DNA from: Paralvinella palmiformis
Lineage: Eukaryota; Annelida; Polychaeta; Terebellida; Alvinellidae
Reading direction: 5' to 3'
Assembly: GCA_025642065.1 (NCBI GenBank)
Contig: JAODUP010000148.1
Coordinates: forward strand, 571,001-635,000
DNA: 64,000 nt
The position numbers and the translations under genes were made by a program. Under the pieces are notes generated by a model. The model did not search any database. It was not told the origin of the DNA and saw nothing but the letters and a program-made list of their open reading frames with translations. Of the stretch, positions 1 to 64,000 are shown in pieces (the stretch's first letter is position 1; each line of letters opens with the position of its first letter).

Positions 1-130
1 ACCAGATCTGAGGTCAAATAAATTTAATTACAAAAAAGTTTTGATGGAGTCAAATACTTTTAAATGTATTTACTTAAATACCTTTGAAAGTATTTCAAAT
101 ACTTTGAGGATAAATTACTAGGTAAAAGCA
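1..130. repeat. AT-rich inverted-motif repeat, MITE-like
   Basis: Repeated copies of CAAATACTTT and its reverse complement (AAAGTATTT) occur within 130 bp, as in many nonautonomous DNA elements. The element is cut by the window edge. Confidence 0.3.
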
Positions 131-599
131 ACAAAATGATATATAAAAAATTCGAGACGTCTAGTTAATTGTCATTGTTTCCATTCAAAAGGGTCCAGTA
201 TCTAATTACGTTTGATATGGCTATTGTTCACCACAGAAACATCAACTGCTGGAAGGTATTGTCAGTTAGGCGGCATCGCTTTGAACGAAACACCTTCCCA
301 GCGATGTTGAAAAATCTTTTGGCTGAGGATGCAAATAAAGGTGGGGACTAACTTGGATAGTGCTGGGTAATTCATTTTCAAAACCATAGAAGGTCCAACT
401 CTGTGCTAGTGATGGTGTTAAGTGACGGGATTGTCCGGTTTTGAAACCGGTATGGTTTTAAGAATGCCTGCCCATTTAGCAGTGTTATTTTCTAAACTAT
501 CTAGCAAAATTATATGTTATTATGTAAATTAAATTGAATAAAATTATATGGACCTCTATGTGGATATAATATGAACAAATAAATTATGGAAACAGTAAA

Positions 600-1020
600 T
601 TACGTGCTGGTATTTTGTTTCATAACTCCAGATAAACGGTGTTCAACTTGGCCGAAAACAATGTCAAGCACCACTAGGGATGGTACACCAGTGTAAAAGG
701 GCACTTTATCAAGTCTGTGTTCATACCACTCCCTGGAGTACAGAGTTAGACTACTGTTTGGCTCTAATAACCTAGCCCTGTTGTCACTTTCTATACCAGC
801 AATGTCATCACATGACAGAACAGATTGAACAGCAGTATCTGAATTGGTGTCCACTTTTTCTGTAACTACAGTTTGGCGTATTGTCCAGTGTTACTGACTA
901 TGACTAGTGTGAGACCGTACGTCTGAGTCCACTGTACACTGCTGACCTGTTGGACCCACGATTGTTCCTAGTGTCAACAATGATGAAACAGCCTCAGATA
1001 CATTTCTCTTATTTACACGC
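600..1020 (-). pseudogene. Decayed N-terminal part of a DDE-type transposase
   Basis: The minus strand is open from about 1,015 to 602 apart from one stop near 890. The end reads RLDKVPFYTGVPSLVVLDIVFG, which resembles the segment ('FYTGLP.F.VL..LF') that precedes the helix-turn-helix and DDE domain of DDE_4 transposases, often found with THAP fingers. No DDE core follows, so this is a truncated remnant. Confidence 0.45.
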
Positions 1021-2959
1021 TCTCTGATCAAACCAGATCTATGAATTAGTTGTCCTACTATCAGTATCGGTAGTTACAAATTATTTTAATATTTTTTAAA
1101 TTGCCAAAATTTGAACACTTGTACATTTTTTGTAAATAAGTTTTTAATTAAATTTATTTTGTTAGTACATAGTATCTAATCCAGAAATATAATTAATTAC
1201 CTGAAAACATGCAAGAATAAATATGAAGGCCTAATATTCATCATGATGTTTCTACACAAAGTATAAACCTATGCATTGAAAAAATGGCCGACACATTATG
1301 ATGAACAATGCTGGAAATCTGTCCTAAATTCCTGAGTGAAGAGTTCTGATATTACGTTATAAACACGTTGCAGTACTGTTATTCTAGTAATTTTGTATTT
1401 CAATAAACAATGATTTCACATGTTGCATTGACTAAATAGCTGGTCAATTGATATCCATGGGATGAACAAGTCCTAAAATATAATTAAGGTTGATCACCAA
1501 GTACGTTTTTATGACGTTGTATCAACGTAATTGAACAACTTACCAAGTTGGGCATGCATATGTTTCATATAATGTATGTATTGAGCTTTCCAACCAGAGT
1601 TGTGCATTTGGATTAACCGAGCTAGGTGCATTCACTACTGATATGCAAATACATAACAACTACATGTCAATGATAACCATTTAAATGATATATTATGAAG
1701 GTGTGATTGCTGATTTGGACACACACTTCCATGTATGTCAGTGATTGAGTGAATTATTCAGTAAGTGAGTCCATTATTTAACCGCCTGTGATTAGAAGAA
1801 CACATACAATATATCGCAACGTGATAAGACCTTCTACATGATTATGTTAATGATAAAATGTGTCCATTGAAGCATTTAAATTGTTATTACATTTGAATAT
1901 TTTACTAAAATGATGTGACAAGATGCCTTCTTAAAAGTTTACCGCAAGGCCAGAGATAGTAGATTAAGTGATGCTGAAATGAAACACCATTCTACCTCTT
2001 CAACAAAAGTTTTATTACCCGATAATTAATCCACTGGTTAGCCAATTAGAAAAAAATTGATAATTAAGTAACACTCTTTTTATAGTTCTACAAATGATTT
2101 GATAGATGTTTGGGCTTAATAATCTGTTTTTTCCGTGTTGGTATTACACCATAAACGATTCGTTTTGAGTAATTACACGCACACACAACATTATGCAATT
2201 AGTAGGCTCTCAGTTAAAAATATATTAGAAACATCTGATGGGTAGTTATTTGCTAATGCACATTTGTCTGTTGATTATCCGATGTCTGTTTTTCACTAGA
2301 AAAGGATTAAATGAAATATTCTTCTGACAGAAGTTGAAATAGAATATTATGATACTGAACTCACATATATTTAAAAAAAATACAATTCAGTGATATTCAA
2401 AATGAAGAGGCCTTAAACATTAATTTAATTTCTGAGTGTTTATGTGGTGTTTGTGTTTGCTAACGTTATGACTCTGTTGCTTAACTTACTCAATAATGCC
2501 ATTTAATTTAAGTGTGTGCAATACCCTTTACATTTACACCAACGCACCCATTATTTACTTCTGCACAATTGTACAGGTTTATAGGAGTCAAGCATAATAG
2601 GTATAAACCATGGTTTGCTGTTAAACTTAAATGTTAATACAAAATGTAACTATAGCCCTCATTAGGACATGCAGTGAATTTACTGAAGTCAGTCAGCCAA
2701 AATATTTACAAATATATTTATGTTCCTGTCTCAATATTTTGTAAAATCATAGTTACATGAACTTAAACTAATAGAAAATAGGATGTAAATAAATTAACAC
2801 GCACACACCAAATTCTGGATCCCATAATGCTTGGAATAATTGACACTGGGTCTATTTTCTAAAAAATCAGCGGTCTTTGATAAACGGAAGATGAAAAAGA
2901 CTGACCCACAAAGTAATTGGTATGTTAGACCAACAAATAACTTTATTACAATCTATAAT
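1021..2959. other. AT-rich DNA with nothing recognised
   Basis: No reading frame, RNA gene or repeat that I could support was found on either strand. Confidence 0.4.
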
Positions 2960-2960
2960 A

Positions 2961-3147
2961 GGATGATGATGAATTGTGATTTACAGCCACTTTTGTGCAC
3001 AATGTAGGCTAAATGGGCCGAGCGACCTCCAAATGTAATGAGGTGAAATCAAAGATGAAACAACCTTAGATATGCCCACTTCGAGATTCGAACAGGGCTG
3101 GTAGTGATCTGTAGTCCAATGCGCTACATCTAGACCATGGAGATGCC
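2961..3147 (-). mobile_element. tRNA-derived SINE, family A
   Basis: The tRNA-like head is at the right end on the minus strand (GGTCTAG...GTAGCGCATTGG and a GTTCGAATCTCG B-box). The body contains the family signature (GGTCGCTCGGCCCATTTAGCC) and the tail ends in CATCATC. The same layout recurs at least eight times in the window. Confidence 0.75.
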
Positions 3148-3626
3148 CTACAATCTACCATAGGATGATCAAACATATACTGTAAGACCATTGTTTTTCA
3201 ATACTTCTTTTACAAAGCCATCAAATGTAGCTGAATCCTACTGTCTGTAAACAAATTCTTTAACCGTCTGAACTGAAAATTTGTAGCATATGTGGAAATT
3301 TGCTGGAAAGATGGTATTGATGCAGACGACTCTATCTGTCTTTGGGTATTTGTTATTGGTTATTCATGATGGAAAGAAAATTATAAAAGCTGACAAAAGA
3401 TAATTTGGGAGATTATTAGATCTCAATTAAAGGATGGATATGGCAGTGAAAACACTGTCATGGGCCACATGACCATCCTGGCAGACACACCAGTGGATAT
3501 ACTTATGAAACTGAAGATCCACATTTCTGTGAAAGTTGTTCGAACTAGAACTGAATAAACATGCTGATGAAGTGGTTGAAACACCACAGAACACATTCAC
3601 TCAAAAATAGAAGTGTTAGAAGGGAA

Positions 3627-3790
3627 TGATGATGATTTATGTTTTATGGCCACTTTTGTGCACTTGGTTAAATGGGCCGAGTGAGCTCCAAAGATGAAAC
3701 ACCCTTCAAATATGCCCATGCCTAGATTCGAACTCAGGTGGTAGTGATATGTGGTCCAATGCGCTACCAATTAGACCATGGAGGCACCCT
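3627..3790 (-). mobile_element. tRNA-derived SINE, family A
   Basis: Head at right (GGTCTAATTGGTAGCGCATT, then a GAGTTCGAATC B-box), body shortened by about 20 bp relative to other copies, CATCATC tail at left. Confidence 0.75.
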
Positions 3791-4379
3791 GTTAGAAGGG
3801 GAGGAGGGGTTCAATTGCTAACATAACCTTTTTCATGGGAAATCTAAATATTCAAGTCTGCAGTTAAAGCAAATCTGAATATCAATTTATAAATCCAAAA
3901 ATACCATTGTGGGCATTTGTAATTGGGCACATTCCAAATTTTACAAATATTACAGAATATGTAACCCCATTATTTGTTTATCCCCATTGACCAACTCTAT
4001 TTTTTCTGAACAAACTATTTCATAATACAAGTATTAAAAAAACCCAATGGTCTAACAATAAAGCCCAGGTTTCAGTTAACGACTGCACTGTTTCTCAGAA
4101 TTCACAGTTTGAATAGTGACACATATTTATTAAATATAAAAAAGTTATATATCGTGGTCATTGTCTTTGAATATCTGCTAACTTCATAATGTGTTTCTGG
4201 GATGTTTCCCAAGGAAGGTTAAACAAATCAATCATTAACATGCATTTATAAACAACAATATGGTTCCAAAGCTAAATGGTACATTCATTTTAATATTCAT
4301 CAGACTTTCAAATGTTTTGTTTGTAAGTCAACATCAGTCTGGATGGAATATGCGATCAGTGATGTTGAAAAGTCACTCT

Positions 4380-4603
4380 CCTAGGGACCGAATTACTAAG
4401 ATTTTAAGTAGCTGATTTAGCTACTTAAATGACATTTAGCTACTTAAGTAACAAATTGCCACCTAATATAAATAGCTCTTTGTAAAAGGTGAGTTACTCA
4501 ACAAAGCTACTTAAAATAGCTACATAAAATGACCAAAGCAGCTACTTAACTAAGCAGCTAAAAAAGTATCTCTTAAATAATATTTTCCTACTTAAGAGTC
4601 AAG
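4380..4603. repeat. Repeat built from AGCTACTTAA motifs
   Basis: The motif AGCTACTTAA and its variants occur about nine times in 220 bp in both orientations, typical of a hAT-type nonautonomous element end. Confidence 0.4.
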
Positions 4604-4749
4604 ATGGCAGTCAATCTTTTCGTAGCTCACCGTCGACTTCGTCGAAGAGAACCAATTTTTTACCAAAGAAGAATGCATAATGAAGGTGTGGTTGATTTTG
4701 AGGCGCTAATGTTTGTGCGCTGTCACACGCATAAACCCCAGAGATGCAG
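4604..4749 (+). CDS. Possible first coding exon, unidentified
   Basis: An ATG in a good context (CAAGATGG) opens 48 codons ending at a donor (TGCAG|GTAAAT), phase 2; without splicing a TAA follows at once. The peptide has an Arg-rich start (HRRLRRREPIFYQRR) and LMFVRCHTHK. It follows a MITE-like stretch at 4,380-4,600, so it may be the N-terminus of a transposon protein. No second exon was identified. Confidence 0.2.
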
Positions 4750-6070
4750 GTAAATATCTCGAAATTAAACTAAATTAGCCTACTAGTACTCGCAATATAA
4801 CACAAATTTGCTGCTACACCAGCATGAAGTCAATGTGATTGGCGTTGTTGTTAATTTAAATTGAACATACCCTTAGCTAGAATTAACGTATACCATCGTT
4901 TCAAACCTATTTATCCCACGTTAACGTTAATTAGGACTACATACTGTTACAACAGATAAATTCTACATATAAAGGTGGTCTGTGGGGTAAGCCACTTTTC
5001 TTTTTTTTAAACCACACTGACAATTTCAAATTATATTGTAGTGTTTCCAGTTTGATAAATACTTGTGCAAATAAAGTGTGACATCTGGAACCGAAAATTC
5101 AACTTTAAAACAAATAAATCATATTTTCAGCAGTTATAATAGACTATAGATATGAATTGATATGACAGAAATATTATTTTGGGCCAACATGTATATAACT
5201 AAATATGTAGGAAACTTTTTATCACTTTTGAGTTTACAATGGACAATTTTTAAGTTTTTATCACTTTTGAGTCTACAATGGACAATTTTTATAATTTCAT
5301 TATAATATTCCAACCACTTAATAATACAAGTATTTATTTCAAGGTAATTTCGTATTGATGTGCTGGCATGAATCTAATACAATTTTATAATCATCATCTA
5401 TATAGATCTATTTACAAAAGTATATAAATGGTTGCTGGTAGATTTATCTAAAAAATCAATGTTGACATTTTACTTAAATCATTTTATTTATTTTCTTATA
5501 AATAACCACTAGACAAGGCGGCACATATTTTTTGGCTTTCTCAAGTCAATTTCACAATGAGGCCACTTTTCTCTCTCTCCATATGAAATGCTACTCCAAT
5601 TAAAAAAAGATTTACCTGAAAAACCCTCCCCAATGCATAATTGTCCTAACCATAATGGCAACCTCATTATGTTTGTATATATTTAATTGTTAATTTTATT
5701 TATTTATTCTTTGTAAATTCAATTATATTTAGGCACTACTTATAAAACCTATAACTTGTATAACATTCAGGCTCAATGCTATGTTCATAGACTGATAGAC
5801 ACCAGGGGAAAGTACTGAAGTAGGGTCTATGGCTGGGGGGGTACTGGAGATTAACTATCTGATAGAGCTATTTCTCTCCTTCAAAATGATACCTTATATA
5901 AGTCTGTATGTCAACCCGTTGTGAAGTTATTATATTTTCATATATCAACATTTGGTATTTTGTGGGCCAACCCAGACAGGAAAATGACACTGGCTAATGG
6001 CACCGTTTTCGAGTAAAATTGGTTCTAATGCTTCACATAAAAGTGAATAACTCCCCACTCATATACCACA
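4750..6070. other. Non-coding AT-rich DNA
   Basis: Nothing coding is visible. The only structure is the short tandem duplication at 5215-5292. Confidence 0.4.
5215..5292. repeat. Two tandem copies of a 39-bp unit
   Basis: The unit starting TTTTTATCACTTTTGAG is repeated directly with one obvious base change. Confidence 0.8.
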
Positions 6071-6075
6071 TTCCA

Positions 6076-6530
6076 ATAAATGAGGTGTTGTTTTAATTAC
6101 TGATACCAGTACAACAATATTGAATTAATAATACATTCAAAATGACAGCCAAATTCCAAGATGGCCACCTAAATCCAAGATGACCACCACTAAGTGAGAA
6201 TTTTGTATGTTTACAAGTCGTCTTCATTCCGACATTCTTCAACAACTTAGGTGTTTTAATTTCTGATACCAATACAATAATATTGAATTCATATATTCAA
6301 AATGGCCACCTAAATCCAAGATGGCCACCACAAAGCACGAATTTTGTATGTTTACCAGTCGTTTTGATTTTGAATTTGTTCAACAAATGAAGTATCTTAA
6401 TTACTGATACTAGTATTATTATATTATTTTCATATATTCAAAATGGCCACCGAAATCCAAGATGGCAACCTAAATCCAAGATGGCCACCATAAAGTAATT
6501 TTTTGTATGTTTACGAGTCGTCTTGATTGG
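6076..6530. repeat. Minisatellite, three copies of about 140-165 bp
   Basis: Each copy has, in order, TTAATTACTGATACC, CATATATTCAAAATGGCCAC, one to three copies of ATCCAAGATGGCCACC, TTTTGTATGTTTAC and AGTCGT(C/T)TTGATT. Copies start near 6076, 6241 and 6380. Confidence 0.8.
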
Positions 6531-9500
6531 GGCAACATTTGTATTTATTGCATGCCCTTAATATTTGCAGTTTTATTAGCCAGATTATTAATGTAGTTAT
6601 TTTCAGTTTATCCGGATACGTATGGAGAAAGTGCAGTGATGATAGTTACAACAGTAAACTATAAAGTGCCAAATTAGCATCTTTTATTACTAACGCAGTT
6701 AAAGTGGTACAACTTTTCCAGGTGTTTATGGTGAAATCTGAAATATATCAATTATTTATTGATTAACTAGTAGATTATTGCTATCTGCAAACACTGCGAA
6801 AAATTGCTTAAAATGAATTAAAAATCAATAATTGTTTTCATATAAATCAATAGATTATTATATATGCTATACAAATATAATTATTGTATAACCATGTAAA
6901 CGTGCGATTATACTCAAATGATGCTAAATACAAATGACCAATCTTCAAAATCCATCTGTACCCATACTGAGAAAAAGCAACACCAAGCTGTGCAGAGAAG
7001 CCAGGCATCAACTTAAGACATTAACCACACCAACATCGAATATCTGGCATCTCTCGTGCTATCCATATATACCCCTAACCCCCACATTTATCAAAGGATG
7101 TAGGCTTGTCTGAAAAATATCATATTAGAAGTCTTCAGGACGAAATTCCATCCCCAAGGTGGAAATATTTAGCTACTGCTAATGGTAACCAGGTTGATAA
7201 AGACATTAAGGTCTTTATCGATGGATGAACAACATTCATCCATCGATACAGACATTAAGAAGTAGGGCTGTGATCCAATGCGCTACCAGTTACACCACAT
7301 AGCCGTAGGCGCCCGATAGGTTATATAATCTAAGATTAAGCTTTTAAAATCAACAATTACTTGAACTAGTGGCCAATAGTTGACACTGTAAACCTGTACG
7401 TGGTTGAGGTGACATAACCACACAATAGAGAACTGAAAAGCAAAACACTATTCATCAACATGGGGATTTTGCGTGGTTTCTATCAGAGACGTCTGCTCTC
7501 AGTGGGAGAGAGTACCCAATTTGAATCTAATTTCCGCGGCTTATTTTGTGCTTCATGGTTACAATGTGTATATATTTATAATGTATATTGATTATATTTC
7601 AACAATATATATACTCGAAAAACAAGTTTGATGATCTAATTTATATAGCTCCGTATTTTGTCCGATAAATTGTTCCTGTTCATTCGATTCTTGGCCGATT
7701 TTTTCCGAGCAAGGTCACAGAGATTCCCCATCGTATCTGGGTCACAATGAAGACGACGGAGTTTAAATACAACCAATCAAAATCCGCGGAAACCGATACG
7801 AACTAAGTCAGGTCATGCATATTAACACTGAAAAGTGAGTCCAGCCGTATTATATTCAATTTAATTTTCACAACACCATATCATTTTGCTAGATAATTTA
7901 TAAATAACAGCGCCGGTATAGATCTACTATCTTAGTATCTATTCATTTAACTGTGTTTTTGTCGTGAATTACGAACTCCAGACGATCATACCAGTAATCC
8001 TATTACCGATCATAATTATCTTAAACTGAAGCACAAATTAAAGTCACTGAAAAATAATTCATGACTTTCCACGGCATGAATAATGTTCAATAAACCGTTC
8101 CAAGCGAAAGGCGTTGCATCGGTTACCAACTGCGGTCTATGGTTAGAAACAGCTATGGCGCCCACTGTTAATAGGGGATGGCATTTTCCCACTATCGGTT
8201 AATACTAGAAATCTTTCAGCAAATTATTAATATTACACTAGTATTTCAGCTGAACGATTGTGTCTTTCGAAAGGATTTAACATAATACTTATCAGGATAT
8301 AACCCAATCATTAAGCGGACCGATTTTTCCAGATGAATGAAACTGCTATAAGCCTTAATTACTTATTCATGTTGCATTGTATGGGTTTTAGCATAAATTA
8401 TTATAAAATTAAACCTTCAGATGAATGTAAATTTATTTTAATGAAGATTTAAAAACATCTAATGTAGAGTTTTGGAAATATAATTTGTATTTGTACCTGG
8501 GAACCAAGCATATATGTATCACCTGTATATTATTAAATACATTTTTTTTATTACATTAGAGTATTAACACCATTGACATTTACATTTAGAAAACATTGCA
8601 CGAATGGCTGATTCGGAAAATAAAACAGTTCATTTTCAATACAAGATATCATCCATAAATATCAATGTTACAGTAATAGGAATCACCCATTGAATTATAA
8701 TCTATGTGATCATTGATTTTATCCATTCATATCGTCATGTCAGATGGCAAAGGTTTTACAAAAAATAAGTTTGAACTAGACAGGCCGGAACATGACAGCC
8801 ATGGAAATCGCGCTGAACATTACTTGGTCTAGTGGCATATATCTATTGGATGAAGTCTATGCCATTCCCATTAAATGCAAAATTATGATGCGGAGATCAC
8901 ATATCCTTAAACTATAGCTGGTAAATATCCTAAATACAGCTTTTCAGTAAGACATTTATCGGTGACTACACGCCTAAATCGGCATGCAACAGAGTGATTC
9001 TTGGTTTTCTAACCCCGACCGTAGTGTTAAATTCAGCCGCATGATGGCGCCAAGGGCAATTGAATCTGTTTATTAAAGGGATAATCCACCTTCAATTCAA
9101 ATTTCAGGAATAATATAGCTATACTCACAAATATCATAAATAATGTCAAAATGTGTAAACGATCACCCACATATTAAATACTCCAGTTCAAAGTGCTGTT
9201 TAATCGACTTTTAATGGCCTGTGGGTGCCACCATTTTGAAGCTAGACAGAGACCGGAAGCTCCTGAATGCTGACGTCACTTGCGTGTATTCGGTTGACCT
9301 GAATTCTGTAGAGCCCTTACAAAAGCATGTAAACAAGTGTGAGCAAAGAATTATTCCAGAACTAAACGGCATTATCTTGTTAAAATTATGTGTTGAATTA
9401 TATACAACCATATCAGTTTGAGCCAGAAGGAACCTTACAAGAGGAAGATGTGGGATAATGTCTGTCATCTTCATACCTGTACAAATGGTAATTATGTCTA

Positions 9501-11024
9501 AATATAAATTTGTATACGACCCCTTGCTAAACTGCCTGTGGTTTAACAGGCTGATGGATCAATAACAATGAAAACGCCTTGTAATAATCAGCCAGTTACT
9601 CCCAATTATGAAAACTTGTTTGCGATTGACTATTGTTTTTGGATGGAATACCATTTCAGCTAATTTAAAATGTATTTCCTTTTCGGTTTAAGTGCATGTC
9701 ATTGATGTTAACAGGCAATTAATAATTGTAAACAAACACGGTTGTCCGCCATCTCCGGTATTTCCCGTATATACGTTCCATTACAAACAGGACCGCGGGA
9801 ATATTCTTAGTAAAACTCCGGTTTTCAGACTCACGTTTTTCCATATATGTGGAGCCAGTCTGGTGAGAAAAGGGTAGACACCTACCTATATATTCCGTAC
9901 TAGATCTAAGTCGTAGGATTTGTGTGTTGTTTTCAAAGTCTCTCGTTGGCCAACCTCACCGGATATTGCGAAAATTGTGCAGCACCAAGCGAACATTTGG
10001 GAAAACTACCTGAACTGGCAACTGGTCCATTGACATACCAGTCATCGTGTGCCTTGCTCAGTTTTAGTTCGGTCTTTGAAGTCACAACATATACTAATAC
10101 ACTGGCATCATTGTATTTTTACACTACTTGCAAGTATTTTTTTCTTATTTCTTTTATCGTTTTTTTATCTCCAAAAAAAATCATTAACATTACGAGATTC
10201 TTCACCTTTGTATGATATGAATGTGTTCGGGTGAGTGACTGTTACACCTTAAACTTAATTACTTTGTAACGCAATATAGAAGTGCTAATATTAAATAGAT
10301 GGATGCTGCCCTAACGTAAGACTTTCTCCACGGTCTAGCAGGCCTCGACACAAACACCAAAAAGGCGTCCCACCCAAAAGGTTTCTCAGAATCTGGAAAC
10401 ATGCAGTCTTCTTGTACAGAAAACCTCACTTCTCAACTGCATTATAATATGTTTTATGATATTTTCTATACGGGCAAATGCCTCATAAGAATATACATAT
10501 TGTGACCTAATTGTCACTAAATCTTTATTGTATTAAAAATTACAAAGATAAATGAAAACACGAATCCTGTTCTCTGGCAAGGGCAATATATGTTTTATCA
10601 TTGTGGAATATGGCGCCTACAATAATAATCTCCAATCGTGAACTATGGACTATTCACCAGAATACTTAAAAAATTCGAATTCGAAAATATGTTAGGGAAG
10701 GGCTTAGAGTGTTTAACGCTGGACGCTATTGGTTCTTGGAGCCATTTGACGTTGAGAGATGTTTAGCCATCCGATTAGCCATTTAGCAAAATCATACATT
10801 GATAAAAGTGTTTAGCTGTTCACTATAAGCTTTTGAGTTTGACAGCACGTCTAGCTGACCGGTTCGTTTAATTGTCTGAGACCCCCATTTGGCTTTCATT
10901 TCTATCACCAAATTAGCCATCTTTCAATCATCCACGTAGTACATACTATCGAGAAACACTAATACAATCACGATGAGCTTTTTTTATTAAACCATAAAAT
11001 TATGTTTTAATAATAACTACTCGG
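6531..11024. other. Mostly unannotated DNA with scattered repeats
   Basis: No gene could be supported. A tRNA-like SINE piece lies near 7,255-7,315 (GATCCAATGCGCTACCAGTTA). From 9,070 the sequence opens with AAAGGGATAATCCACCTT, a terminal sequence also seen, inverted, near 31,845-31,865, so 9,070-9,530 is probably an interspersed DNA element. Short open frames at 9,220-10,230 look accidental. Confidence 0.4.
10983..10988 (-). terminator. AATAAA polyadenylation signal
   Basis: A perfect AATAAA on the minus strand sits about 37 bases after the stop codon of the exon at 11025-11310, in AT-rich sequence as expected for a 3' UTR. Confidence 0.4.
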
Positions 11025-11310
11025 CTAAGGCGACTGCCCTAATGTGTTCCCGTCTGGATCTTCGCTACACTGAATACCAAACGGTATCCGGTCGTCGCTA
11101 TCCCGATGAGAAGTCGATTCCCTGTTACTGTCTCGTGATGAGTCCGAAGTCATATCAGGAGCCATATCCGTACTTATCCTCCCAGGCTTTATCATTGGCC
11201 GGCCATACGGATCTTCCGTGCATTGACGGGAATACGGGATAAGTGATGATGGTTCATCATCTTCTTCATCATCCTCTGTGTCGCACATAACTGGTTTAGT
11301 GAGGCGGCGC
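11025..11310 (-). CDS. Terminal exon of an unidentified gene with acidic, repeated tail
   Basis: After a good acceptor (TTTTTGTCTGTAG) the frame, entered after two bases of a codon, runs 94 residues to TAG at 11027-11025. It has an acidic patch (DTEDDEEDDEPSSL), a Ser/Arg/Asp-rich middle and two related motifs, IPYSRQCTEDPYGRP and IPFGIQCSEDPDGNT. An AATAAA lies on the same strand at 10988-10983, about 37 bases after the stop. The composition suits an intracellular, disordered tail. Upstream exons would lie above 11,310 on the minus strand and I could not find them. It might also be the end of a transposon-borne gene. Confidence 0.4.
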
Positions 11311-12339
11311 CTACAGACAAAAATCAGTTCAATCAATCAATTTATTTCAGAATATAAAATTCCATATTCATCTGAATTATGTTACAGTGAACCAGTGTGG
11401 GACATTAATGCTCGACCGTTCGACCGGTACCAGTGTTTCAAAGCCCGGACTATAGTATCAGTGCCACAATACTCGACCTGCCGGTCTAGTGTCCATTTTA
11501 ATGAAAAACAAAACACTAAAAACGAGTACAGGCTAATTCTAGCAGCTACCCGACAAACAATCAAGGACACGATCTATTTATTAACTTGTGACATATCAAA
11601 GGACAAACACACAAATAACTTCACCGGCGATATTCCGTCAAATCTAGGACACGTGCCAATCAAATTGGCGTAATCTGGCAACGTCACGATTGACCTTCAC
11701 GCCTATGGCGATTTGTACAAGGCGTGAAGGACCCAAGTGTACTGAATATTAGTGTACTCCAAAATTGGTAAGATATCTAACTTATAGCTATCTGCATATG
11801 CAAGCGTTACGTTCATCTTTTTAATACCGCACTGTAATGTTGATACATAAATAAAGTTTAAAAAAATTGCCGATAAGTCCGGATTCTGGTTAAAGCAATT
11901 CTTTGGTGGCCCATATCCTTTTCAGTTTTGTCAAATGGGAATTACTTTTATTCTAATGGTTGGTTACTCCGTCACTTTTATCTTGCATATAATATATACA
12001 TTGTTTGGGTGGGTAGAAGCGCCGCAATAAGTTTTGTATTTCATGGATTACTTTGAGCTGGCAGCTACGTGCATAATTAATTATGCAACAGTATATGTAC
12101 GCATGTTCAGTGGATGCATACAGAACGTGGTGACATCACAAACAACTTATGAACGACAGCATTTGAGCCTGGCCAAAGGTAAGGTAGTACCGAATATCCA
12201 CGATTATTCCATATAAGGATATTTAATGCTACCCCGAGAGAGACTCCGCATGATATTTGAAAGATTTTTACACTTTTTAAATCGATGTATTTCACACAAA
12301 GAAAATAATATGTGCATTTAAAGTCAGGTATGCTGACCC

Positions 12340-13054
12340 TAAAAACAGGGTGTTATAGAAGCCATAAGAATTGTAGATTTTACTCTTTGGCTATCATATG
12401 ACAATAATGATAGGATTGATTTTGGAAACAATAATGTTGAGGTTATTACAACCCACTTCAATGACATATATGAAAACAGTGATGTTAAGATTGATGATGC
12501 TTTGACAAAATGGGACACGAGATATGAACCATACATTAATAATTCCTTTTTTGTTTATTTAATGAATTAGGTCTACTAATCTAATCCGCCTATGTAACAT
12601 CATACATATAACCAGCTTAATCCACGTTCTGTATCTGTTGATTGATCTATTGACTGATTTTAAAATACAACACTAAATGATCTGATGACCTTTCAGCTGA
12701 ATTGTCCAGCTTTCGATAAGTTTGACCCAGATCCTGCAATCCAAAAATGGTTAAAGGGGAGCAAACGTAAGAGTAGACATGGATTCATGGATAGTGAGCC
12801 AAATTGAAAGGGGGCTATACTTCAGACAGTTGACCTAACAGAGGCTGGTGGTGCATTTATGGAGAGATAATGAAGAACATAGAGTGAAGAGTACAGAGGA
12901 ACAGATCATTGGATCGGAGGAAGATTCATAGGAGACACACGATGAAGAGGAGGAAGATCAGGAAGAGGAGGATGTAATCCTAATCTTAGAAATAGATGAT
13001 GAAAATGGCGAAGATGATAGATTGGACAGTGAATTTGAATATGTCAGTGGATGA
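12340..13054 (+). pseudogene. Decayed hAT-derived gene, ZNF862-like C-terminal part
   Basis: A 70-codon open stretch from 12,345 contains FGNNNVEVITTHFNDIY and DDALTKWDTRY, similar to the region before the hAT dimerisation domain in ZNF862/KIAA1586-like proteins. After an intron-like acceptor (GATGACCTTTCAG, about 12,698) the sequence resumes with AFDKFDPDPAIQKWLKGSKR, like the end of the dimerisation region. It then passes through several stops and a frame change to an acidic tail (DEEEEDQEEEDVILILEID) ending at TGA near 13,054. The breaks show it is not functional. Confidence 0.45.
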
Positions 13055-13089
13055 AGTGGTACAAAGACTGTGAATACTTAAACTTTAAC

Positions 13090-13870
13090 AACCAATTTGT
13101 ATATATTAAATAACACGGGTGGCATAATTCCACCCTGCCTTACACCATTAGACACAGTAAAGAATTGGGAGAATTGGTTACCCAAAGTACACAAAATGTT
13201 TGTTGACAATACCGGAATATGAAAAGACGGATCAAAGTAACATCAACATTACGTTTAATAAGTTTCTTAAAGAGACACCAATGATTAATACGATCAAATG
13301 CTTTTGAAGCATCAAGATAACAAATATATACCGGACTAAAGCGTTGATTATAATATTCTGTTATCTGTTTGAGAGTGTACACACACATATCTGTACCATG
13401 TTTACTTTTAATTCCAAACTGATTATTAGAAGTTTCCAACTGAAACTGTAGTCTATCCAACAATAATATTCCAAGATCTTGGAAACAACACTAGTAATGG
13501 CAATAGGCCTGTAATTGTCTTTGTCTGCAATAAGACCCTTTTTATTCTTTATAATAGGAACAACAATAGTCTCCATAAGCTTACAAGGTAGATAGTTGAG
13601 TAGAAACATGACATTAAACAACATTGATAACAAACCAGTAAATTTAGAGAGCGGATACTTGAAGTGTTTACCTGGCATCAATCAATACGTGGAATGACAT
13701 TACATTCGTTATGTTCCATACCCTGAAAACACTCACAGTACTAAAGTAACAATAGTGGGAGATGATCAGAAGATATAAAACTGTTTACGCCATTAAGATC
13801 CCGACCGGTGCTGGTTGTAAGTATATGATCCAGCCAGCTCACAGTATTATGTGCAGAACTAATAAAAGTG
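13090..13870 (-). pseudogene. LINE fragment: end of endonuclease and start of reverse transcriptase
   Basis: Reading down the minus strand: TVSWLDHILTT and ISSDHLPL (end of an AP-endonuclease domain, about 13,855-13,745), then DNYRPIAITSVVSKILE, then YLDASKAFDRINHW, the first catalytic Asp box of reverse transcriptase, and NGVRQGGIMPP near 13,100. Frameshifts are needed near 13,460 and 13,145, and the part between endonuclease and polymerase is shortened. This is a dead non-LTR retrotransposon. Confidence 0.85.
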
Positions 13871-14369
13871 TATGAGTGCTTCACATCAATAAAGTTTCAC
13901 CAAATTTAGAACTGTCAAGTTTCCTTTTCAAGTTAACTGCTAACGATTGGCTATTTTCAGTATTATACAGAAGAGAGTATACTAACTATATGCAAATCCT
14001 TTTACCACAGAAGATCAACAAAAATGTCCTGTTTCCTTATGTCAGCAGGAAAATTTACGTCTAACCGTATGACTGCTAATTAATATCCGGTTTAAAGATA
14101 GTTCGTTTTATGTTGATGTTTTAACCGATTACATATTGCAGTCTTCTCCATTTTAAAATACAATCTGACTGTGATACATAAACAACACAATTTGGGGTTA
14201 ATAAGTAGACCTGCTAGATATCATAAACAAGGATCATTTCAACCGATTAACGCAGCTGTATGATAGGGCGCAGGAATACATAAAATATCTAACACAATAT
14301 AATAAACACGGCAAGAAAGTCGTCTTACGTATAGATAGACATGAAGAGTCAACAGAAATAAAAATGACC

Positions 14370-14396
14370 CCCCCACACACACACACACACACACAC
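14370..14396. repeat. (CA)n microsatellite
   Basis: About 13 CA units following a run of C. Confidence 0.95.
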
Positions 14397-14635
14397 ATTC
14401 ACCGTTTGGAGGCTTGTTTGAAAGAAGCAGACGATCTCTTGTGTGATAACGGCAAGTATTACCAAGTATTACCGTGATAATATCAATCCAGTGATATAAC
14501 GATTGCCCTGATCAAATGGGTATGTTATAGATAACATTTGATAACTATACCACTCGTAAAAGATGTCATAGGCCAAATGTAAATGTTTAACAGTGTAAGT
14601 GGAACAGTTAGCACCTGACCAAATTACATCCCCAC

Positions 14636-14699
14636 GCACACACGCGCACACACACGCGCGCGCACGTACGTACGCACACACACACACACACACACACAG
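14636..14699. repeat. (CA)n/(CG)n alternating purine-pyrimidine tract
   Basis: A 64-bp alternating tract mixes CA, CG and TA steps (CACACGCGCGCGCACGTACG), a composition that favours left-handed DNA. Confidence 0.9.
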
Positions 14700-14780
14700 G
14701 GTCTGGTGAGACATTACGCATGTCTCAGCATGAACAATTTGAATTCACTGTTCTGTGCTTGTGCCTTATTATACACAGTT

Positions 14781-14783
<3 letters not shown>

Positions 14784-14815
<32 letters not shown>
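14784..14815. repeat. (CA)n microsatellite
   Basis: Sixteen CA units. Confidence 0.95.
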
Positions 14816-14817
<2 letters not shown>

Positions 14818-15382
14818 GTCTCGTTCACTGATGCTAACATTTTCCCTTTTCGGTTATAAAGCTATCCGCCAATTAAACTATCCTGCTAAATATACACCAT
14901 GATCATGATCATGGTCCAGTGCAGACTCAGTCACCAATAAGGGACGGATATCGATCGTAGGGAAACCTCGAAACAAGGGGCGCACTTCGTTTGAAGTACG
15001 ATTTATCGGCCGCTAGGTGGCTGGCACGACAAATTACTATCTGCTATAAACAGAATCTGGACGTTTTATGGTTTGGGGGTATTATTTAAAATAACAAGCG
15101 TTTGAACTGATAAATGAATAATTATCAGCTTTTGAAGACTTAGTTCACTTAGTTATTGAGACAAGTGGCTTGATAAATCTCTACGATGTCAATATCCGTG
15201 AAATATGTTGTTGGGTTATCATCCGTGGGCTCAGCTGACGAGTTTGGATAATCCTTCTAGATTTGTATTTCTAAGAGCTATCGACTCTGATATTACTTAC
15301 TCCAACCGTTGAAAATTGTTTCTGATTTGCGAGGACACATTGGAACCCTGTAAATGGGGTTGGAAGCCATACTACATATGGG

Positions 15383-15385
<3 letters not shown>

Positions 15386-15423
<38 letters not shown>
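15386..15423. repeat. (TA)n microsatellite
   Basis: Uninterrupted TA repeat. Confidence 0.95.
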
Positions 15424-15424
<1 letters not shown>

Positions 15425-15835
15425 CATTTGTTTTGTATAATATTAGCATCCATAGTATTATGATGTGATACTCTAGAACAGCCGAAATTCCAAAGCCACG
15501 ATCAGTACAGACCCAACTGTGAGTGTAACCATAATTAAGAAAGTTATTGTTCGTTGTCTGATTGGTTATTACCCTAATTAAGATTGTCTTTTTGGTGATT
15601 AAGATTATCCTCACCCGTCTCATTGAACAATCTCTAACTTTTTTACTTCACATTTGCTAATAATGAATGGAAACTGGGTAATATTGTCCAATAAATGCAG
15701 GCAGAAAAATGCAAATCGTCATCGCTTTATTTATCAACCGAGTGCGTCAACTGAGCCACAACAAAGCTGGGACAACTTGACAGAAAAAAATAATAATACT
15801 CTTGATCACTATATATTTTGTATAATAAGCCTGAA

Positions 15836-16489
15836 GCATGATGACGTCAAAAACCAAAACAAACCAGCCGCGCTTTGCATTGTGGGATTTATAGGGGGTC
15901 CGCTGAGCGTTAATCCCGCCTGGTATTTAACATTGTAAACCACAGTACAATAATATTCACTGCACAGAACAAAGACTGTTAAAATTTGGTGTTCATAGTA
16001 AATCACACTAAAATTATATTTACCGAAAAGAAGAAGAACAGAGTCCAGTGTATTGGTAAATTTAATTTATTATTTATGGATATAATAATATGGTAAATTA
16101 CACTTTATTTACCAATATTATTATCTATGATCTGATTACACTTTATTTTCGCCTTTCACTGTTTCAGTCAATCCTTACACTGACACTGTAATTATAAAAA
16201 ATTGACTCGCAGATTGTCATTTCGAATTAAAACTACCCAACGCTTTCTCAGCGTTTCATCCCGCGGCCAACACATGCCAACTTAAATGTTTATATTGCTT
16301 ACTAGTGGTATGACGATACGGTACGCAGGAGTTAATTTTTGGTATGATTATAACAGATCCGGAACATTGACGTTTTAGGTTAAAATGGCGGGATTGTCAC
16401 GGTATTATCGCTCAGCAGACCCCCCCCCCCTTATAAATCCCACAATGCAAAGCGCGCCTGGTTTGTTTTGGTTTTTGACGTCATCATGC
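15836..16489. mobile_element. MITE with about 80-bp terminal inverted repeats carrying CRE palindromes
   Basis: The left end (GCATGATGACGTCAAAAACC, then AAACCAGCCGCGCTTTGCAT and TGTGGGATTTATAGGGG) reappears inverted at the right end (16,421-16,489). Extensions with GCGGGATT and CGCTCAG also match. There is no transposase inside. Each terminal repeat holds a perfect TGACGTCA. Confidence 0.8.
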
Positions 16490-16939
16490 AATTGGTCTAT
16501 TGATTAACAGAACACGAGTTTGGAAGTTTACGTATCCTTTCCAACTTAAGCGATAAGTGTGGCAACATATTGTTTTGCTATTGACAAATTCTTTTCACTT
16601 GAGCAGTCATGTCTCGTTCTAGTGCAGGTAGTTTTATATGTTACTGGGTCACTCTCATCATAACATAATACAAAACAAAACTTCATTTACATATTAAACC
16701 AACACTGTTCAGTTGACCTTACCTAGTTACACTTACAACTAGTTAATTCCCAATAGGTGAAGAATTTCCATATCTGCTTGCCATGGCTGAATGAGCATGA
16801 TTAGCAAGATGGTGTATACGACAATACCAGGTAATACACACCAATTGCCCCTTGCATAGTAATGTGATTGCGCTCTCATTTGTTTATAATAGTAGATTAC
16901 GGTATGTGTTTACTGTTACATTTATTTTCTTGTCATTTT

Positions 16940-17122
16940 TCAAATGTGGTATATAATAATAATACATGCAGTATACAATATATTATAATCTACGAATAAA
17001 CACTGTGGTGAAGTCTTGGCTGAGCCTGATATGCTTGAACCACAATGTTTACATTTGGCTTTGTAGTTGACGTCGGTATTAGTAGGCATCTCAAAATGAC
17101 TCGGATGTGATACTTTAGCCAT
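16940..17122 (-). pseudogene. BED zinc-finger fragment
   Basis: From an ATG at 17,122 the minus strand reads MAKVSHPSHFEMPTNTD and then AKCKHCGSSISGSAKTS. This is the first half of a BED finger (aromatic residues, CxxC, then Gly-Ser-Lys-Thr), as at the N-terminus of hAT transposases. The His pair of the finger is missing because the sequence diverges after KTSPQ. Confidence 0.45.
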
Positions 17123-17284
17123 TGTGATTTATACTTTGTTATGTGGATGTCTATATTATTGATAATATCCTAGATACAGCATAAAATATATGAAAAATTA
17201 GATTATGTGTATATCAGATGTAATGCAGTGATAGCAGCTGTAAGATATGGTGTGGACCTGGCTTTGTTGTTCGGGGAGAATCCC

Positions 17285-17621
17285 CAGACTGTCGCTTATT
17301 CGGCACAACCTCTATGTTGGAGTGGTTGAGAAACTCCCCCCCACCACTCACAGGGGAGCAGTACGGAAAGATGGAGCCGAAATACTCTGAGGGTGGTCAC
17401 TGCCAGAGAGTTTTACGTCCTTAGTGGGTTTTTAACGTCCCCCCTTCATTTTTAATAATTCAGTGGAGACGGCAGCGCCATTTAACATAGTCATCCGCAC
17501 ACGAAGTTGTGAGCCGAGAAATTAATCTCTGGAAAAGTTTCGACCTCTTTGCTGGGATCGAACCTGTGACCCTTGGCACCGAGTGCCGGGTGCTTAACCG
17601 CAAGGCCATTGGAGCTCCCCA
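17285..17621 (-). mobile_element. tRNA-derived SINE, family D
   Basis: The right end on the minus strand has a tRNA-like head: GGAGCTCCAATGGCCTTGCG, GGTTAAGCACCCGG and a perfect GGTTCGATCCC B-box. The body is GC-richer than its surroundings. It differs from the other SINE families here. Confidence 0.65.
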
Positions 17622-17629
17622 TAGTACCC

Positions 17630-17970
17630 CCATGGTTCGGTATTAGGAACCCCTTTATTCTTTATTTACACAAATGATTTGCATAGAAATTTGAAAATTT
17701 GAAACATTATACAAATCCATGAATGAAGAACAAAAATATTAGAAGATTGATTTAAGGCAAATAATTGTCATTGAATGCTAGTAAAGCGAACACTATATAA
17801 CCCAGAAACAAAGCATGTAACTAAGCGAAAGAATGATAAATTACTAATGAATGAGATAGTTTTGGTATCAAAAACTAAATTCCTAGGTATTAGAGTTGAT
17901 GAACACGTAGAATGGAAAGAACATATCGATTTGTGTAAAAGAAAATGTTTGGTAATTATGTTCTAAAAAG
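17630..17970 (+). pseudogene. LINE reverse-transcriptase fragment
   Basis: SVLGTPLFFIYTNDLHRNLK (from about 17,637) matches the 'GSVLGPLLFLIYINDL' block of non-LTR reverse transcriptases. Further on, KTKFLGIRVDEHVEWKEHI matches the 'KFLGV.ID..L.W..HI' block. The YADD region between is damaged. Confidence 0.75.
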
Positions 17971-19170
17971 TCTGAAAAATACATTATCTACATCATTATT
18001 AACGACCATATATTATAGTGTAATGTTTAGAACAGTAATCAAACATTCAATAATAATAATAATAATGAAATACACCTGATATCATAGATATAGGGAAATA
18101 ATCCAAATTACTGTATGGCCGCCATTACGGCTGCACCGGAAGCCAGATTCGAAGGCGGGAAGGAGAAACTCCAATGCTCTGACGTCATATGAGCCTTCTC
18201 TGGTCATATACACGAAACTTCACCGGTCCGTCATCCCTAGCACGATGCCTTCACTGCTAACAAGCGTACAGTCCAGCACACTATCTGCTCAGCTGCCCAG
18301 CCCAGCCGATGTACAGAATAAGACTAAAGGATCATCTCCTCCCTGAAGACTACACACTTCTATATCATCACCTAACAGCACTGATTATAAGAAAATCAAC
18401 ATTCCTGTCGGACATCAACACCACTGAAAGACCCCCATAAACGATAAAGACAGGACAGAAGACAACACCAGGTTGGTGTACCAAAATAATGGCTAAGCGT
18501 CCTTTGGCTAAGTGCCCGTTGGCTAAATGTCCGGATACCGACCCTAACAGCATAATGTTGGACCTAACTGGGTTGAGGGCATAACTCAAGGTTAAATAGG
18601 GTATCAGCATGAACTATAAATATTATTATATTTATGTAGTTGATTGCTTAGCGAGATGAATTGTTGAATTAAATGTTGGGAGGATGGAATTTTAGGCTAA
18701 CAGTGATTTCAGTAACTATATATTTTAGACTTATCATTATCGGCGTACGGTGTATTAACAAATACTGGGATTATAGACGCATGACTTGGTGTTTGCCTGG
18801 GACCTATATAGAATATGTGAAATTGTTAATTTTCTATTGTTTGAAATATGTGTATAGATCGTACTTACTTACCTTTCCCATCGGTCTACCCGATACCCCA
18901 CGTCTACCCGTGACCTCTCATTTGTCCAGGAAGTGTGTGATGGCGTCCAGCTTCATGACGTGATAAATTATTATTATGAAAACTTACAGTAATAGTAATA
19001 ATAACGATACAGTACTAATTATATATAACACATTGCGATTGATTTCTACTTAATGGTATATATCATTGTTCGGTGTTTTTATTGGGAATTTTGGTCTTTA
19101 TAGTTTATATGTGAACGATTTTGTTGATGATGTTGTTTTACATCGTTAACAATGTTATGATGAAATAGAG
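17971..19170. other. Non-coding, repeat-like DNA
   Basis: No gene seen. Near 18,480-18,545 three degenerate copies of GGCTAAGTGTCC lie in a row, a motif of interspersed elements. Confidence 0.4.
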
Positions 19171-19172
19171 CA

Positions 19173-19173
<1 letters not shown>

Positions 19174-19225
<52 letters not shown>
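19174..19225. repeat. (TA)n microsatellite
   Basis: About 26 TA units. Confidence 0.95.
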
Positions 19226-19228
<3 letters not shown>

Positions 19229-19792
19229 CGTATAAATAATACTAATTCTCATTGTGTGCACATGGACGTTATCTTTATTTCTGGCATAAGTGTGAATGTT
19301 ACTGTTATGCCATATGTATAAAACGGCTCGTTAGTGTTCCTTTGTCATAAGTAAACATATATTTAGCTATCTTAAACACGCGCGCGCGCACACACACCTG
19401 TAGCTTATTTTAAGCAGTTGCATTTGTTTAAATAAAGGTTCTGTATGATCGTTCTATTTGGCATCTATCATTATTAGAATAATTGTCTTTTGCAAGATAT
19501 CTAATGAATTCACGTAATTTTATATGTGATCATTTTTGGGCGATTTATTAGGTAAAACGTATACATGTAAATGTGTATACAGTTCAAAAGAATACATAAT
19601 AAACAATGGCACATATACAAAGCACCGAGGATAACATATAAAAAGTATATAACTTATTTCCATTGTGATACTCTAGATAGTATTCAATATCAACTGGCAA
19701 AAATATAATTAGTGAGGTATAAAATTTTACTTGAAAATATAATATGACCATAATATAACTGAGACCAGAACCACCATGAAGATACACGAACA

Positions 19793-19794
<2 letters not shown>

Positions 19795-19849
<55 letters not shown>
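19795..19849. repeat. (TA)n microsatellite
   Basis: About 27 TA units. Confidence 0.95.
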
Positions 19850-19851
<2 letters not shown>

Positions 19852-20992
19852 GAAATGGATAAAAGGATTAAAATAAGAATTTTCATATTTTACCCCTTTT
19901 TAAAATAATATTTGGAAGGGTTGGACTGCAGGTTTGGCGGAAGACTATTCCATAGTGTAGATTTACACGAGGGAATATTACAGCATGTCGACTGAATCTA
20001 GTGTTAAGATTATGCTGGTCCATTAGCATAGAAAGGTGAAGATAATTTGGAGCCTGGTTATTTATGATTTTGAAGATGTGGTTTAATTTTAATTGCTTTA
20101 CTCTTACTTCTACTGGAATCGTTTACTTTCCTGAACTCATTGGCTCTAATATGAGTCATTGGGGTTAGGCTCAAAAGATACCGAATTATTTTATTTTGGG
20201 AAATTTTAATTTTAATAATTTTGTTAAGCCTGAATACCAACAGGATGAAGCATATTCAAAGTGGCATTGAATGATGGCAGACACTAAAAGATTTTTTTAA
20301 AATAAATTAAATGATTTTGTGTTTCTGTAAAGGAATTTAAATTTACCATTTGTTACCGAGCTATGCTCTCCCCTGATAATGACTGGTCCAGATCCACGCC
20401 TAGATATTTTACCGATGGTGGGTTAGTTAAGTTGCTCCATGCACATTCTATTTTAAGGTTTGAAGCTAGCTTTAATTTTTTGTTGGTGCCAAATAGGATA
20501 GATTCGGTCTTACCCAAATGTAGCAATAATTGTTTTGTCAATAAGCCACTCTCTTATAGAATTTGTTGCAGCGGGCATATCATTGAAATATATTAGAAAG
20601 ATGAGGGGTTCCAAAATTGACCCTTGGGGGACACCACGAGACACCTAAAGATGTGGAGAATTAGCATCTCCAATGTTTACAATCTGTTCACGGCATGTTA
20701 AATATGACTTCAACAAGGTAATAGACTGAGAGATTAATCCAAGTGCCTGTAACTTATTCAACAATATTTGATGGTTGACAGTATCAAAGGCCTTCTGGAG
20801 GTACAATATGACCATACCGGTGTAATTATCACGACCACTTTCTGATCTTATGTGATCGGTCAAGTGGATTAAACAGGTATCGGTAGAAAAGCCGATCGAA
20901 AACTTGATTGGAACTCATGAAGGAGTTTGTGGGACTGTAAGTTTAAATCCACTTGATTGTAAACAACTCTCCAAAATTTAGAAATAATACTT

Positions 20993-21030
20993 AAGACTGA
21001 TCCTGGTCGATAATTACCAGGATCAGTCTT
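20993..21030. repeat. Perfect 14-bp inverted repeat with 10-base loop
   Basis: AAGACTGATCCTGG and its exact reverse complement are separated by TCGATAATTA. It lies in the reverse-transcriptase 'GNYRP' region of the LINE. Confidence 0.85.
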
Positions 21031-21094
21031 ACTGGGGTTATTTTTGTAGATGGGCGAAACCCAAACTGTTTTAGCTCATTTGGGACTTTTCCGA

Positions 21095-21390
21095 CTCTTT
21101 TTTTGCCTAATATTTTTACCATGAGTATAGATACTCAGAGTACCTACTTGGAATGCATACTCCGAGTAGTTTATATTCCAAGTAGGATTATCATGGAATA
21201 AATATTTCTGAATTAAAAAAATTAAATGGTAAATTAATTTGTGGATTTAATTCCTAAATAGCAATATCTCTATATAGATTACAGGCATGCTATGTGGTGG
21301 TGTCACCGTGTTGTGGGTGGAGCCCAAGGTATCCAGACCATTTTAATTGGTTAAATGCACATGTGCGGTGCCACAGTCAGTGTGCATATT

Positions 21391-21424
<34 letters not shown>

Positions 21425-22078
21425 AACCAAAGTTATGGATCAATTTGGTTCCAGTATATTGGTAACAGCACATGTAAGTGTTAACATGGTAAAATTAGCG
21501 CAAGCCTAACCACAAGGCGCTTTTAGCTAAAGAGGTATTATATCACGTGGTTGATCATAGTCTTGGGTGAATCCCCATGTAAGAGTATATTTTCTAATCA
21601 TCAAAGGTGTGTTTATATTCCACTGCCCAGTAGGAGCCTGGAAACGAATGTATTTGCTTAGCTCCGCCCAGCAGGGGTCAGACCCTGTATATACTTTCAC
21701 AATCCTGCTGGGTACTAAACCAATGGCATATGGTAAGTTTACAAAATCTCTCAAATGGTTATTAAACAGTTAGGTCTGGGGACAGGCTATAGTAGTCACA
21801 GTTTGATGAGAGGAGGGGCCACATTTGGCTCATGGTGAGATTAACGAAAGCTCTGGATCATTATGGTTCCAGTGTATTGGTAACACCACATGTAAGTGTT
21901 AACATTGTAAAAATGGTATATTAATTGTTTGGATTAAATTTTTTGTAGGAAACTTCAAATTCCAAATTTCTCAATTCCAATTTATCAATTCCAAATTTAT
22001 CAATTCAAATTCATTTTTTTAAATTCCGGAATTGACCAGCAATTCTAATTCCGGAATTGAATTATCCCCATGTCTGAT
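21095..22078 (-). mobile_element. AATTCC-rich MITE inserted in the LINE, itself interrupted
   Basis: The right end (GGAATTGAATTATCCCCATG then TCTGATC) is the inverse of the left end of the element at 31,917. The left part (ACTCAGAGTACCTACTTGGAA near 21,133) matches the same element's middle. Between 21,250 and 21,940 foreign sequence is present, including a pair of direct repeats at 21,430-21,495 and 21,846-21,912. Confidence 0.55.
21393..21421. repeat. (TA)n microsatellite
   Basis: About 14 TA units. Confidence 0.95.
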
Positions 22079-23450
22079 CTAAGTTGAATGCATCCTTTTT
22101 TGCCTTCATCTTCCGGATACCACATGATCAAAACCTTATTTACCCAGGCCAGCTGGTAATTTTTCAACCAGCTTAGAGGCTATGGTTGTGAAAAACTGGT
22201 TAAAACTTTCATCTTATCAAAGCATAATTCATTATTAATATTAAGTTCGATGTTATTTGACGGCAATTTTGAAGATGTTCCGAGAGATTTTAAAGTTTGC
22301 CATATGTTTTGATTTTCTGAGACTATTTAAAAAATATTGCATTTCAGATTTAACAAATTGGAATTTATTCCTCAAATGTATATACTGCTTGTATTCGGAT
22401 TCTTCACTTGATCTTCTGAAGCTACACAAAGCTTTGTCTCTCAAAGGTCACGTGAAGAATCACACTAGAGATCAAAGGTGCTATGCCATCTATAACAGCG
22501 ATCAATTTACATTTGAAAAACAACCATGTCTCATCGACCGAAATACAATTAGAAACATCATTCCAGTTTGTTTTAAGCAGCTTAAGATCGAGTACTTGTT
22601 TACTATAGTGTTTTAGTGATCTCAATTTTACACTTTTGTGTTTTTTAATACCTCTCTTTTTATCTTCCGAGTACTGCAAGTCAATAAATGATTACTTACT
22701 CCAACTGTAATTACACCAGATCTAGCAAGTTAGTTTATTAATATCAGAAACAATTATCAAATTAATAATAGAACTGCTAGTTTTTGTGACTCTTGCTGGT
22801 TCACTCATCAGTTGTTTAAGATTCAGCGATTCCATATCACTATCTAGACCTTTTTTCAAACTGTTTGGCCTAATGCCTTGTACATTGGTATTAAAGTCAC
22901 CCATTATTATTCTTTCAGGGTTTATCATTCTATCATTATTAAGGCAAGATTGTTCAAACAAAGTATAAAAGTCCGCTTGAGTATGTGTGTGTGTGTGGGG
23001 GGGGGGTCTTTAACACACTTCCACTAGAATAGGCACTGTCTTTTGTAATAGGATCTCAGTCCAAACAACCTCGAGTACGCCTTGTTTCAAGTCAGATCTT
23101 GGGTTGAAGGCTAGGTCCTCGCGAATGAACACACAGACACCTCCTCCTTGCCGGTTTCGATCGTTCCGTAATACAGAGTAGTCATCGACATGTATCTTCG
23201 AGTCCGTAACTATATGGTCTAGCCAGGTTTCTGTGATTCCTATAGTTGCTGCCTTGGTTTTCCTTGCGAGTATCCGGATCTCATCTAGTTTGGGCAGAAA
23301 GCTTCGCACATTTAAATGTATGAAATGGAGGCCTTTTGACTCAAAGTATTTACACTCATTGTCATTGGTCACACTAGATGGTATAATCAGCTTGGTTATC
23401 AATGACAGCAGGCACTATTCCATCGACTGATGTCGAGTTTTTCAATGTTA

Positions 23451-24000
23451 CATCTGGATCTATCAGGGAACTAAATGAACACTTATTACACATAAATGAC
23501 CTGATTTCACCATGGAGTCATACTCCTCTTTAGTTATGCTACAACACTTCATATTCACATAGTTTCCACACTGGTCACATGATATAGTGTAGTTTTATAT
23601 TATTTTAGAACGTAAGTTTATTATTTCTAATTACAGTTCCAACTTCCATCTAATTTTGATTATCGGGGACAATATTGTTTTTAAGAGTATGGTAATTTTG
23701 TGTGTGCAAGATATTCATATACTTTCACACAAAAGGTGGGTTGAATAAGAGGAAGATTCGACGTTTATAGCACTTCGATATGGACTGTTCGTTCATGCTG
23801 AGCTTTGAACCAAAGTGGCTCATCCCAAGACTAGGTACTTTACTGAGACAAGCATAAGACCTGTTTCAACGCATGAGTTGTGCTGCTCTAGATCAGCGGG
23901 GCCATCGTTTTAGGTGGCCGTGCAAGCATCCGAACCAGCATATAAAATTCCCATGTAATATGAATGTTACAAACTTAGTAAACCGAGCCCCTAAAATGAT
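23451..24000. other. Non-coding DNA
   Basis: Nothing supported on either strand; possibly the decayed 5' end of the adjacent LINE. Confidence 0.35.
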
Positions 24001-24003
24001 TAG

Positions 24004-24187
24004 ATGATGATGGTTGATGTTTTACGGTCACTTTTATGCACAATGCTAAATGGGCCGAGGGACCTCCAAAGGTAATGAAGCGAAGTCAAAGATGAAACAC
24101 CTTTCAGATATGCCCAAGACGATATTTGAACTAAGGTGGTAGTGCTCTGTGGTCCAACGCGCTACCAACAAGACCACGGAGGCTCCC
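24004..24187 (-). mobile_element. tRNA-derived SINE, family A
   Basis: Head at right (GGTCTTGTTGGTAGCGCGTT), body GGTCCCTCGGCCCATTTAGC, tail CATCATCATC at left. Confidence 0.75.
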
Positions 24188-25225
24188 AAAATGAATAGAT
24201 AAAATTACTGACAATTCTTGGTTTCCATTCCGCAGACTCGAACTATGTTTTACGACTTGTTCATCCAATGCTCCGTCTATCTGATGATTTTCTTAAGCAG
24301 ATTTGTCCAGTCAACTACCATATACCTATCCGATAATAAATATTGCCGTGAAAATAATTTCAACGATGACATGTTCCATGCGCGTAGACATCTTTGGAAC
24401 TCTTCGTGTGGTGTTTCCGGTTAGGCTTCGGTGGCGAAACAAAATCTCCGGGGACATTCGCGATCGAGTGAATCCAATAGCGAACATTATAATCCCCAAG
24501 CACGCTGGTCAATAATGGTTAAACCCATTCGCCACACGATCGCTGTAACGTACGTTGCACTGAAATAACTTTATTGGCAAACGATTTTCTGTGAACTTGA
24601 ATCGTGATAATTATTGTTAATTATCAACGGTGTTATCGAACAAATTGGTATGCAAACATTCCCATACGTAGTACAGATTTCAAGCAGTTAGAACGGAATA
24701 TAAAGACCTGCAACAGACTGATTGACCTGGTTTGTGTAATTATAAATAGTAATAAAATGTGCGCACGTAAAATATTGCTGGTTTACTGCCAATTTCGTGA
24801 ACACGACAGGCAGAAAGATAAAAAAAATTAAGGAGGCCAAGAGATGGATGAAACACCCTTCAAACATATAACCAGGCTTGGATCCAGATGCTAGAGAGCG
24901 ATAGCCAACCCATTACTAGGTAGGCCACGTGTTCGTGTGTAATCAAATTCCTTTCCGACAATGGATCAGATTCATCAGGGGTCACTACCTCCTCGGGACG
25001 ACGCTGATTAATAAGGTAAAACTAGATTTATTGGTTACAACTTTAGGCTATCCTGGGACGGGGAGGCATAATAACAGCACTTTCAATAAAGAGTACAGTT
25101 TCCGAATATAAACATTTCTAAGTATATGTTTCGATATGTAAATATAAAACACTATTAATTACTTATTGATAGTCAGTGTTATAGATATATAAATTAAGCT
25201 CTGTAGGAAAAATGCCTATTTAATT
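24188..25225. other. Non-coding DNA with a SINE fragment
   Basis: A partial family A SINE body (GGATGAAACACCCTTCAAAC) lies near 24,843-24,925. Otherwise nothing was recognised. Confidence 0.4.
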
Positions 25226-25251
25226 TATATATATATATATATATATATATA
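25226..25251. repeat. (TA)n microsatellite
   Basis: About 13 TA units followed by CGCGCG. Confidence 0.95.
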
Positions 25252-25279
25252 CGCGCGCATAATTTTATAAATACTTGAT

Positions 25280-25863
25280 AACATCACCAAGATCTTACAC
25301 CAATTGTCCCCGTTACCTTCAAGCGATTTTATGTCTTTGATACAAGAAAATCTTAGAACAAACAGTTCTAGAGGTAAACAAAACACAAAAACTAAACCAC
25401 ATTTTCTGAAGCCAAGTTGTCAACCTTTCCACAGCAATACCAAATTTAATAATAACCTTCCTATCAGATTAAATAATTTCTCAAATGTCTTAGATGCCAT
25501 GTCGAAATACGACAGCCACTCTTTAATGGCTTTTAGATGGGACTTGGGCGTTGTGTATTTCGATTCAAATATGAAAGTCGCGGTTAGTGTTACTGAACCA
25601 GCATATTGTAAATGCGAAATTGATTTAAATTCACTTAGGACATCTAAGCCACCTACGTGGTCTAGTTGGTAGCGCGTTGGACCACATATCACTACCACAT
25701 GAGTTCGAATCTAGGCGTGGGCATATCTGAAGGGTGTTTCATCTTTGACTTCGCTTCACTACCTTAGGAAGTCGCTCGGTCGATTTAGCCTATAGTGTGC
25801 ACAAAAGTGGCCGTAAAGCATCAATCATTATCATCTAAGCCACCTACCACTTTTGATTTATGA
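25280..25863 (+). pseudogene. Open coding-like stretch split by a SINE, unidentified
   Basis: The plus strand is open from about 25,280 to 25,656 (DNITKILHQLSPLPSSDF..., later SLMAFRWDLGVVYFDSN and KCEIDLNSLRTSKPPT). A SINE with perfect target duplications interrupts it. Past the SINE the frame would resume as KPPTTFDL and stop at about 25,860. Regular composition suggests former coding sequence of about 125 residues; I do not recognise it. It has no good start codon and no clear splice acceptor. Confidence 0.3.
25657..25831 (+). mobile_element. Full-length SINE, family A, with perfect 16-bp target-site duplication
   Basis: The element runs from GTGGTCTAGTTGGTAGCGCG to CATCAATCATTAT. Both sides carry CATCTAAGCCACCTAC (25641-25656 and 25832-25847). 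It defines the family's ends and orientation: tRNA head (A box TGGTAGCGCG, B box GAGTTCGAATC), body, then an AT-rich tail. Confidence 0.92.
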
Positions 25864-26470
25864 ATAATCCAGCATATCCAGGATTCAGGACATTAATCCT
25901 ATGGGTGACGCTTTTATGGGATTAAGGGTAAGGATATATTCAGATCTCCACTACTTGTTTAGACATTGCTTATTTCTTGTGTTTGGTGATATTTTCTTTG
26001 CTCCGATCAGATATAGACAAAACGGTGGACATTAAAGATGGCAGAATTTTAATCACTTACTAAACACAATGAAATTTTCCTTTGTCTTAAAGCAAACGCA
26101 TTCTGAATAATTATATCACAGCACAAAGCGCACACATCAACAATATGATAGATCTTACAATTCCGGTAACGAATGAGCGTACATTGTTTTTATTACACGG
26201 AAAAACATTTATTAACTCGGCGTCAAGTCAAGCCTATTATCTAACGATTAAATCATTACAATGGTAACATTTTAATAGATAATTTGATTAGACTGGAATT
26301 ACGTGAATCTTTGGTTCATATTTTCAATTCATTTATTTCAACATTCATAATACATAATTTTAATTACATCAAACACAGTCAGAATGTTCAAATAAATTCA
26401 AATATTATATTGTCTAGAACTATAACGTTATTCTTCTAATTGTCGTGTCATGACATAAAAAAAAATGTTC
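25864..26470. other. Non-coding DNA
   Basis: No feature recognised. Confidence 0.35.
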
Positions 26471-26483
26471 TACGCGTACATCT

Positions 26484-26691
26484 AATCTATATTTTATTTC
26501 AGGATGCGCTGCTTCATCTTGCCAGACGCAATAACGCCCTTTCACCGCAGCACTTTGGTTGGACAAAAGTGGACCATCAGTTTGGATCAGAACACCACAA
26601 ATGTGCTTGTGTGAAAAATTGTTGCACAGGTAAATGTGTAAAAGCTGTTTTACCATGTACGCCACTATCCAAGGGCAAGTGTGCTGAATAG
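26484..26691 (+). pseudogene. Cysteine-rich C-terminal fragment, unidentified transposon-like
   Basis: After an acceptor-like TATTTTATTTCAG (26,502) the frame reads HFGWTKVDHQFGSEHHKCAC, then NCCTGKCVKAVLPCTPLSKG and a stop at 26,691. The spacing of cysteines followed by 'LPCTPL.KGKC' resembles CXC-type cysteine-rich ends seen in mobile-element proteins, but some expected cysteines are replaced. A donor-like CACAG|GTAAAT inside could end an exon instead. Confidence 0.3.
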
Positions 26692-26699
26692 GTTTGGGC

Positions 26700-27428
26700 A
26701 TCCATAATGCATCTCAGTACCAGCAGGAATATTCATTTGACACAGCATTGATGTCTAATGTGATATGTACTAATGTTTCAATGCTTCATATGCCGGCCTA
26801 GGTATATTTGGATTTTAATTAATGACTTATGGACATATTGGTTCCCACAGCCAAGGAAATATAATATTTCAGGACATTTCCAGGACAAAATTACCATTTT
26901 ACAGGACAAAGAATACAAGATTTAAACGTAAGAATTCAAGATATTTGCGAAAAGTATATCATATTTATTCAATGTATGATCAATTATTGAATTTTTATGG
27001 TACAGCCTCCTCACCCCTTTTAGCTGTATGATCCACACACGCGGGAACCCTGATATAAACTAGGCGAATGTAATTATGGCTTGCAAAAAAATTAATATAT
27101 CCCATTATTGCTAATAAAAATGTAGGATTTGTATCGATTTAAGACAATCATACCCAGCAGATATATGAACAAATATTATGTACTTAAAAATATGAAATAC
27201 TGTATTTTATGTACTCTGAGGCCATATTGGATGCCATTTTGGATGAAACTGAAAATATTATATGCATCTATAATACAGTAGTTTGAATCAATTGTTGATG
27301 GAACTATATGAAATGCCAGCTTCAAACATATGTGTTGGGATAAATAATTCGACAGTGTGCTCAATATCAGCTAATTTGGGTGGTGTTTTTATGTTTTGGT
27401 GGCCATCGTGGATTTTTTAGATCCGAAT
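26700..27428. other. Non-coding DNA
   Basis: A 'CCAGGACATTTCC' repeat also present near 52,655 occurs around 26,870; nothing else was recognised. Confidence 0.35.
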
Positions 27429-28158
27429 CAGTGTTGCTTCTAGGATCTAGCCAGTATGGGGGAGCTCCCCCCTTTGGTTTAAAAAAATGTGGGGGATTTT
27501 AATGTAACATGGGCACTTATTGAATGAAAACCATTTAGGGGTACAAACGCATACCCCCAGGAATATTTGAACTGAAAATGAGGACATTTGCATACTATTT
27601 GAAGATGATATTTGCAACATGAAAAAACAAGACTACAGAAATGCTTCAAAATTATGAGACGTTTTAATGCCTCACAAATCCACCATATAAACAAAAGCAT
27701 GTGCTTTTATTTACTGCAAAGATAACTGGCCAATCAGGAGAGAGTATTTGAGTCACGTGACCATCATAATGCAAAATGAACGTTTACCAGCCAAGATCAC
27801 CAGCCTAGCAAACTTTCTCCCAACCTTTCAAGAATGGTTCTTATATTCAGTAAATATTTATAAATATGACATTTGAAATGGCTACAGCAGTAGATTTTGA
27901 CATTATTTCAGATCAGGAAACTATCGGATGATAAATATTTGGCGTTTATCATGACCCATTTTCTACTGACAGTGCTATACCAGTGGTATGGCATTATTCA
28001 AGTTATGGGATGGGGAGATCGTTAATGCGCACAACACTTACAATATTGTGTCATGGGATTTTATTCTGTGCCATGTAGAGCTTAGGCAGTTTTTTTTATT
28101 TAGGCCATACGTTAAAATATCGTGGGAATACGGCAAAAACGCATTCTAGGAACAACTC
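27429..28158 (+). mobile_element. hAT-like nonautonomous element, copy 1
   Basis: It starts CAGTGTTGCTTCTAGG and is similar over most of its length to the element at 41,287, including GGGGGATTTTAATGTAACAT and CATGAAAAAACAAGACTACA. The right end is degenerate (CTAGGAACAACTC). A part (28,010-28,080) is repeated directly just outside, at 28,217-28,285. Confidence 0.65.
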
Positions 28159-28628
28159 GGATCCCTCTACACCAGACTTAGCACTGCCTAGGAATCGTTC
28201 ACACAAAATATAATAGTGACGGGGAGACCGTTAAGGCGCACAACACGTACAGTATTGCGCCATGGGGTTTTATTCTGCGCCATGGTCCAATCACGTGGTT
28301 CCTAGGATTGTCTGGAGTGAAATGAACATCTGCTACGGCCAGGCACAGATGGCGGCAGTGAGCCAATTATATTTTTAGCATCCAAGGTACCAGCCCAGGC
28401 ACCCCCCCCAAACAAAAAAACATGGCACCAAACTGCTACAATCTAAAATAAGCCAAACCCAGCTATAATGCTAATGCTCATATGGTGAAATAAGAAAAGG
28501 ACACTGACCGAATTAAAGCCTCACAATTTGTTTCTCTGCATTTCAAATTGTTCATTTGGTAGCAGTAATCATATGCAGTTATTAGTTAGGGCTGCATATG
28601 ATCGCTGCTTGGTCAGTCTCATTCTTTT

Positions 28629-29643
28629 TTTATTAATAATAATTATTAACAAAAACGGCTTCGCTTAATCTGTGTTACTGAATGTCGTAGAATGCATAAT
28701 CACAGAGTTGGATGAAACAGATTATAGACAAAGCTAAAACAGAGATTTTAACTCCAGCCATAAGTTCTGCAGTGCAGCACCATACCGACTGTGCCTGAAA
28801 CCATGCCTGAAAAAAGCGACAGGAAGGAGTATGCCATTTATAATGTTGTACCATAGAAGCAATTCCAGGATTGCAGGAAATGGCGGAATATACCCAAAAG
28901 ATGTTCCCGAAGGTACACTGCGGCAATACGGAACAAATAATGTACAACACATTATGAGACACCAATATTAAAACGTCATCGGCTGAAACTGTTCGAAAAC
29001 TAAAATGACCATTCATTCGTTGGAACTCTAAGTCGGTCCTTGCCAGTTTCATTTTGACTCTTAGTCCACCAGAGCCCAGGCTCAGGGGCTGCAGACCACC
29101 AGAGCCCAGGCTCAGGGGCTGCAGACCACCAGAGCCCAGGCTCAGGGGCTGCAGACCACCAGAGCCCAGGCTCAGGGGCTGCAGATCACTGCAGCCCGGA
29201 CTGCGGGGTCTGGCCATGCAGATGTCTGCTAGGCACAGAACTGTTACCGAGGAAGGGGCTGAAACTAATCTTCATCGCAATCCAGCTCGCATTAAAAATG
29301 CCATATTATACAACCGCGCCACCACCCAATCACTTTTTATCTGTACCAATCACGTTGTAAATATTCACACTTCAATCACGAACACCCCTCTGATCAGACC
29401 CTCATCACTGACTAACTACTCCTGTGAAACTTGTTTCTCAAACACCCTATATTCATATCACACAGGTAATGATTTGTACTCCAAAAACCTCTGGTTGTTG
29501 AGTGAGGAAGTAAGTGCTTTGCTTAGCTTCGGTATTCAGCCTCATCTTAGATACATGGCAGAGGTGCTACCCTCAAAGCGAAAGTGTAGGGGAGAAAAAT
29601 CTTGCATCTATTTAACACCAATAACAGTGAACAGGGACATGCA
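28629..29643 (-). other. Probable 3' UTR of the main gene
   Basis: Sequence 3' of the stop codon runs through the 30-bp tandem repeat to an AATAAA on the minus strand at 28634-28629. That is a candidate polyadenylation signal, and I saw no closer perfect hexamer. Open frames here on both strands come from the repeat unit being a multiple of three and are not called as genes. Confidence 0.3.
29071..29190. repeat. Four tandem copies of a 30-bp unit
   Basis: The unit begins AGAGCCCAGGCTCAGGGGCT and ends GCAGACCACC. The first three copies are identical, and the fourth changes only near its end. It is GC-rich against AT-rich surroundings and contains CAGCCCC/CTGCAG. Confidence 0.95.
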
Positions 29644-29798
29644 TTAACGTGGCACGTTGGCAAACTCAATTTCATTTCCGGCAAACTCGCACTTGAAGTC
29701 GATTGGTCGCAGGTTTTCAGTGTTACAAGACTCTTCCACGACAGGTCCGCTATTCAGTTCGAGCAGTGACTTGTAGATGTCAATTTTTAAATCACGTA
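29644..29798 (-). CDS. Exon 15, last coding exon
   Basis: The exon follows acceptor CTCCTATTCAG and continues from the single base left by exon 14. It encodes 51 residues (about 1244-1294), from VRDLKIDIYKSLLELN to EFANVPR, and stops at TAA (29646-29644). It contains no membrane segment or targeting motif that I recognise. Confidence 0.75.
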
Positions 29799-30117
29799 CT
29801 GAATAGGAGAAGAAAAAAATAATTAAAAGATGAATGGGTTGCTTTGGTGGACAAACAATTAGTTTAACACCAATTAACCGACCAATGATATGCCCCGCCC
29901 CCACTTTATGAAACAGGGGGTTAAAAGGATATTTGAAATACGTCATCTCCCCAAAAGTCTGTTCTGAAAACTGACCCATTCAAGGTTGCTTTCACCGATA
30001 ATTAATGATTGTCATTCAAATATCTTATTTGGGTTTTACGACCACATTATTTGGGGTATCACTGAACAGTGCCTTTGTACTGCTCCTGTTAGTATGGGTA
30101 TATTATTAAATATGTTC

Positions 30118-30154
<37 letters not shown>

Positions 30155-30479
30155 GCTGGACAGTTTCACACAATGATAGATGAGGAACATAGTGAAAAAA
30201 TATGTTCCCATGCTTACCGATATTGATCAGATATCTCCGTATATCCACCCCATTCGATCGCAGCTCGCTAAGCTCTTCATCAGAGAGTTTCATCTTCGCT
30301 TCTCCGACACACTCCATGATTTGCTGCAGTCACGTTTATGAGATGAAAGGGAAAAAAAGGCTCAACATTAATACGTCTGAAATAACTCTATAGTAATAAC
30401 ATTACAAATGTATTCAAGCAGAACGTCACAAATCATCCTCTTTCCATATAATTTTTACCATTCAACATTATTAATTGAG

Positions 30480-30516
<37 letters not shown>

Positions 30517-33500
30517 GAGTTTAAGAGTACAGGACATTAATATTATTATTATTACGACTATAGTATACATCTACATTAAACGTGCTAACCTCTAGTAATC
30601 AAAGAAATCATTCTCCAGGCAAAACTGCATAATAGTAACCACATTAAAGCTAATTCATCATATCAGCTGCAATATATTATCTATATTAATCAATCACATT
30701 AAATATCTCATGTTGCAGCAGCCATTTTACAAATGCCGCTTTTCTAACACACCAACAACCATACTATACTACCCGTAGTCTACCCGACACAATACATGAC
30801 CACTACAGAGATGGGATTAATGACATTTTTAATGGTTTGGGGATGTATTTGAATGTTTTTTCATTTCTAGAATGAAGAGTGATTTTATATTTAATATCTT
30901 AGAAACCTAATTTCGTTTTGAAACATTTCGTTCACAAAATATCCACTTTGTAAAAATGCAGATATAAAGATTTGAGAAACTCACATTTTTCAAATGCACA
31001 AAATCATCCTCAAAAGCATTACAGATAAATCTAAAGAAAACAACACAGTGATATAATTAAAAATATTATATGTTCCATAAATGATACGTTCCTGTATTTA
31101 TGTTGCAAGCAGGCAGCACCAAACAACATTAAAGAAATATTTTGTCTCTTTTAGTGTGCTATAAAGGTACTTTGTAGCCAAAATAACTCAAACAATTGTC
31201 AGTGTATCTGAGCAACTGCAAAGCAAACATATTGAAGTTACTAGTTCACAAGGTTTATAAGTTATATTGTGAGTATACAATTTTAAAATGAAGCTAAACA
31301 AAGCCATGTTAGAATATTTTCAAACTGCAAATTGGTGAAACTGCAATTAAACAGAAAACGGACTGATTTCAACTTTTTTAAATCAAGTTTGGTGAAACTA
31401 CCATGTACACGTAGACATTTCTGAATTTCACTCGTAAGAGAAACTACTGTTCCATACATGAAAAACCTGAAATTCTGAAAACCAGCTAATAGTACTAATT
31501 GGATCATCAATGTAATGGTGTATGTGGCCAAATTTCCAATCAGATGCTGTTTATGGTGAAAGTAACATCGACAGATATGATGGTGTCAGCAATAAGTTCT
31601 TATTAGTAAGATGGTCATTCACTGTTCGGTACTTAAGTGTGTGAAAGATTCAAGATTTGTGGAAAAATGATGATTGTGTAAGATCATATCAAATTCTAAT
31701 CAAGACCAGGATGTTTGAAGCGCACTGCTATTATCACTCTGCCATCAGGATACTCACAGCAGAATAGTAATGTATCCACCATGTCTGATTATTATTGTGG
31801 AATTTTTATTACTGTTCTAAGCATTATATATTTGAAACTTATTTTCTGAGGGTGGACTATCCCTTTAATTTAATACAATTGTGTCTCAGATACATAACAC
31901 ATTAAGCCATACACATCAGACATGGGGTGAATTCAATTCTGGAATTGGAACTGATGGTCAATTCCAATTTTGGAATTGATTATTTAAAAAAAATGGAATT
32001 GACAAATTTTGAATTGGAATTGAAGTTTCCCATAACGACAAAAATAAATCCACAAAATAATTTTTGAATTCAAAAATATTTCTCCCATGACAATCCTACT
32101 TGGAATAGGTACTCAGAGTACCTACTCATTGTAAAAAAGTAGCAGGTAAGTAAAAAAAAGAGTCAGTAAAAACCGGAATTGTAATTTATACAATTGGATT
32201 TGATAAATTTGATGTGGAATTGGAATTGACCAAGATGCATTGACTGGAATTGTAATTGACAAAATGGAATTGACCCTGTGTCAGATACACATCATTCATG
32301 CAATATTAAAACCATTGTTAGAAGTAATTTATAAAATCAGCTACTGGTCAAGCAATGTTTGATGATCTCAGCTAAGATTCTAAGCATCATGCAGCTTAGA
32401 TGAAGTGTCTCAGAAGCTATTACCCATATTTAAATAATAATTACATCTGATTATTTCATGCACATAATAAGAATTCAAATGGTACATATAAATATGTGCA
32501 TGAATGCATTTATCAGACACTTTTTAAGGCTGACAACATACTTTTAGCATGCAAAACACCATATTACTAAAACAAAATAGGAAAAATAGGAATTTTCCCA
32601 GAAAATAGGATAAAAATAAGAACTTGATGCTCTGTTATTAATACATTATATTATATAGCAATCATAACATTCATGACTGAAACCAAACAAGCCAATCACA
32701 AGCAAGTTAAATTTGACAACTATACACAAACCTTTGCTTCATCAAAGTATTTATTCCCCTCAATATAGTTCACAACAGACTGGTGTTCATTGGCTTCCGC
32801 AACATCAAGGGCTGTCTTATCTTCTTCGTTTTTTTGTTTAGGTCAACATTGTACTTTTCCAGCGCAATAACCAGATCAAGGTTTCCCCACATGGCAGCCA
32901 TGTGCAGTGGAGTAGAGCCAAAGTAATCGGGTATGTTTGGGTTAGCTCCGGCCTTTAGTAACAACAGAGCCACCTCTTTCTGGTTCTTCCATGCAGCAAG
33001 CATTAGCGGAGTCATGTCGTCTAGACCTCTTTTTAACGTCTCCATCGTCTTATCCTCGTATTCCTGGATCAGCGCCTTGCTTGGATTCTGGCCTAAACCA
33101 GAGGCATGGATCTTGCCAAATGTCTTCACATCTATCTGTCCGCTGGATCTTTTCTGTTCATACAGGCAGGCCAGTGTACGAATCATGGTGATGTAATGCC
33201 AAGCCTTGCGCCCACGATCGCGGCCACGCACCACCTTCAACTGGTCTCTTTCGCTGTAAAAATCACGTTCATCGAGCAGCCTCTGTAGGCTATCACTTCC
33301 TCTCATCACACTGATCAGATATTCGAATGCTTGCTGATGGTTGTGTTCGGCAACCAGATGGAAACAGTTGCGATGTTCTTCATCGTGACCGGACACATAC
33401 TCTCCTCTTTTACACAGAAATCTCAGCATATTCACGTCGTTGTTGGCTGCAGCATTAAGCAGTGGTGTTCTCCCTCTGTCATCAATGCCGGAGCAATCCA

Positions 33501-36500
33501 CACCATGCTTGGTAGCCAGCTGCACCAATATCTCATAGTGAGCATATCTGGACGCCACAACAACCATTTTTGCATCGGGCTTTATCCCACTATCCAGGAA
33601 GGCAGACAGTGTTTGGAGGTCACCGTTCATGGCTACATAATCCAAGGCACGGTTGCCATCGTGATCGGCATGCTCCTGATCAAATTTGACCTTCGACAGA
33701 AGCAGCTTTACAACATGTGATTTTCCAAACTTGGATGCCAGTATCAGGCCGTTCTCTCCTCTGCTATTCTCAAGCATTGGATCAGCATCTTGATCTAACA
33801 GGAAGTGCACAACACTGACAGAGCCTTGTGCACAGGCATACAGGATGCAGACAGCACCGGTTTTGTCTGGCTCATTGATGTTGCGACACCTGGAAGAAAT
33901 ACACTCCACATAGGTGAGACAGCCCTTCAGACATGCTTTGTGAAGGGCTGGCATTCCCATCCAGAGGTCATCAAAATAGCTGTATTCTTCGAGGGTTGCC
34001 GGTCCTGGAGACTTGTATAGCAGCTTCTCTGCAAACCCTCTCGGCGTGTAACCCACATACAGAGGATCATCGACGGACTCGGTGAGCTGCATCCTAAGCT
34101 TGTCCCAGAGATTCAGGTAGAACGTCACCTCAAAATACTCGGGTCGCCCAGCTTGGATGATGAGATGCTGAATGTTAAAACCTTTCTCATTCTTCACCAA
34201 GGCCAAGTCTATCTCATCCATCGTCTTAAACAGCAGGCTGTACAAATCATATGGGTAGTATTTGTTCTTTGATTCTATGATGTTCTTGGCTAAACCACCA
34301 ACCACCTGGGCCTTTCTCAACAGCTGTTCCAGCGTCATTCCAGAGAAGTGGGAAATATTTTTCTTTCCAGAAGCAAACCTATCTAAGCCATAGGCATATA
34401 ATTTCGTGTCTTGTTGATCAGCGATGGTACTGCAAAGAATTAAGAAGATACCAGTAAATGCTAGATTGAAATAAACTGCAAAACATGAATAATGTTAGTC
34501 CACACATGACAGATTTACTTAAGTTGGGATAAAAGAATAGCTGTAGATCTTTCATCAGTGATATAGTTTCTCTTGTTATATACGATGTCTCTATAAATTA
34601 ATGTTATCTCTGAATCAGGAAACATCGCACGAACGAGAGGACCAGCATCATCAGCAACTGAGATTGGTACATTGTGTTCAACAATTCTGTGAATAATGCT
34701 TTGGCTCTTATTGTTGAAGTGCCCTTTTTTGAGACGTAAAAACACAGATATTTGCTCACAAGTTATTTTATCACTGGCATAAATGACATCTTGATGTTAC
34801 TCGGTTTTACTGCATCTCTGACAATCATTTCTCCCTTCAAGCGACACGGAAAATTCCATTCTACTTATAGTGCAAAATGCACTAGAATTGTTCAGAGAAC
34901 TGGGCTTCAATACAGGCCACTTGGTGCTGTACTGCAGCTTGTTCCTTTGTGATACTTTTGCCCTTTTTCTGAGGGGTACACTGGTTATTGGAGTCCAACA
35001 GCTTACAAAAGTGACAGATCTAAAGCTCGGCATATCTATATCAACCATGAAATATTAACAACACGAGCCTGGTGCATTCAGAGTGGACTAACACCTTTCA
35101 CCAAACACGTCCGTGAGATCAACAACATCGGAGTAGACTCAGCTTGACATCTGATTCCCACAGTACGGACTACAGTACAAGGACGCATTTTACCGGAGAG
35201 AATGCAAAACAAAAACACTTCCCTATAATGTGTCTCCCCTTTAACAGCCGGACATAACATGTCATGGTCCATTAGTTGTATGGCGTTGCTCACTTAACCA
35301 TACAAAAAAGCCAGTTGGCTGTAATGATCCTGTGCGTGTCAACTTCTGGCAAGTATTGCACTTTGACTTGTATGAGATTGTCTATGCCCTGCAGTTCTAA
35401 GTTGTGATTTAAGCTAGGGTTTATTAGTGGGCTAGTAGTAGGAAATCTAGACATTTATCTGGGATTTTCACAAATATGTCATAATAATAATAATAATGTG
35501 TGTTTATATAGCGCCAGAAGCAGGTAACCATTTTCTGAGGCACTGTACAGTATTATTATCCCCGACTCAGACCTGTTTCCACCCAGTATACATCTCAACT
35601 CTCAAAGGAGCATACAACACATGCCGCCATATTATAGGCACAAAGCATTACTTAAACACATACCCATCACGTCCTGTCAGGTTCTCATTTTTATGGTTGA
35701 GTGAACTAGTAGTCACATGATGGCATTGCAGCTCCAGGAGCCTTGAACTGGCGACCCTCCAGCTATTAGTCCTATGCTCTAACTAACTGCACCATCACGG
35801 CTCATCGTGTTGCAATCGTGCAATTTATAATATCTAGAATGGGCAGACCCGAGGTCACAGAAGATGTTGTTAATACTATCTCTTGTGGACTTATTGCCAG
35901 GATAAATTCAACTGTATGATGTGGCAATTGAGTTGATTTCAGTTATTTAACCCCAGTGCTGCTCACATCTGGGACAGTTGGGGAGCCTTTCTCATGCAAC
36001 ATCCCACAAACACAGCCGTGAATCAAATTTGACCACACAACTTTCAGGTTTTATGCTCGTGTCCCATGACTGATGGCTTAAAGGAATTACCTATAATAAT
36101 AATCTAGAAAATTTTGTCTCACGACCTTGCTAAACATTGAAAATGAGTGGCTTTCGCGGATATCAAATTTCCATTTGTAAAGGCAAATTCCATTTTCGAA
36201 AGGCTGATTCCAATATTTTTACCAATTTTCCAGAATCGAAGAAAACAGATGCTCTAACATCAGCTCTCAGTTGAAAGGAGCTTATACAAGATAATGGCAA
36301 TTCTTTTAATACATTATATTAATATTTTCACAAACTAAATTGATCTTCATAGCATCCAAACAAGTATCCCTTCCTCCTTTGAATGCAAAAATGTGAAAAC
36401 AGGGCGACACACTGATTTGCCATAATAAGTGATGCCAGCTTCGGTAAAGTTGCCTATCTTGTGGATTCCACATAAATAGGCAAGTGATTACATCCAAAAT

Positions 36501-36570
36501 GCCAACTTTCAGCCAGGTCCCAAAGTTGGCATAAAAGTGAGGTTAGTCTGTACATTAGATATATATACTA

Positions 36571-36615
<45 letters not shown>

Positions 36616-37139
36616 CCCCCCTCACAGAATTGTTCCAGTATGTGTTTATACAGCTAACAATCCATCTTCAAGTTCAAAAGGAACCTGTTACAATAGCAGT
36701 AGGTAGTTAGTGTCTGGGACTCTTTACAGAGAGGTGCAGTGTTAGTATAGCTGTTAATTAGTAAGTAGTTTGACCGCTTATACATATTTATGTGTACTGC
36801 TGATTGGTGTCATGGCAACACATATCTGGTTATATAAGATACGATAGTCTCAACCACTCCAACATTAAAAACAAGCAAGCAAGCATCCAGGTGATCAGCA
36901 AAAGATATATTCTGAACGAAAGAAGACTATCATTTTATCATTTATTTTGATGGTTCTTTGGCAAATTTGATGTGAGAAGCATGAGTTATTGTAAATACAA
37001 CTCTCCACACATCACAATAATTTTTTTTATATGGGCAAGTAGCAAATTCTGTACGTTCCCGTTTGAGATAATAAATTTCTTGAAAAATTATTCGTCTCCC
37101 TTGCTTTATTTTGGTGGAATAAAATACTATTTTTGTTCA

Positions 37140-37171
<32 letters not shown>

Positions 37172-40100
37172 ATAACAACACCGTAGAATGACATGACTAG
37201 CAAAAGCCATTCAAAGGTACCACACAGTGACAACACAATATGATGTAACTAAAACTCAATTAGAAATACGAATGATTGCTATTCTTTGTTGCTGAAAGCA
37301 ATCCTAAACCGGTGAGTTTTAGAATAAACTTTTAATCAATACCAGCGATCCAGAGAAAGATGGGCGAAGAGACATCACAGCACTGAATTTGCTGGCCAAA
37401 AATTGACCTCAAACATCTGACCTGACAGAGACGCTGCAATACTGATATGAATCATCACCTTTGTAAAGTGGCTATCAGCTGCACAGCTCTATCTTCATCA
37501 ATGATGACCAACCACGAGAACGAGTGCTCCACTTCTGGAAACTTCAGGTGCTGCTTGAACATCGAGAGGAACTGGCCATTTTTGTAACTGGTCAGGATCC
37601 TTTCCACTTTGGATGGCTTTTCCAGAATGACCTCCAGGATCATATAGTCACTGCTTTCGGCATCAACTATATGGATGTTTTTCACCTGAAAGATGGACAG
37701 ATTGACATATCCTATATCAGTATACTTACTGCTCTAAGAACTTTGTAGTTCTCCCAATCTTACCCCACCCAGGATGGACCTGTAGAATCCAATATGATCA
37801 CCAATGTCAAGGGGAGCCTACTATTTCTAGTTGTCAGCTAAAAGTGTAAAGTTCACAGTAATTCACCCTAAAGGGCTATGCATTTTATATTGAAAAACAA
37901 TACCTGCGAATATTTCTCTAATCTGTGACCCCAGTGCACCACAGAAGTCTCTTAAAGTACCTGATGTCAGTGCATGAAGACAGGTGGAGCCACCGAAACC
38001 TGTGACATCACAGCAGATAAACACAACTAACTGTTTTGTTTTGGAATTGGTTTTATTTATATCGTGAACTAGCAGTGTTTTACTATCAGTATATTTTGAT
38101 GTATAATAACTTATAGAATGATTGTGAAAAATGGTTTGGCGTTGTGCTGTGTATTGATGTGAGAATATTAGTTTAGAAAGTGTGATTTTCGTTTATAGAT
38201 TTTCTCAGCCATCTTCGAAAAAACTGAGAGTGGCTTGAACGTGTTCTGTCCAACAAACGCGGAACAAATGGCACCCCACCATACATATGATGATATATGG
38301 TGAACATTTTGTTGGTGACAATTACCACAACAAAATACAACACGATATGATATGTGGCTGGCGAAATTATTTTTGAAGAAAGGCGCCGTTCCTACTGTGT
38401 CAACCAAACGTCAACATGATGCACCCGTCTAGACTAGATCTATAACAAGTATTAATGCCACAAAAGATTTTCCAATGAGACCAGTTGTTCGAAAAAGAGA
38501 GGCACACAGGCTGAGTACTTTGTATTTTATTATTAAATTAATAGTAAATATGCACTTATGGTAGCTTGATTATTAAAAATATAAACTTACTCACTGACAT
38601 TGTTACTGTTTTGCAGCAGATAAATAAATGATAATTAGTTCTTGTTTGGTGCGCACATAGATTGTTAGAAGTATGGTGATCAAAGAGGAAATACAAGTTG
38701 TTGTTGATGAACATGTGGTTAACCCGTCAGATGACGAACCTGAACTAGATCTAGAACCAAGGACAAAAGACGTGTCAACACAAGATGACCCCCCTCTGTC
38801 TACCAAGCATCTGGCATTCCAGACAAGTATGCCAAGCAAGAAGTCTGAACAATGATGCAAAGGTACGATTTTCACACTATTAATAATATGCAGTGTGTTC
38901 CTAATTTATATACAGTATTTTTAGCTGGGTGTTTAGACCGTGAAAGAGCCCCATTGAAATGTAACAGGCACATTAAAATTCAACCCAAAACCTATATTCT
39001 ACTTGATCTAGATTAGGTAGACATGCATCATATGTTGAATACCATCTTATCAAATTGTGCATGGATTGAACAAATTTAAATGATTATTTATCCAGAGACA
39101 CATACTGATCCAAATATCGAAGCCAAATACCCAAAACATCAATTTGTGTGATGTGTGTCATAGCTGGCTGGGATCTACCATGACCCGGACCCGGTAACAT
39201 CCACACCTAAGTAAAGGAAATTGGGCCACGTTTCCCAACACGAGGGTGATGTGCTAGACTCGGTCTCATCATGATCCGGTAAACAAGATGGCTTGGATGA
39301 GATTTTACCACCCAAGTTTGAATGCCAACAGGAAACAAACAATCAACAAGGCTGGAGATCCAGTATTCACAATTTGATTTCCAAAATTTAAGAAGGTTGG
39401 CTACAGCCTCCAAAGCAAGAAGGTTAATCCGACATTCTGTTAGTATAGTGTGAATTCAGTTAAATAGTTTATTAATTAGTTTATTTATTAATCACCTTTT
39501 GGTGTGCATAAAATGGGACAGTTGGTTATCTGTAAAATGTTTATCAAAACACCTATACAATACTCAAGGCACTCAATGGATGTTTACTGATAACTACGAA
39601 CTGAAATATGAGTAAATGGAATTATTTGATACTCAGAGCAATAATGACGATGATGATTGATGTTTTAAGGCCACTTTTGTGCACATGGTAGGCTAAATGA
39701 GCTGAATGACCTCCAAAGTTAATGAGATGCAGTCAAAGATGAAACACCTTTCAGATATGGCCATGCTGAGATTCAAACTTGGGTGGTGGAGATCTATGGT
39801 CCAACGAGCTACCAACTAGACCATGGAGGCCACTTGATACTTGGAGCAATGTCTGATGGATGGCAGTGATTGTGCTATCAATTATCACATGAACACATGA
39901 AACTGTATGGAAGAACCTGTGCTTATTATAATATGAAATTAAGTTCCAATTAAATGTCTCTTCGCCCATCTTTCTCTGGATCGCTGGTATTGATTAAAAG
40001 TTTATTCTAAAACTCACCGGTTTAGGATTGCTTTCAGCACCAAAGAATATCAAGTTTTTGTAAATGGTGGAGGCCTATGATATGTAAGGATTACCAGTTG

Positions 40101-40760
40101 AATTACTGCTGAAAATTGCCAAATTCAAAATCTTCGCTCCAAAATATTCAGAAGCCGAATGTCTCACTTTAAACTGCTTCCACTCTATGTTGGAGCACAC
40201 AATCGCGGAGCCAGACTGTACCTTGTAAATGTGCAACAAATGCTGGCGCAGCTGTGTCCAAGGATCTTCCAACATGGCCTTGGCCTGTCTCTTAAGGTCA
40301 ACAATCAGTTCATCCTGTTCGGATACTGACAGTTTGGCTTCCAGATGTAAGGCTAGCTTAATATCGAGTTGTTTCTCAGTTCGCGCTACAAGTAATCAAT
40401 ACATTATACAGATTAGATAAAAAAGACAAGTACAATAAAAGTGGGTTACTAAAACCTGGGATATAATGAAATGATTGCTTAACTGAAAATGGTTTGCTGA
40501 TCTGACCAATCTCCCATTTACTTCTATAATAAACATATTTGAATACAACAAAATTTATATGATAATAACTGGTTTAAATGAAAGTAATTGTTCAGTCCCT
40601 ATAGCAAAGAAATGAATATAAACTGTGCAAATTATAATGAAATTCAAAGTTAGAAAATATTTGTTGCATTTTCATTTGTCCATCCAGCAACTAGTAGGCA
40701 ATCATTGTGAAAATATATAGAAGATAGATAGAAGTTTCTTTCCAATATTCGATATACAAG

Positions 40761-40809
<49 letters not shown>

Positions 40810-42042
40810 AGCTACATTTAATTGTGAAAAAGACGTGGAATGCTGGTGGACCAGTGTAGCTATGAAGCTCTCTTCCCACTGCAAATTGAAAACATTAATG
40901 CAACAACCATTTTTTAAATGATAAACGAGTTTAATGGAATAGTGTTTGGTCAAAAACTGCAACAACTATAAACTTTAGACTGCCTAACAAACAAGTTTAA
41001 ATAGAGGTGACTGCCTTTCAGGAATCACTTAACACAATGGCTAGCATATGTATACCAGAATCTACCAAAACAAGGCTGCGGGTTATTGATGAAGTTGACA
41101 AAAGAGTGAAATTTGAAACTGAAATTGTGAAATTATGAAATGGCTGCATTGATTGCACTGTTTAGAGCAACCAGAATTCCAAACATTTCCATATCTCTTT
41201 CTGGTCTCCAGGAAAAGGCAAAGGAATAGATAGTACTGACACTTAGCATCTGGATCTGAAACATTGGCTAATTCAAGGTACTATTACAGTGTTGCCTCTA
41301 GGTACTAGCCAATGTGGGGGAGCTCCTCCTTAGGTTTTAAAAACGTGGGGGATTTTAATGTAACATGAACACTTAATTGGCATGAAAACCAGTTAGGAGT
41401 ACTAACACATACCCCAGAAATATTTGAACTGAAAATGATGATATTTGCATCCTATTTCAGGTATTTATACACATAGTTTTACAGTGTAAGCATAATTAAA
41501 TGTATGCATATCACTTACTTAATTGTATCTGTAACATGAAAAAACAAGACTACAGAAATGCTTCAAATTCTATTGATAAGACTCGTTTTTATATATTCTA
41601 CAGGCTTTTTCTCCTTCTACTTATTTATAGCTAACTCATAGTCAAAGTCAGCAACAGAACATGTTGATGTTTTAACTGTCATCAACACATTCAGGTACTT
41701 TTCTATTAATTCATTACGACCACTTGTCTTGATGGAATTTTAGCAACTAAACCCACGCTCGAATTCAGCAGTCTGGTATGGCATTATTAAAGCAAATATG
41801 ATGGGGAAACCATTAATGTGCACAACACTTACAATATAGTGTAATGGGATTTCATTCTGCACCACGTGGTGCCCAGGGATATTTTTATTTTGAGTCATAC
41901 GTTAAAATATCGCAGGAATCCTGCAAAATGCACCCCAGAAGCAACACTGTATTATGATAAATAATTTCTAATACCCATTGAATATCATTTTAACAAACTT
42001 TTGCTGTACTTTATTCTCTCTCTCTCTCTCTCTCTCACATGG

Positions 42043-42090
<48 letters not shown>

Positions 42091-44010
42091 ATAATTAACT
42101 AAAATGTACAACTTACGAGCTAAATTTGCTGTTAATTCCTCTTCAAGCAGACTTTGAAACTGTGAGATTAGAATTCCAACAAAGTCATACACTTCGCTCT
42201 TTTTCCATGAAGCCTTTGGAAATACTTTGACTGTTGTGAACCTCCTTAAAGAAGATGGTATATCTTTGGGTTTCAGTCCAAACAATTCAATGGGAACCAA
42301 ACTGGTACAGTGGGAGGCATTCTGACTGGAAATGGCCTCATAACAAGATAGCAGATGCTTGTTCTTCACAGCAGTGGACGTCAAAAACAGCACAAAGACC
42401 GCAGTGGAATATGTTGAATAGAAGTGGACTTCCTCGAGATAAGTTTGAAATGATGAGTCGCCACACAAGAATACGACGGGCCTAGTCCTTGTCTTGGTCA
42501 AACCAGATACGATCTCATTGATTAGCCTGCCTACTGCGGTCCCTTCTTCGAATAAGAAGAAGAAAAAATGTTCCCCATGACTCAGAAGGTAATCTGTGAA
42601 AGACAAAACGTGTTGCAAAACAGACTGATCACAGGCAAATATTGCTGCACTCAGAAGCTATAAAAATGCCATTTCGCTTACTGGACAGAGTCGACATTCA
42701 GTCTGGGATAGATCATGACAGATTCAAATTAAACACAACCAAAAAGGTACTCTAGCCAAACAAATCACTCATTTTGTTTTCAGAGATTCATTTACTTAAA
42801 GGAATTTTACTAAACTGCTTTAATCCATTTGAATGCCTAGAATATAATCACCAACAATCCAGTAGTAGTTCGTTCAAGTTTTTGTTGGCTGCCTCTGAGG
42901 TAGTCTGCAATGTATGTGCAAGTGAGTGATACCGTATGCACATGGACAAGGGACCCCTTATAAGGGCTATTTATTTCAAGCACTGTTTTACCCAAACACA
43001 CCTATTCAAGCATGCCCTTATTCAAGCAGAGGCCGTTATTCTTCTTTAAGCATATTTATGGCTCAAAAACTAAAATATTCAGCATTCCAAACGTCATTTG
43101 TTTGACTGTGTTGCAACAAATTTGGCCTTCATTTTTATGAGTTATTTATACATTGCTATTAAAACACACGGTTGGCTTGCCGTATATTGGTCATGTGACT
43201 AATTATGGGAATGTGAGCTAACAATGAAAACCTAACTCAAACAAAATCTAGAAAACATTAAACCATTATATCACATGATGATGATGGTGATTGATGTTTT
43301 ACAGCCACTTTTGTGCACATGGTAGGCTAAATGGGCCGAGAGACCTCTAAAGGTAATGAAGCGAAGTCAAAGATGAAACAACCTTCAGATAGGCCCATGC
43401 CAAGATTCGAACAAGGGTGGTAGTGATTTGAGGTCAAACATGCCACTGCTAGACCATTATATCACATAAAAAGCAAGTAAATATCTAATAAAATGTTGTA
43501 ATTTTGATAATTTATCAAGTGAATTAAGACAATGAAAAATTATTGGTAATGCATGTGTGAACTACAGGGATGAACCATTCATTTCTGAAGCGTTTATGTA
43601 CACATTGCACATGAGCAATAATAACACACAAGCACAATAACAGATAAAACTTGATTTACATCCCCTGGCCCTTATTCAAGTATGCTGTTATTCAAGCAGA
43701 GGTCCTTATTCGCGTGAGTACGGTAGTTATAATGTTTTCAGGCATCTCAATTCCAATTCCAAATTTTTAAATTCCAATTCCAAATTTCTCAATTCCAATT
43801 CATTTTTTTTAATAATCAATTCCAATTCCGGAATTGACCATGTCTGCAACTCACTAATACATATTTTGGACATAACCCCACTCTTAAATTAATATTTATT
43901 TTGGTGCTGTTAATTGATTGATTTTTATTATTATATACAACATTTATATAGCACTCTCTATAATATTGTACAACATGTTCAAAAATGTGTTACATGTAAA
44001 ATAAGACTTA

Positions 44011-44054
<44 letters not shown>

Positions 44055-44720
44055 TGTTGAAGAAATATATATAGTGATGATGTCAATTTTTGGGCTGCCA
44101 AGATCGGGTATGATTCAGAACAAATTTGTTTCTTTAATATCGTATTCTCTCTGTGTGTGTGAGTGTGTGTGTGTGTGGGGGGAACCATTTACAAGTGAGT
44201 GTTTACCACCTACCTATGGCTGATCGCATACTGTAAGGTTTTGATGCTTTGAGCTTTTTCTGAAATTAGAAACAAGAGAACAATCAAACAGGCTGTAGCA
44301 CGCAAAGTAAACAGCTAAAACTGAATGTATGTTTGCGTTACTTGTCAATACGTTTCAACAAATGCCAAATGACAGCCATTCCACAATCCCCATGCACTAA
44401 ATTGATTCTTACTCATCATCTGTCAACATTTCTCACCATTCCAGTCCCAAGCAAAAAAGAATAAAACATTGGACAGGCAAATATTTTGCCCTAAAATATA
44501 GCATCACTAGTATAGCCATTTTTAGGTACAAACAAACATTTATTTTAAAAAAACACGCCAAAATGAACAGTTTTCATTGCCTGATACAATCAGTTATATC
44601 ACACACACAAACACACACACACGTACACACAAAACAACCCTAGATAAGTGTCATTAAAGAATCTTGGTTACGATAACCTGTTTATATATATCAAAGTATT
44701 TATGAAAATCTGTTGCACTT

Positions 44721-44755
<35 letters not shown>

Positions 44756-46802
44756 GGTTGAAAGTTAACCATGGCCTGAACATATATGGTGACCTTTATT
44801 TTGCATCAGGTGACCATCTTTTTAAAACTGATTGTCCAGCATATAACAAAAAATATGTTGAGTTCCAAACGAAATGATTGCAGAATTTTTATCTCCTTAA
44901 ACAAATAATGACTGAGACAAAATTTTACTTCCATACAAACTCATTTTCATTATCACTTTCTACATGTTATTTTTCATGAGCCCTCTCATTTAATGCCTCC
45001 TGTGAAGGCATACCCATGTTTGATGAACGAACCAATGATAAAAATTGTTTTCTTACTGCTGCACTGCTTTACCATAAGCCAATTGCGAGCGACTAATTAC
45101 GCTCAGCATCCAATCCACTTCCTTCATTTGTGTTGGTTGCAAGCCTAAACTAACAAATTCAAATGTTCATATTTTGCAATACAACAAATTATTAAAACAT
45201 TTCTGCTGAAAGTTTCACATGTACAATTTTTAAACACCGAGCCCCAGAAATATGTAAACGAACATCACACGACGAGAAATTTGGATGCCCAGCAAAAATA
45301 TGATAAAACGAGGTTACGTGTGTTTCTGTTACCTATACTTCGGGTCAAATGTGACATAATCCTGAAAATTATATAATGGTATGTTCTGTATGCCAGGAGG
45401 TCTCACTGATTGATCCAAAAGGGACAAATCATTTACAATACATTACCAGCCTCACTGAGGCGACACCTCATTTTATTGATACCAAGAAAGGGATTCAGGG
45501 AGCAAGTCACATTGTCAACATCTATTTATGGCTACTTCCAGCAGAAAAAAACTGTGATTCAGAGTTTGAAACATAAATTATTAGTTCTACCCTTTTAAAA
45601 TGTTGTTTGAGTTCCCTATTTACATTTTTAATGTTTTCCTTTTGCATTTTTTCCTGTTATCCAAACCGGAAATTCTTGTTTGTTGGGTCCCTAATTTAAG
45701 GTTACACAGCAGCCCCTATACCAAAGATCCCTTTCGGTTGTTTTTCCATACATATACATAGTACTTTAAGCTAAATCCAATTTTAACGAAGATATTTGTG
45801 ATATTGGTAAGCAACCACAATATATGCACATGTAACCTTTATAGAATCCTTTGGTGTTTGAAATAAAAGTTTGTTCTTTTTCAAAAGCAATATTTGAATG
45901 CCACTCTGTAGTACCACATAATAACAACTTTTGCAAAGTTCGACAATCATTATTGATATGGCCTACAATGTATTACTTTACCCATGATATTAAACAAAAT
46001 AATGATTTCATTCTCATTTTCAATGAGGGAACTGATATATCCCCAAGTTCTCCTAGGTAGCTGTAAACAGGGATTTGTTTAGATTTGACCACTACATCAT
46101 TCTCTGCCAGATATAGCTGTTCAGAAGTGGAATGGGGCTTCACCCAAATGAAGTTTATCAAAACTCAGTCAGGGGGGGATTAAATTATCTCATGGGCATC
46201 AAACTTCTGTTCGACTCCACAGCTAACTACAACCCAGACGGAACAATAAAGCTGTCGAACTATAGTGGCTGCATAGTTTGTACTAATTGTAGGCCCTTTT
46301 TGGCGGACATGCCCAGAAAAGGACGCAAGACATCTACCGGCATTGTGACAGGTAATATTGATTTGTAAAGAAATTGCCAGAATCAAATATTTATATATAA
46401 AACATATTAAACTGAATAGTGAAGTTTACTTAATGAGAAAACATTACTTTCATAATCTAATTCTATTAATTCAATCCCTGCAGACGTTCAACCAACCCTT
46501 GCAGGCCTCGCCGAGCGAGCACCTGAGAACAATGATCCTATCCTGAGGTATCGTGCTCTTCTGAAATTAAAACTTGGAAATGAAGTCATAATTAACTGCG
46601 ACAACAGTTTTAAAATATCCATAAATGAGTGATGTCAAATGCGGCCATTTGTTGCATTAATTTGGGCTCAGTACCAATGAAGGGTTTATGGTTTCATTGC
46701 ATACCTTCACTGTGTAACCATTACAAAGTATTGTAGGGCTAGTAAAAAAGGTAATTTAAATTGGGCCACTATAATTTCAGTTGGTAAATCAACAATAATT
46801 TT

Positions 46803-46837
<35 letters not shown>

Positions 46838-49317
46838 TACATACACACAGACCAACAGAGCAGGTCATGTCTACACCCAAAAATACAGAATATGACCATC
46901 CAGAAGGTCATCTTTGCTATTATGTATGTCATCCTAAAACGCAGATTGCTGATTGTTTATCTCATACCTGTGTTCTACAATCCATACTCCAACGAGCATC
47001 TTTTTGCCCAATATAAAAAATATCTTGCTTCACAGACTAGTCCTTACCCAGCCACCTTGTTTTAGAATCCATGCAGCCACATGCTGGGTCACAGCCATTT
47101 TCAGCTGGTCTAATGAAGTTGTTAAAGCATCCCTGTTACATTTCGAGGGCTGACTGAGAAGTCTCTGTGAAGTACAAAGAACAGTTGGTGTTACGAGTGA
47201 AAAACTGAGCGAGTGCTTTTTTTAGGTAAACAAGGCAACATGGTAAACATTAGCCCGATATACTGTTGTTCATATTTAACACTATAATTTCTTTTACAAC
47301 ATACCTTCAGTTGCCAAACAATTTGTCTGAGTTTTAAATGGGTGTTGGGCTAAATGAAACTTTCAGTAACCATTGTTTTAAAATTTCTTCGCATACAACA
47401 ATCGAGAAACATCTGATCAGTTCACATCAGCACAATTCATAACCATATTCAAAATCTACACCGTGCCAAATAGGGAACCTCCATGGTCTAACTGGTAGCA
47501 GGCTTGGTCACAGACCTTTAACACATCAGATAAGTTCCTGGCATGGCTATGGTCAAAGGATGTTTCACCTTTCATTTCACTTCACTGGCTTTCGAGGTCA
47601 CTCAGCCCATTTAGCATATTATGCAAAAGTGGCCACATTTCATGTGACACCTGACACAATCCTAAAATACATAACCCTGAAGGCTCACCGGGGTCCATTT
47701 ATAATACCAAATTTAAATAAGAAATATCAGGGATATCAGGTAAACTTTAATACACACGCACAATATTATTATCTTTCCATATCTAGATCATATCATATCA
47801 CCGTGGCGAGTATTTGTTTTTATCCTTGGCTAGCAACAGTCATGCCCAGGATATATCAGCGAGGGATAAAAATCTGTTTGTATATCGCTTTTCTGATCAA
47901 AGAAAAAGTATAAAATGCTTGGATATTATTTAATTTGGAAAATGCAACGTGTTAGCTTTTCTATGAATCCAAAAACAATGATAAACTGTGATAACTGTTG
48001 CGTGGATTAACAGGTTTGGAGTCACTACCCAAATGACTTAGTTTGTATCGTCCTTTTAATCAGATAGCGCATTACTGGTGGAAATCATGTATTATGTAAT
48101 AACCATGAAGTGTCCCCCCCCCCCCCCAATGAAGAATTGGATAGCTTGCAAGATGGTATCATATTTCCAAAAAATACAGTTTTTAAAACGTCTGTTAGTC
48201 ATTGTTAAATAATAATTAGCTATTGGCTAATTTCAAACCTGAACACCATACCCAATTGGAATGTGACACATCCCTCACATTAATTTGGATAATCACCCAC
48301 CCAATTGGAGATGAGCCTTCAGCAACAATAAAATACACTGCCAGGTGAAGCCACATACTGTAGCCAGTAGAGTGTGGCACCTTACCTTTATAAAACTGAC
48401 TTTGAGGTTGGAATTGTTATTAGAGATTTAATTAGACACAAGAAATACATGCTACAGGTATAGTTAATATTTTATAACTGCACAAGACAAACATTTATAA
48501 GCATTTTGAATGATTGTGAAAAATAAACTGATTAAAATTTTTTTAATCAGATTTTGGCTCATTCAGCTTAATGTACCTGTGCCAACAAGAAGAACAAAGA
48601 CACCAGAGACACCACCGCACTCCACGACTTCTCTTTCTTGTCCAGGATCTTGGAAGCCAGCTTCAGCACAGTATCACTCATTACCAAATCATCAGCATCC
48701 ATACACTGTAGGGCCCTGTAATCCAGTCAAAAAATATTTGCTGCATATTATTAATGGAAAGAAAAGTTCCAAAACATTCCAACCGCTTAAGATTGTATGC
48801 AGGGTTTTGTCCTGGATCTGTTATCCGTGCTATTTCACTGTAAGTTTATTAATAATAACACATAGAAAAACAAATGAAAAGCCAAATACAAACTTGACAA
48901 GGGCTGTCCTATCTACGCAGTTATCAACCTCTGTAAGAATAATTTTACTGATTTTTTTGGCATCCACTGGAGCCAAGTCTGAAATGCAAAAGATTGTTTT
49001 TCTGTGAGCTGTAACCAAAACTCCATGTGCAGACAGATTATTACATACACCGTAGGTTTCAACAGAGGTTACCATCATGAAACATGCCAAGTGTTATCAG
49101 TGGTTTATAACAAAACAAATGCCTTACCACTGGAGCTGTTCTCGCTCAAGATCTCTATGTATTCAGTGACATCTGCTGGCAGTGGTGACAGTCGAAACTT
49201 CAGCATTATGGCAATTAGTGTGACTGCCTGATTGACAACTGCAGTAACAAAGGAGTAACTGCACATTCCATGATGATAAATCAACAAATCTTGGTCTTTC
49301 TCTCCTTCTCTCCTTCA

Positions 49318-49350
<33 letters not shown>

Positions 49351-50009
49351 AACTGAAGAAAACATGGTCAAAATTCACTGACTTTCAAAGAAAATGCAAA
49401 TTAATCAGTACAGTGTTGATTCAATATGAACAATACTTCTGACAGGCTTCACCACAAGAAAATCTGAATTCACAAATCACAGGTCCATCTTGTCTCTACA
49501 GAACAAATTAGCACAACGAACCCAAACAATTTAGATCACCGCGTCATACCTTGTTCTATCTTCCAATTCCCTGGTTCAGAGAGCTGTGGGTACAAATAAT
49601 AGAACATGATGGCAACTATCGAGCTCAGTGAGTAGATAATTAATTAACGTACTAATTTAAGCACTTCAAATTCTACAGAAAATGTGCCCATTAATGAATG
49701 AATGATGGGACATTCCCTTAATCTACTAGGTCCTGTACTGCAAAACGTCTAAATTATGGGACTGAATCATATGTTATCATACATGTGGGATGTTTCATCT
49801 ATCAGTAAAAAGACTTTTTTAATTAGACAGCGCCAATACTGATTACTGTGAAATGTTCCGATAAAATCAAGTGATTTGTGTGGCTTACTAAAGCTTTCAC
49901 ACTTACTTAACTGACTGAACCTCCTAACTAAAACATGATGCAACTATCTAGTTAGTTATCTAATGCCTCTAATATCACTGTCAGATAATCAAATAAAATT
50001 ATCAAAATG

Positions 50010-50052
<43 letters not shown>

Positions 50053-50714
50053 CAATATAATCCACACAAATAAGAGTACCTATATCCCAATAACTATATA
50101 TAACAGATAAACAGTTTCCTCCACCCCCAAAATTTGGTTTCATCTTGCATCTTTGTTGTAATTTCATGAGAAAACATTATTTTGATTTTCTGTCATATGA
50201 ATGTTTGATGTGAAACCATTGTCACTTCATCGTCATCCACAATTATTGGCATGCCAGCATCAGTCAGATCGAGTGAATAATCCTGTCATTTTCTTGTTAT
50301 CTAATGGCCGAATAATTGGGACTTCATTATCAGAAACATATGATCAGATTAGATTAATAAAATATCATCTTAAATATTGATTTATTTTGCATGGTGCATT
50401 TACATTTTTAACAAAATATCTAAATCATCATCATCATCATCATCATCAGTAATTGTATTTTTAAATTCCAGGTTTATTCTAATTTTTCAGGTACATCCAT
50501 TCCTGAGAAAAACCAAATTTAATCTAGGCTAAACCAGTAAAAACGTAGTTTAGCCTGGATTTAATCCAGCACTGATCAGCCTGAGCAAAAGGAGGTTCAT
50601 CTGGGTTAAACCTTCGGACCTTGTGGTGAATATGTTTAAAATCCATCTTCAACTGCCTCCTTCTCACTGTGTATCAGTAACCGATGACTGCTAATTAACT
50701 AACAGATAGAAATA

Positions 50715-50748
<34 letters not shown>

Positions 50749-51958
50749 GAAATTTTGGAAATTGCAGGCCCAAACTAAACTTAGCTGTCATTAAACTGAA
50801 ATGGATAATTAACCTTTTCGCTTAACCACTTAGAAAAATATTTTGTGATGTACGAGGAACCAAGGTCAGGTGACGGCATGATTATAAATGTATGGATAGA
50901 CTGAAGATGAGTATGGCTTTCCTCTGTAAGAAACTATTTGAAATGAAATATCAGAAACTGGCAGATATCAATATTAAAATGATTATTTAAATAATCACAA
51001 GGTGTGTCAAATTAATAAAGAACAGGGATTTCAAACAGGATATTTATTAAATATGAAATTACTTGTAGGATCTCAAAAATAACACTAATGCGATTGGCTC
51101 CAAAAAATATACCTGTACCTGTTTACATACGTATCTTTTTGGTGCAGCAGCCTCTATGACACCCTTTAGCTACATCACCTCTACATTTGATAACCACAGA
51201 ATAACATAAACCAGTTTTAAGTGCATATAATTTCCATAAGATTACAAAACAATGCACAACATTTTTTTAAATCCAGTTTCTTTCAATACTCAATAAACAG
51301 TTTCCGGGTTTTGCAATGATGCAAGGTCCCCCCCCCAAATAAATTAAATGGCAATGCTTTCAAACTAAAGAGGAGTTATTTGTTGGATTTAAATCACTGC
51401 AAAATAATTGTTTTGTCACTAATTTGATTTTTATGATCATTGCATTAATTTTAATAATTGTTTTGTAAAGATCCATTTATCAATTAACTTGCAATACAAA
51501 AAATTAATTGTTATTTAAAATCAGTTGTTACTTAAGGCTAAGTAATTATTTTTACATTCATTTACAATTGCAGTTAGATTTCAACACCATGAGGTCTAAC
51601 AAGTCATCCTGATCAGTGACGATTCCCTCAAATCTATGACTCGGATGATCTTGGGAGATTAACACAACAGAAGGTGTTAACTGAAGACACGCTGCTTTAA
51701 TGTGGTAAATTGGATTAATTTTGGGATGACCAGACACATGAAGTCATATCTTTTATAACCAATTAGGGATCATTGAGCTAATGGTAGGCATTTGGTGTTT
51801 AGCCAGGATGGGTATAATGATTTCTTTTCTACATTTGGTCTATTACACTACAAACTGAGGAATACACTCAGAATAGACAGGGCAAGAAAACTCGTGTTCA
51901 TCTATAAACTGTTAAACCAATGATCTTGAACTGATTATTTACCTTTCTGGACTAGCTT

Positions 51959-51992
<34 letters not shown>

Positions 51993-53981
51993 TTATATAC
52001 ATATATATATGTGTGTATGCATGTGTGAACATAATATGTATGATTAAGTTTCAAATATCAGTAAAACTATAAAAATGCTGTCATTAGTTTGTGTTCTGAA
52101 ATGTTTGACTGTTGTTTTTAAAATGAATCAATTTAAATTGAAAAAAATCAGATTTGTTGGCAACTATAATTTGTTATGAAAATGGGCAAATATATTACCT
52201 TCTTGGTGTTTTGAAAAATAAATTGGAAAACAGATAATATGTGTAGTGTCACTTCACTGACTTTAATACATGTATGCTATAGGCACAATATATACTTATG
52301 ATATGGCAGCTAATTTTACAGTCCATGCTGAAATTAATTAAAAATGAAAAGAAAATTCCACTGGCAATATTTTGTAACACTAATGGAAGATGGGTACCTA
52401 TTTGCAATTATATCTGATGCAATTGTTACAAATTACAGTAGAATAGTATTGTTTGGAGATTCAAGGGAACTGTAAATTAATTCTACTTAGCAATACTTCC
52501 ACACATTCAAACATCACTTTAACCACTCAACACAGACATCAATCATAGTAAATTTTAAGTAAATTACCATTAATAATAACGTTTTCTTCTACAAACATAA
52601 TATTAATTCATGGGCTTCTTTGTTCTAAGTAATTTTTTTTCACAGGCAATATTATTTCCAGGACATTTCCTGATTTTGTAAAATTCAAAGACATTTCCAG
52701 GACCTGGAAAATGAATTTGTTATTTTCTATGAGGTGTGTAGGAACCTTGCAAGAACAACCAAAAGAGCTTTATTTGATAAAGATTGATAGAAATAATGAC
52801 TTTTGCTAAAAATATTGTACGGTCATTATATATATATATATATATATATATCCTTTATATACAAAATTTGATGCTAAAAGAGGAAGTGTTCTTTTTCCGG
52901 ATTTTTACTTATAATAGTTATATGTAACGAATGTGTATCCAGAGGAACCGAAAATATCTCCATGTGTGTGTGTGTGTGTGTGTGTGTAGGAACATTCCAC
53001 ACATCAGTATTCCAGACACAAAGGTATTCTATTGTAGTCAGAAAAGGACTCTTAGTTTAAGCTTATGTGGGAAAAACCTGACAGAAACTGCTAATTGTAA
53101 TATAAAAAATAAGATGTAAAATGAATATAGTCAAGTTAGTAATCAATTACTTTAACATTTAACCAACCAAGAGAGATTTTTTGTTTAGTCTTGGCACTGG
53201 CCACAGCTGAAAGACATGGCCAAGGTGAAACTGTCTGAACAATACGATCATGAAACATCTCACAGAGACAGGTAACTGAGTGATTTGAACCAAAACTTGG
53301 AAGTCTGCACCACAGTGAACTATAAACTGCGCCACATGAGGGGGGCACTTCCTGTGTGCCCAAAAGTGGCTATAAAACATCAATCTTCAACATCATCTGT
53401 GCTATAATGTATCTACATACACTTAACAAAGTCGGTGTAATTAGCACTGGGTTAGGATAATTACATTGTTATGTGAAACACTTCTCTAAGGATAGCATGG
53501 TGTCTTCCAGTGTGCAACGAATTTATGGTGCCACATCTGAGAATCAAAAAACTACTCTATTTCGTCACCTGGAAGACCAAAGGTTAATGACAGAACCAAT
53601 TAAAATGTTAACGCTCATTAAATATGCAATTCTTATGCACATTAAATATTAAGTCATATATAAAGCTCATTAACTATACAAACAAGCAAGTCACACAGGT
53701 AAATGCATTACCAACACTGGTATGGTGGAAAATGATAGGTTAGTTTGACCCCTGTCTTCTTTTATAAAATATTTAAATTTGTTAGATTTTAATAGAGTTT
53801 ACCAAATACTATGCATAATTTCAGGGGAAAAAAATCCAGACTCTGCTTATTTACTCTTATTTAATTTTATGAATTTTCCAGACTCTATGCTTATTCATCA
53901 TCCTCTATTTATTCAAAACTTGAGAGGATGATGACTCACCACTTGTTGCTCTACACAAGCACTCTCCTCTTCAAATTCCAT
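29644..53981 (-). CDS. Bcl-2-like / TIR / TRADD-N-like / ankyrin multidomain gene, 15 coding exons
   Basis: This is a spliced gene model built by hand. Coding exons, high to low: 53940-53981, 49550-49583, 49128-49238, 48890-48978, 48577-48705, 47048-47149, 44214-44259, 42117-42593, 40095-40385, 37904-37999, 37459-37711, 34519-34773, 32732-34429, 30218-30323, 29644-29798. All junctions are GT-AG and every phase matches, giving about 1,294 residues if one base missing from an A-run is allowed for. Domains: Bcl-2 fold about 26-169, TIR-like about 192-325, helical linker 344-440, TRADD-N-like alpha/beta segment about 470-556, unidentified region 557-800, ankyrin repeats about 800-1190, tail to 1294. 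No signal peptide or terminal membrane anchor is visible, so a cytosolic scaffold or sensor is likely. Function is inferred from domains only. The main doubt is whether the Bcl-2 part and the TIR-ankyrin part are one transcript. Confidence 0.6.
30030..30153 (-). repeat. Interspersed repeat family C with (TTA)n tail
   Basis: ATTATTTGGGGTAT, CAGTGCCTTTG, GCTCCTG(T/C)TAGTA and an (ATT)n run (30118-30153) match the copies at 59,015 and 60,228. Confidence 0.65.
30218..30323 (-). CDS. Exon 14, C-terminal helical segment
   Basis: A 106-bp exon (acceptor GACTGCAG, donor GTAAGC) in phase 0 encodes residues 1209-1243, including KMKLSDEELSELRSNGVD. The sequence is helical and charged. It follows exon 13 in phase only when the shifted frame after the A-run is used, which independently supports that frame. 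Confidence 0.75.
30324..32731. other. Intron between exons 14 and 13
   Basis: It holds a (TA)n run at 30,480-30,514, a MITE (31,917-32,283) and a short element end AGGGTGGACTATCCCTTTAA near 31,848. No further exon is needed, because phases of the flanking exons match. Confidence 0.6.
31917..32283 (+). mobile_element. AATTCC-rich MITE, reference copy
   Basis: The ends are imperfect inverted repeats: CAGACATGGGGTGAATTC at left and the inverse of CTGACACAGGGTCAATTCC at right. The inside is a quasi-repetitive array of (T)GGAATTG words around a core ACTTGGAATAGGTACTCAG. No coding sequence is present. Confidence 0.6.
32732..34429 (-). CDS. Exon 13, ankyrin-repeat array
   Basis: The largest exon (1,698 bp; acceptor ATTCTTTGCAG, donor AAG|GTTTGT) encodes residues 642-1208. 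A helical region (including TLEQLLRKAQVVGGLAKNII) precedes ankyrin repeats that begin about residue 800. Recognisable cores are MPALHKACLKG, RGRTPLLNAAANND, MTPLMLAAWKNQ and STPLHMAAMWGN. An insert of about 80 residues, rich in Arg and Lys, separates early from late repeats. The frame breaks at a run of seven A on the coding strand (32829-32835). Before it the protein reads NVDLNKK; after it the next frame reads EEDKTALDVAEANEHQSVV, which completes the last repeat. One missing base explains this. Confidence 0.9.
32829..32835 (-). other. Frameshift site in a seven-A homopolymer
   Basis: Seven T on the plus strand (A on the coding strand) mark the point where the ankyrin reading frame changes. 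Eight A would keep the repeat and the exon 14 phase intact. A sequencing or assembly slip is the simplest explanation; a real allele is possible. Confidence 0.75.
34519..34773 (-). CDS. Exon 12, unidentified conserved-looking region
   Basis: A 255-bp exon (acceptor TTTATGCCAG, donor AA|GTAAAT) encodes residues 557-641. Parts such as KSQSIIHRIVEHNVPISV and RNYITDERSTAILLSQL look like ordered globular protein. Entry phase 2 and exit phase 2 both fit. The exon would be skippable in frame (255 bp), since exon 11 also ends in phase 2, so an isoform without it is possible. I cannot name the domain. Confidence 0.6.
35480..35806 (-). mobile_element. tRNA-derived SINE, family B
   Basis: The right end is tRNA-like on the minus strand (GATGGTGCAGTTAGTTAGAG, then GGGTCGCCAGTTCAAGG). 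The body contains GTATACTGGGTGGAAACAGG and GCGCTATATAAACACA. The left end is an (ATT)n tail. Confidence 0.65.
37280..37375 (+). repeat. Left arm of a 96-bp inverted repeat
   Basis: From TATTCTTTGTTGCTGAAAGC to GGGCGAAGAGACAT. It matches the inverse of 39954-40049 at all but about one base. Confidence 0.9.
37459..37711 (-). CDS. Exon 11, TRADD-N-like alpha/beta domain
   Basis: A 253-bp exon encodes residues 473-556: strands (YVNLSIFQVKNIHIV and YMILEVILE), a helix with KVERILTSYKNGQFLSMF, then a final strand and helix WLVIIDEDRAVQLIATL. This order, with the 'Y..G.L..M' helix, resembles the ferredoxin-like N-terminal domain of TRADD and similar domains in invertebrate death-domain and ankyrin proteins. 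That assignment is an inference by eye. The acceptor ATATAG has a weak pyrimidine tract but is the one that gives the right phase. A stronger-looking TTTCAG lies 26 bases downstream. Confidence 0.6.
37904..37999 (-). CDS. Exon 10, start of the alpha/beta domain
   Basis: A 96-bp exon between GATGTCACAG and GTATTG encodes residues 441-472 (from GFGGSTCLHALTSG to IREIFA). It enters and leaves in phase 1 and restores continuity between exons 9 and 11, which otherwise do not fit. It lies, with exon 11, between two long inverted repeats. Confidence 0.55.
38673..38855 (+). other. Acidic short open frame inside an intron
   Basis: A 60-codon plus-strand frame from an ATG has an acidic, proline-containing composition (NPSDDEPELDLEPRTKDV). 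It lacks a recognisable domain, and no splice partners are evident. It lies in the inverted-repeat-flanked block, so it may be a transposon remnant or chance. Confidence 0.15.
39646..39832 (-). mobile_element. tRNA-derived SINE, family A
   Basis: Head at right (GGTCTAGTTGGTAGCTCGTT), family body and CATCATCGTC tail. Confidence 0.75.
39954..40049 (-). repeat. Right arm of a 96-bp inverted repeat
   Basis: Inverse of the arm at 37280-37375. Exons 10 and 11 lie between the arms. Confidence 0.9.
40095..40385 (-). CDS. Exon 9, charged helical linker
   Basis: A 291-bp exon (acceptor ATTACTTGTAG, donor GTAATC) encodes residues 344-440. It begins with charged, helix-prone sequence rich in Leu, Glu and Lys (EQDELIVDLKRQAKAMLE), then a mixed segment with SGSAIVC and KILNLAIF. 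Entry and exit are phase 1 and both fit the neighbours. An internal GTACAG could serve as an earlier donor but would not fit exon 10. I do not recognise the domain. Confidence 0.6.
40765..40807. repeat. (TA)n microsatellite
   Basis: About 21 TA units in the intron between exons 9 and 8. Confidence 0.95.
41287..41949 (+). mobile_element. hAT-like nonautonomous element, copy 2
   Basis: Terminal inverted repeats CAGTGTTGCCTCTAGG and the inverse of CCCCAGAAGCAACACTG bound a 663-bp non-coding element. Flanking octamers TACTATTA and TATTATGA agree at six of eight positions, consistent with the 8-bp duplication of hAT elements. Confidence 0.7.
42008..42088. repeat. (CT)n followed by (CA)n microsatellite
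   Basis: About 15 CT units, a short bridge and 20 CA units directly downstream of the exon 8 donor. Confidence 0.95.
42117..42593 (-). CDS. Exon 8, TIR-like domain
   Basis: A 477-bp exon with acceptor TTTGTCTTTCACAG and donor GTAAGT encodes residues 185-343. The beta/alpha alternation of a TIR domain is visible: strand HFFFFLF, helix GRLINEIVSGL, strand PVVFLC, strand TAVFVLFLTS, then LVPIEL followed by IPSSLRRFTTV, which resembles box 2/3-side sequence of MyD88 (LIPIKY and FPSILRFITV). A glutamate in SCYEAI (Glu270) sits near the position of the catalytic Glu of SARM1-type TIRs, though the alignment is by eye. The classical BB-loop Pro-Gly is not evident. The domain could be a TIR adaptor or an NADase; sequence alone does not decide. 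Confidence 0.7.
42931..43726. mobile_element. Possible DNA element with TACCGTA ends, containing a SINE
   Basis: TACCGTATGCACATGGACAA at left resembles the inverse of the right end (TACCGTACTCACGCGAATAA). Inside, 'CCTTATTCAAG(C/T)A' and 'TTATTCAAGCAGAGG' occur near both ends. Confidence 0.4.
43277..43453 (-). mobile_element. tRNA-derived SINE, family A
   Basis: Family body and tail are clear; the head is shortened. CCATTATATCACAT occurs on both sides (43263-43276 and 43454-43467) as a target-site duplication. Confidence 0.8.
43735..43860 (-). mobile_element. AATTCC-rich MITE fragment
   Basis: CAATTCCAATTCC words and the end GGAATTGACCATGTCTG match the family at 31,917. Confidence 0.6.
44023..44051. 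repeat. (TA)n microsatellite
   Basis: About 14 TA units next to (CA)n. Confidence 0.95.
44214..44259 (-). CDS. Exon 7, 46 bp, joins the Bcl-2 and TIR parts
   Basis: Acceptor TCTAATTTCAG and donor GTAGGT bound 46 bp that read KKLKASKPYSMRSAI plus one base. The entry phase matches exon 6 and the exit phase matches exon 8, where Asp185 is completed. It contains an in-frame ATG (Met180), so it could instead hold the start codon of a separate TIR-ankyrin gene. No typical Bcl-2 C-terminal anchor exon was recognised between this exon and exon 6. Confidence 0.5.
44722..44752. repeat. (TA)n microsatellite
   Basis: About 15 TA units. Confidence 0.95.
46073..46631 (+). CDS. Possible small two-exon gene or gene fragment nested in an intron
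   Basis: On the strand opposite the main gene, an open stretch to 46351 ends CATTGTGACAG|GTAATA. A second segment after TCAATCCCTGCAG (46484-46631) joins it in phase, giving Asp at the junction, and runs to TGA at 46629-46631. The first part holds GIKLLFDSTANYN and NYSGCIVCTNCRPFLADM with three cysteines. The second has TLAGLAERAPENNDPIL and LKLGNEVIINCDNSFKI. Upstream, a different frame is open from about 46073 (YSCSEVEWGFTQMKF) and meets the first part at a run of seven G, so a one-base slip may be present there too. I do not recognise the family; a transposon-derived fragment is possible. Confidence 0.35.
47048..47149 (-). CDS. Exon 6, BH2 segment ending at the conserved GGW
   Basis: A 102-bp phase 0 exon encodes residues 136-169. 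It ends in HVAAWILKQGGW, a clear BH2 motif (compare WIQDQGGW in Bax). The intron falls directly after the final Trp (TGG|GTAAGG), the position I recall as a conserved intron in animal Bcl-2-family genes. Of two acceptors four bases apart, CAGTCAG|CCC keeps phase 0 with exon 5. Confidence 0.7.
47474..47645 (+). mobile_element. tRNA-derived SINE, family A
   Basis: Head CCTCCATGGTCTAACTGGTA, body GAGGTCACTCAGCCCATTTA, tail replaced after GTGGCCACATTT. Confidence 0.7.
48577..48705 (-). CDS. Exon 5, BH1 segment
   Basis: A 129-bp exon in phase 0 on both sides encodes residues 93-135. The second half, KSWSAVVSLVSLFFLLAQ, has the BH1 pattern of a tryptophan followed by an amphipathic hydrophobic helix, as in NWGRVVAL of Bax. 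The conserved Asn-Trp-Gly-Arg is SWSA here, so the Gly and Arg that shape the BH3-binding groove in family members are absent. Spacing from the BH3-like segment matches Bax. Confidence 0.65.
48890..48978 (-). CDS. Exon 4, BH3-like segment
   Basis: An 89-bp exon (acceptor TTGCATTTCAG, donor GTATTT) encodes residues 63-92. The stretch KKISKIILTEVDNCVD (about 70-85) lines up with the Bax BH3 helix, keeping hydrophobic spacing and the key aspartate (Asp81). The small glycine normally just before that aspartate is Val here. A second possible donor (GTCAAG) lies seven bases upstream but would break the phase with exon 5. Confidence 0.6.
49128..49238 (-). CDS. Exon 3, N-terminal helix region of the Bcl-2-like fold
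   Basis: Acceptor TTACTGCAG and donor GTAAGG bound 111 bp. The product, about residues 26-62, has a hydrophobic amphipathic helix (VNQAVTLIAIMLKFRL) followed by a polar loop with a serine cluster (SENSSS). By position this matches helix 1 and the loop before BH3 in Bax/Bok-type proteins. It ends in phase 1, and exon 4 supplies the two bases that complete Asp63. Confidence 0.6.
49318..49347. repeat. (CA)n microsatellite
   Basis: About 15 CA units in the intron between exons 3 and 2. Confidence 0.95.
49550..49583 (-). CDS. Exon 2, 34 bp, before the Bcl-2 fold
   Basis: A small exon between CCCACAG and GTATGA. It reads LSEPGNWKIEQ in phase 0 and ends after one base of the next codon, which exon 3 completes as Val. 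It is too short to be convincing alone. The support is that its entry and exit phases both fit the flanking exons. Confidence 0.45.
49584..53939. other. Intron between exons 2 and 1
   Basis: It is AT-rich, with (TA)n tracts at 50,012-50,048, 50,717-50,747, 51,959-51,991 and 52,826-52,852, a (TG)n run near 52,963-52,986 and SINE pieces at 53,205-53,395, where a tRNA-like head and a family A tail face each other. No exon was found. Confidence 0.5.
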
Positions 53982-53990
53982 TTTTCGATT
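53940..53990 (-). CDS. Exon 1 of the Bcl-2/TIR/ankyrin gene, with probable start codon
   Basis: The exon follows a good acceptor (TTCTGTTGCAG) and ends at a strong donor (GTG|GTGAGT). An ATG at 53981-53979 in a favourable context (AAAAATGG) opens 14 residues beginning MEFEEESACVEQQV, and the exon ends in phase 0. The acceptor in front of it means at least one more exon lies upstream, past 53,990; I did not find it. The nine exon bases before the ATG contain no stop, so a more distal start cannot be excluded. The acidic N-terminus precedes helix 1 of the Bcl-2 fold. Confidence 0.5.
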
Positions 53991-54621
53991 CTGCAACAGA
54001 AACACAAATAGTAATAATTTTTTATATATTATTACATATTATAAATTTAGGCTCCTTCATTCGACCAGTTTTGGTACCTTCTTCAAAAGCCACCATTCAA
54101 ATCTATCATACAATTTAACATGTATGCCTTTATGAACAAGAAAAAATATAATAATAAAAAGGATATCTGTAATACGAGATTCAGTCAAATGTTTTTTGAG
54201 GTCTAACTCTAAGGTATCAAAACACAAAATGGTTTGGTAACGAATCATGTATTTAGATGACAACCATTACTTGGTAGAGTACTAAATAACACACAATGCA
54301 GAGGTACAATGTATTGAATGTAAACTGAGCTGAGGAAAATCAGAAGTAGACTGGCCAGTTTTGAGGTGAAGTGAATTTTTCCAGGCAATTTCAATTATTG
54401 TTTCTTGTAAACTCTTCAAAAAAAGGGGGGGGGGGAAATATGTCTAGATATTGGCAGTCTCCCGTGTGTTATCACACAAACTTGTGCCACCATTTAATCA
54501 CGATCGGATCATATTTTCAACAAAGAATTAGAACAACTTAGCTAAGCTACATCCAGTGCAGATGTTAAGAATCTCATCAAGTCATCATATGACTTCCGGT
54601 TGTGTACAGCCGTAACAGATG

Positions 54622-54775
54622 ATTGTGTAGACTGTGCCGAACGACCCCCAAAGGTAATGATGCAAAGTCAAAGACGAAATGACCTTCAGATATGCCCACG
54701 CCGAGATTCGTACACAGGCGATAGTGATCTGAGGCCCAACACGCTATCACTAGACAACGGAGGCTCCCCGCCCAT
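54622..54775 (-). mobile_element. SINE, family A, diverged (copy 1 of the duplication)
   Basis: GGGTCGTTCGGCACAGTCT, GACTTTGCATCATTACCTTT and a damaged B-box (TGTACGAATCTCGG) on the minus strand. The same piece is at 56,596-56,749. Confidence 0.6.
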
Positions 54776-54795
54776 CAGCAACGGTCTGGGGTATC

Positions 54796-55997
54796 AGCAT
54801 TAACATGACAAGACGAGATCAACATCATTCCAAGATTCTTGACTACATTTCAAACTGTGAGGACTGGCACCGACGACTGCCATTCTACCAGCCAGTTAAC
54901 TTGCTCCACCCAGAGGCAAGCTTGGTGGATGTGCATATGCATGCACAATTGATTGCTGACGAAAAATTGAAGCGGGTGCAATGAATCAAATATAAAAATC
55001 ACCAGACGAAGATCTTTGCATTGTCGGATGATTATGTTGTGAACAAATTGGACGGAAAGGAGCTATACTCGGTGAGATCAGTAACATCTATAAAGCATCC
55101 ACACAGGTTTAAACTGTAACTGCATGTATATCGGTATATATTGAATTGTAGTCGCCCAAGATGCTGGGTTACTATTAACCACAACTCGCTGTTTTTGGAC
55201 TGACAAGAAATCATGTACTAAGTCGAGCGACTTTCCTTAATCCTGATGTATACAGACAGAAACCCATGTTGGGCACGAGTGTTCCGGTAGTACAGTGATT
55301 AAGACATTGCGCTGCAAGACTGCAAGTTGTGTACGAATCTGTCACATACATGTGTTTGTGGGCTAGAGACAGAGGAAGGTATGACGACCAGGGCCAACAT
55401 CTTCGGAGAAAACTTATTATTCCAGGTGGAATCAAGTTGCCCCCATCATTATGGATGAAGATGTGGCTGAGTTTGGAAGGGCCTTTCTGAGTACAGCTTA
55501 AGCCCCTCTGGCTCTTCCATGTTCTGAGAAGTTTCGTGCCGAAGGCAGATACCTTATCAGGTGTCTGGAATCATGTCCAGAGAGAGAGAGAGAGAGCTGG
55601 TGTTGGAGCTGGAGAGAGAGATCTTATATGCCATCTGATATACACAAGATGTTCAGATGGATAGGACGCTGTTTATGCTGAACTGATTGAGTACTGCTTG
55701 GATGCAGTCCTGACCCACTTCAACACTAACAGTAATATTCATTCCATGAAAGACGATTTAGTTCAGGCACTAAAAGTTCAAATCTTAACATTAAGTGAGA
55801 TAACAGACAACTGTCCAGAGGGTATTAATGCGAAGGTGAAAAGTGTTGGTAAAGCATGCCACACTGGAGATGTCATGAACGAACTTCACAGCTTTTCTTC
55901 GCGGAATAGTTCTGATGTGGCTCTTGATACAGCACCTTCAGGCATGGCAATGTTAGCAGCAATCAGAATTATAGTCTTGACATCTGAAAATAAATGA
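54796..55997 (+). pseudogene. Decayed coding sequence in repeat copy 1, unidentified
   Basis: From an ATG near 54,804 the frame reads SKILDYISNCEDWHRRLPFY and HPEASLVDVHMHAQLIADEK, meets TGA, then continues KIFALSDDYVVNKLDGKEL. A further piece begins MDEDVAEFGRAFLSTA (55,450), and KFRAEGRYLIRCLESC follows a stop. A last open part (55,686-55,997) reads ELIEYCLDAVLTHFN and then LTLSEITDNCPEGINAKV to a stop. Intervening SINE and (GA)n sequence, stops and frame changes show a dead gene. I do not recognise the family. Confidence 0.35.
55275..55430 (+). mobile_element. tRNA-like SINE head within the duplication
   Basis: GGTAGTACAGTGATTAAGAC followed by GTGTACGAATC has the spacing of A and B boxes. 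The matching region in copy 2 is at 57,249-57,404. Confidence 0.45.
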
Positions 55998-56079
55998 GTT
56001 AACGATGCTATAAATATTATATAAATGACCCTATATTTATGTTGCTGAAGACATTTTAAGCTACATTATGTTTTACCAG

Positions 56080-58053
56080 TCATACAATTTAACATGTATG
56101 CCTTTATGAACAAGAAAAAATATAATAATAAAAAGGATATCTGTAATACGAGATTCAGTCAAATGTTTTTTGAGGTCTAACTCTAAGGTATCAAAACACA
56201 AAATGGTTTGGTAACGAATCATGTATTTAGATGATAACCATTACTTGGTAGAGTACTAAATAACACACAATGCAGAGGTACAATGTATTGAATGTAAACT
56301 GAGCTGAGGAAAATCAGAAGTAGACTGGCCAGTTTTGAGGTGAAGTGAATTTTTCCAGGCAATTTCAATTATTGTTTCTTGTAAACTCTTCAAAAAAAGG
56401 GGGGGGGGGAAATATGTCTAGATATTGGCAGTCTCCCGTGTGTTATCACACAAACTTGTGCCACCATTTAATCACGATCGGATCATATTTTCAACAAAGA
56501 ATTAGAACAACTTAGCTAAGCTACATCCAGTGCAGATGTTAAGAATCTCATCAAGTCATCATATGACTTCCGGTTGTGTACAGCCGTAACAGATGATTGT
56601 GTAGACTGTGCCGAACGACCCCCAAAGGTAATGATGCAAAGTCAAAGACGAAATGACCTTCAGATATGCCCACGCCGAGATTCGTACACAGGCGATAGTG
56701 ATCTGAGGCCCAACACGCTATCACTAGACAACGGAGGCTCCCCGCCCATCAGCAACGGTCTGGGGTATCAGCATTAACATGACAAGACGAGATCAACATC
56801 ATTCCAAGATTCTTGACTACATTTCAAACTGTGAGGACTGGCACCGACGACTGCCATTCTACCAGCCAGTTAACTTGCTCCACCCAGAGGCAAGCTTGGT
56901 GGATGTGCATATGCATGCACAATTGATTGCTGACGAAAAATTGAAGCGGGTGCAATGAATCAAATATAAAAATCACCAGACGAAGATCTTTGCATTGTCG
57001 GATGATTATGTTGTGAACAAATTGGACGGAAAGGAGCTATACTCGGTGAGATCAGTAACATCTATAAAGCATCCACACAGGTTTAAACTGTAACTGCATG
57101 TATATCGGTATATATTGAATTGTAGTCGCCCAAGATGCTGGGTTACTATTAACCACAACTCGCTGTTTTTGGACTGACAAGAAATCATGTACTAAGTCGA
57201 GCGACTTTCCTTAATCCTGATGTATACAGACAGAAACCCATGTTGGGCACGAGTGTTCCGGTAGTACAGTGATTAAGACATTGCGCTGCAAGACTGCAAG
57301 TTGTGTACGAATCTGTCACATACATGTGTTTGTGGGCTAGAGACAGAGGAAGGTATGACGACCAGGGCCAACATCTTCGGAGAAAACTTATTATTCCAGG
57401 TGGAATCAAGTTGCCCCCATCATTATGGATGAAGATGTGGCTGAGTTTGGAAGGGCCTTTCTGAGTACAGCTTAAGCCCCTCTGGCTCTTCCATGTTCTG
57501 AGAAGTTTCGTGCCGAAGGCAGATACCTTATCAGGTGTCTGGAATCATGTCCAGAGAGAGAGAGAGAGAGCTGGTGTTGGAGCTGGAGAGAGAGATCTTA
57601 TATGCCATCTGATATACACAAGATGTTCAGATGGATAGGACGCTGTTTATGCTGAACTGATTGAGTACTGCTTGGATGCAGTCCTGACCCACTTCAACAC
57701 TAACAGTAATATTCATTCCATGAAAGACGATTTAGTTCAGGCACTAAAAGTTCAAATCTTAACATTAAGTGAGATAACAGACAACTGTCCAGAGGGTATT
57801 AATGCGAAGGTGAAAAGTGTTGGTAAAGCATGCCACACTGGAGATGTCATGAACGAACTTCACAGCTTTTCTTCGCGGAATAGTTCTGATGTGGCTCTTG
57901 ATACAGCACCTTCAGGCATGGCAATGTTAGCAGCAATCAGAATTATAGTCTTGACATCTGAAAATAAATGAGTTAACGATGCTATAAATATTATATAAAT
58001 GACCCTATATTTATGTTGCTGAAGACATTTTAAGCTACATTATGTTTTACCAG
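56080..58053. repeat. Direct repeat of 1,974 bp, copy 2
   Basis: Tandem to copy 1. After its end TCAT recurs before the sequences diverge, giving a four-base overlap at the junction. Confidence 0.95.
56770..57971 (+). pseudogene. Decayed coding sequence in repeat copy 2
   Basis: The same stops, frame changes and open pieces as in copy 1, shifted by 1,974 bp. The shared defects show that decay came before the duplication. Confidence 0.35.
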
Positions 58054-58419
58054 TCATTTTTATGAAGAAGAATAAATTTAATTGGTTCACATTAGACAAG
58101 TGATACAAGAAATTATAATATAGAAACATTTATAATATAATGCAAACTGAGACTGTTTGAAGCCAGTTACAATAACAAAACCAGCAGGAAAAAAGGAGTT
58201 GAACCTCATTTTTGAATTTCAAAAAAAAAATGTTTTTAATAAATATCAAAACAGTGTAAGAGGATTTAATCATTACTGTCAGTCTTTGTAATGAGTGTTA
58301 ACACACCTCGCATTACTTGCAGAGTGGGACAACATTTCAGCTTTAATCTGCTTTTTCAGCATATATTGACAAATTAATGAATTTTTTAGCACAATAACTC
58401 TAGCAATGATGGAGTCACA

Positions 58420-60000
58420 CCTTTGAATATATAGCTGATTTGACTGTCTGGCTGCGAGTCAACCCTGGATATCATGATTATAACTAAATACTTTATCAAT
58501 GGAACAAGGCAGTTTGTTTATAAAAAGTGCAATTTCATATTCAAGTTGATCCTTAATTTTCAAAATCCTGAGTTTTCTCAAAAGTGGTTTAGTATGGCTG
58601 TTATACTGTACTTTACATATGGTTCTAATTGCTCATTTTTGCAACAACAGTCCACTTGAGAATAGATTTTGTCACATTTCTCCATGCCAATATGCCATAA
58701 TTAATATGTGGCTGAATAAGGACAAAATATAATGTTTTAAAACTAGCTGCATTCAAAATATGTTTGACCTATAATATAAATTTGAGTCATTTTCAAATTT
58801 TCTTATGTGATTTAGATGTTGTTTCCATGTAAGTTATTCAACAATTATAACACCAAGAAACTTTGAGCTTTCCTCCTTATGTCCTGTGCCGAGTCTCTCC
58901 AATGGAATTCCAAATATTAATAGATTCAGGTCTTTTGGGGTTGATTGGAAGATTTTTTTGGAAGATTTAGAAATGGGAATAACTTTGGCTATTTTTAGTT
59001 CATTAGTTATAACGTTAATAAATAATTATTATCTTTTAAATCATTACAGGGTTTTTACAGACATATTATTTGGGGTATTATTATATTACATATTATTTGT
59101 ACAGTGCCTTTGAATGGCTCCTGCTAGTAAGGCACTTTATTAAATATACATTATTATTATAATCTCTGTTTCTAATGATTTGTTTATAATATAGGTTGAT
59201 GGATGAATGATGCATAGTATGGATTGTTTTATTATTTTGGTGGAAATTTCATGACGCCTGAACTCATTTTGGGTTTGAATTTAGTTCTATAATTTGGCAT
59301 TCATTAATTGGTTCTAGAAACATGCCATCAATCCAGTGTATTTTTATGTAATATGTTTATTAGAAGTTGGAACATTTTCAGCCCTATCTTTGCCTACATT
59401 GGCATAACATTTGTTAAATCACTCAGCTATTTGATATTTATCAGTTACATTGTTACTATCTACGTTGAATGTTTGTGGTAAATTTGATTTATCATTAGTT
59501 TATTAGTGGAAGCTCTTAATATTGTGTTTATTTGCTACTACCTGACTTTTAAAACAATTTATTCTCATACTACTTTTAAGCTCATTGTGATGGTTTAAAC
59601 ATGTTTTATATTCAAGCCAGTTGTTAACAGAAGAATCTTTATGTTACTGAGTAAGTAACCTAGATTTATTTCATTATGAGACTGTAAGTCCTTCAGTCAT
59701 CCATGATTCACTTTCATATACTTTCTATTTATTTTAACATTTTTAACTGGAAATGCTAAATTAAAAGCTGATTTTTCCATTAAATTACTATATACAAGAT
59801 CAGGGCAATAAAATCACATAAATCTGTCTATAAGATTGGTGAATTTTAGAGCATTGTTCTAAAAAAGGTTTTTGTTTGATATTTACCCCTGAATGTTTAT
59901 GTTTCTCAATGTAAAATATTTCAACGTGATCACTCACATCATTAATTACAATTCCATTCGTAGACTCTGTAAAATATAAATGTTGCTGTTTTATGGCCAC
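58420..60000 (-). pseudogene. LINE remnant: endonuclease end, linker and reverse-transcriptase end
   Basis: On the minus strand, GIVINDVSDHVEIFYIE (about 59,960-59,910) matches the end of a LINE endonuclease. The linker includes LDWWHVSRTN near 59,330. Beyond a repeat insertion, SKFLGVIIVE and TWKQHLNHIRK (about 58,865-58,800), then AIRTICKVQYNSHTKPLLRK, match the end of reverse transcriptase and the C-terminal region. The catalytic core is missing and stops are frequent. Confidence 0.65.
59015..59160 (-). repeat. Interspersed repeat family C
   Basis: Contains ACAGTGCCTTTGAATGGCTC and an (ATT) tail. It is an inverted match of 60,228-60,378 and sits where the LINE's catalytic core should be. 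Confidence 0.75.
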
Positions 60001-60080
60001 TTTTGAGCACAAGGCAGGCTAAATGGGCTGAGTGACCTCCAAAGGTAATGGAACAAAGTGAAAGACGAAACACCCTTGCA
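59990..60080 (-). mobile_element. SINE, family A, tail half only
   Basis: AGTGGCCATAAAACAGCAAC and CACTCAGCCCATTTAGCC are present; the tRNA head is absent. Confidence 0.65.
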
Positions 60081-60227
60081 GGTGTCCTTTTACTGACTCT
60101 GACAACATAGTTTTCAATAGATATGATCTAATAATGTAACAGCAGATATGGTAACTCTGGTAGACTTTGTAATTCGAGGAAGAAAATACAAGGGAAAAAT
60201 ACAATCAACACGTGTGCGTGTTTTGTC

Positions 60228-60420
60228 ATAATAATAATGTATATATAATAAAGCGCCATTACTAGCAGGAGTCATTCAAAAGCACAGTATAAATAATATG
60301 CAGTATAATAATACCTCAAATAATATGTCTGTAAAAATCCTGTAAGTGATTTAAAAGATGATAATTATTTATCTGTGAAAGCGACCTTGAAGAGGTGTGT
60401 TTTTAGAACGAATTTTAAAT
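60228..60420 (+). repeat. Interspersed repeat family C, longer copy
   Basis: AATAAAGCGCCATTACTAGC and CAAATAATATGTCTGTAAAA, then AAGAGGTGTGTTTTTAGAAC, a block resembling the conserved part of a widespread invertebrate repeat. Confidence 0.7.
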
Positions 60421-61345
60421 TATCAAGAGACAAAGCATTTCTATTATCTGCCGGCTATTGGCTATGTCGTGCAAGCCAGTCATGCTGTTGTGAATATTAA
60501 CCGCTCCCGCTAGATAGACTACCTCTACATCAGGTGTGTGTAGGCCTATCATTGTACAGGGTACATGTGCACTGGTGATCACTTGACCTAGATCTTTATA
60601 GACTATATTGCTATTTTGGCGTGATTTCTCATTTAATATAGAAGTGTTTTATCCAGTTTATATCGATTGCGATTGAAGCAAGTATACTCTATCTCATTAA
60701 TTAATATCACGAAATGTATTATGACACACATAACACTGTGTACCAAATGTTTACATATGTAGCTGGTGATCTGTTAATTGTGAAATCCCTTGATTTGTGT
60801 GTGCATTTTTCGATCCTGTGGTGACACAATACAGAAAATAGCTGACGGGATGCTTGTTGTGTGTGAACATACAATAAGATGTCGTGCTGCAGCTATTGGA
60901 TAATTGGAAAATATTGGATAACTTATACTTGTAGCTAAAACCAAGTACAAACTCACTATTCTTATTTATTATGGTATTGTATGATAATCTCATTAAAATG
61001 CTGAAAAATAACTTTATATTTATTTTCAGCAGTGCTGGAGATGCAAAATCTTGCAGATGAGTTACAGAGTGACACTGACATCCCCAAAGAGTTGTAGATA
61101 AATTAGAGAAGAGTCATAGAGAAATTAAATATTTGGATGTGAATGTATTATTAGTATAAAACACAAGCAACCCACCAGTTCTGACACCAGTGGAATGCTA
61201 TCTGGGATGGTAAAATATGTATCATTCCTGTGCCTTGAATCACCTTGTATGACACAGACACACACAACTGGTTAACTCCCTCACTGCTACAAACGGTGCG
61301 TGCTTATTTAGCAGTGAGTATATAAAATAATGTACTTTACAAAAG
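60421..61345. other. Non-coding DNA
   Basis: No gene or repeat could be supported. Confidence 0.35.
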
Positions 61346-61349
61346 TGGA

Positions 61350-62575
61350 TGAAAAGCTCCCTCACTTATTGCCAACCCCCGCCTATCACCAACATTTTCT
61401 TCAGAACAGATTTCCTACCATGCTAATTCCCCCCATAAACCGCCCCCCAGTCCCTCGGATACTGCCACATCATTTTATTCCCCAAAGCAATAATTTCCCC
61501 CCATAGATCGCCAAAACAAAGGCATTTTACGCGTGGGTTTATCAATCTCAACAATTGCAAACACAAACAGAATACTTAATCCTATTTTCCGTTGTTCTAC
61601 ATGTAATTTAGTCATTATACGTGTATATCATGTTTGTAATTATTTTTCTTGTTTTTAAATGTAATGTTGCTTCCCAATATGTACAAAAGTTTACTCTGTA
61701 TTTTCGACACTTTGTGGAGGCATAAATAAAAATAAAAGTAGACTTATAATATAAATTTGACTGTCTACTGTCTGCAGGTGTTCAAACCAAGTTGGTGTCA
61801 AGTGCAGAGATCTGGTAGTATATGTAGGTCAAAACATATGTATATGTGTGCTGGGATGAGGCTTTTGGTTGATTGTGATTTTAAGATTGGCTGTCAGCAG
61901 CAAATGTGGGTGGTGTTAATTGATTGGTATCTGTGGCATGCAGACAACAGTGCCTTGTTAATATGGTTGTGTGATTGGGTGCAGGGCAATAATCAACATC
62001 CATCACATCTTAAATTCTAATCATGGCAGCAATATCTCGCAAATGTAAACACACACCTCTGGATATTCATCAAAAGCAGGATATTATCTCATATTATGAC
62101 AGCAAACCAAAGACATCACATCAGCAAATCGCCGACCATTTTTCTACACTATGGTCCACAGAAGTGAAACGTCGCACTGTTGGCAGCATCATAAGTCACC
62201 ATGAGAAGTGGTTGCCCGCAAACACCAGCTTACCTGGTGCAAAACGTATCAAACTTGCAATGCATGGTGATCTGGAAGACGCTTTGTGGTTGTGGTTCAC
62301 GAACAAACGTGTTCAAAATGTACGAGATTGTGTGAAGCAAAGCCAAGGATTTTGGCAAAGAATTAGGCATCACAGAATTTTCATATTCTAACGGCTGGTT
62401 GCAACTTGCATCGCTTCAAACAGCGGCACAATATTAGCAGTCACGTGTTGACACAATCATAAATATAAGGATAATAACAGGCATTTAAATGTTGTGGTGG
62501 AACCCCCCCCCCATATAATGCCAACTTTTATCAAATCGCCAAGTTCGCATTATATAGAGGGAGCACTGTATATAT
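61350..62575 (+). mobile_element. Tigger/pogo-like element remnant
   Basis: The right end, read inward on the minus strand, is CAGTGCTCCCTCTATATAAT, a pogo/Tigger-style terminus with ATGCGAACTTGGCGA beyond it. A related GCTCCCTCACTTATTGCCAA lies near 61,351. The only coding content is the N-terminal DNA-binding part at 62,023-62,462, so the element lacks the DDE domain. The left boundary is approximate. Confidence 0.55.
62023..62462 (+). pseudogene. CENP-B/Tigger-type DNA-binding domain, truncated
   Basis: From the ATG, RKCKHTPLDIHQKQDIISYY and SHQQIADHFSTLW form a Psq-type helix-turn-helix (CENPB_N); GDLEDALWLWFTNKR begins the second, Tc5-type helix-turn-helix. A small deletion near 62,330 moves the frame to DFGKELGITEFSYSNGWLQ. 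A seven-base insertion near 62,405 moves it again to RFKQRHNISSHVLTQS and TAA at 62,460-62,462. The stop directly after the second helix-turn-helix and the absence of a DDE domain suggest a DNA-binding-only product before it decayed. Confidence 0.6.
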
Positions 62576-64000
62576 AGTCTATCTGCTGCCTAGTTGAGGA
62601 GTCAGTAGACGTAGTAAACCCAATAGAGGTGAATAGTAAACCCAATATAGGTGAATAGTGGCAATACTATCATCGGCGCAATATATTATAATACCAGCTA
62701 GACCCTAGTTATGCTAGTAGTCTAGTTTGGAACTGATTTGGACCTGGTGGCTTGTCTTTTAGAGGATATATAGGCATGAAGTAATGGAGAAGTTTAGGCT
62801 GTGCTAAACAAGCCACAGCCTGGGGATAATAATAAGTAAATAACGAGTCACACATATTTTTTTATCAACGGGTACAACCACACTCGGTGACTCACTCTCA
62901 CGTGACTGGCATCTCGCCAAAGTGTGGTTATATTTAAAGGGCAAGTTTACAGCATTATACTATAGTTACCGTTTCTTTTTTATGCATATGTTGTGCCGCC
63001 CGAAATGCTAAGTACAATTTCAGCTTAGCTGCAAGGAATATTATTTGATGGTGCAAATAAACTAGTAGACAGTCGAATCTATAACCACACTGGCAAAACG
63101 AGCAAGGTGAAGGTGTGGTTATACTTGTTCGGTTAGCGGAAGTATCGTAACCAGTCAAATTCGTATAGTATCAGTTCGTAAACAGGAGTTTTACATAAAA
63201 CGACCGGATAAGATTAATAAAAATGACTAGATGAATCGTTGAAATTAAGAATAACCAGCGTTAAAAATTTCAGTCCCGAGGTTAGATTTGAAACAATTTA
63301 TTGCACTGCAACGTCACGGTTTGTCGGCATGTGTACGCCATATATATCTACACAATATATCTGAAATAGCCAATGGCCAAACGTCCTAAGCCTGATCCGT
63401 CGCTCCAGCAGTGAACTGGAGCCTGCATGCCTCAGTTTTCTTGTTGCATACGGTATGACTGCAGAATGTTACAGATATATGATGGCGCCGATTCATTTAG
63501 AATCTCGAAATCTATCCGAAGTCTTACTGGAAGCTGATATACAAGGCCTTAAAGGCTGAAGTACGGGAGTGCTATTTGTCTTTGACCCAAGGCACTCTGC
63601 TGAGTTCTGCAGTAGTTGAAGATGTTGGATAGAAGCATCAGCTAGGAAACCCGACAAAGATAGAATTGCATGCAGTAGTTGAGATAAGTATTGGGAAACC
63701 GCATATAATTATATAGTCACACCGATATCTCTAACTTGACTAGCAGCTGCATTAATGCGATTACTGACTCACTGTAATACTAAGAAGTATAGCAGTAGAG
63801 TTAATTGATACATTTTGCATTTGTTATTCTACGAAATTGGCAACAAAACAAGTCATACAGACGATGAACGGGTTGGAATGAATATAATTTAAAATTATAT
63901 AATAATAATGTTTGAGTGAATGAGCGAGGGAGAACGTAAACAAATAAACAAGAAGGTATCCCTATCTAAAATAAGTTGTTCATCAAATTTCTGTATGGGC
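62576..64000. other. Non-coding DNA to the window end
   Basis: A TGTGGTTATA motif repeats near 62,922 and 63,113. No gene, splice pattern or repeat family could be supported. Confidence 0.35.

Follow-up and report, generated by a model that had tools for sequence, protein, structure and literature searches.

The cytosolic adaptors BCAP, BANK1 and Dof carry a TIR-like domain ahead of ankyrin repeats with a DBB domain between the two, and Bcl-2 proteins are characterized by the motifs WIxxxGGW in BH2, NWGR in BH1 and LxxxGD in BH3. Metazoan TRADD-N proteins are an expanded group with fusions to domains of apoptosis and immunity (Kaur et al., eLife 2021; PMC8195603): the sections of that paper used here give fusions to a Bcl2 domain for the DEDD2 clade, fusions to ankyrin repeats for the NCOA6 clade and TIR as a fusion partner of bacterial TRADD-N. 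A metazoan chain of Bcl-2, TIR, TRADD-N and ankyrin is not named in those sections of PMC8195603, and it is absent from the titles and the beginnings of the abstracts of the papers listed in searches on the domain combination or on cephalopod TRADD-N, including PMC9334734. The first-pass annotation of the locus described below had offered the combination as undescribed; within these sources the exact chain was indeed not found, but TRADD-N/Bcl2 and TRADD-N/ankyrin fusions are known (PMC8195603).

The locus lies in a 64-kb window (the whole stretch of DNA that was analysed) from Paralvinella palmiformis. A multi-exon gene on the minus strand between 53981 and 29644 is confirmed, its exon joins are phase-compatible and 12 coding exons are supported, the first of them taken from an exon scan and the one at 44259-44214 ambiguous. 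The first-pass annotation had described 15 phase-matched exons in one continuous frame; the compatibility of the joins stands, but 12 exons are supported and the frame is out of step by one base in an A-run at 32835-32829. In the direction of transcription, the features are:

53940-53981, minus strand: candidate first coding exon with the ATG at 53981, MEFEEESACVEQQV; 12.5 bits as an initial exon
49550-49583, minus strand: possible second exon, phase 0 in and 1 out; 34 bp only and unproven
49128-49238, minus strand: Bcl-2 helix alpha1-type exon; scan rank 7, with the same donor phase that the alpha1 exon has in the Bax-like gene in L009
48894-48978, minus strand: BH3-region exon with a degenerate BH3; 85 bp, phases as in the BH3 exon of a Bax-like gene of the same genome, also 85 bp
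48577-48715, minus strand: BH1 exon, ending KSWSAVVSLVSLFFLLAQ; PF00452 together with the next exon, 139 bp in both window and paralog
47048-47164, minus strand: BH2 exon, ending HVAAWILKQGGW, donor gtaagg in phase 0; scan, phase fit and PF00452
44214-44259, minus strand: linking exon KKLKASKPYSMRSAI, phase 0 in and 1 out; alternatively, the start exon of a second gene; phase fit, paralog end MRPAI
42117-42593, minus strand: TIR-like alpha/beta exon; paralog 35-37% identical, no match to a TIR profile
40222-40385, minus strand: helical exon with LEDPWTQLRQHLLHIYK; paralog 48% identical and used to set the 3' end
37459-37685, minus strand: TRADD-N-like exon; PF09034 below cut-off, paralog 29% identical
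32732-34429, minus strand: ankyrin-repeat exon of about 560 aa; Ank_2 2.7e-39, paralog 47% identical
32829-32835, minus strand: A-run at which the reading frame shifts by one base; paralog continuous
30218-30323, minus strand: C-terminal exon; paralog 58% identical
29644-29798, minus strand: last coding exon with the stop, ending EIEFANVPR; paralog 66% identical

The best support for this architecture comes from the conserved exon order and strand of a diverged paralog. Among five candidates scored, the TIR-like exon matches at least two places in the genome, its own locus and C1979:432640-433113 (4.4e-29). The 50 kb around the latter contain counterparts of the BH3, BH1, BH2, linking and TIR-like exons, colinear and on one strand, and these are followed further along the same strand and in the same order by the helical, TRADD-N-like and ankyrin exons and by both last exons. 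Protein identity between window and paralog was 0.31, 0.35, 0.48, 0.29, 0.47, 0.58 and 0.66 in a seven-module comparison that excludes the first, alpha1-type (49238-49128) and linking exons, and codon position 2 is conserved above position 3 in each of the seven (0.61-0.84 vs 0.24-0.42). The domain order proposed initially, i.e. Bcl-2, TIR-like, TRADD-N-like and ankyrin, is kept in the paralog, but the names TIR and TRADD-N fall below threshold; we write 'TIR-like' and 'TRADD-N-like' because no TIR profile matches and PF09034 stays under its cut-off.

The exon scan covered both strands of the whole window and yielded 2,739 minus-strand candidates; its coding model was trained on the exons from the TIR-like exon to the stop, including 34773-34519, which was later dropped. 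The ten best non-overlapping minus-strand candidates include the ankyrin, TRADD-N-like, helical, BH1, TIR-like, alpha1-type, last, first and C-terminal exons, with 48715-48577 ranking 5th, 49238-49128 7th, the start exon 9th and 47164-47048 13th, and the BH3-region exon 48978-48894 reaching only about rank 40 in the same list. Third on the list is a false exon in a short tandem repeat of the QPLSLGSGGL type, which lies at 29009-29225 just downstream of the gene. Because unrelated plus-strand candidates, outside this gene and in no known gene, score 13-17 bits, scan ranks below about 8 are weak as sole proof. The first exon, with 12.5 bits, exceeds the best initial exons of six control regions (4.4-10.3 bits), a score to be read with the caveat that unrelated initial candidates reach up to 16.1 bits in a scan of 16.5 kb upstream of the paralog. 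Of the four candidates listed from the first exon to 49238 that fit in phase, the possible second exon is the best; the paralog region yielded no counterpart of the first exon or of this one. Exon 34773-34519 was discarded: its coding score is low and equalled by 34% of 93 null segments, its splice sites are weak, it has no match in the paralog and its neighbours are in phase when it is skipped.

Two features flank the gene. A tandem duplication of 1,978 bp with 99.9% identity (54106-56083 and 56080-58057) begins roughly 0.1 kb upstream of where the gene is proposed to start, and its span of 54106-58057 may reflect either a recent duplication or an assembly artefact. An open stretch on the minus strand at 23019-23284 presumably resembles a retrotransposon endonuclease; the 70 residues searched gave no Pfam family at E ≤0.01.

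The Bcl-2 part is proven by a Pfam match and by the paralog rather than by scan ranks. Joined, 48715-48577 and 47164-47048 match PF00452 with 4.5e-8 and 34.0 bits, and the paralog domain scores 36.3 bits, both over the cut-off of 31.4, so that the Bcl-2 fold proposed in the first-pass annotation is upheld; the single exons tried and the first spliced models had given no Bcl-2 match in Pfam. Exon 47164-47048, with the terminus AAWILKQGGW, came from a search for small phase-fitting exons. The closest PDB sequence match of the joined BH1 and BH2 exons is Bax (5w63, E 0.01), followed by A1, BOK and BAK at E 0.2-1.1. Of the BH3-, BH1- and BH2-like motifs described previously, BH2 is kept (AAWILKQGGW in the window, AAWIHENGGW in the paralog), but BH1 and BH3 are degenerate and have lost key residues: in an alignment with a human BAX row, NWGR is replaced by SWSA and SWSH and LxxxGD by ILTEVDN and MVHDINS in window and paralog, respectively, the Gly-Asp being absent. 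The BH3-region exon has a weak donor, gtttgt, and a paralog counterpart of 82 bp, and is retained despite this donor because its length and phases match those of the Bax-like gene; the paralog counterpart of the alpha1-type exon is tentative only. Two other readings were rejected: the 37-bp stretch 48337-48301 as a linking exon would place BH1 and BH2 too close together, and both this stretch and a BH2 at the start of the TIR-like exon give way to 47164-47048, a far better fit to Bcl-2 and to L009.

Intron structure points to the likely source of this domain. A search of the genome (594 Mb in 2,597 contigs) gave eight PF00452 matches (L001-L008), with L007 and L008 belonging to the same gene. 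In L001-L005 a single open frame spans the entire profile, and in L006 it spans the second half. The BH2 exon ends with GGW followed directly by gt in seven of the eight loci (L002-L008), an end not seen in L001, and only the L007/L008 gene has a BH1/BH2 intron as in the window. In this Bax-like gene, the BH3, BH1 and BH2 exons measure 85, 136 and 111 bp, and intron phases run 1, 2, 0 and 0 from the intron ahead of BH3 to the one behind BH2; the corresponding exons in the window measure 85, 139 and 117 bp with identical phases. Judged against L009, the window has the Bax-type intron positions and phases around BH3, BH1 and BH2. Another of the eight loci, L004 on contig C250, is a CARD-Bcl-2 fusion in one open frame of 357 residues (CARD PF00619 3.2e-14, Bcl-2 1e-23). 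No convincing exon for a tail anchor was found downstream of BH2 in the window or the paralog, where simple-repeat hydrophobic stretches might still supply one, and the same scan ranks the tail exon of L009 first. The missing key residues in BH3 and BH1 and the lack of a detected membrane tail speak against a typical killer of the Bax type.

Whether one gene or two are present turns on the link between the BH2 and TIR-like exons. In window and paralog alike, a phase-0 end of the BH2 exon faces a phase-1 start of the TIR-like exon, so that either an intervening exon is needed or the genes are separate. The phase-0 acceptors 42624 and 42657 were rejected for the TIR-like exon, as the paralog keeps the acceptor matching 42593. 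The 46-bp exon at 44259-44214 fits in phase in both copies. Phase-fitting linker candidates number seven in the window and four in the paralog, and one pair has a common end, KKLKASKPYSMRSAI and VNYQSPHECRLTMRPAI, running on into DYLL and EYLL, respectively; this 3' similarity was equalled by 4 of 400 shuffles and by 2 of 66 real-sequence control pairs. We lean slightly towards a single transcript encoding one polypeptide from Bcl-2 through ankyrin. The competing reading, which we take seriously and rate as somewhat improbable, is that a pair of neighbouring genes was copied as a unit. The first would be a degenerate Bax-like gene (53981-47048, with a further last exon not seen here); the second, with the TIR-like, TRADD-N-like and ankyrin parts, would have its start codon at the Met in 44259-44214 (MRSAI followed by DYLL, in the paralog MRPAI followed by EYLL). 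The linker pair could be such a start because its similarity begins at this Met, both copies having A at -3, and the upstream codons are unlike; moreover, the linker scores -2.2 as coding sequence in the frame required of it, and in the scan the interval does best in a different frame (8.3 bits). Also in favour of two genes, the rest of the introns is not conserved above controls once simple repeats are filtered: in filtered tblastn of the two BH2-TIR introns the linker match has E 3.2, which is without significance, and the best match has E 0.005, within the range of six control stretches (0.001-0.065). Unfiltered tblastn finds SLSLSL/CVCVCV simple-repeat translations common to both introns (E 2.3e-7), and because both introns carry these repeats there is still room in them for a hydrophobic tail. 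Several observations count against two genes: (i) the BH2 exon has a phase-0 donor in both copies, (ii) no good, non-repetitive, hydrophobic last exon follows BH2, (iii) both copies can be read in an open frame of the required phase from the Met back to an acceptor, (iv) the spacing in the paralog is only 1.8 kb, (v) the TIR-like exon of the window contains no Met and (vi) no initial exon in the BH2-TIR intron of the window rises above controls (best 5.3 bits vs 4.4-10.3). On the other side, phase-fitting terminal-exon candidates score 9.3 bits in the window and 12.2 bits in the paralog, the latter being low-complexity SLSLSL, one initial-exon candidate in the paralog has 8.2 bits and the BH2-TIR intron of the window has 11 AATAAA/ATTAAA motifs.

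Identity as a TIR domain, as the first-pass annotation had it, is plausible for exon 42593-42117 on a weak profile-profile signal, but the exon passes no TIR profile threshold. In hhalign, the two copies aligned to seven TIR domains with E 0.028 and an HH-suite probability of 1.8%; 2 of 100 column shuffles were as good, vs 59 of 100 for a receiver set and 11 of 100 for a small-GTPase set. To our eye, the alternation of strands and helices and the late IPxxLxxF..W stretch resemble those of TIR domains. That the exon instead encodes another alpha/beta fold is an alternative that we consider unlikely, these TIR-like features and the contrast with the other alpha/beta sets speaking against it; what recommends it, beside the low HH-suite probability, is that no TIR family was listed by Pfam in window or paralog, by NCBIfam for the window copy, by PADLOC for both copies or in PDB sequence searches with the window copy and a two-row profile. 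The best profile matches are likewise not to TIR: over about 28 residues the window copy resembles NADH dehydrogenase subunit C (NCBIfam 0.00068, Pfam 0.0073-0.031), in every case well short of the cut-off, and the best match of the paralog is DUF5718 (0.041). The Glu in LSC(Y/L)E, a candidate for the catalytic glutamate of TIR domains, is kept in both copies; of two single-exon structure models, both poor (pLDDT 52.5 and 34.6) and insufficient for a fold search, the one consulted for the TIR fold is unusable.

For the TRADD-N-like exon the picture is similar. PF09034 matched three constructs with E 0.51, 0.16 and 0.039, all under the curated cut-off; 0.16 belongs to the exon alone and 0.039, equivalent to 14.4 bits vs a cut-off of 25 bits, to the exon with the preceding exon and eight following residues. 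The family was not listed at E ≤1 for a longer open stretch, nor for the paralog, and on these pieces some unrelated families equalled or exceeded its score (Crass_capsid 0.11, MPLKIP 0.0092). The TRADD-N-like assignment made initially is plausible, but sub-threshold and absent from the paralog listing. Neither the TIR-like and TRADD-N-like exons nor their two-row profiles gave useful matches in PDB.

The ankyrin repeats, by contrast with these two sub-threshold domains, are certain, as first annotated (Ank_2 2.7e-39, 134 bits vs a cut-off of 27.3). Between repeats, exon 32732-34429 carries a long insert, DFYSERDQLKVVRGRDRGRKAWHY, which is strongly conserved in the paralog. Beyond the A-run at 32835-32829, the repeats resume in another frame that matches the paralog, in which 631 residues are unbroken; both an assembly error and a recent mutation fit this one-base break. 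The break is also what would mark the window copy as a decaying pseudogene, a reading that we regard as very improbable: the remaining supported exons are open, the codon-position pattern fits selection since duplication and the break sits in a homopolymer, where assembly errors are common.

We suggest that the locus may be one of at least two paralogous genes for a large cytosolic adaptor. A degenerate Bcl-2 domain of Bax type would come first, followed in order by TIR-like alpha/beta, helical and TRADD-N-like parts, an extended ankyrin array and, at the C-terminus, a conserved tail. The ankyrin repeats would bind a partner or an invader protein, the TRADD-N-like and TIR-like parts might signal onward by self-association, and the Bcl-2 fold would serve as a protein-binding module near the cell-death machinery and not form a membrane pore, as the Gly-Asp of BH3 and the Gly-Arg of BH1 are absent and no tail anchor was found. 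Such a protein could couple the sensing of pathogens or damage to apoptosis, as was first proposed for it. In its fullest form, which we put forward tentatively and with rather more doubt than conviction, the model is a two-gene family of single chains that join a Bax-derived, BH3-independent Bcl-2 domain to TIR, TRADD-N and ankyrin and that would carry parts of the intrinsic, Toll and TNF death and immune pathways. Should the fusion hold, an immune-type adaptor would have taken up a Bax-derived fold as one of its modules, outside the usual role of that fold as membrane pore or BH3 receptor, and the described set of metazoan TRADD-N architectures would be wider; the paralog and the Bax-like gene in the same genome make this origin testable, with intron phases pointing to the source of the domain.

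Compared with known systems, the gene differs from the Bax-like genes of its own genome (L007-L009) by the lack of NWGR, of the BH3 Gly-Asp and of a detected tail anchor, and has BH2, intron positions, phases and exon lengths in common with them. The CARD-Bcl-2 gene L004 is likewise a fusion of an adaptor domain to Bcl-2, but with CARD and a canonical Bcl-2 in a single open frame. The metazoan TRADD-N proteins, in the sections cited of PMC8195603, have TRADD-N fused to Bcl2 or to ankyrin repeats, whereas the TRADD-N match in the window is sub-threshold. Finally, the gene shares with BCAP, BANK1 and Dof a TIR-like domain placed before ankyrin repeats, but it has a Bcl-2 domain in front, its ankyrin array is long and Pfam lists no DBB domain in it.
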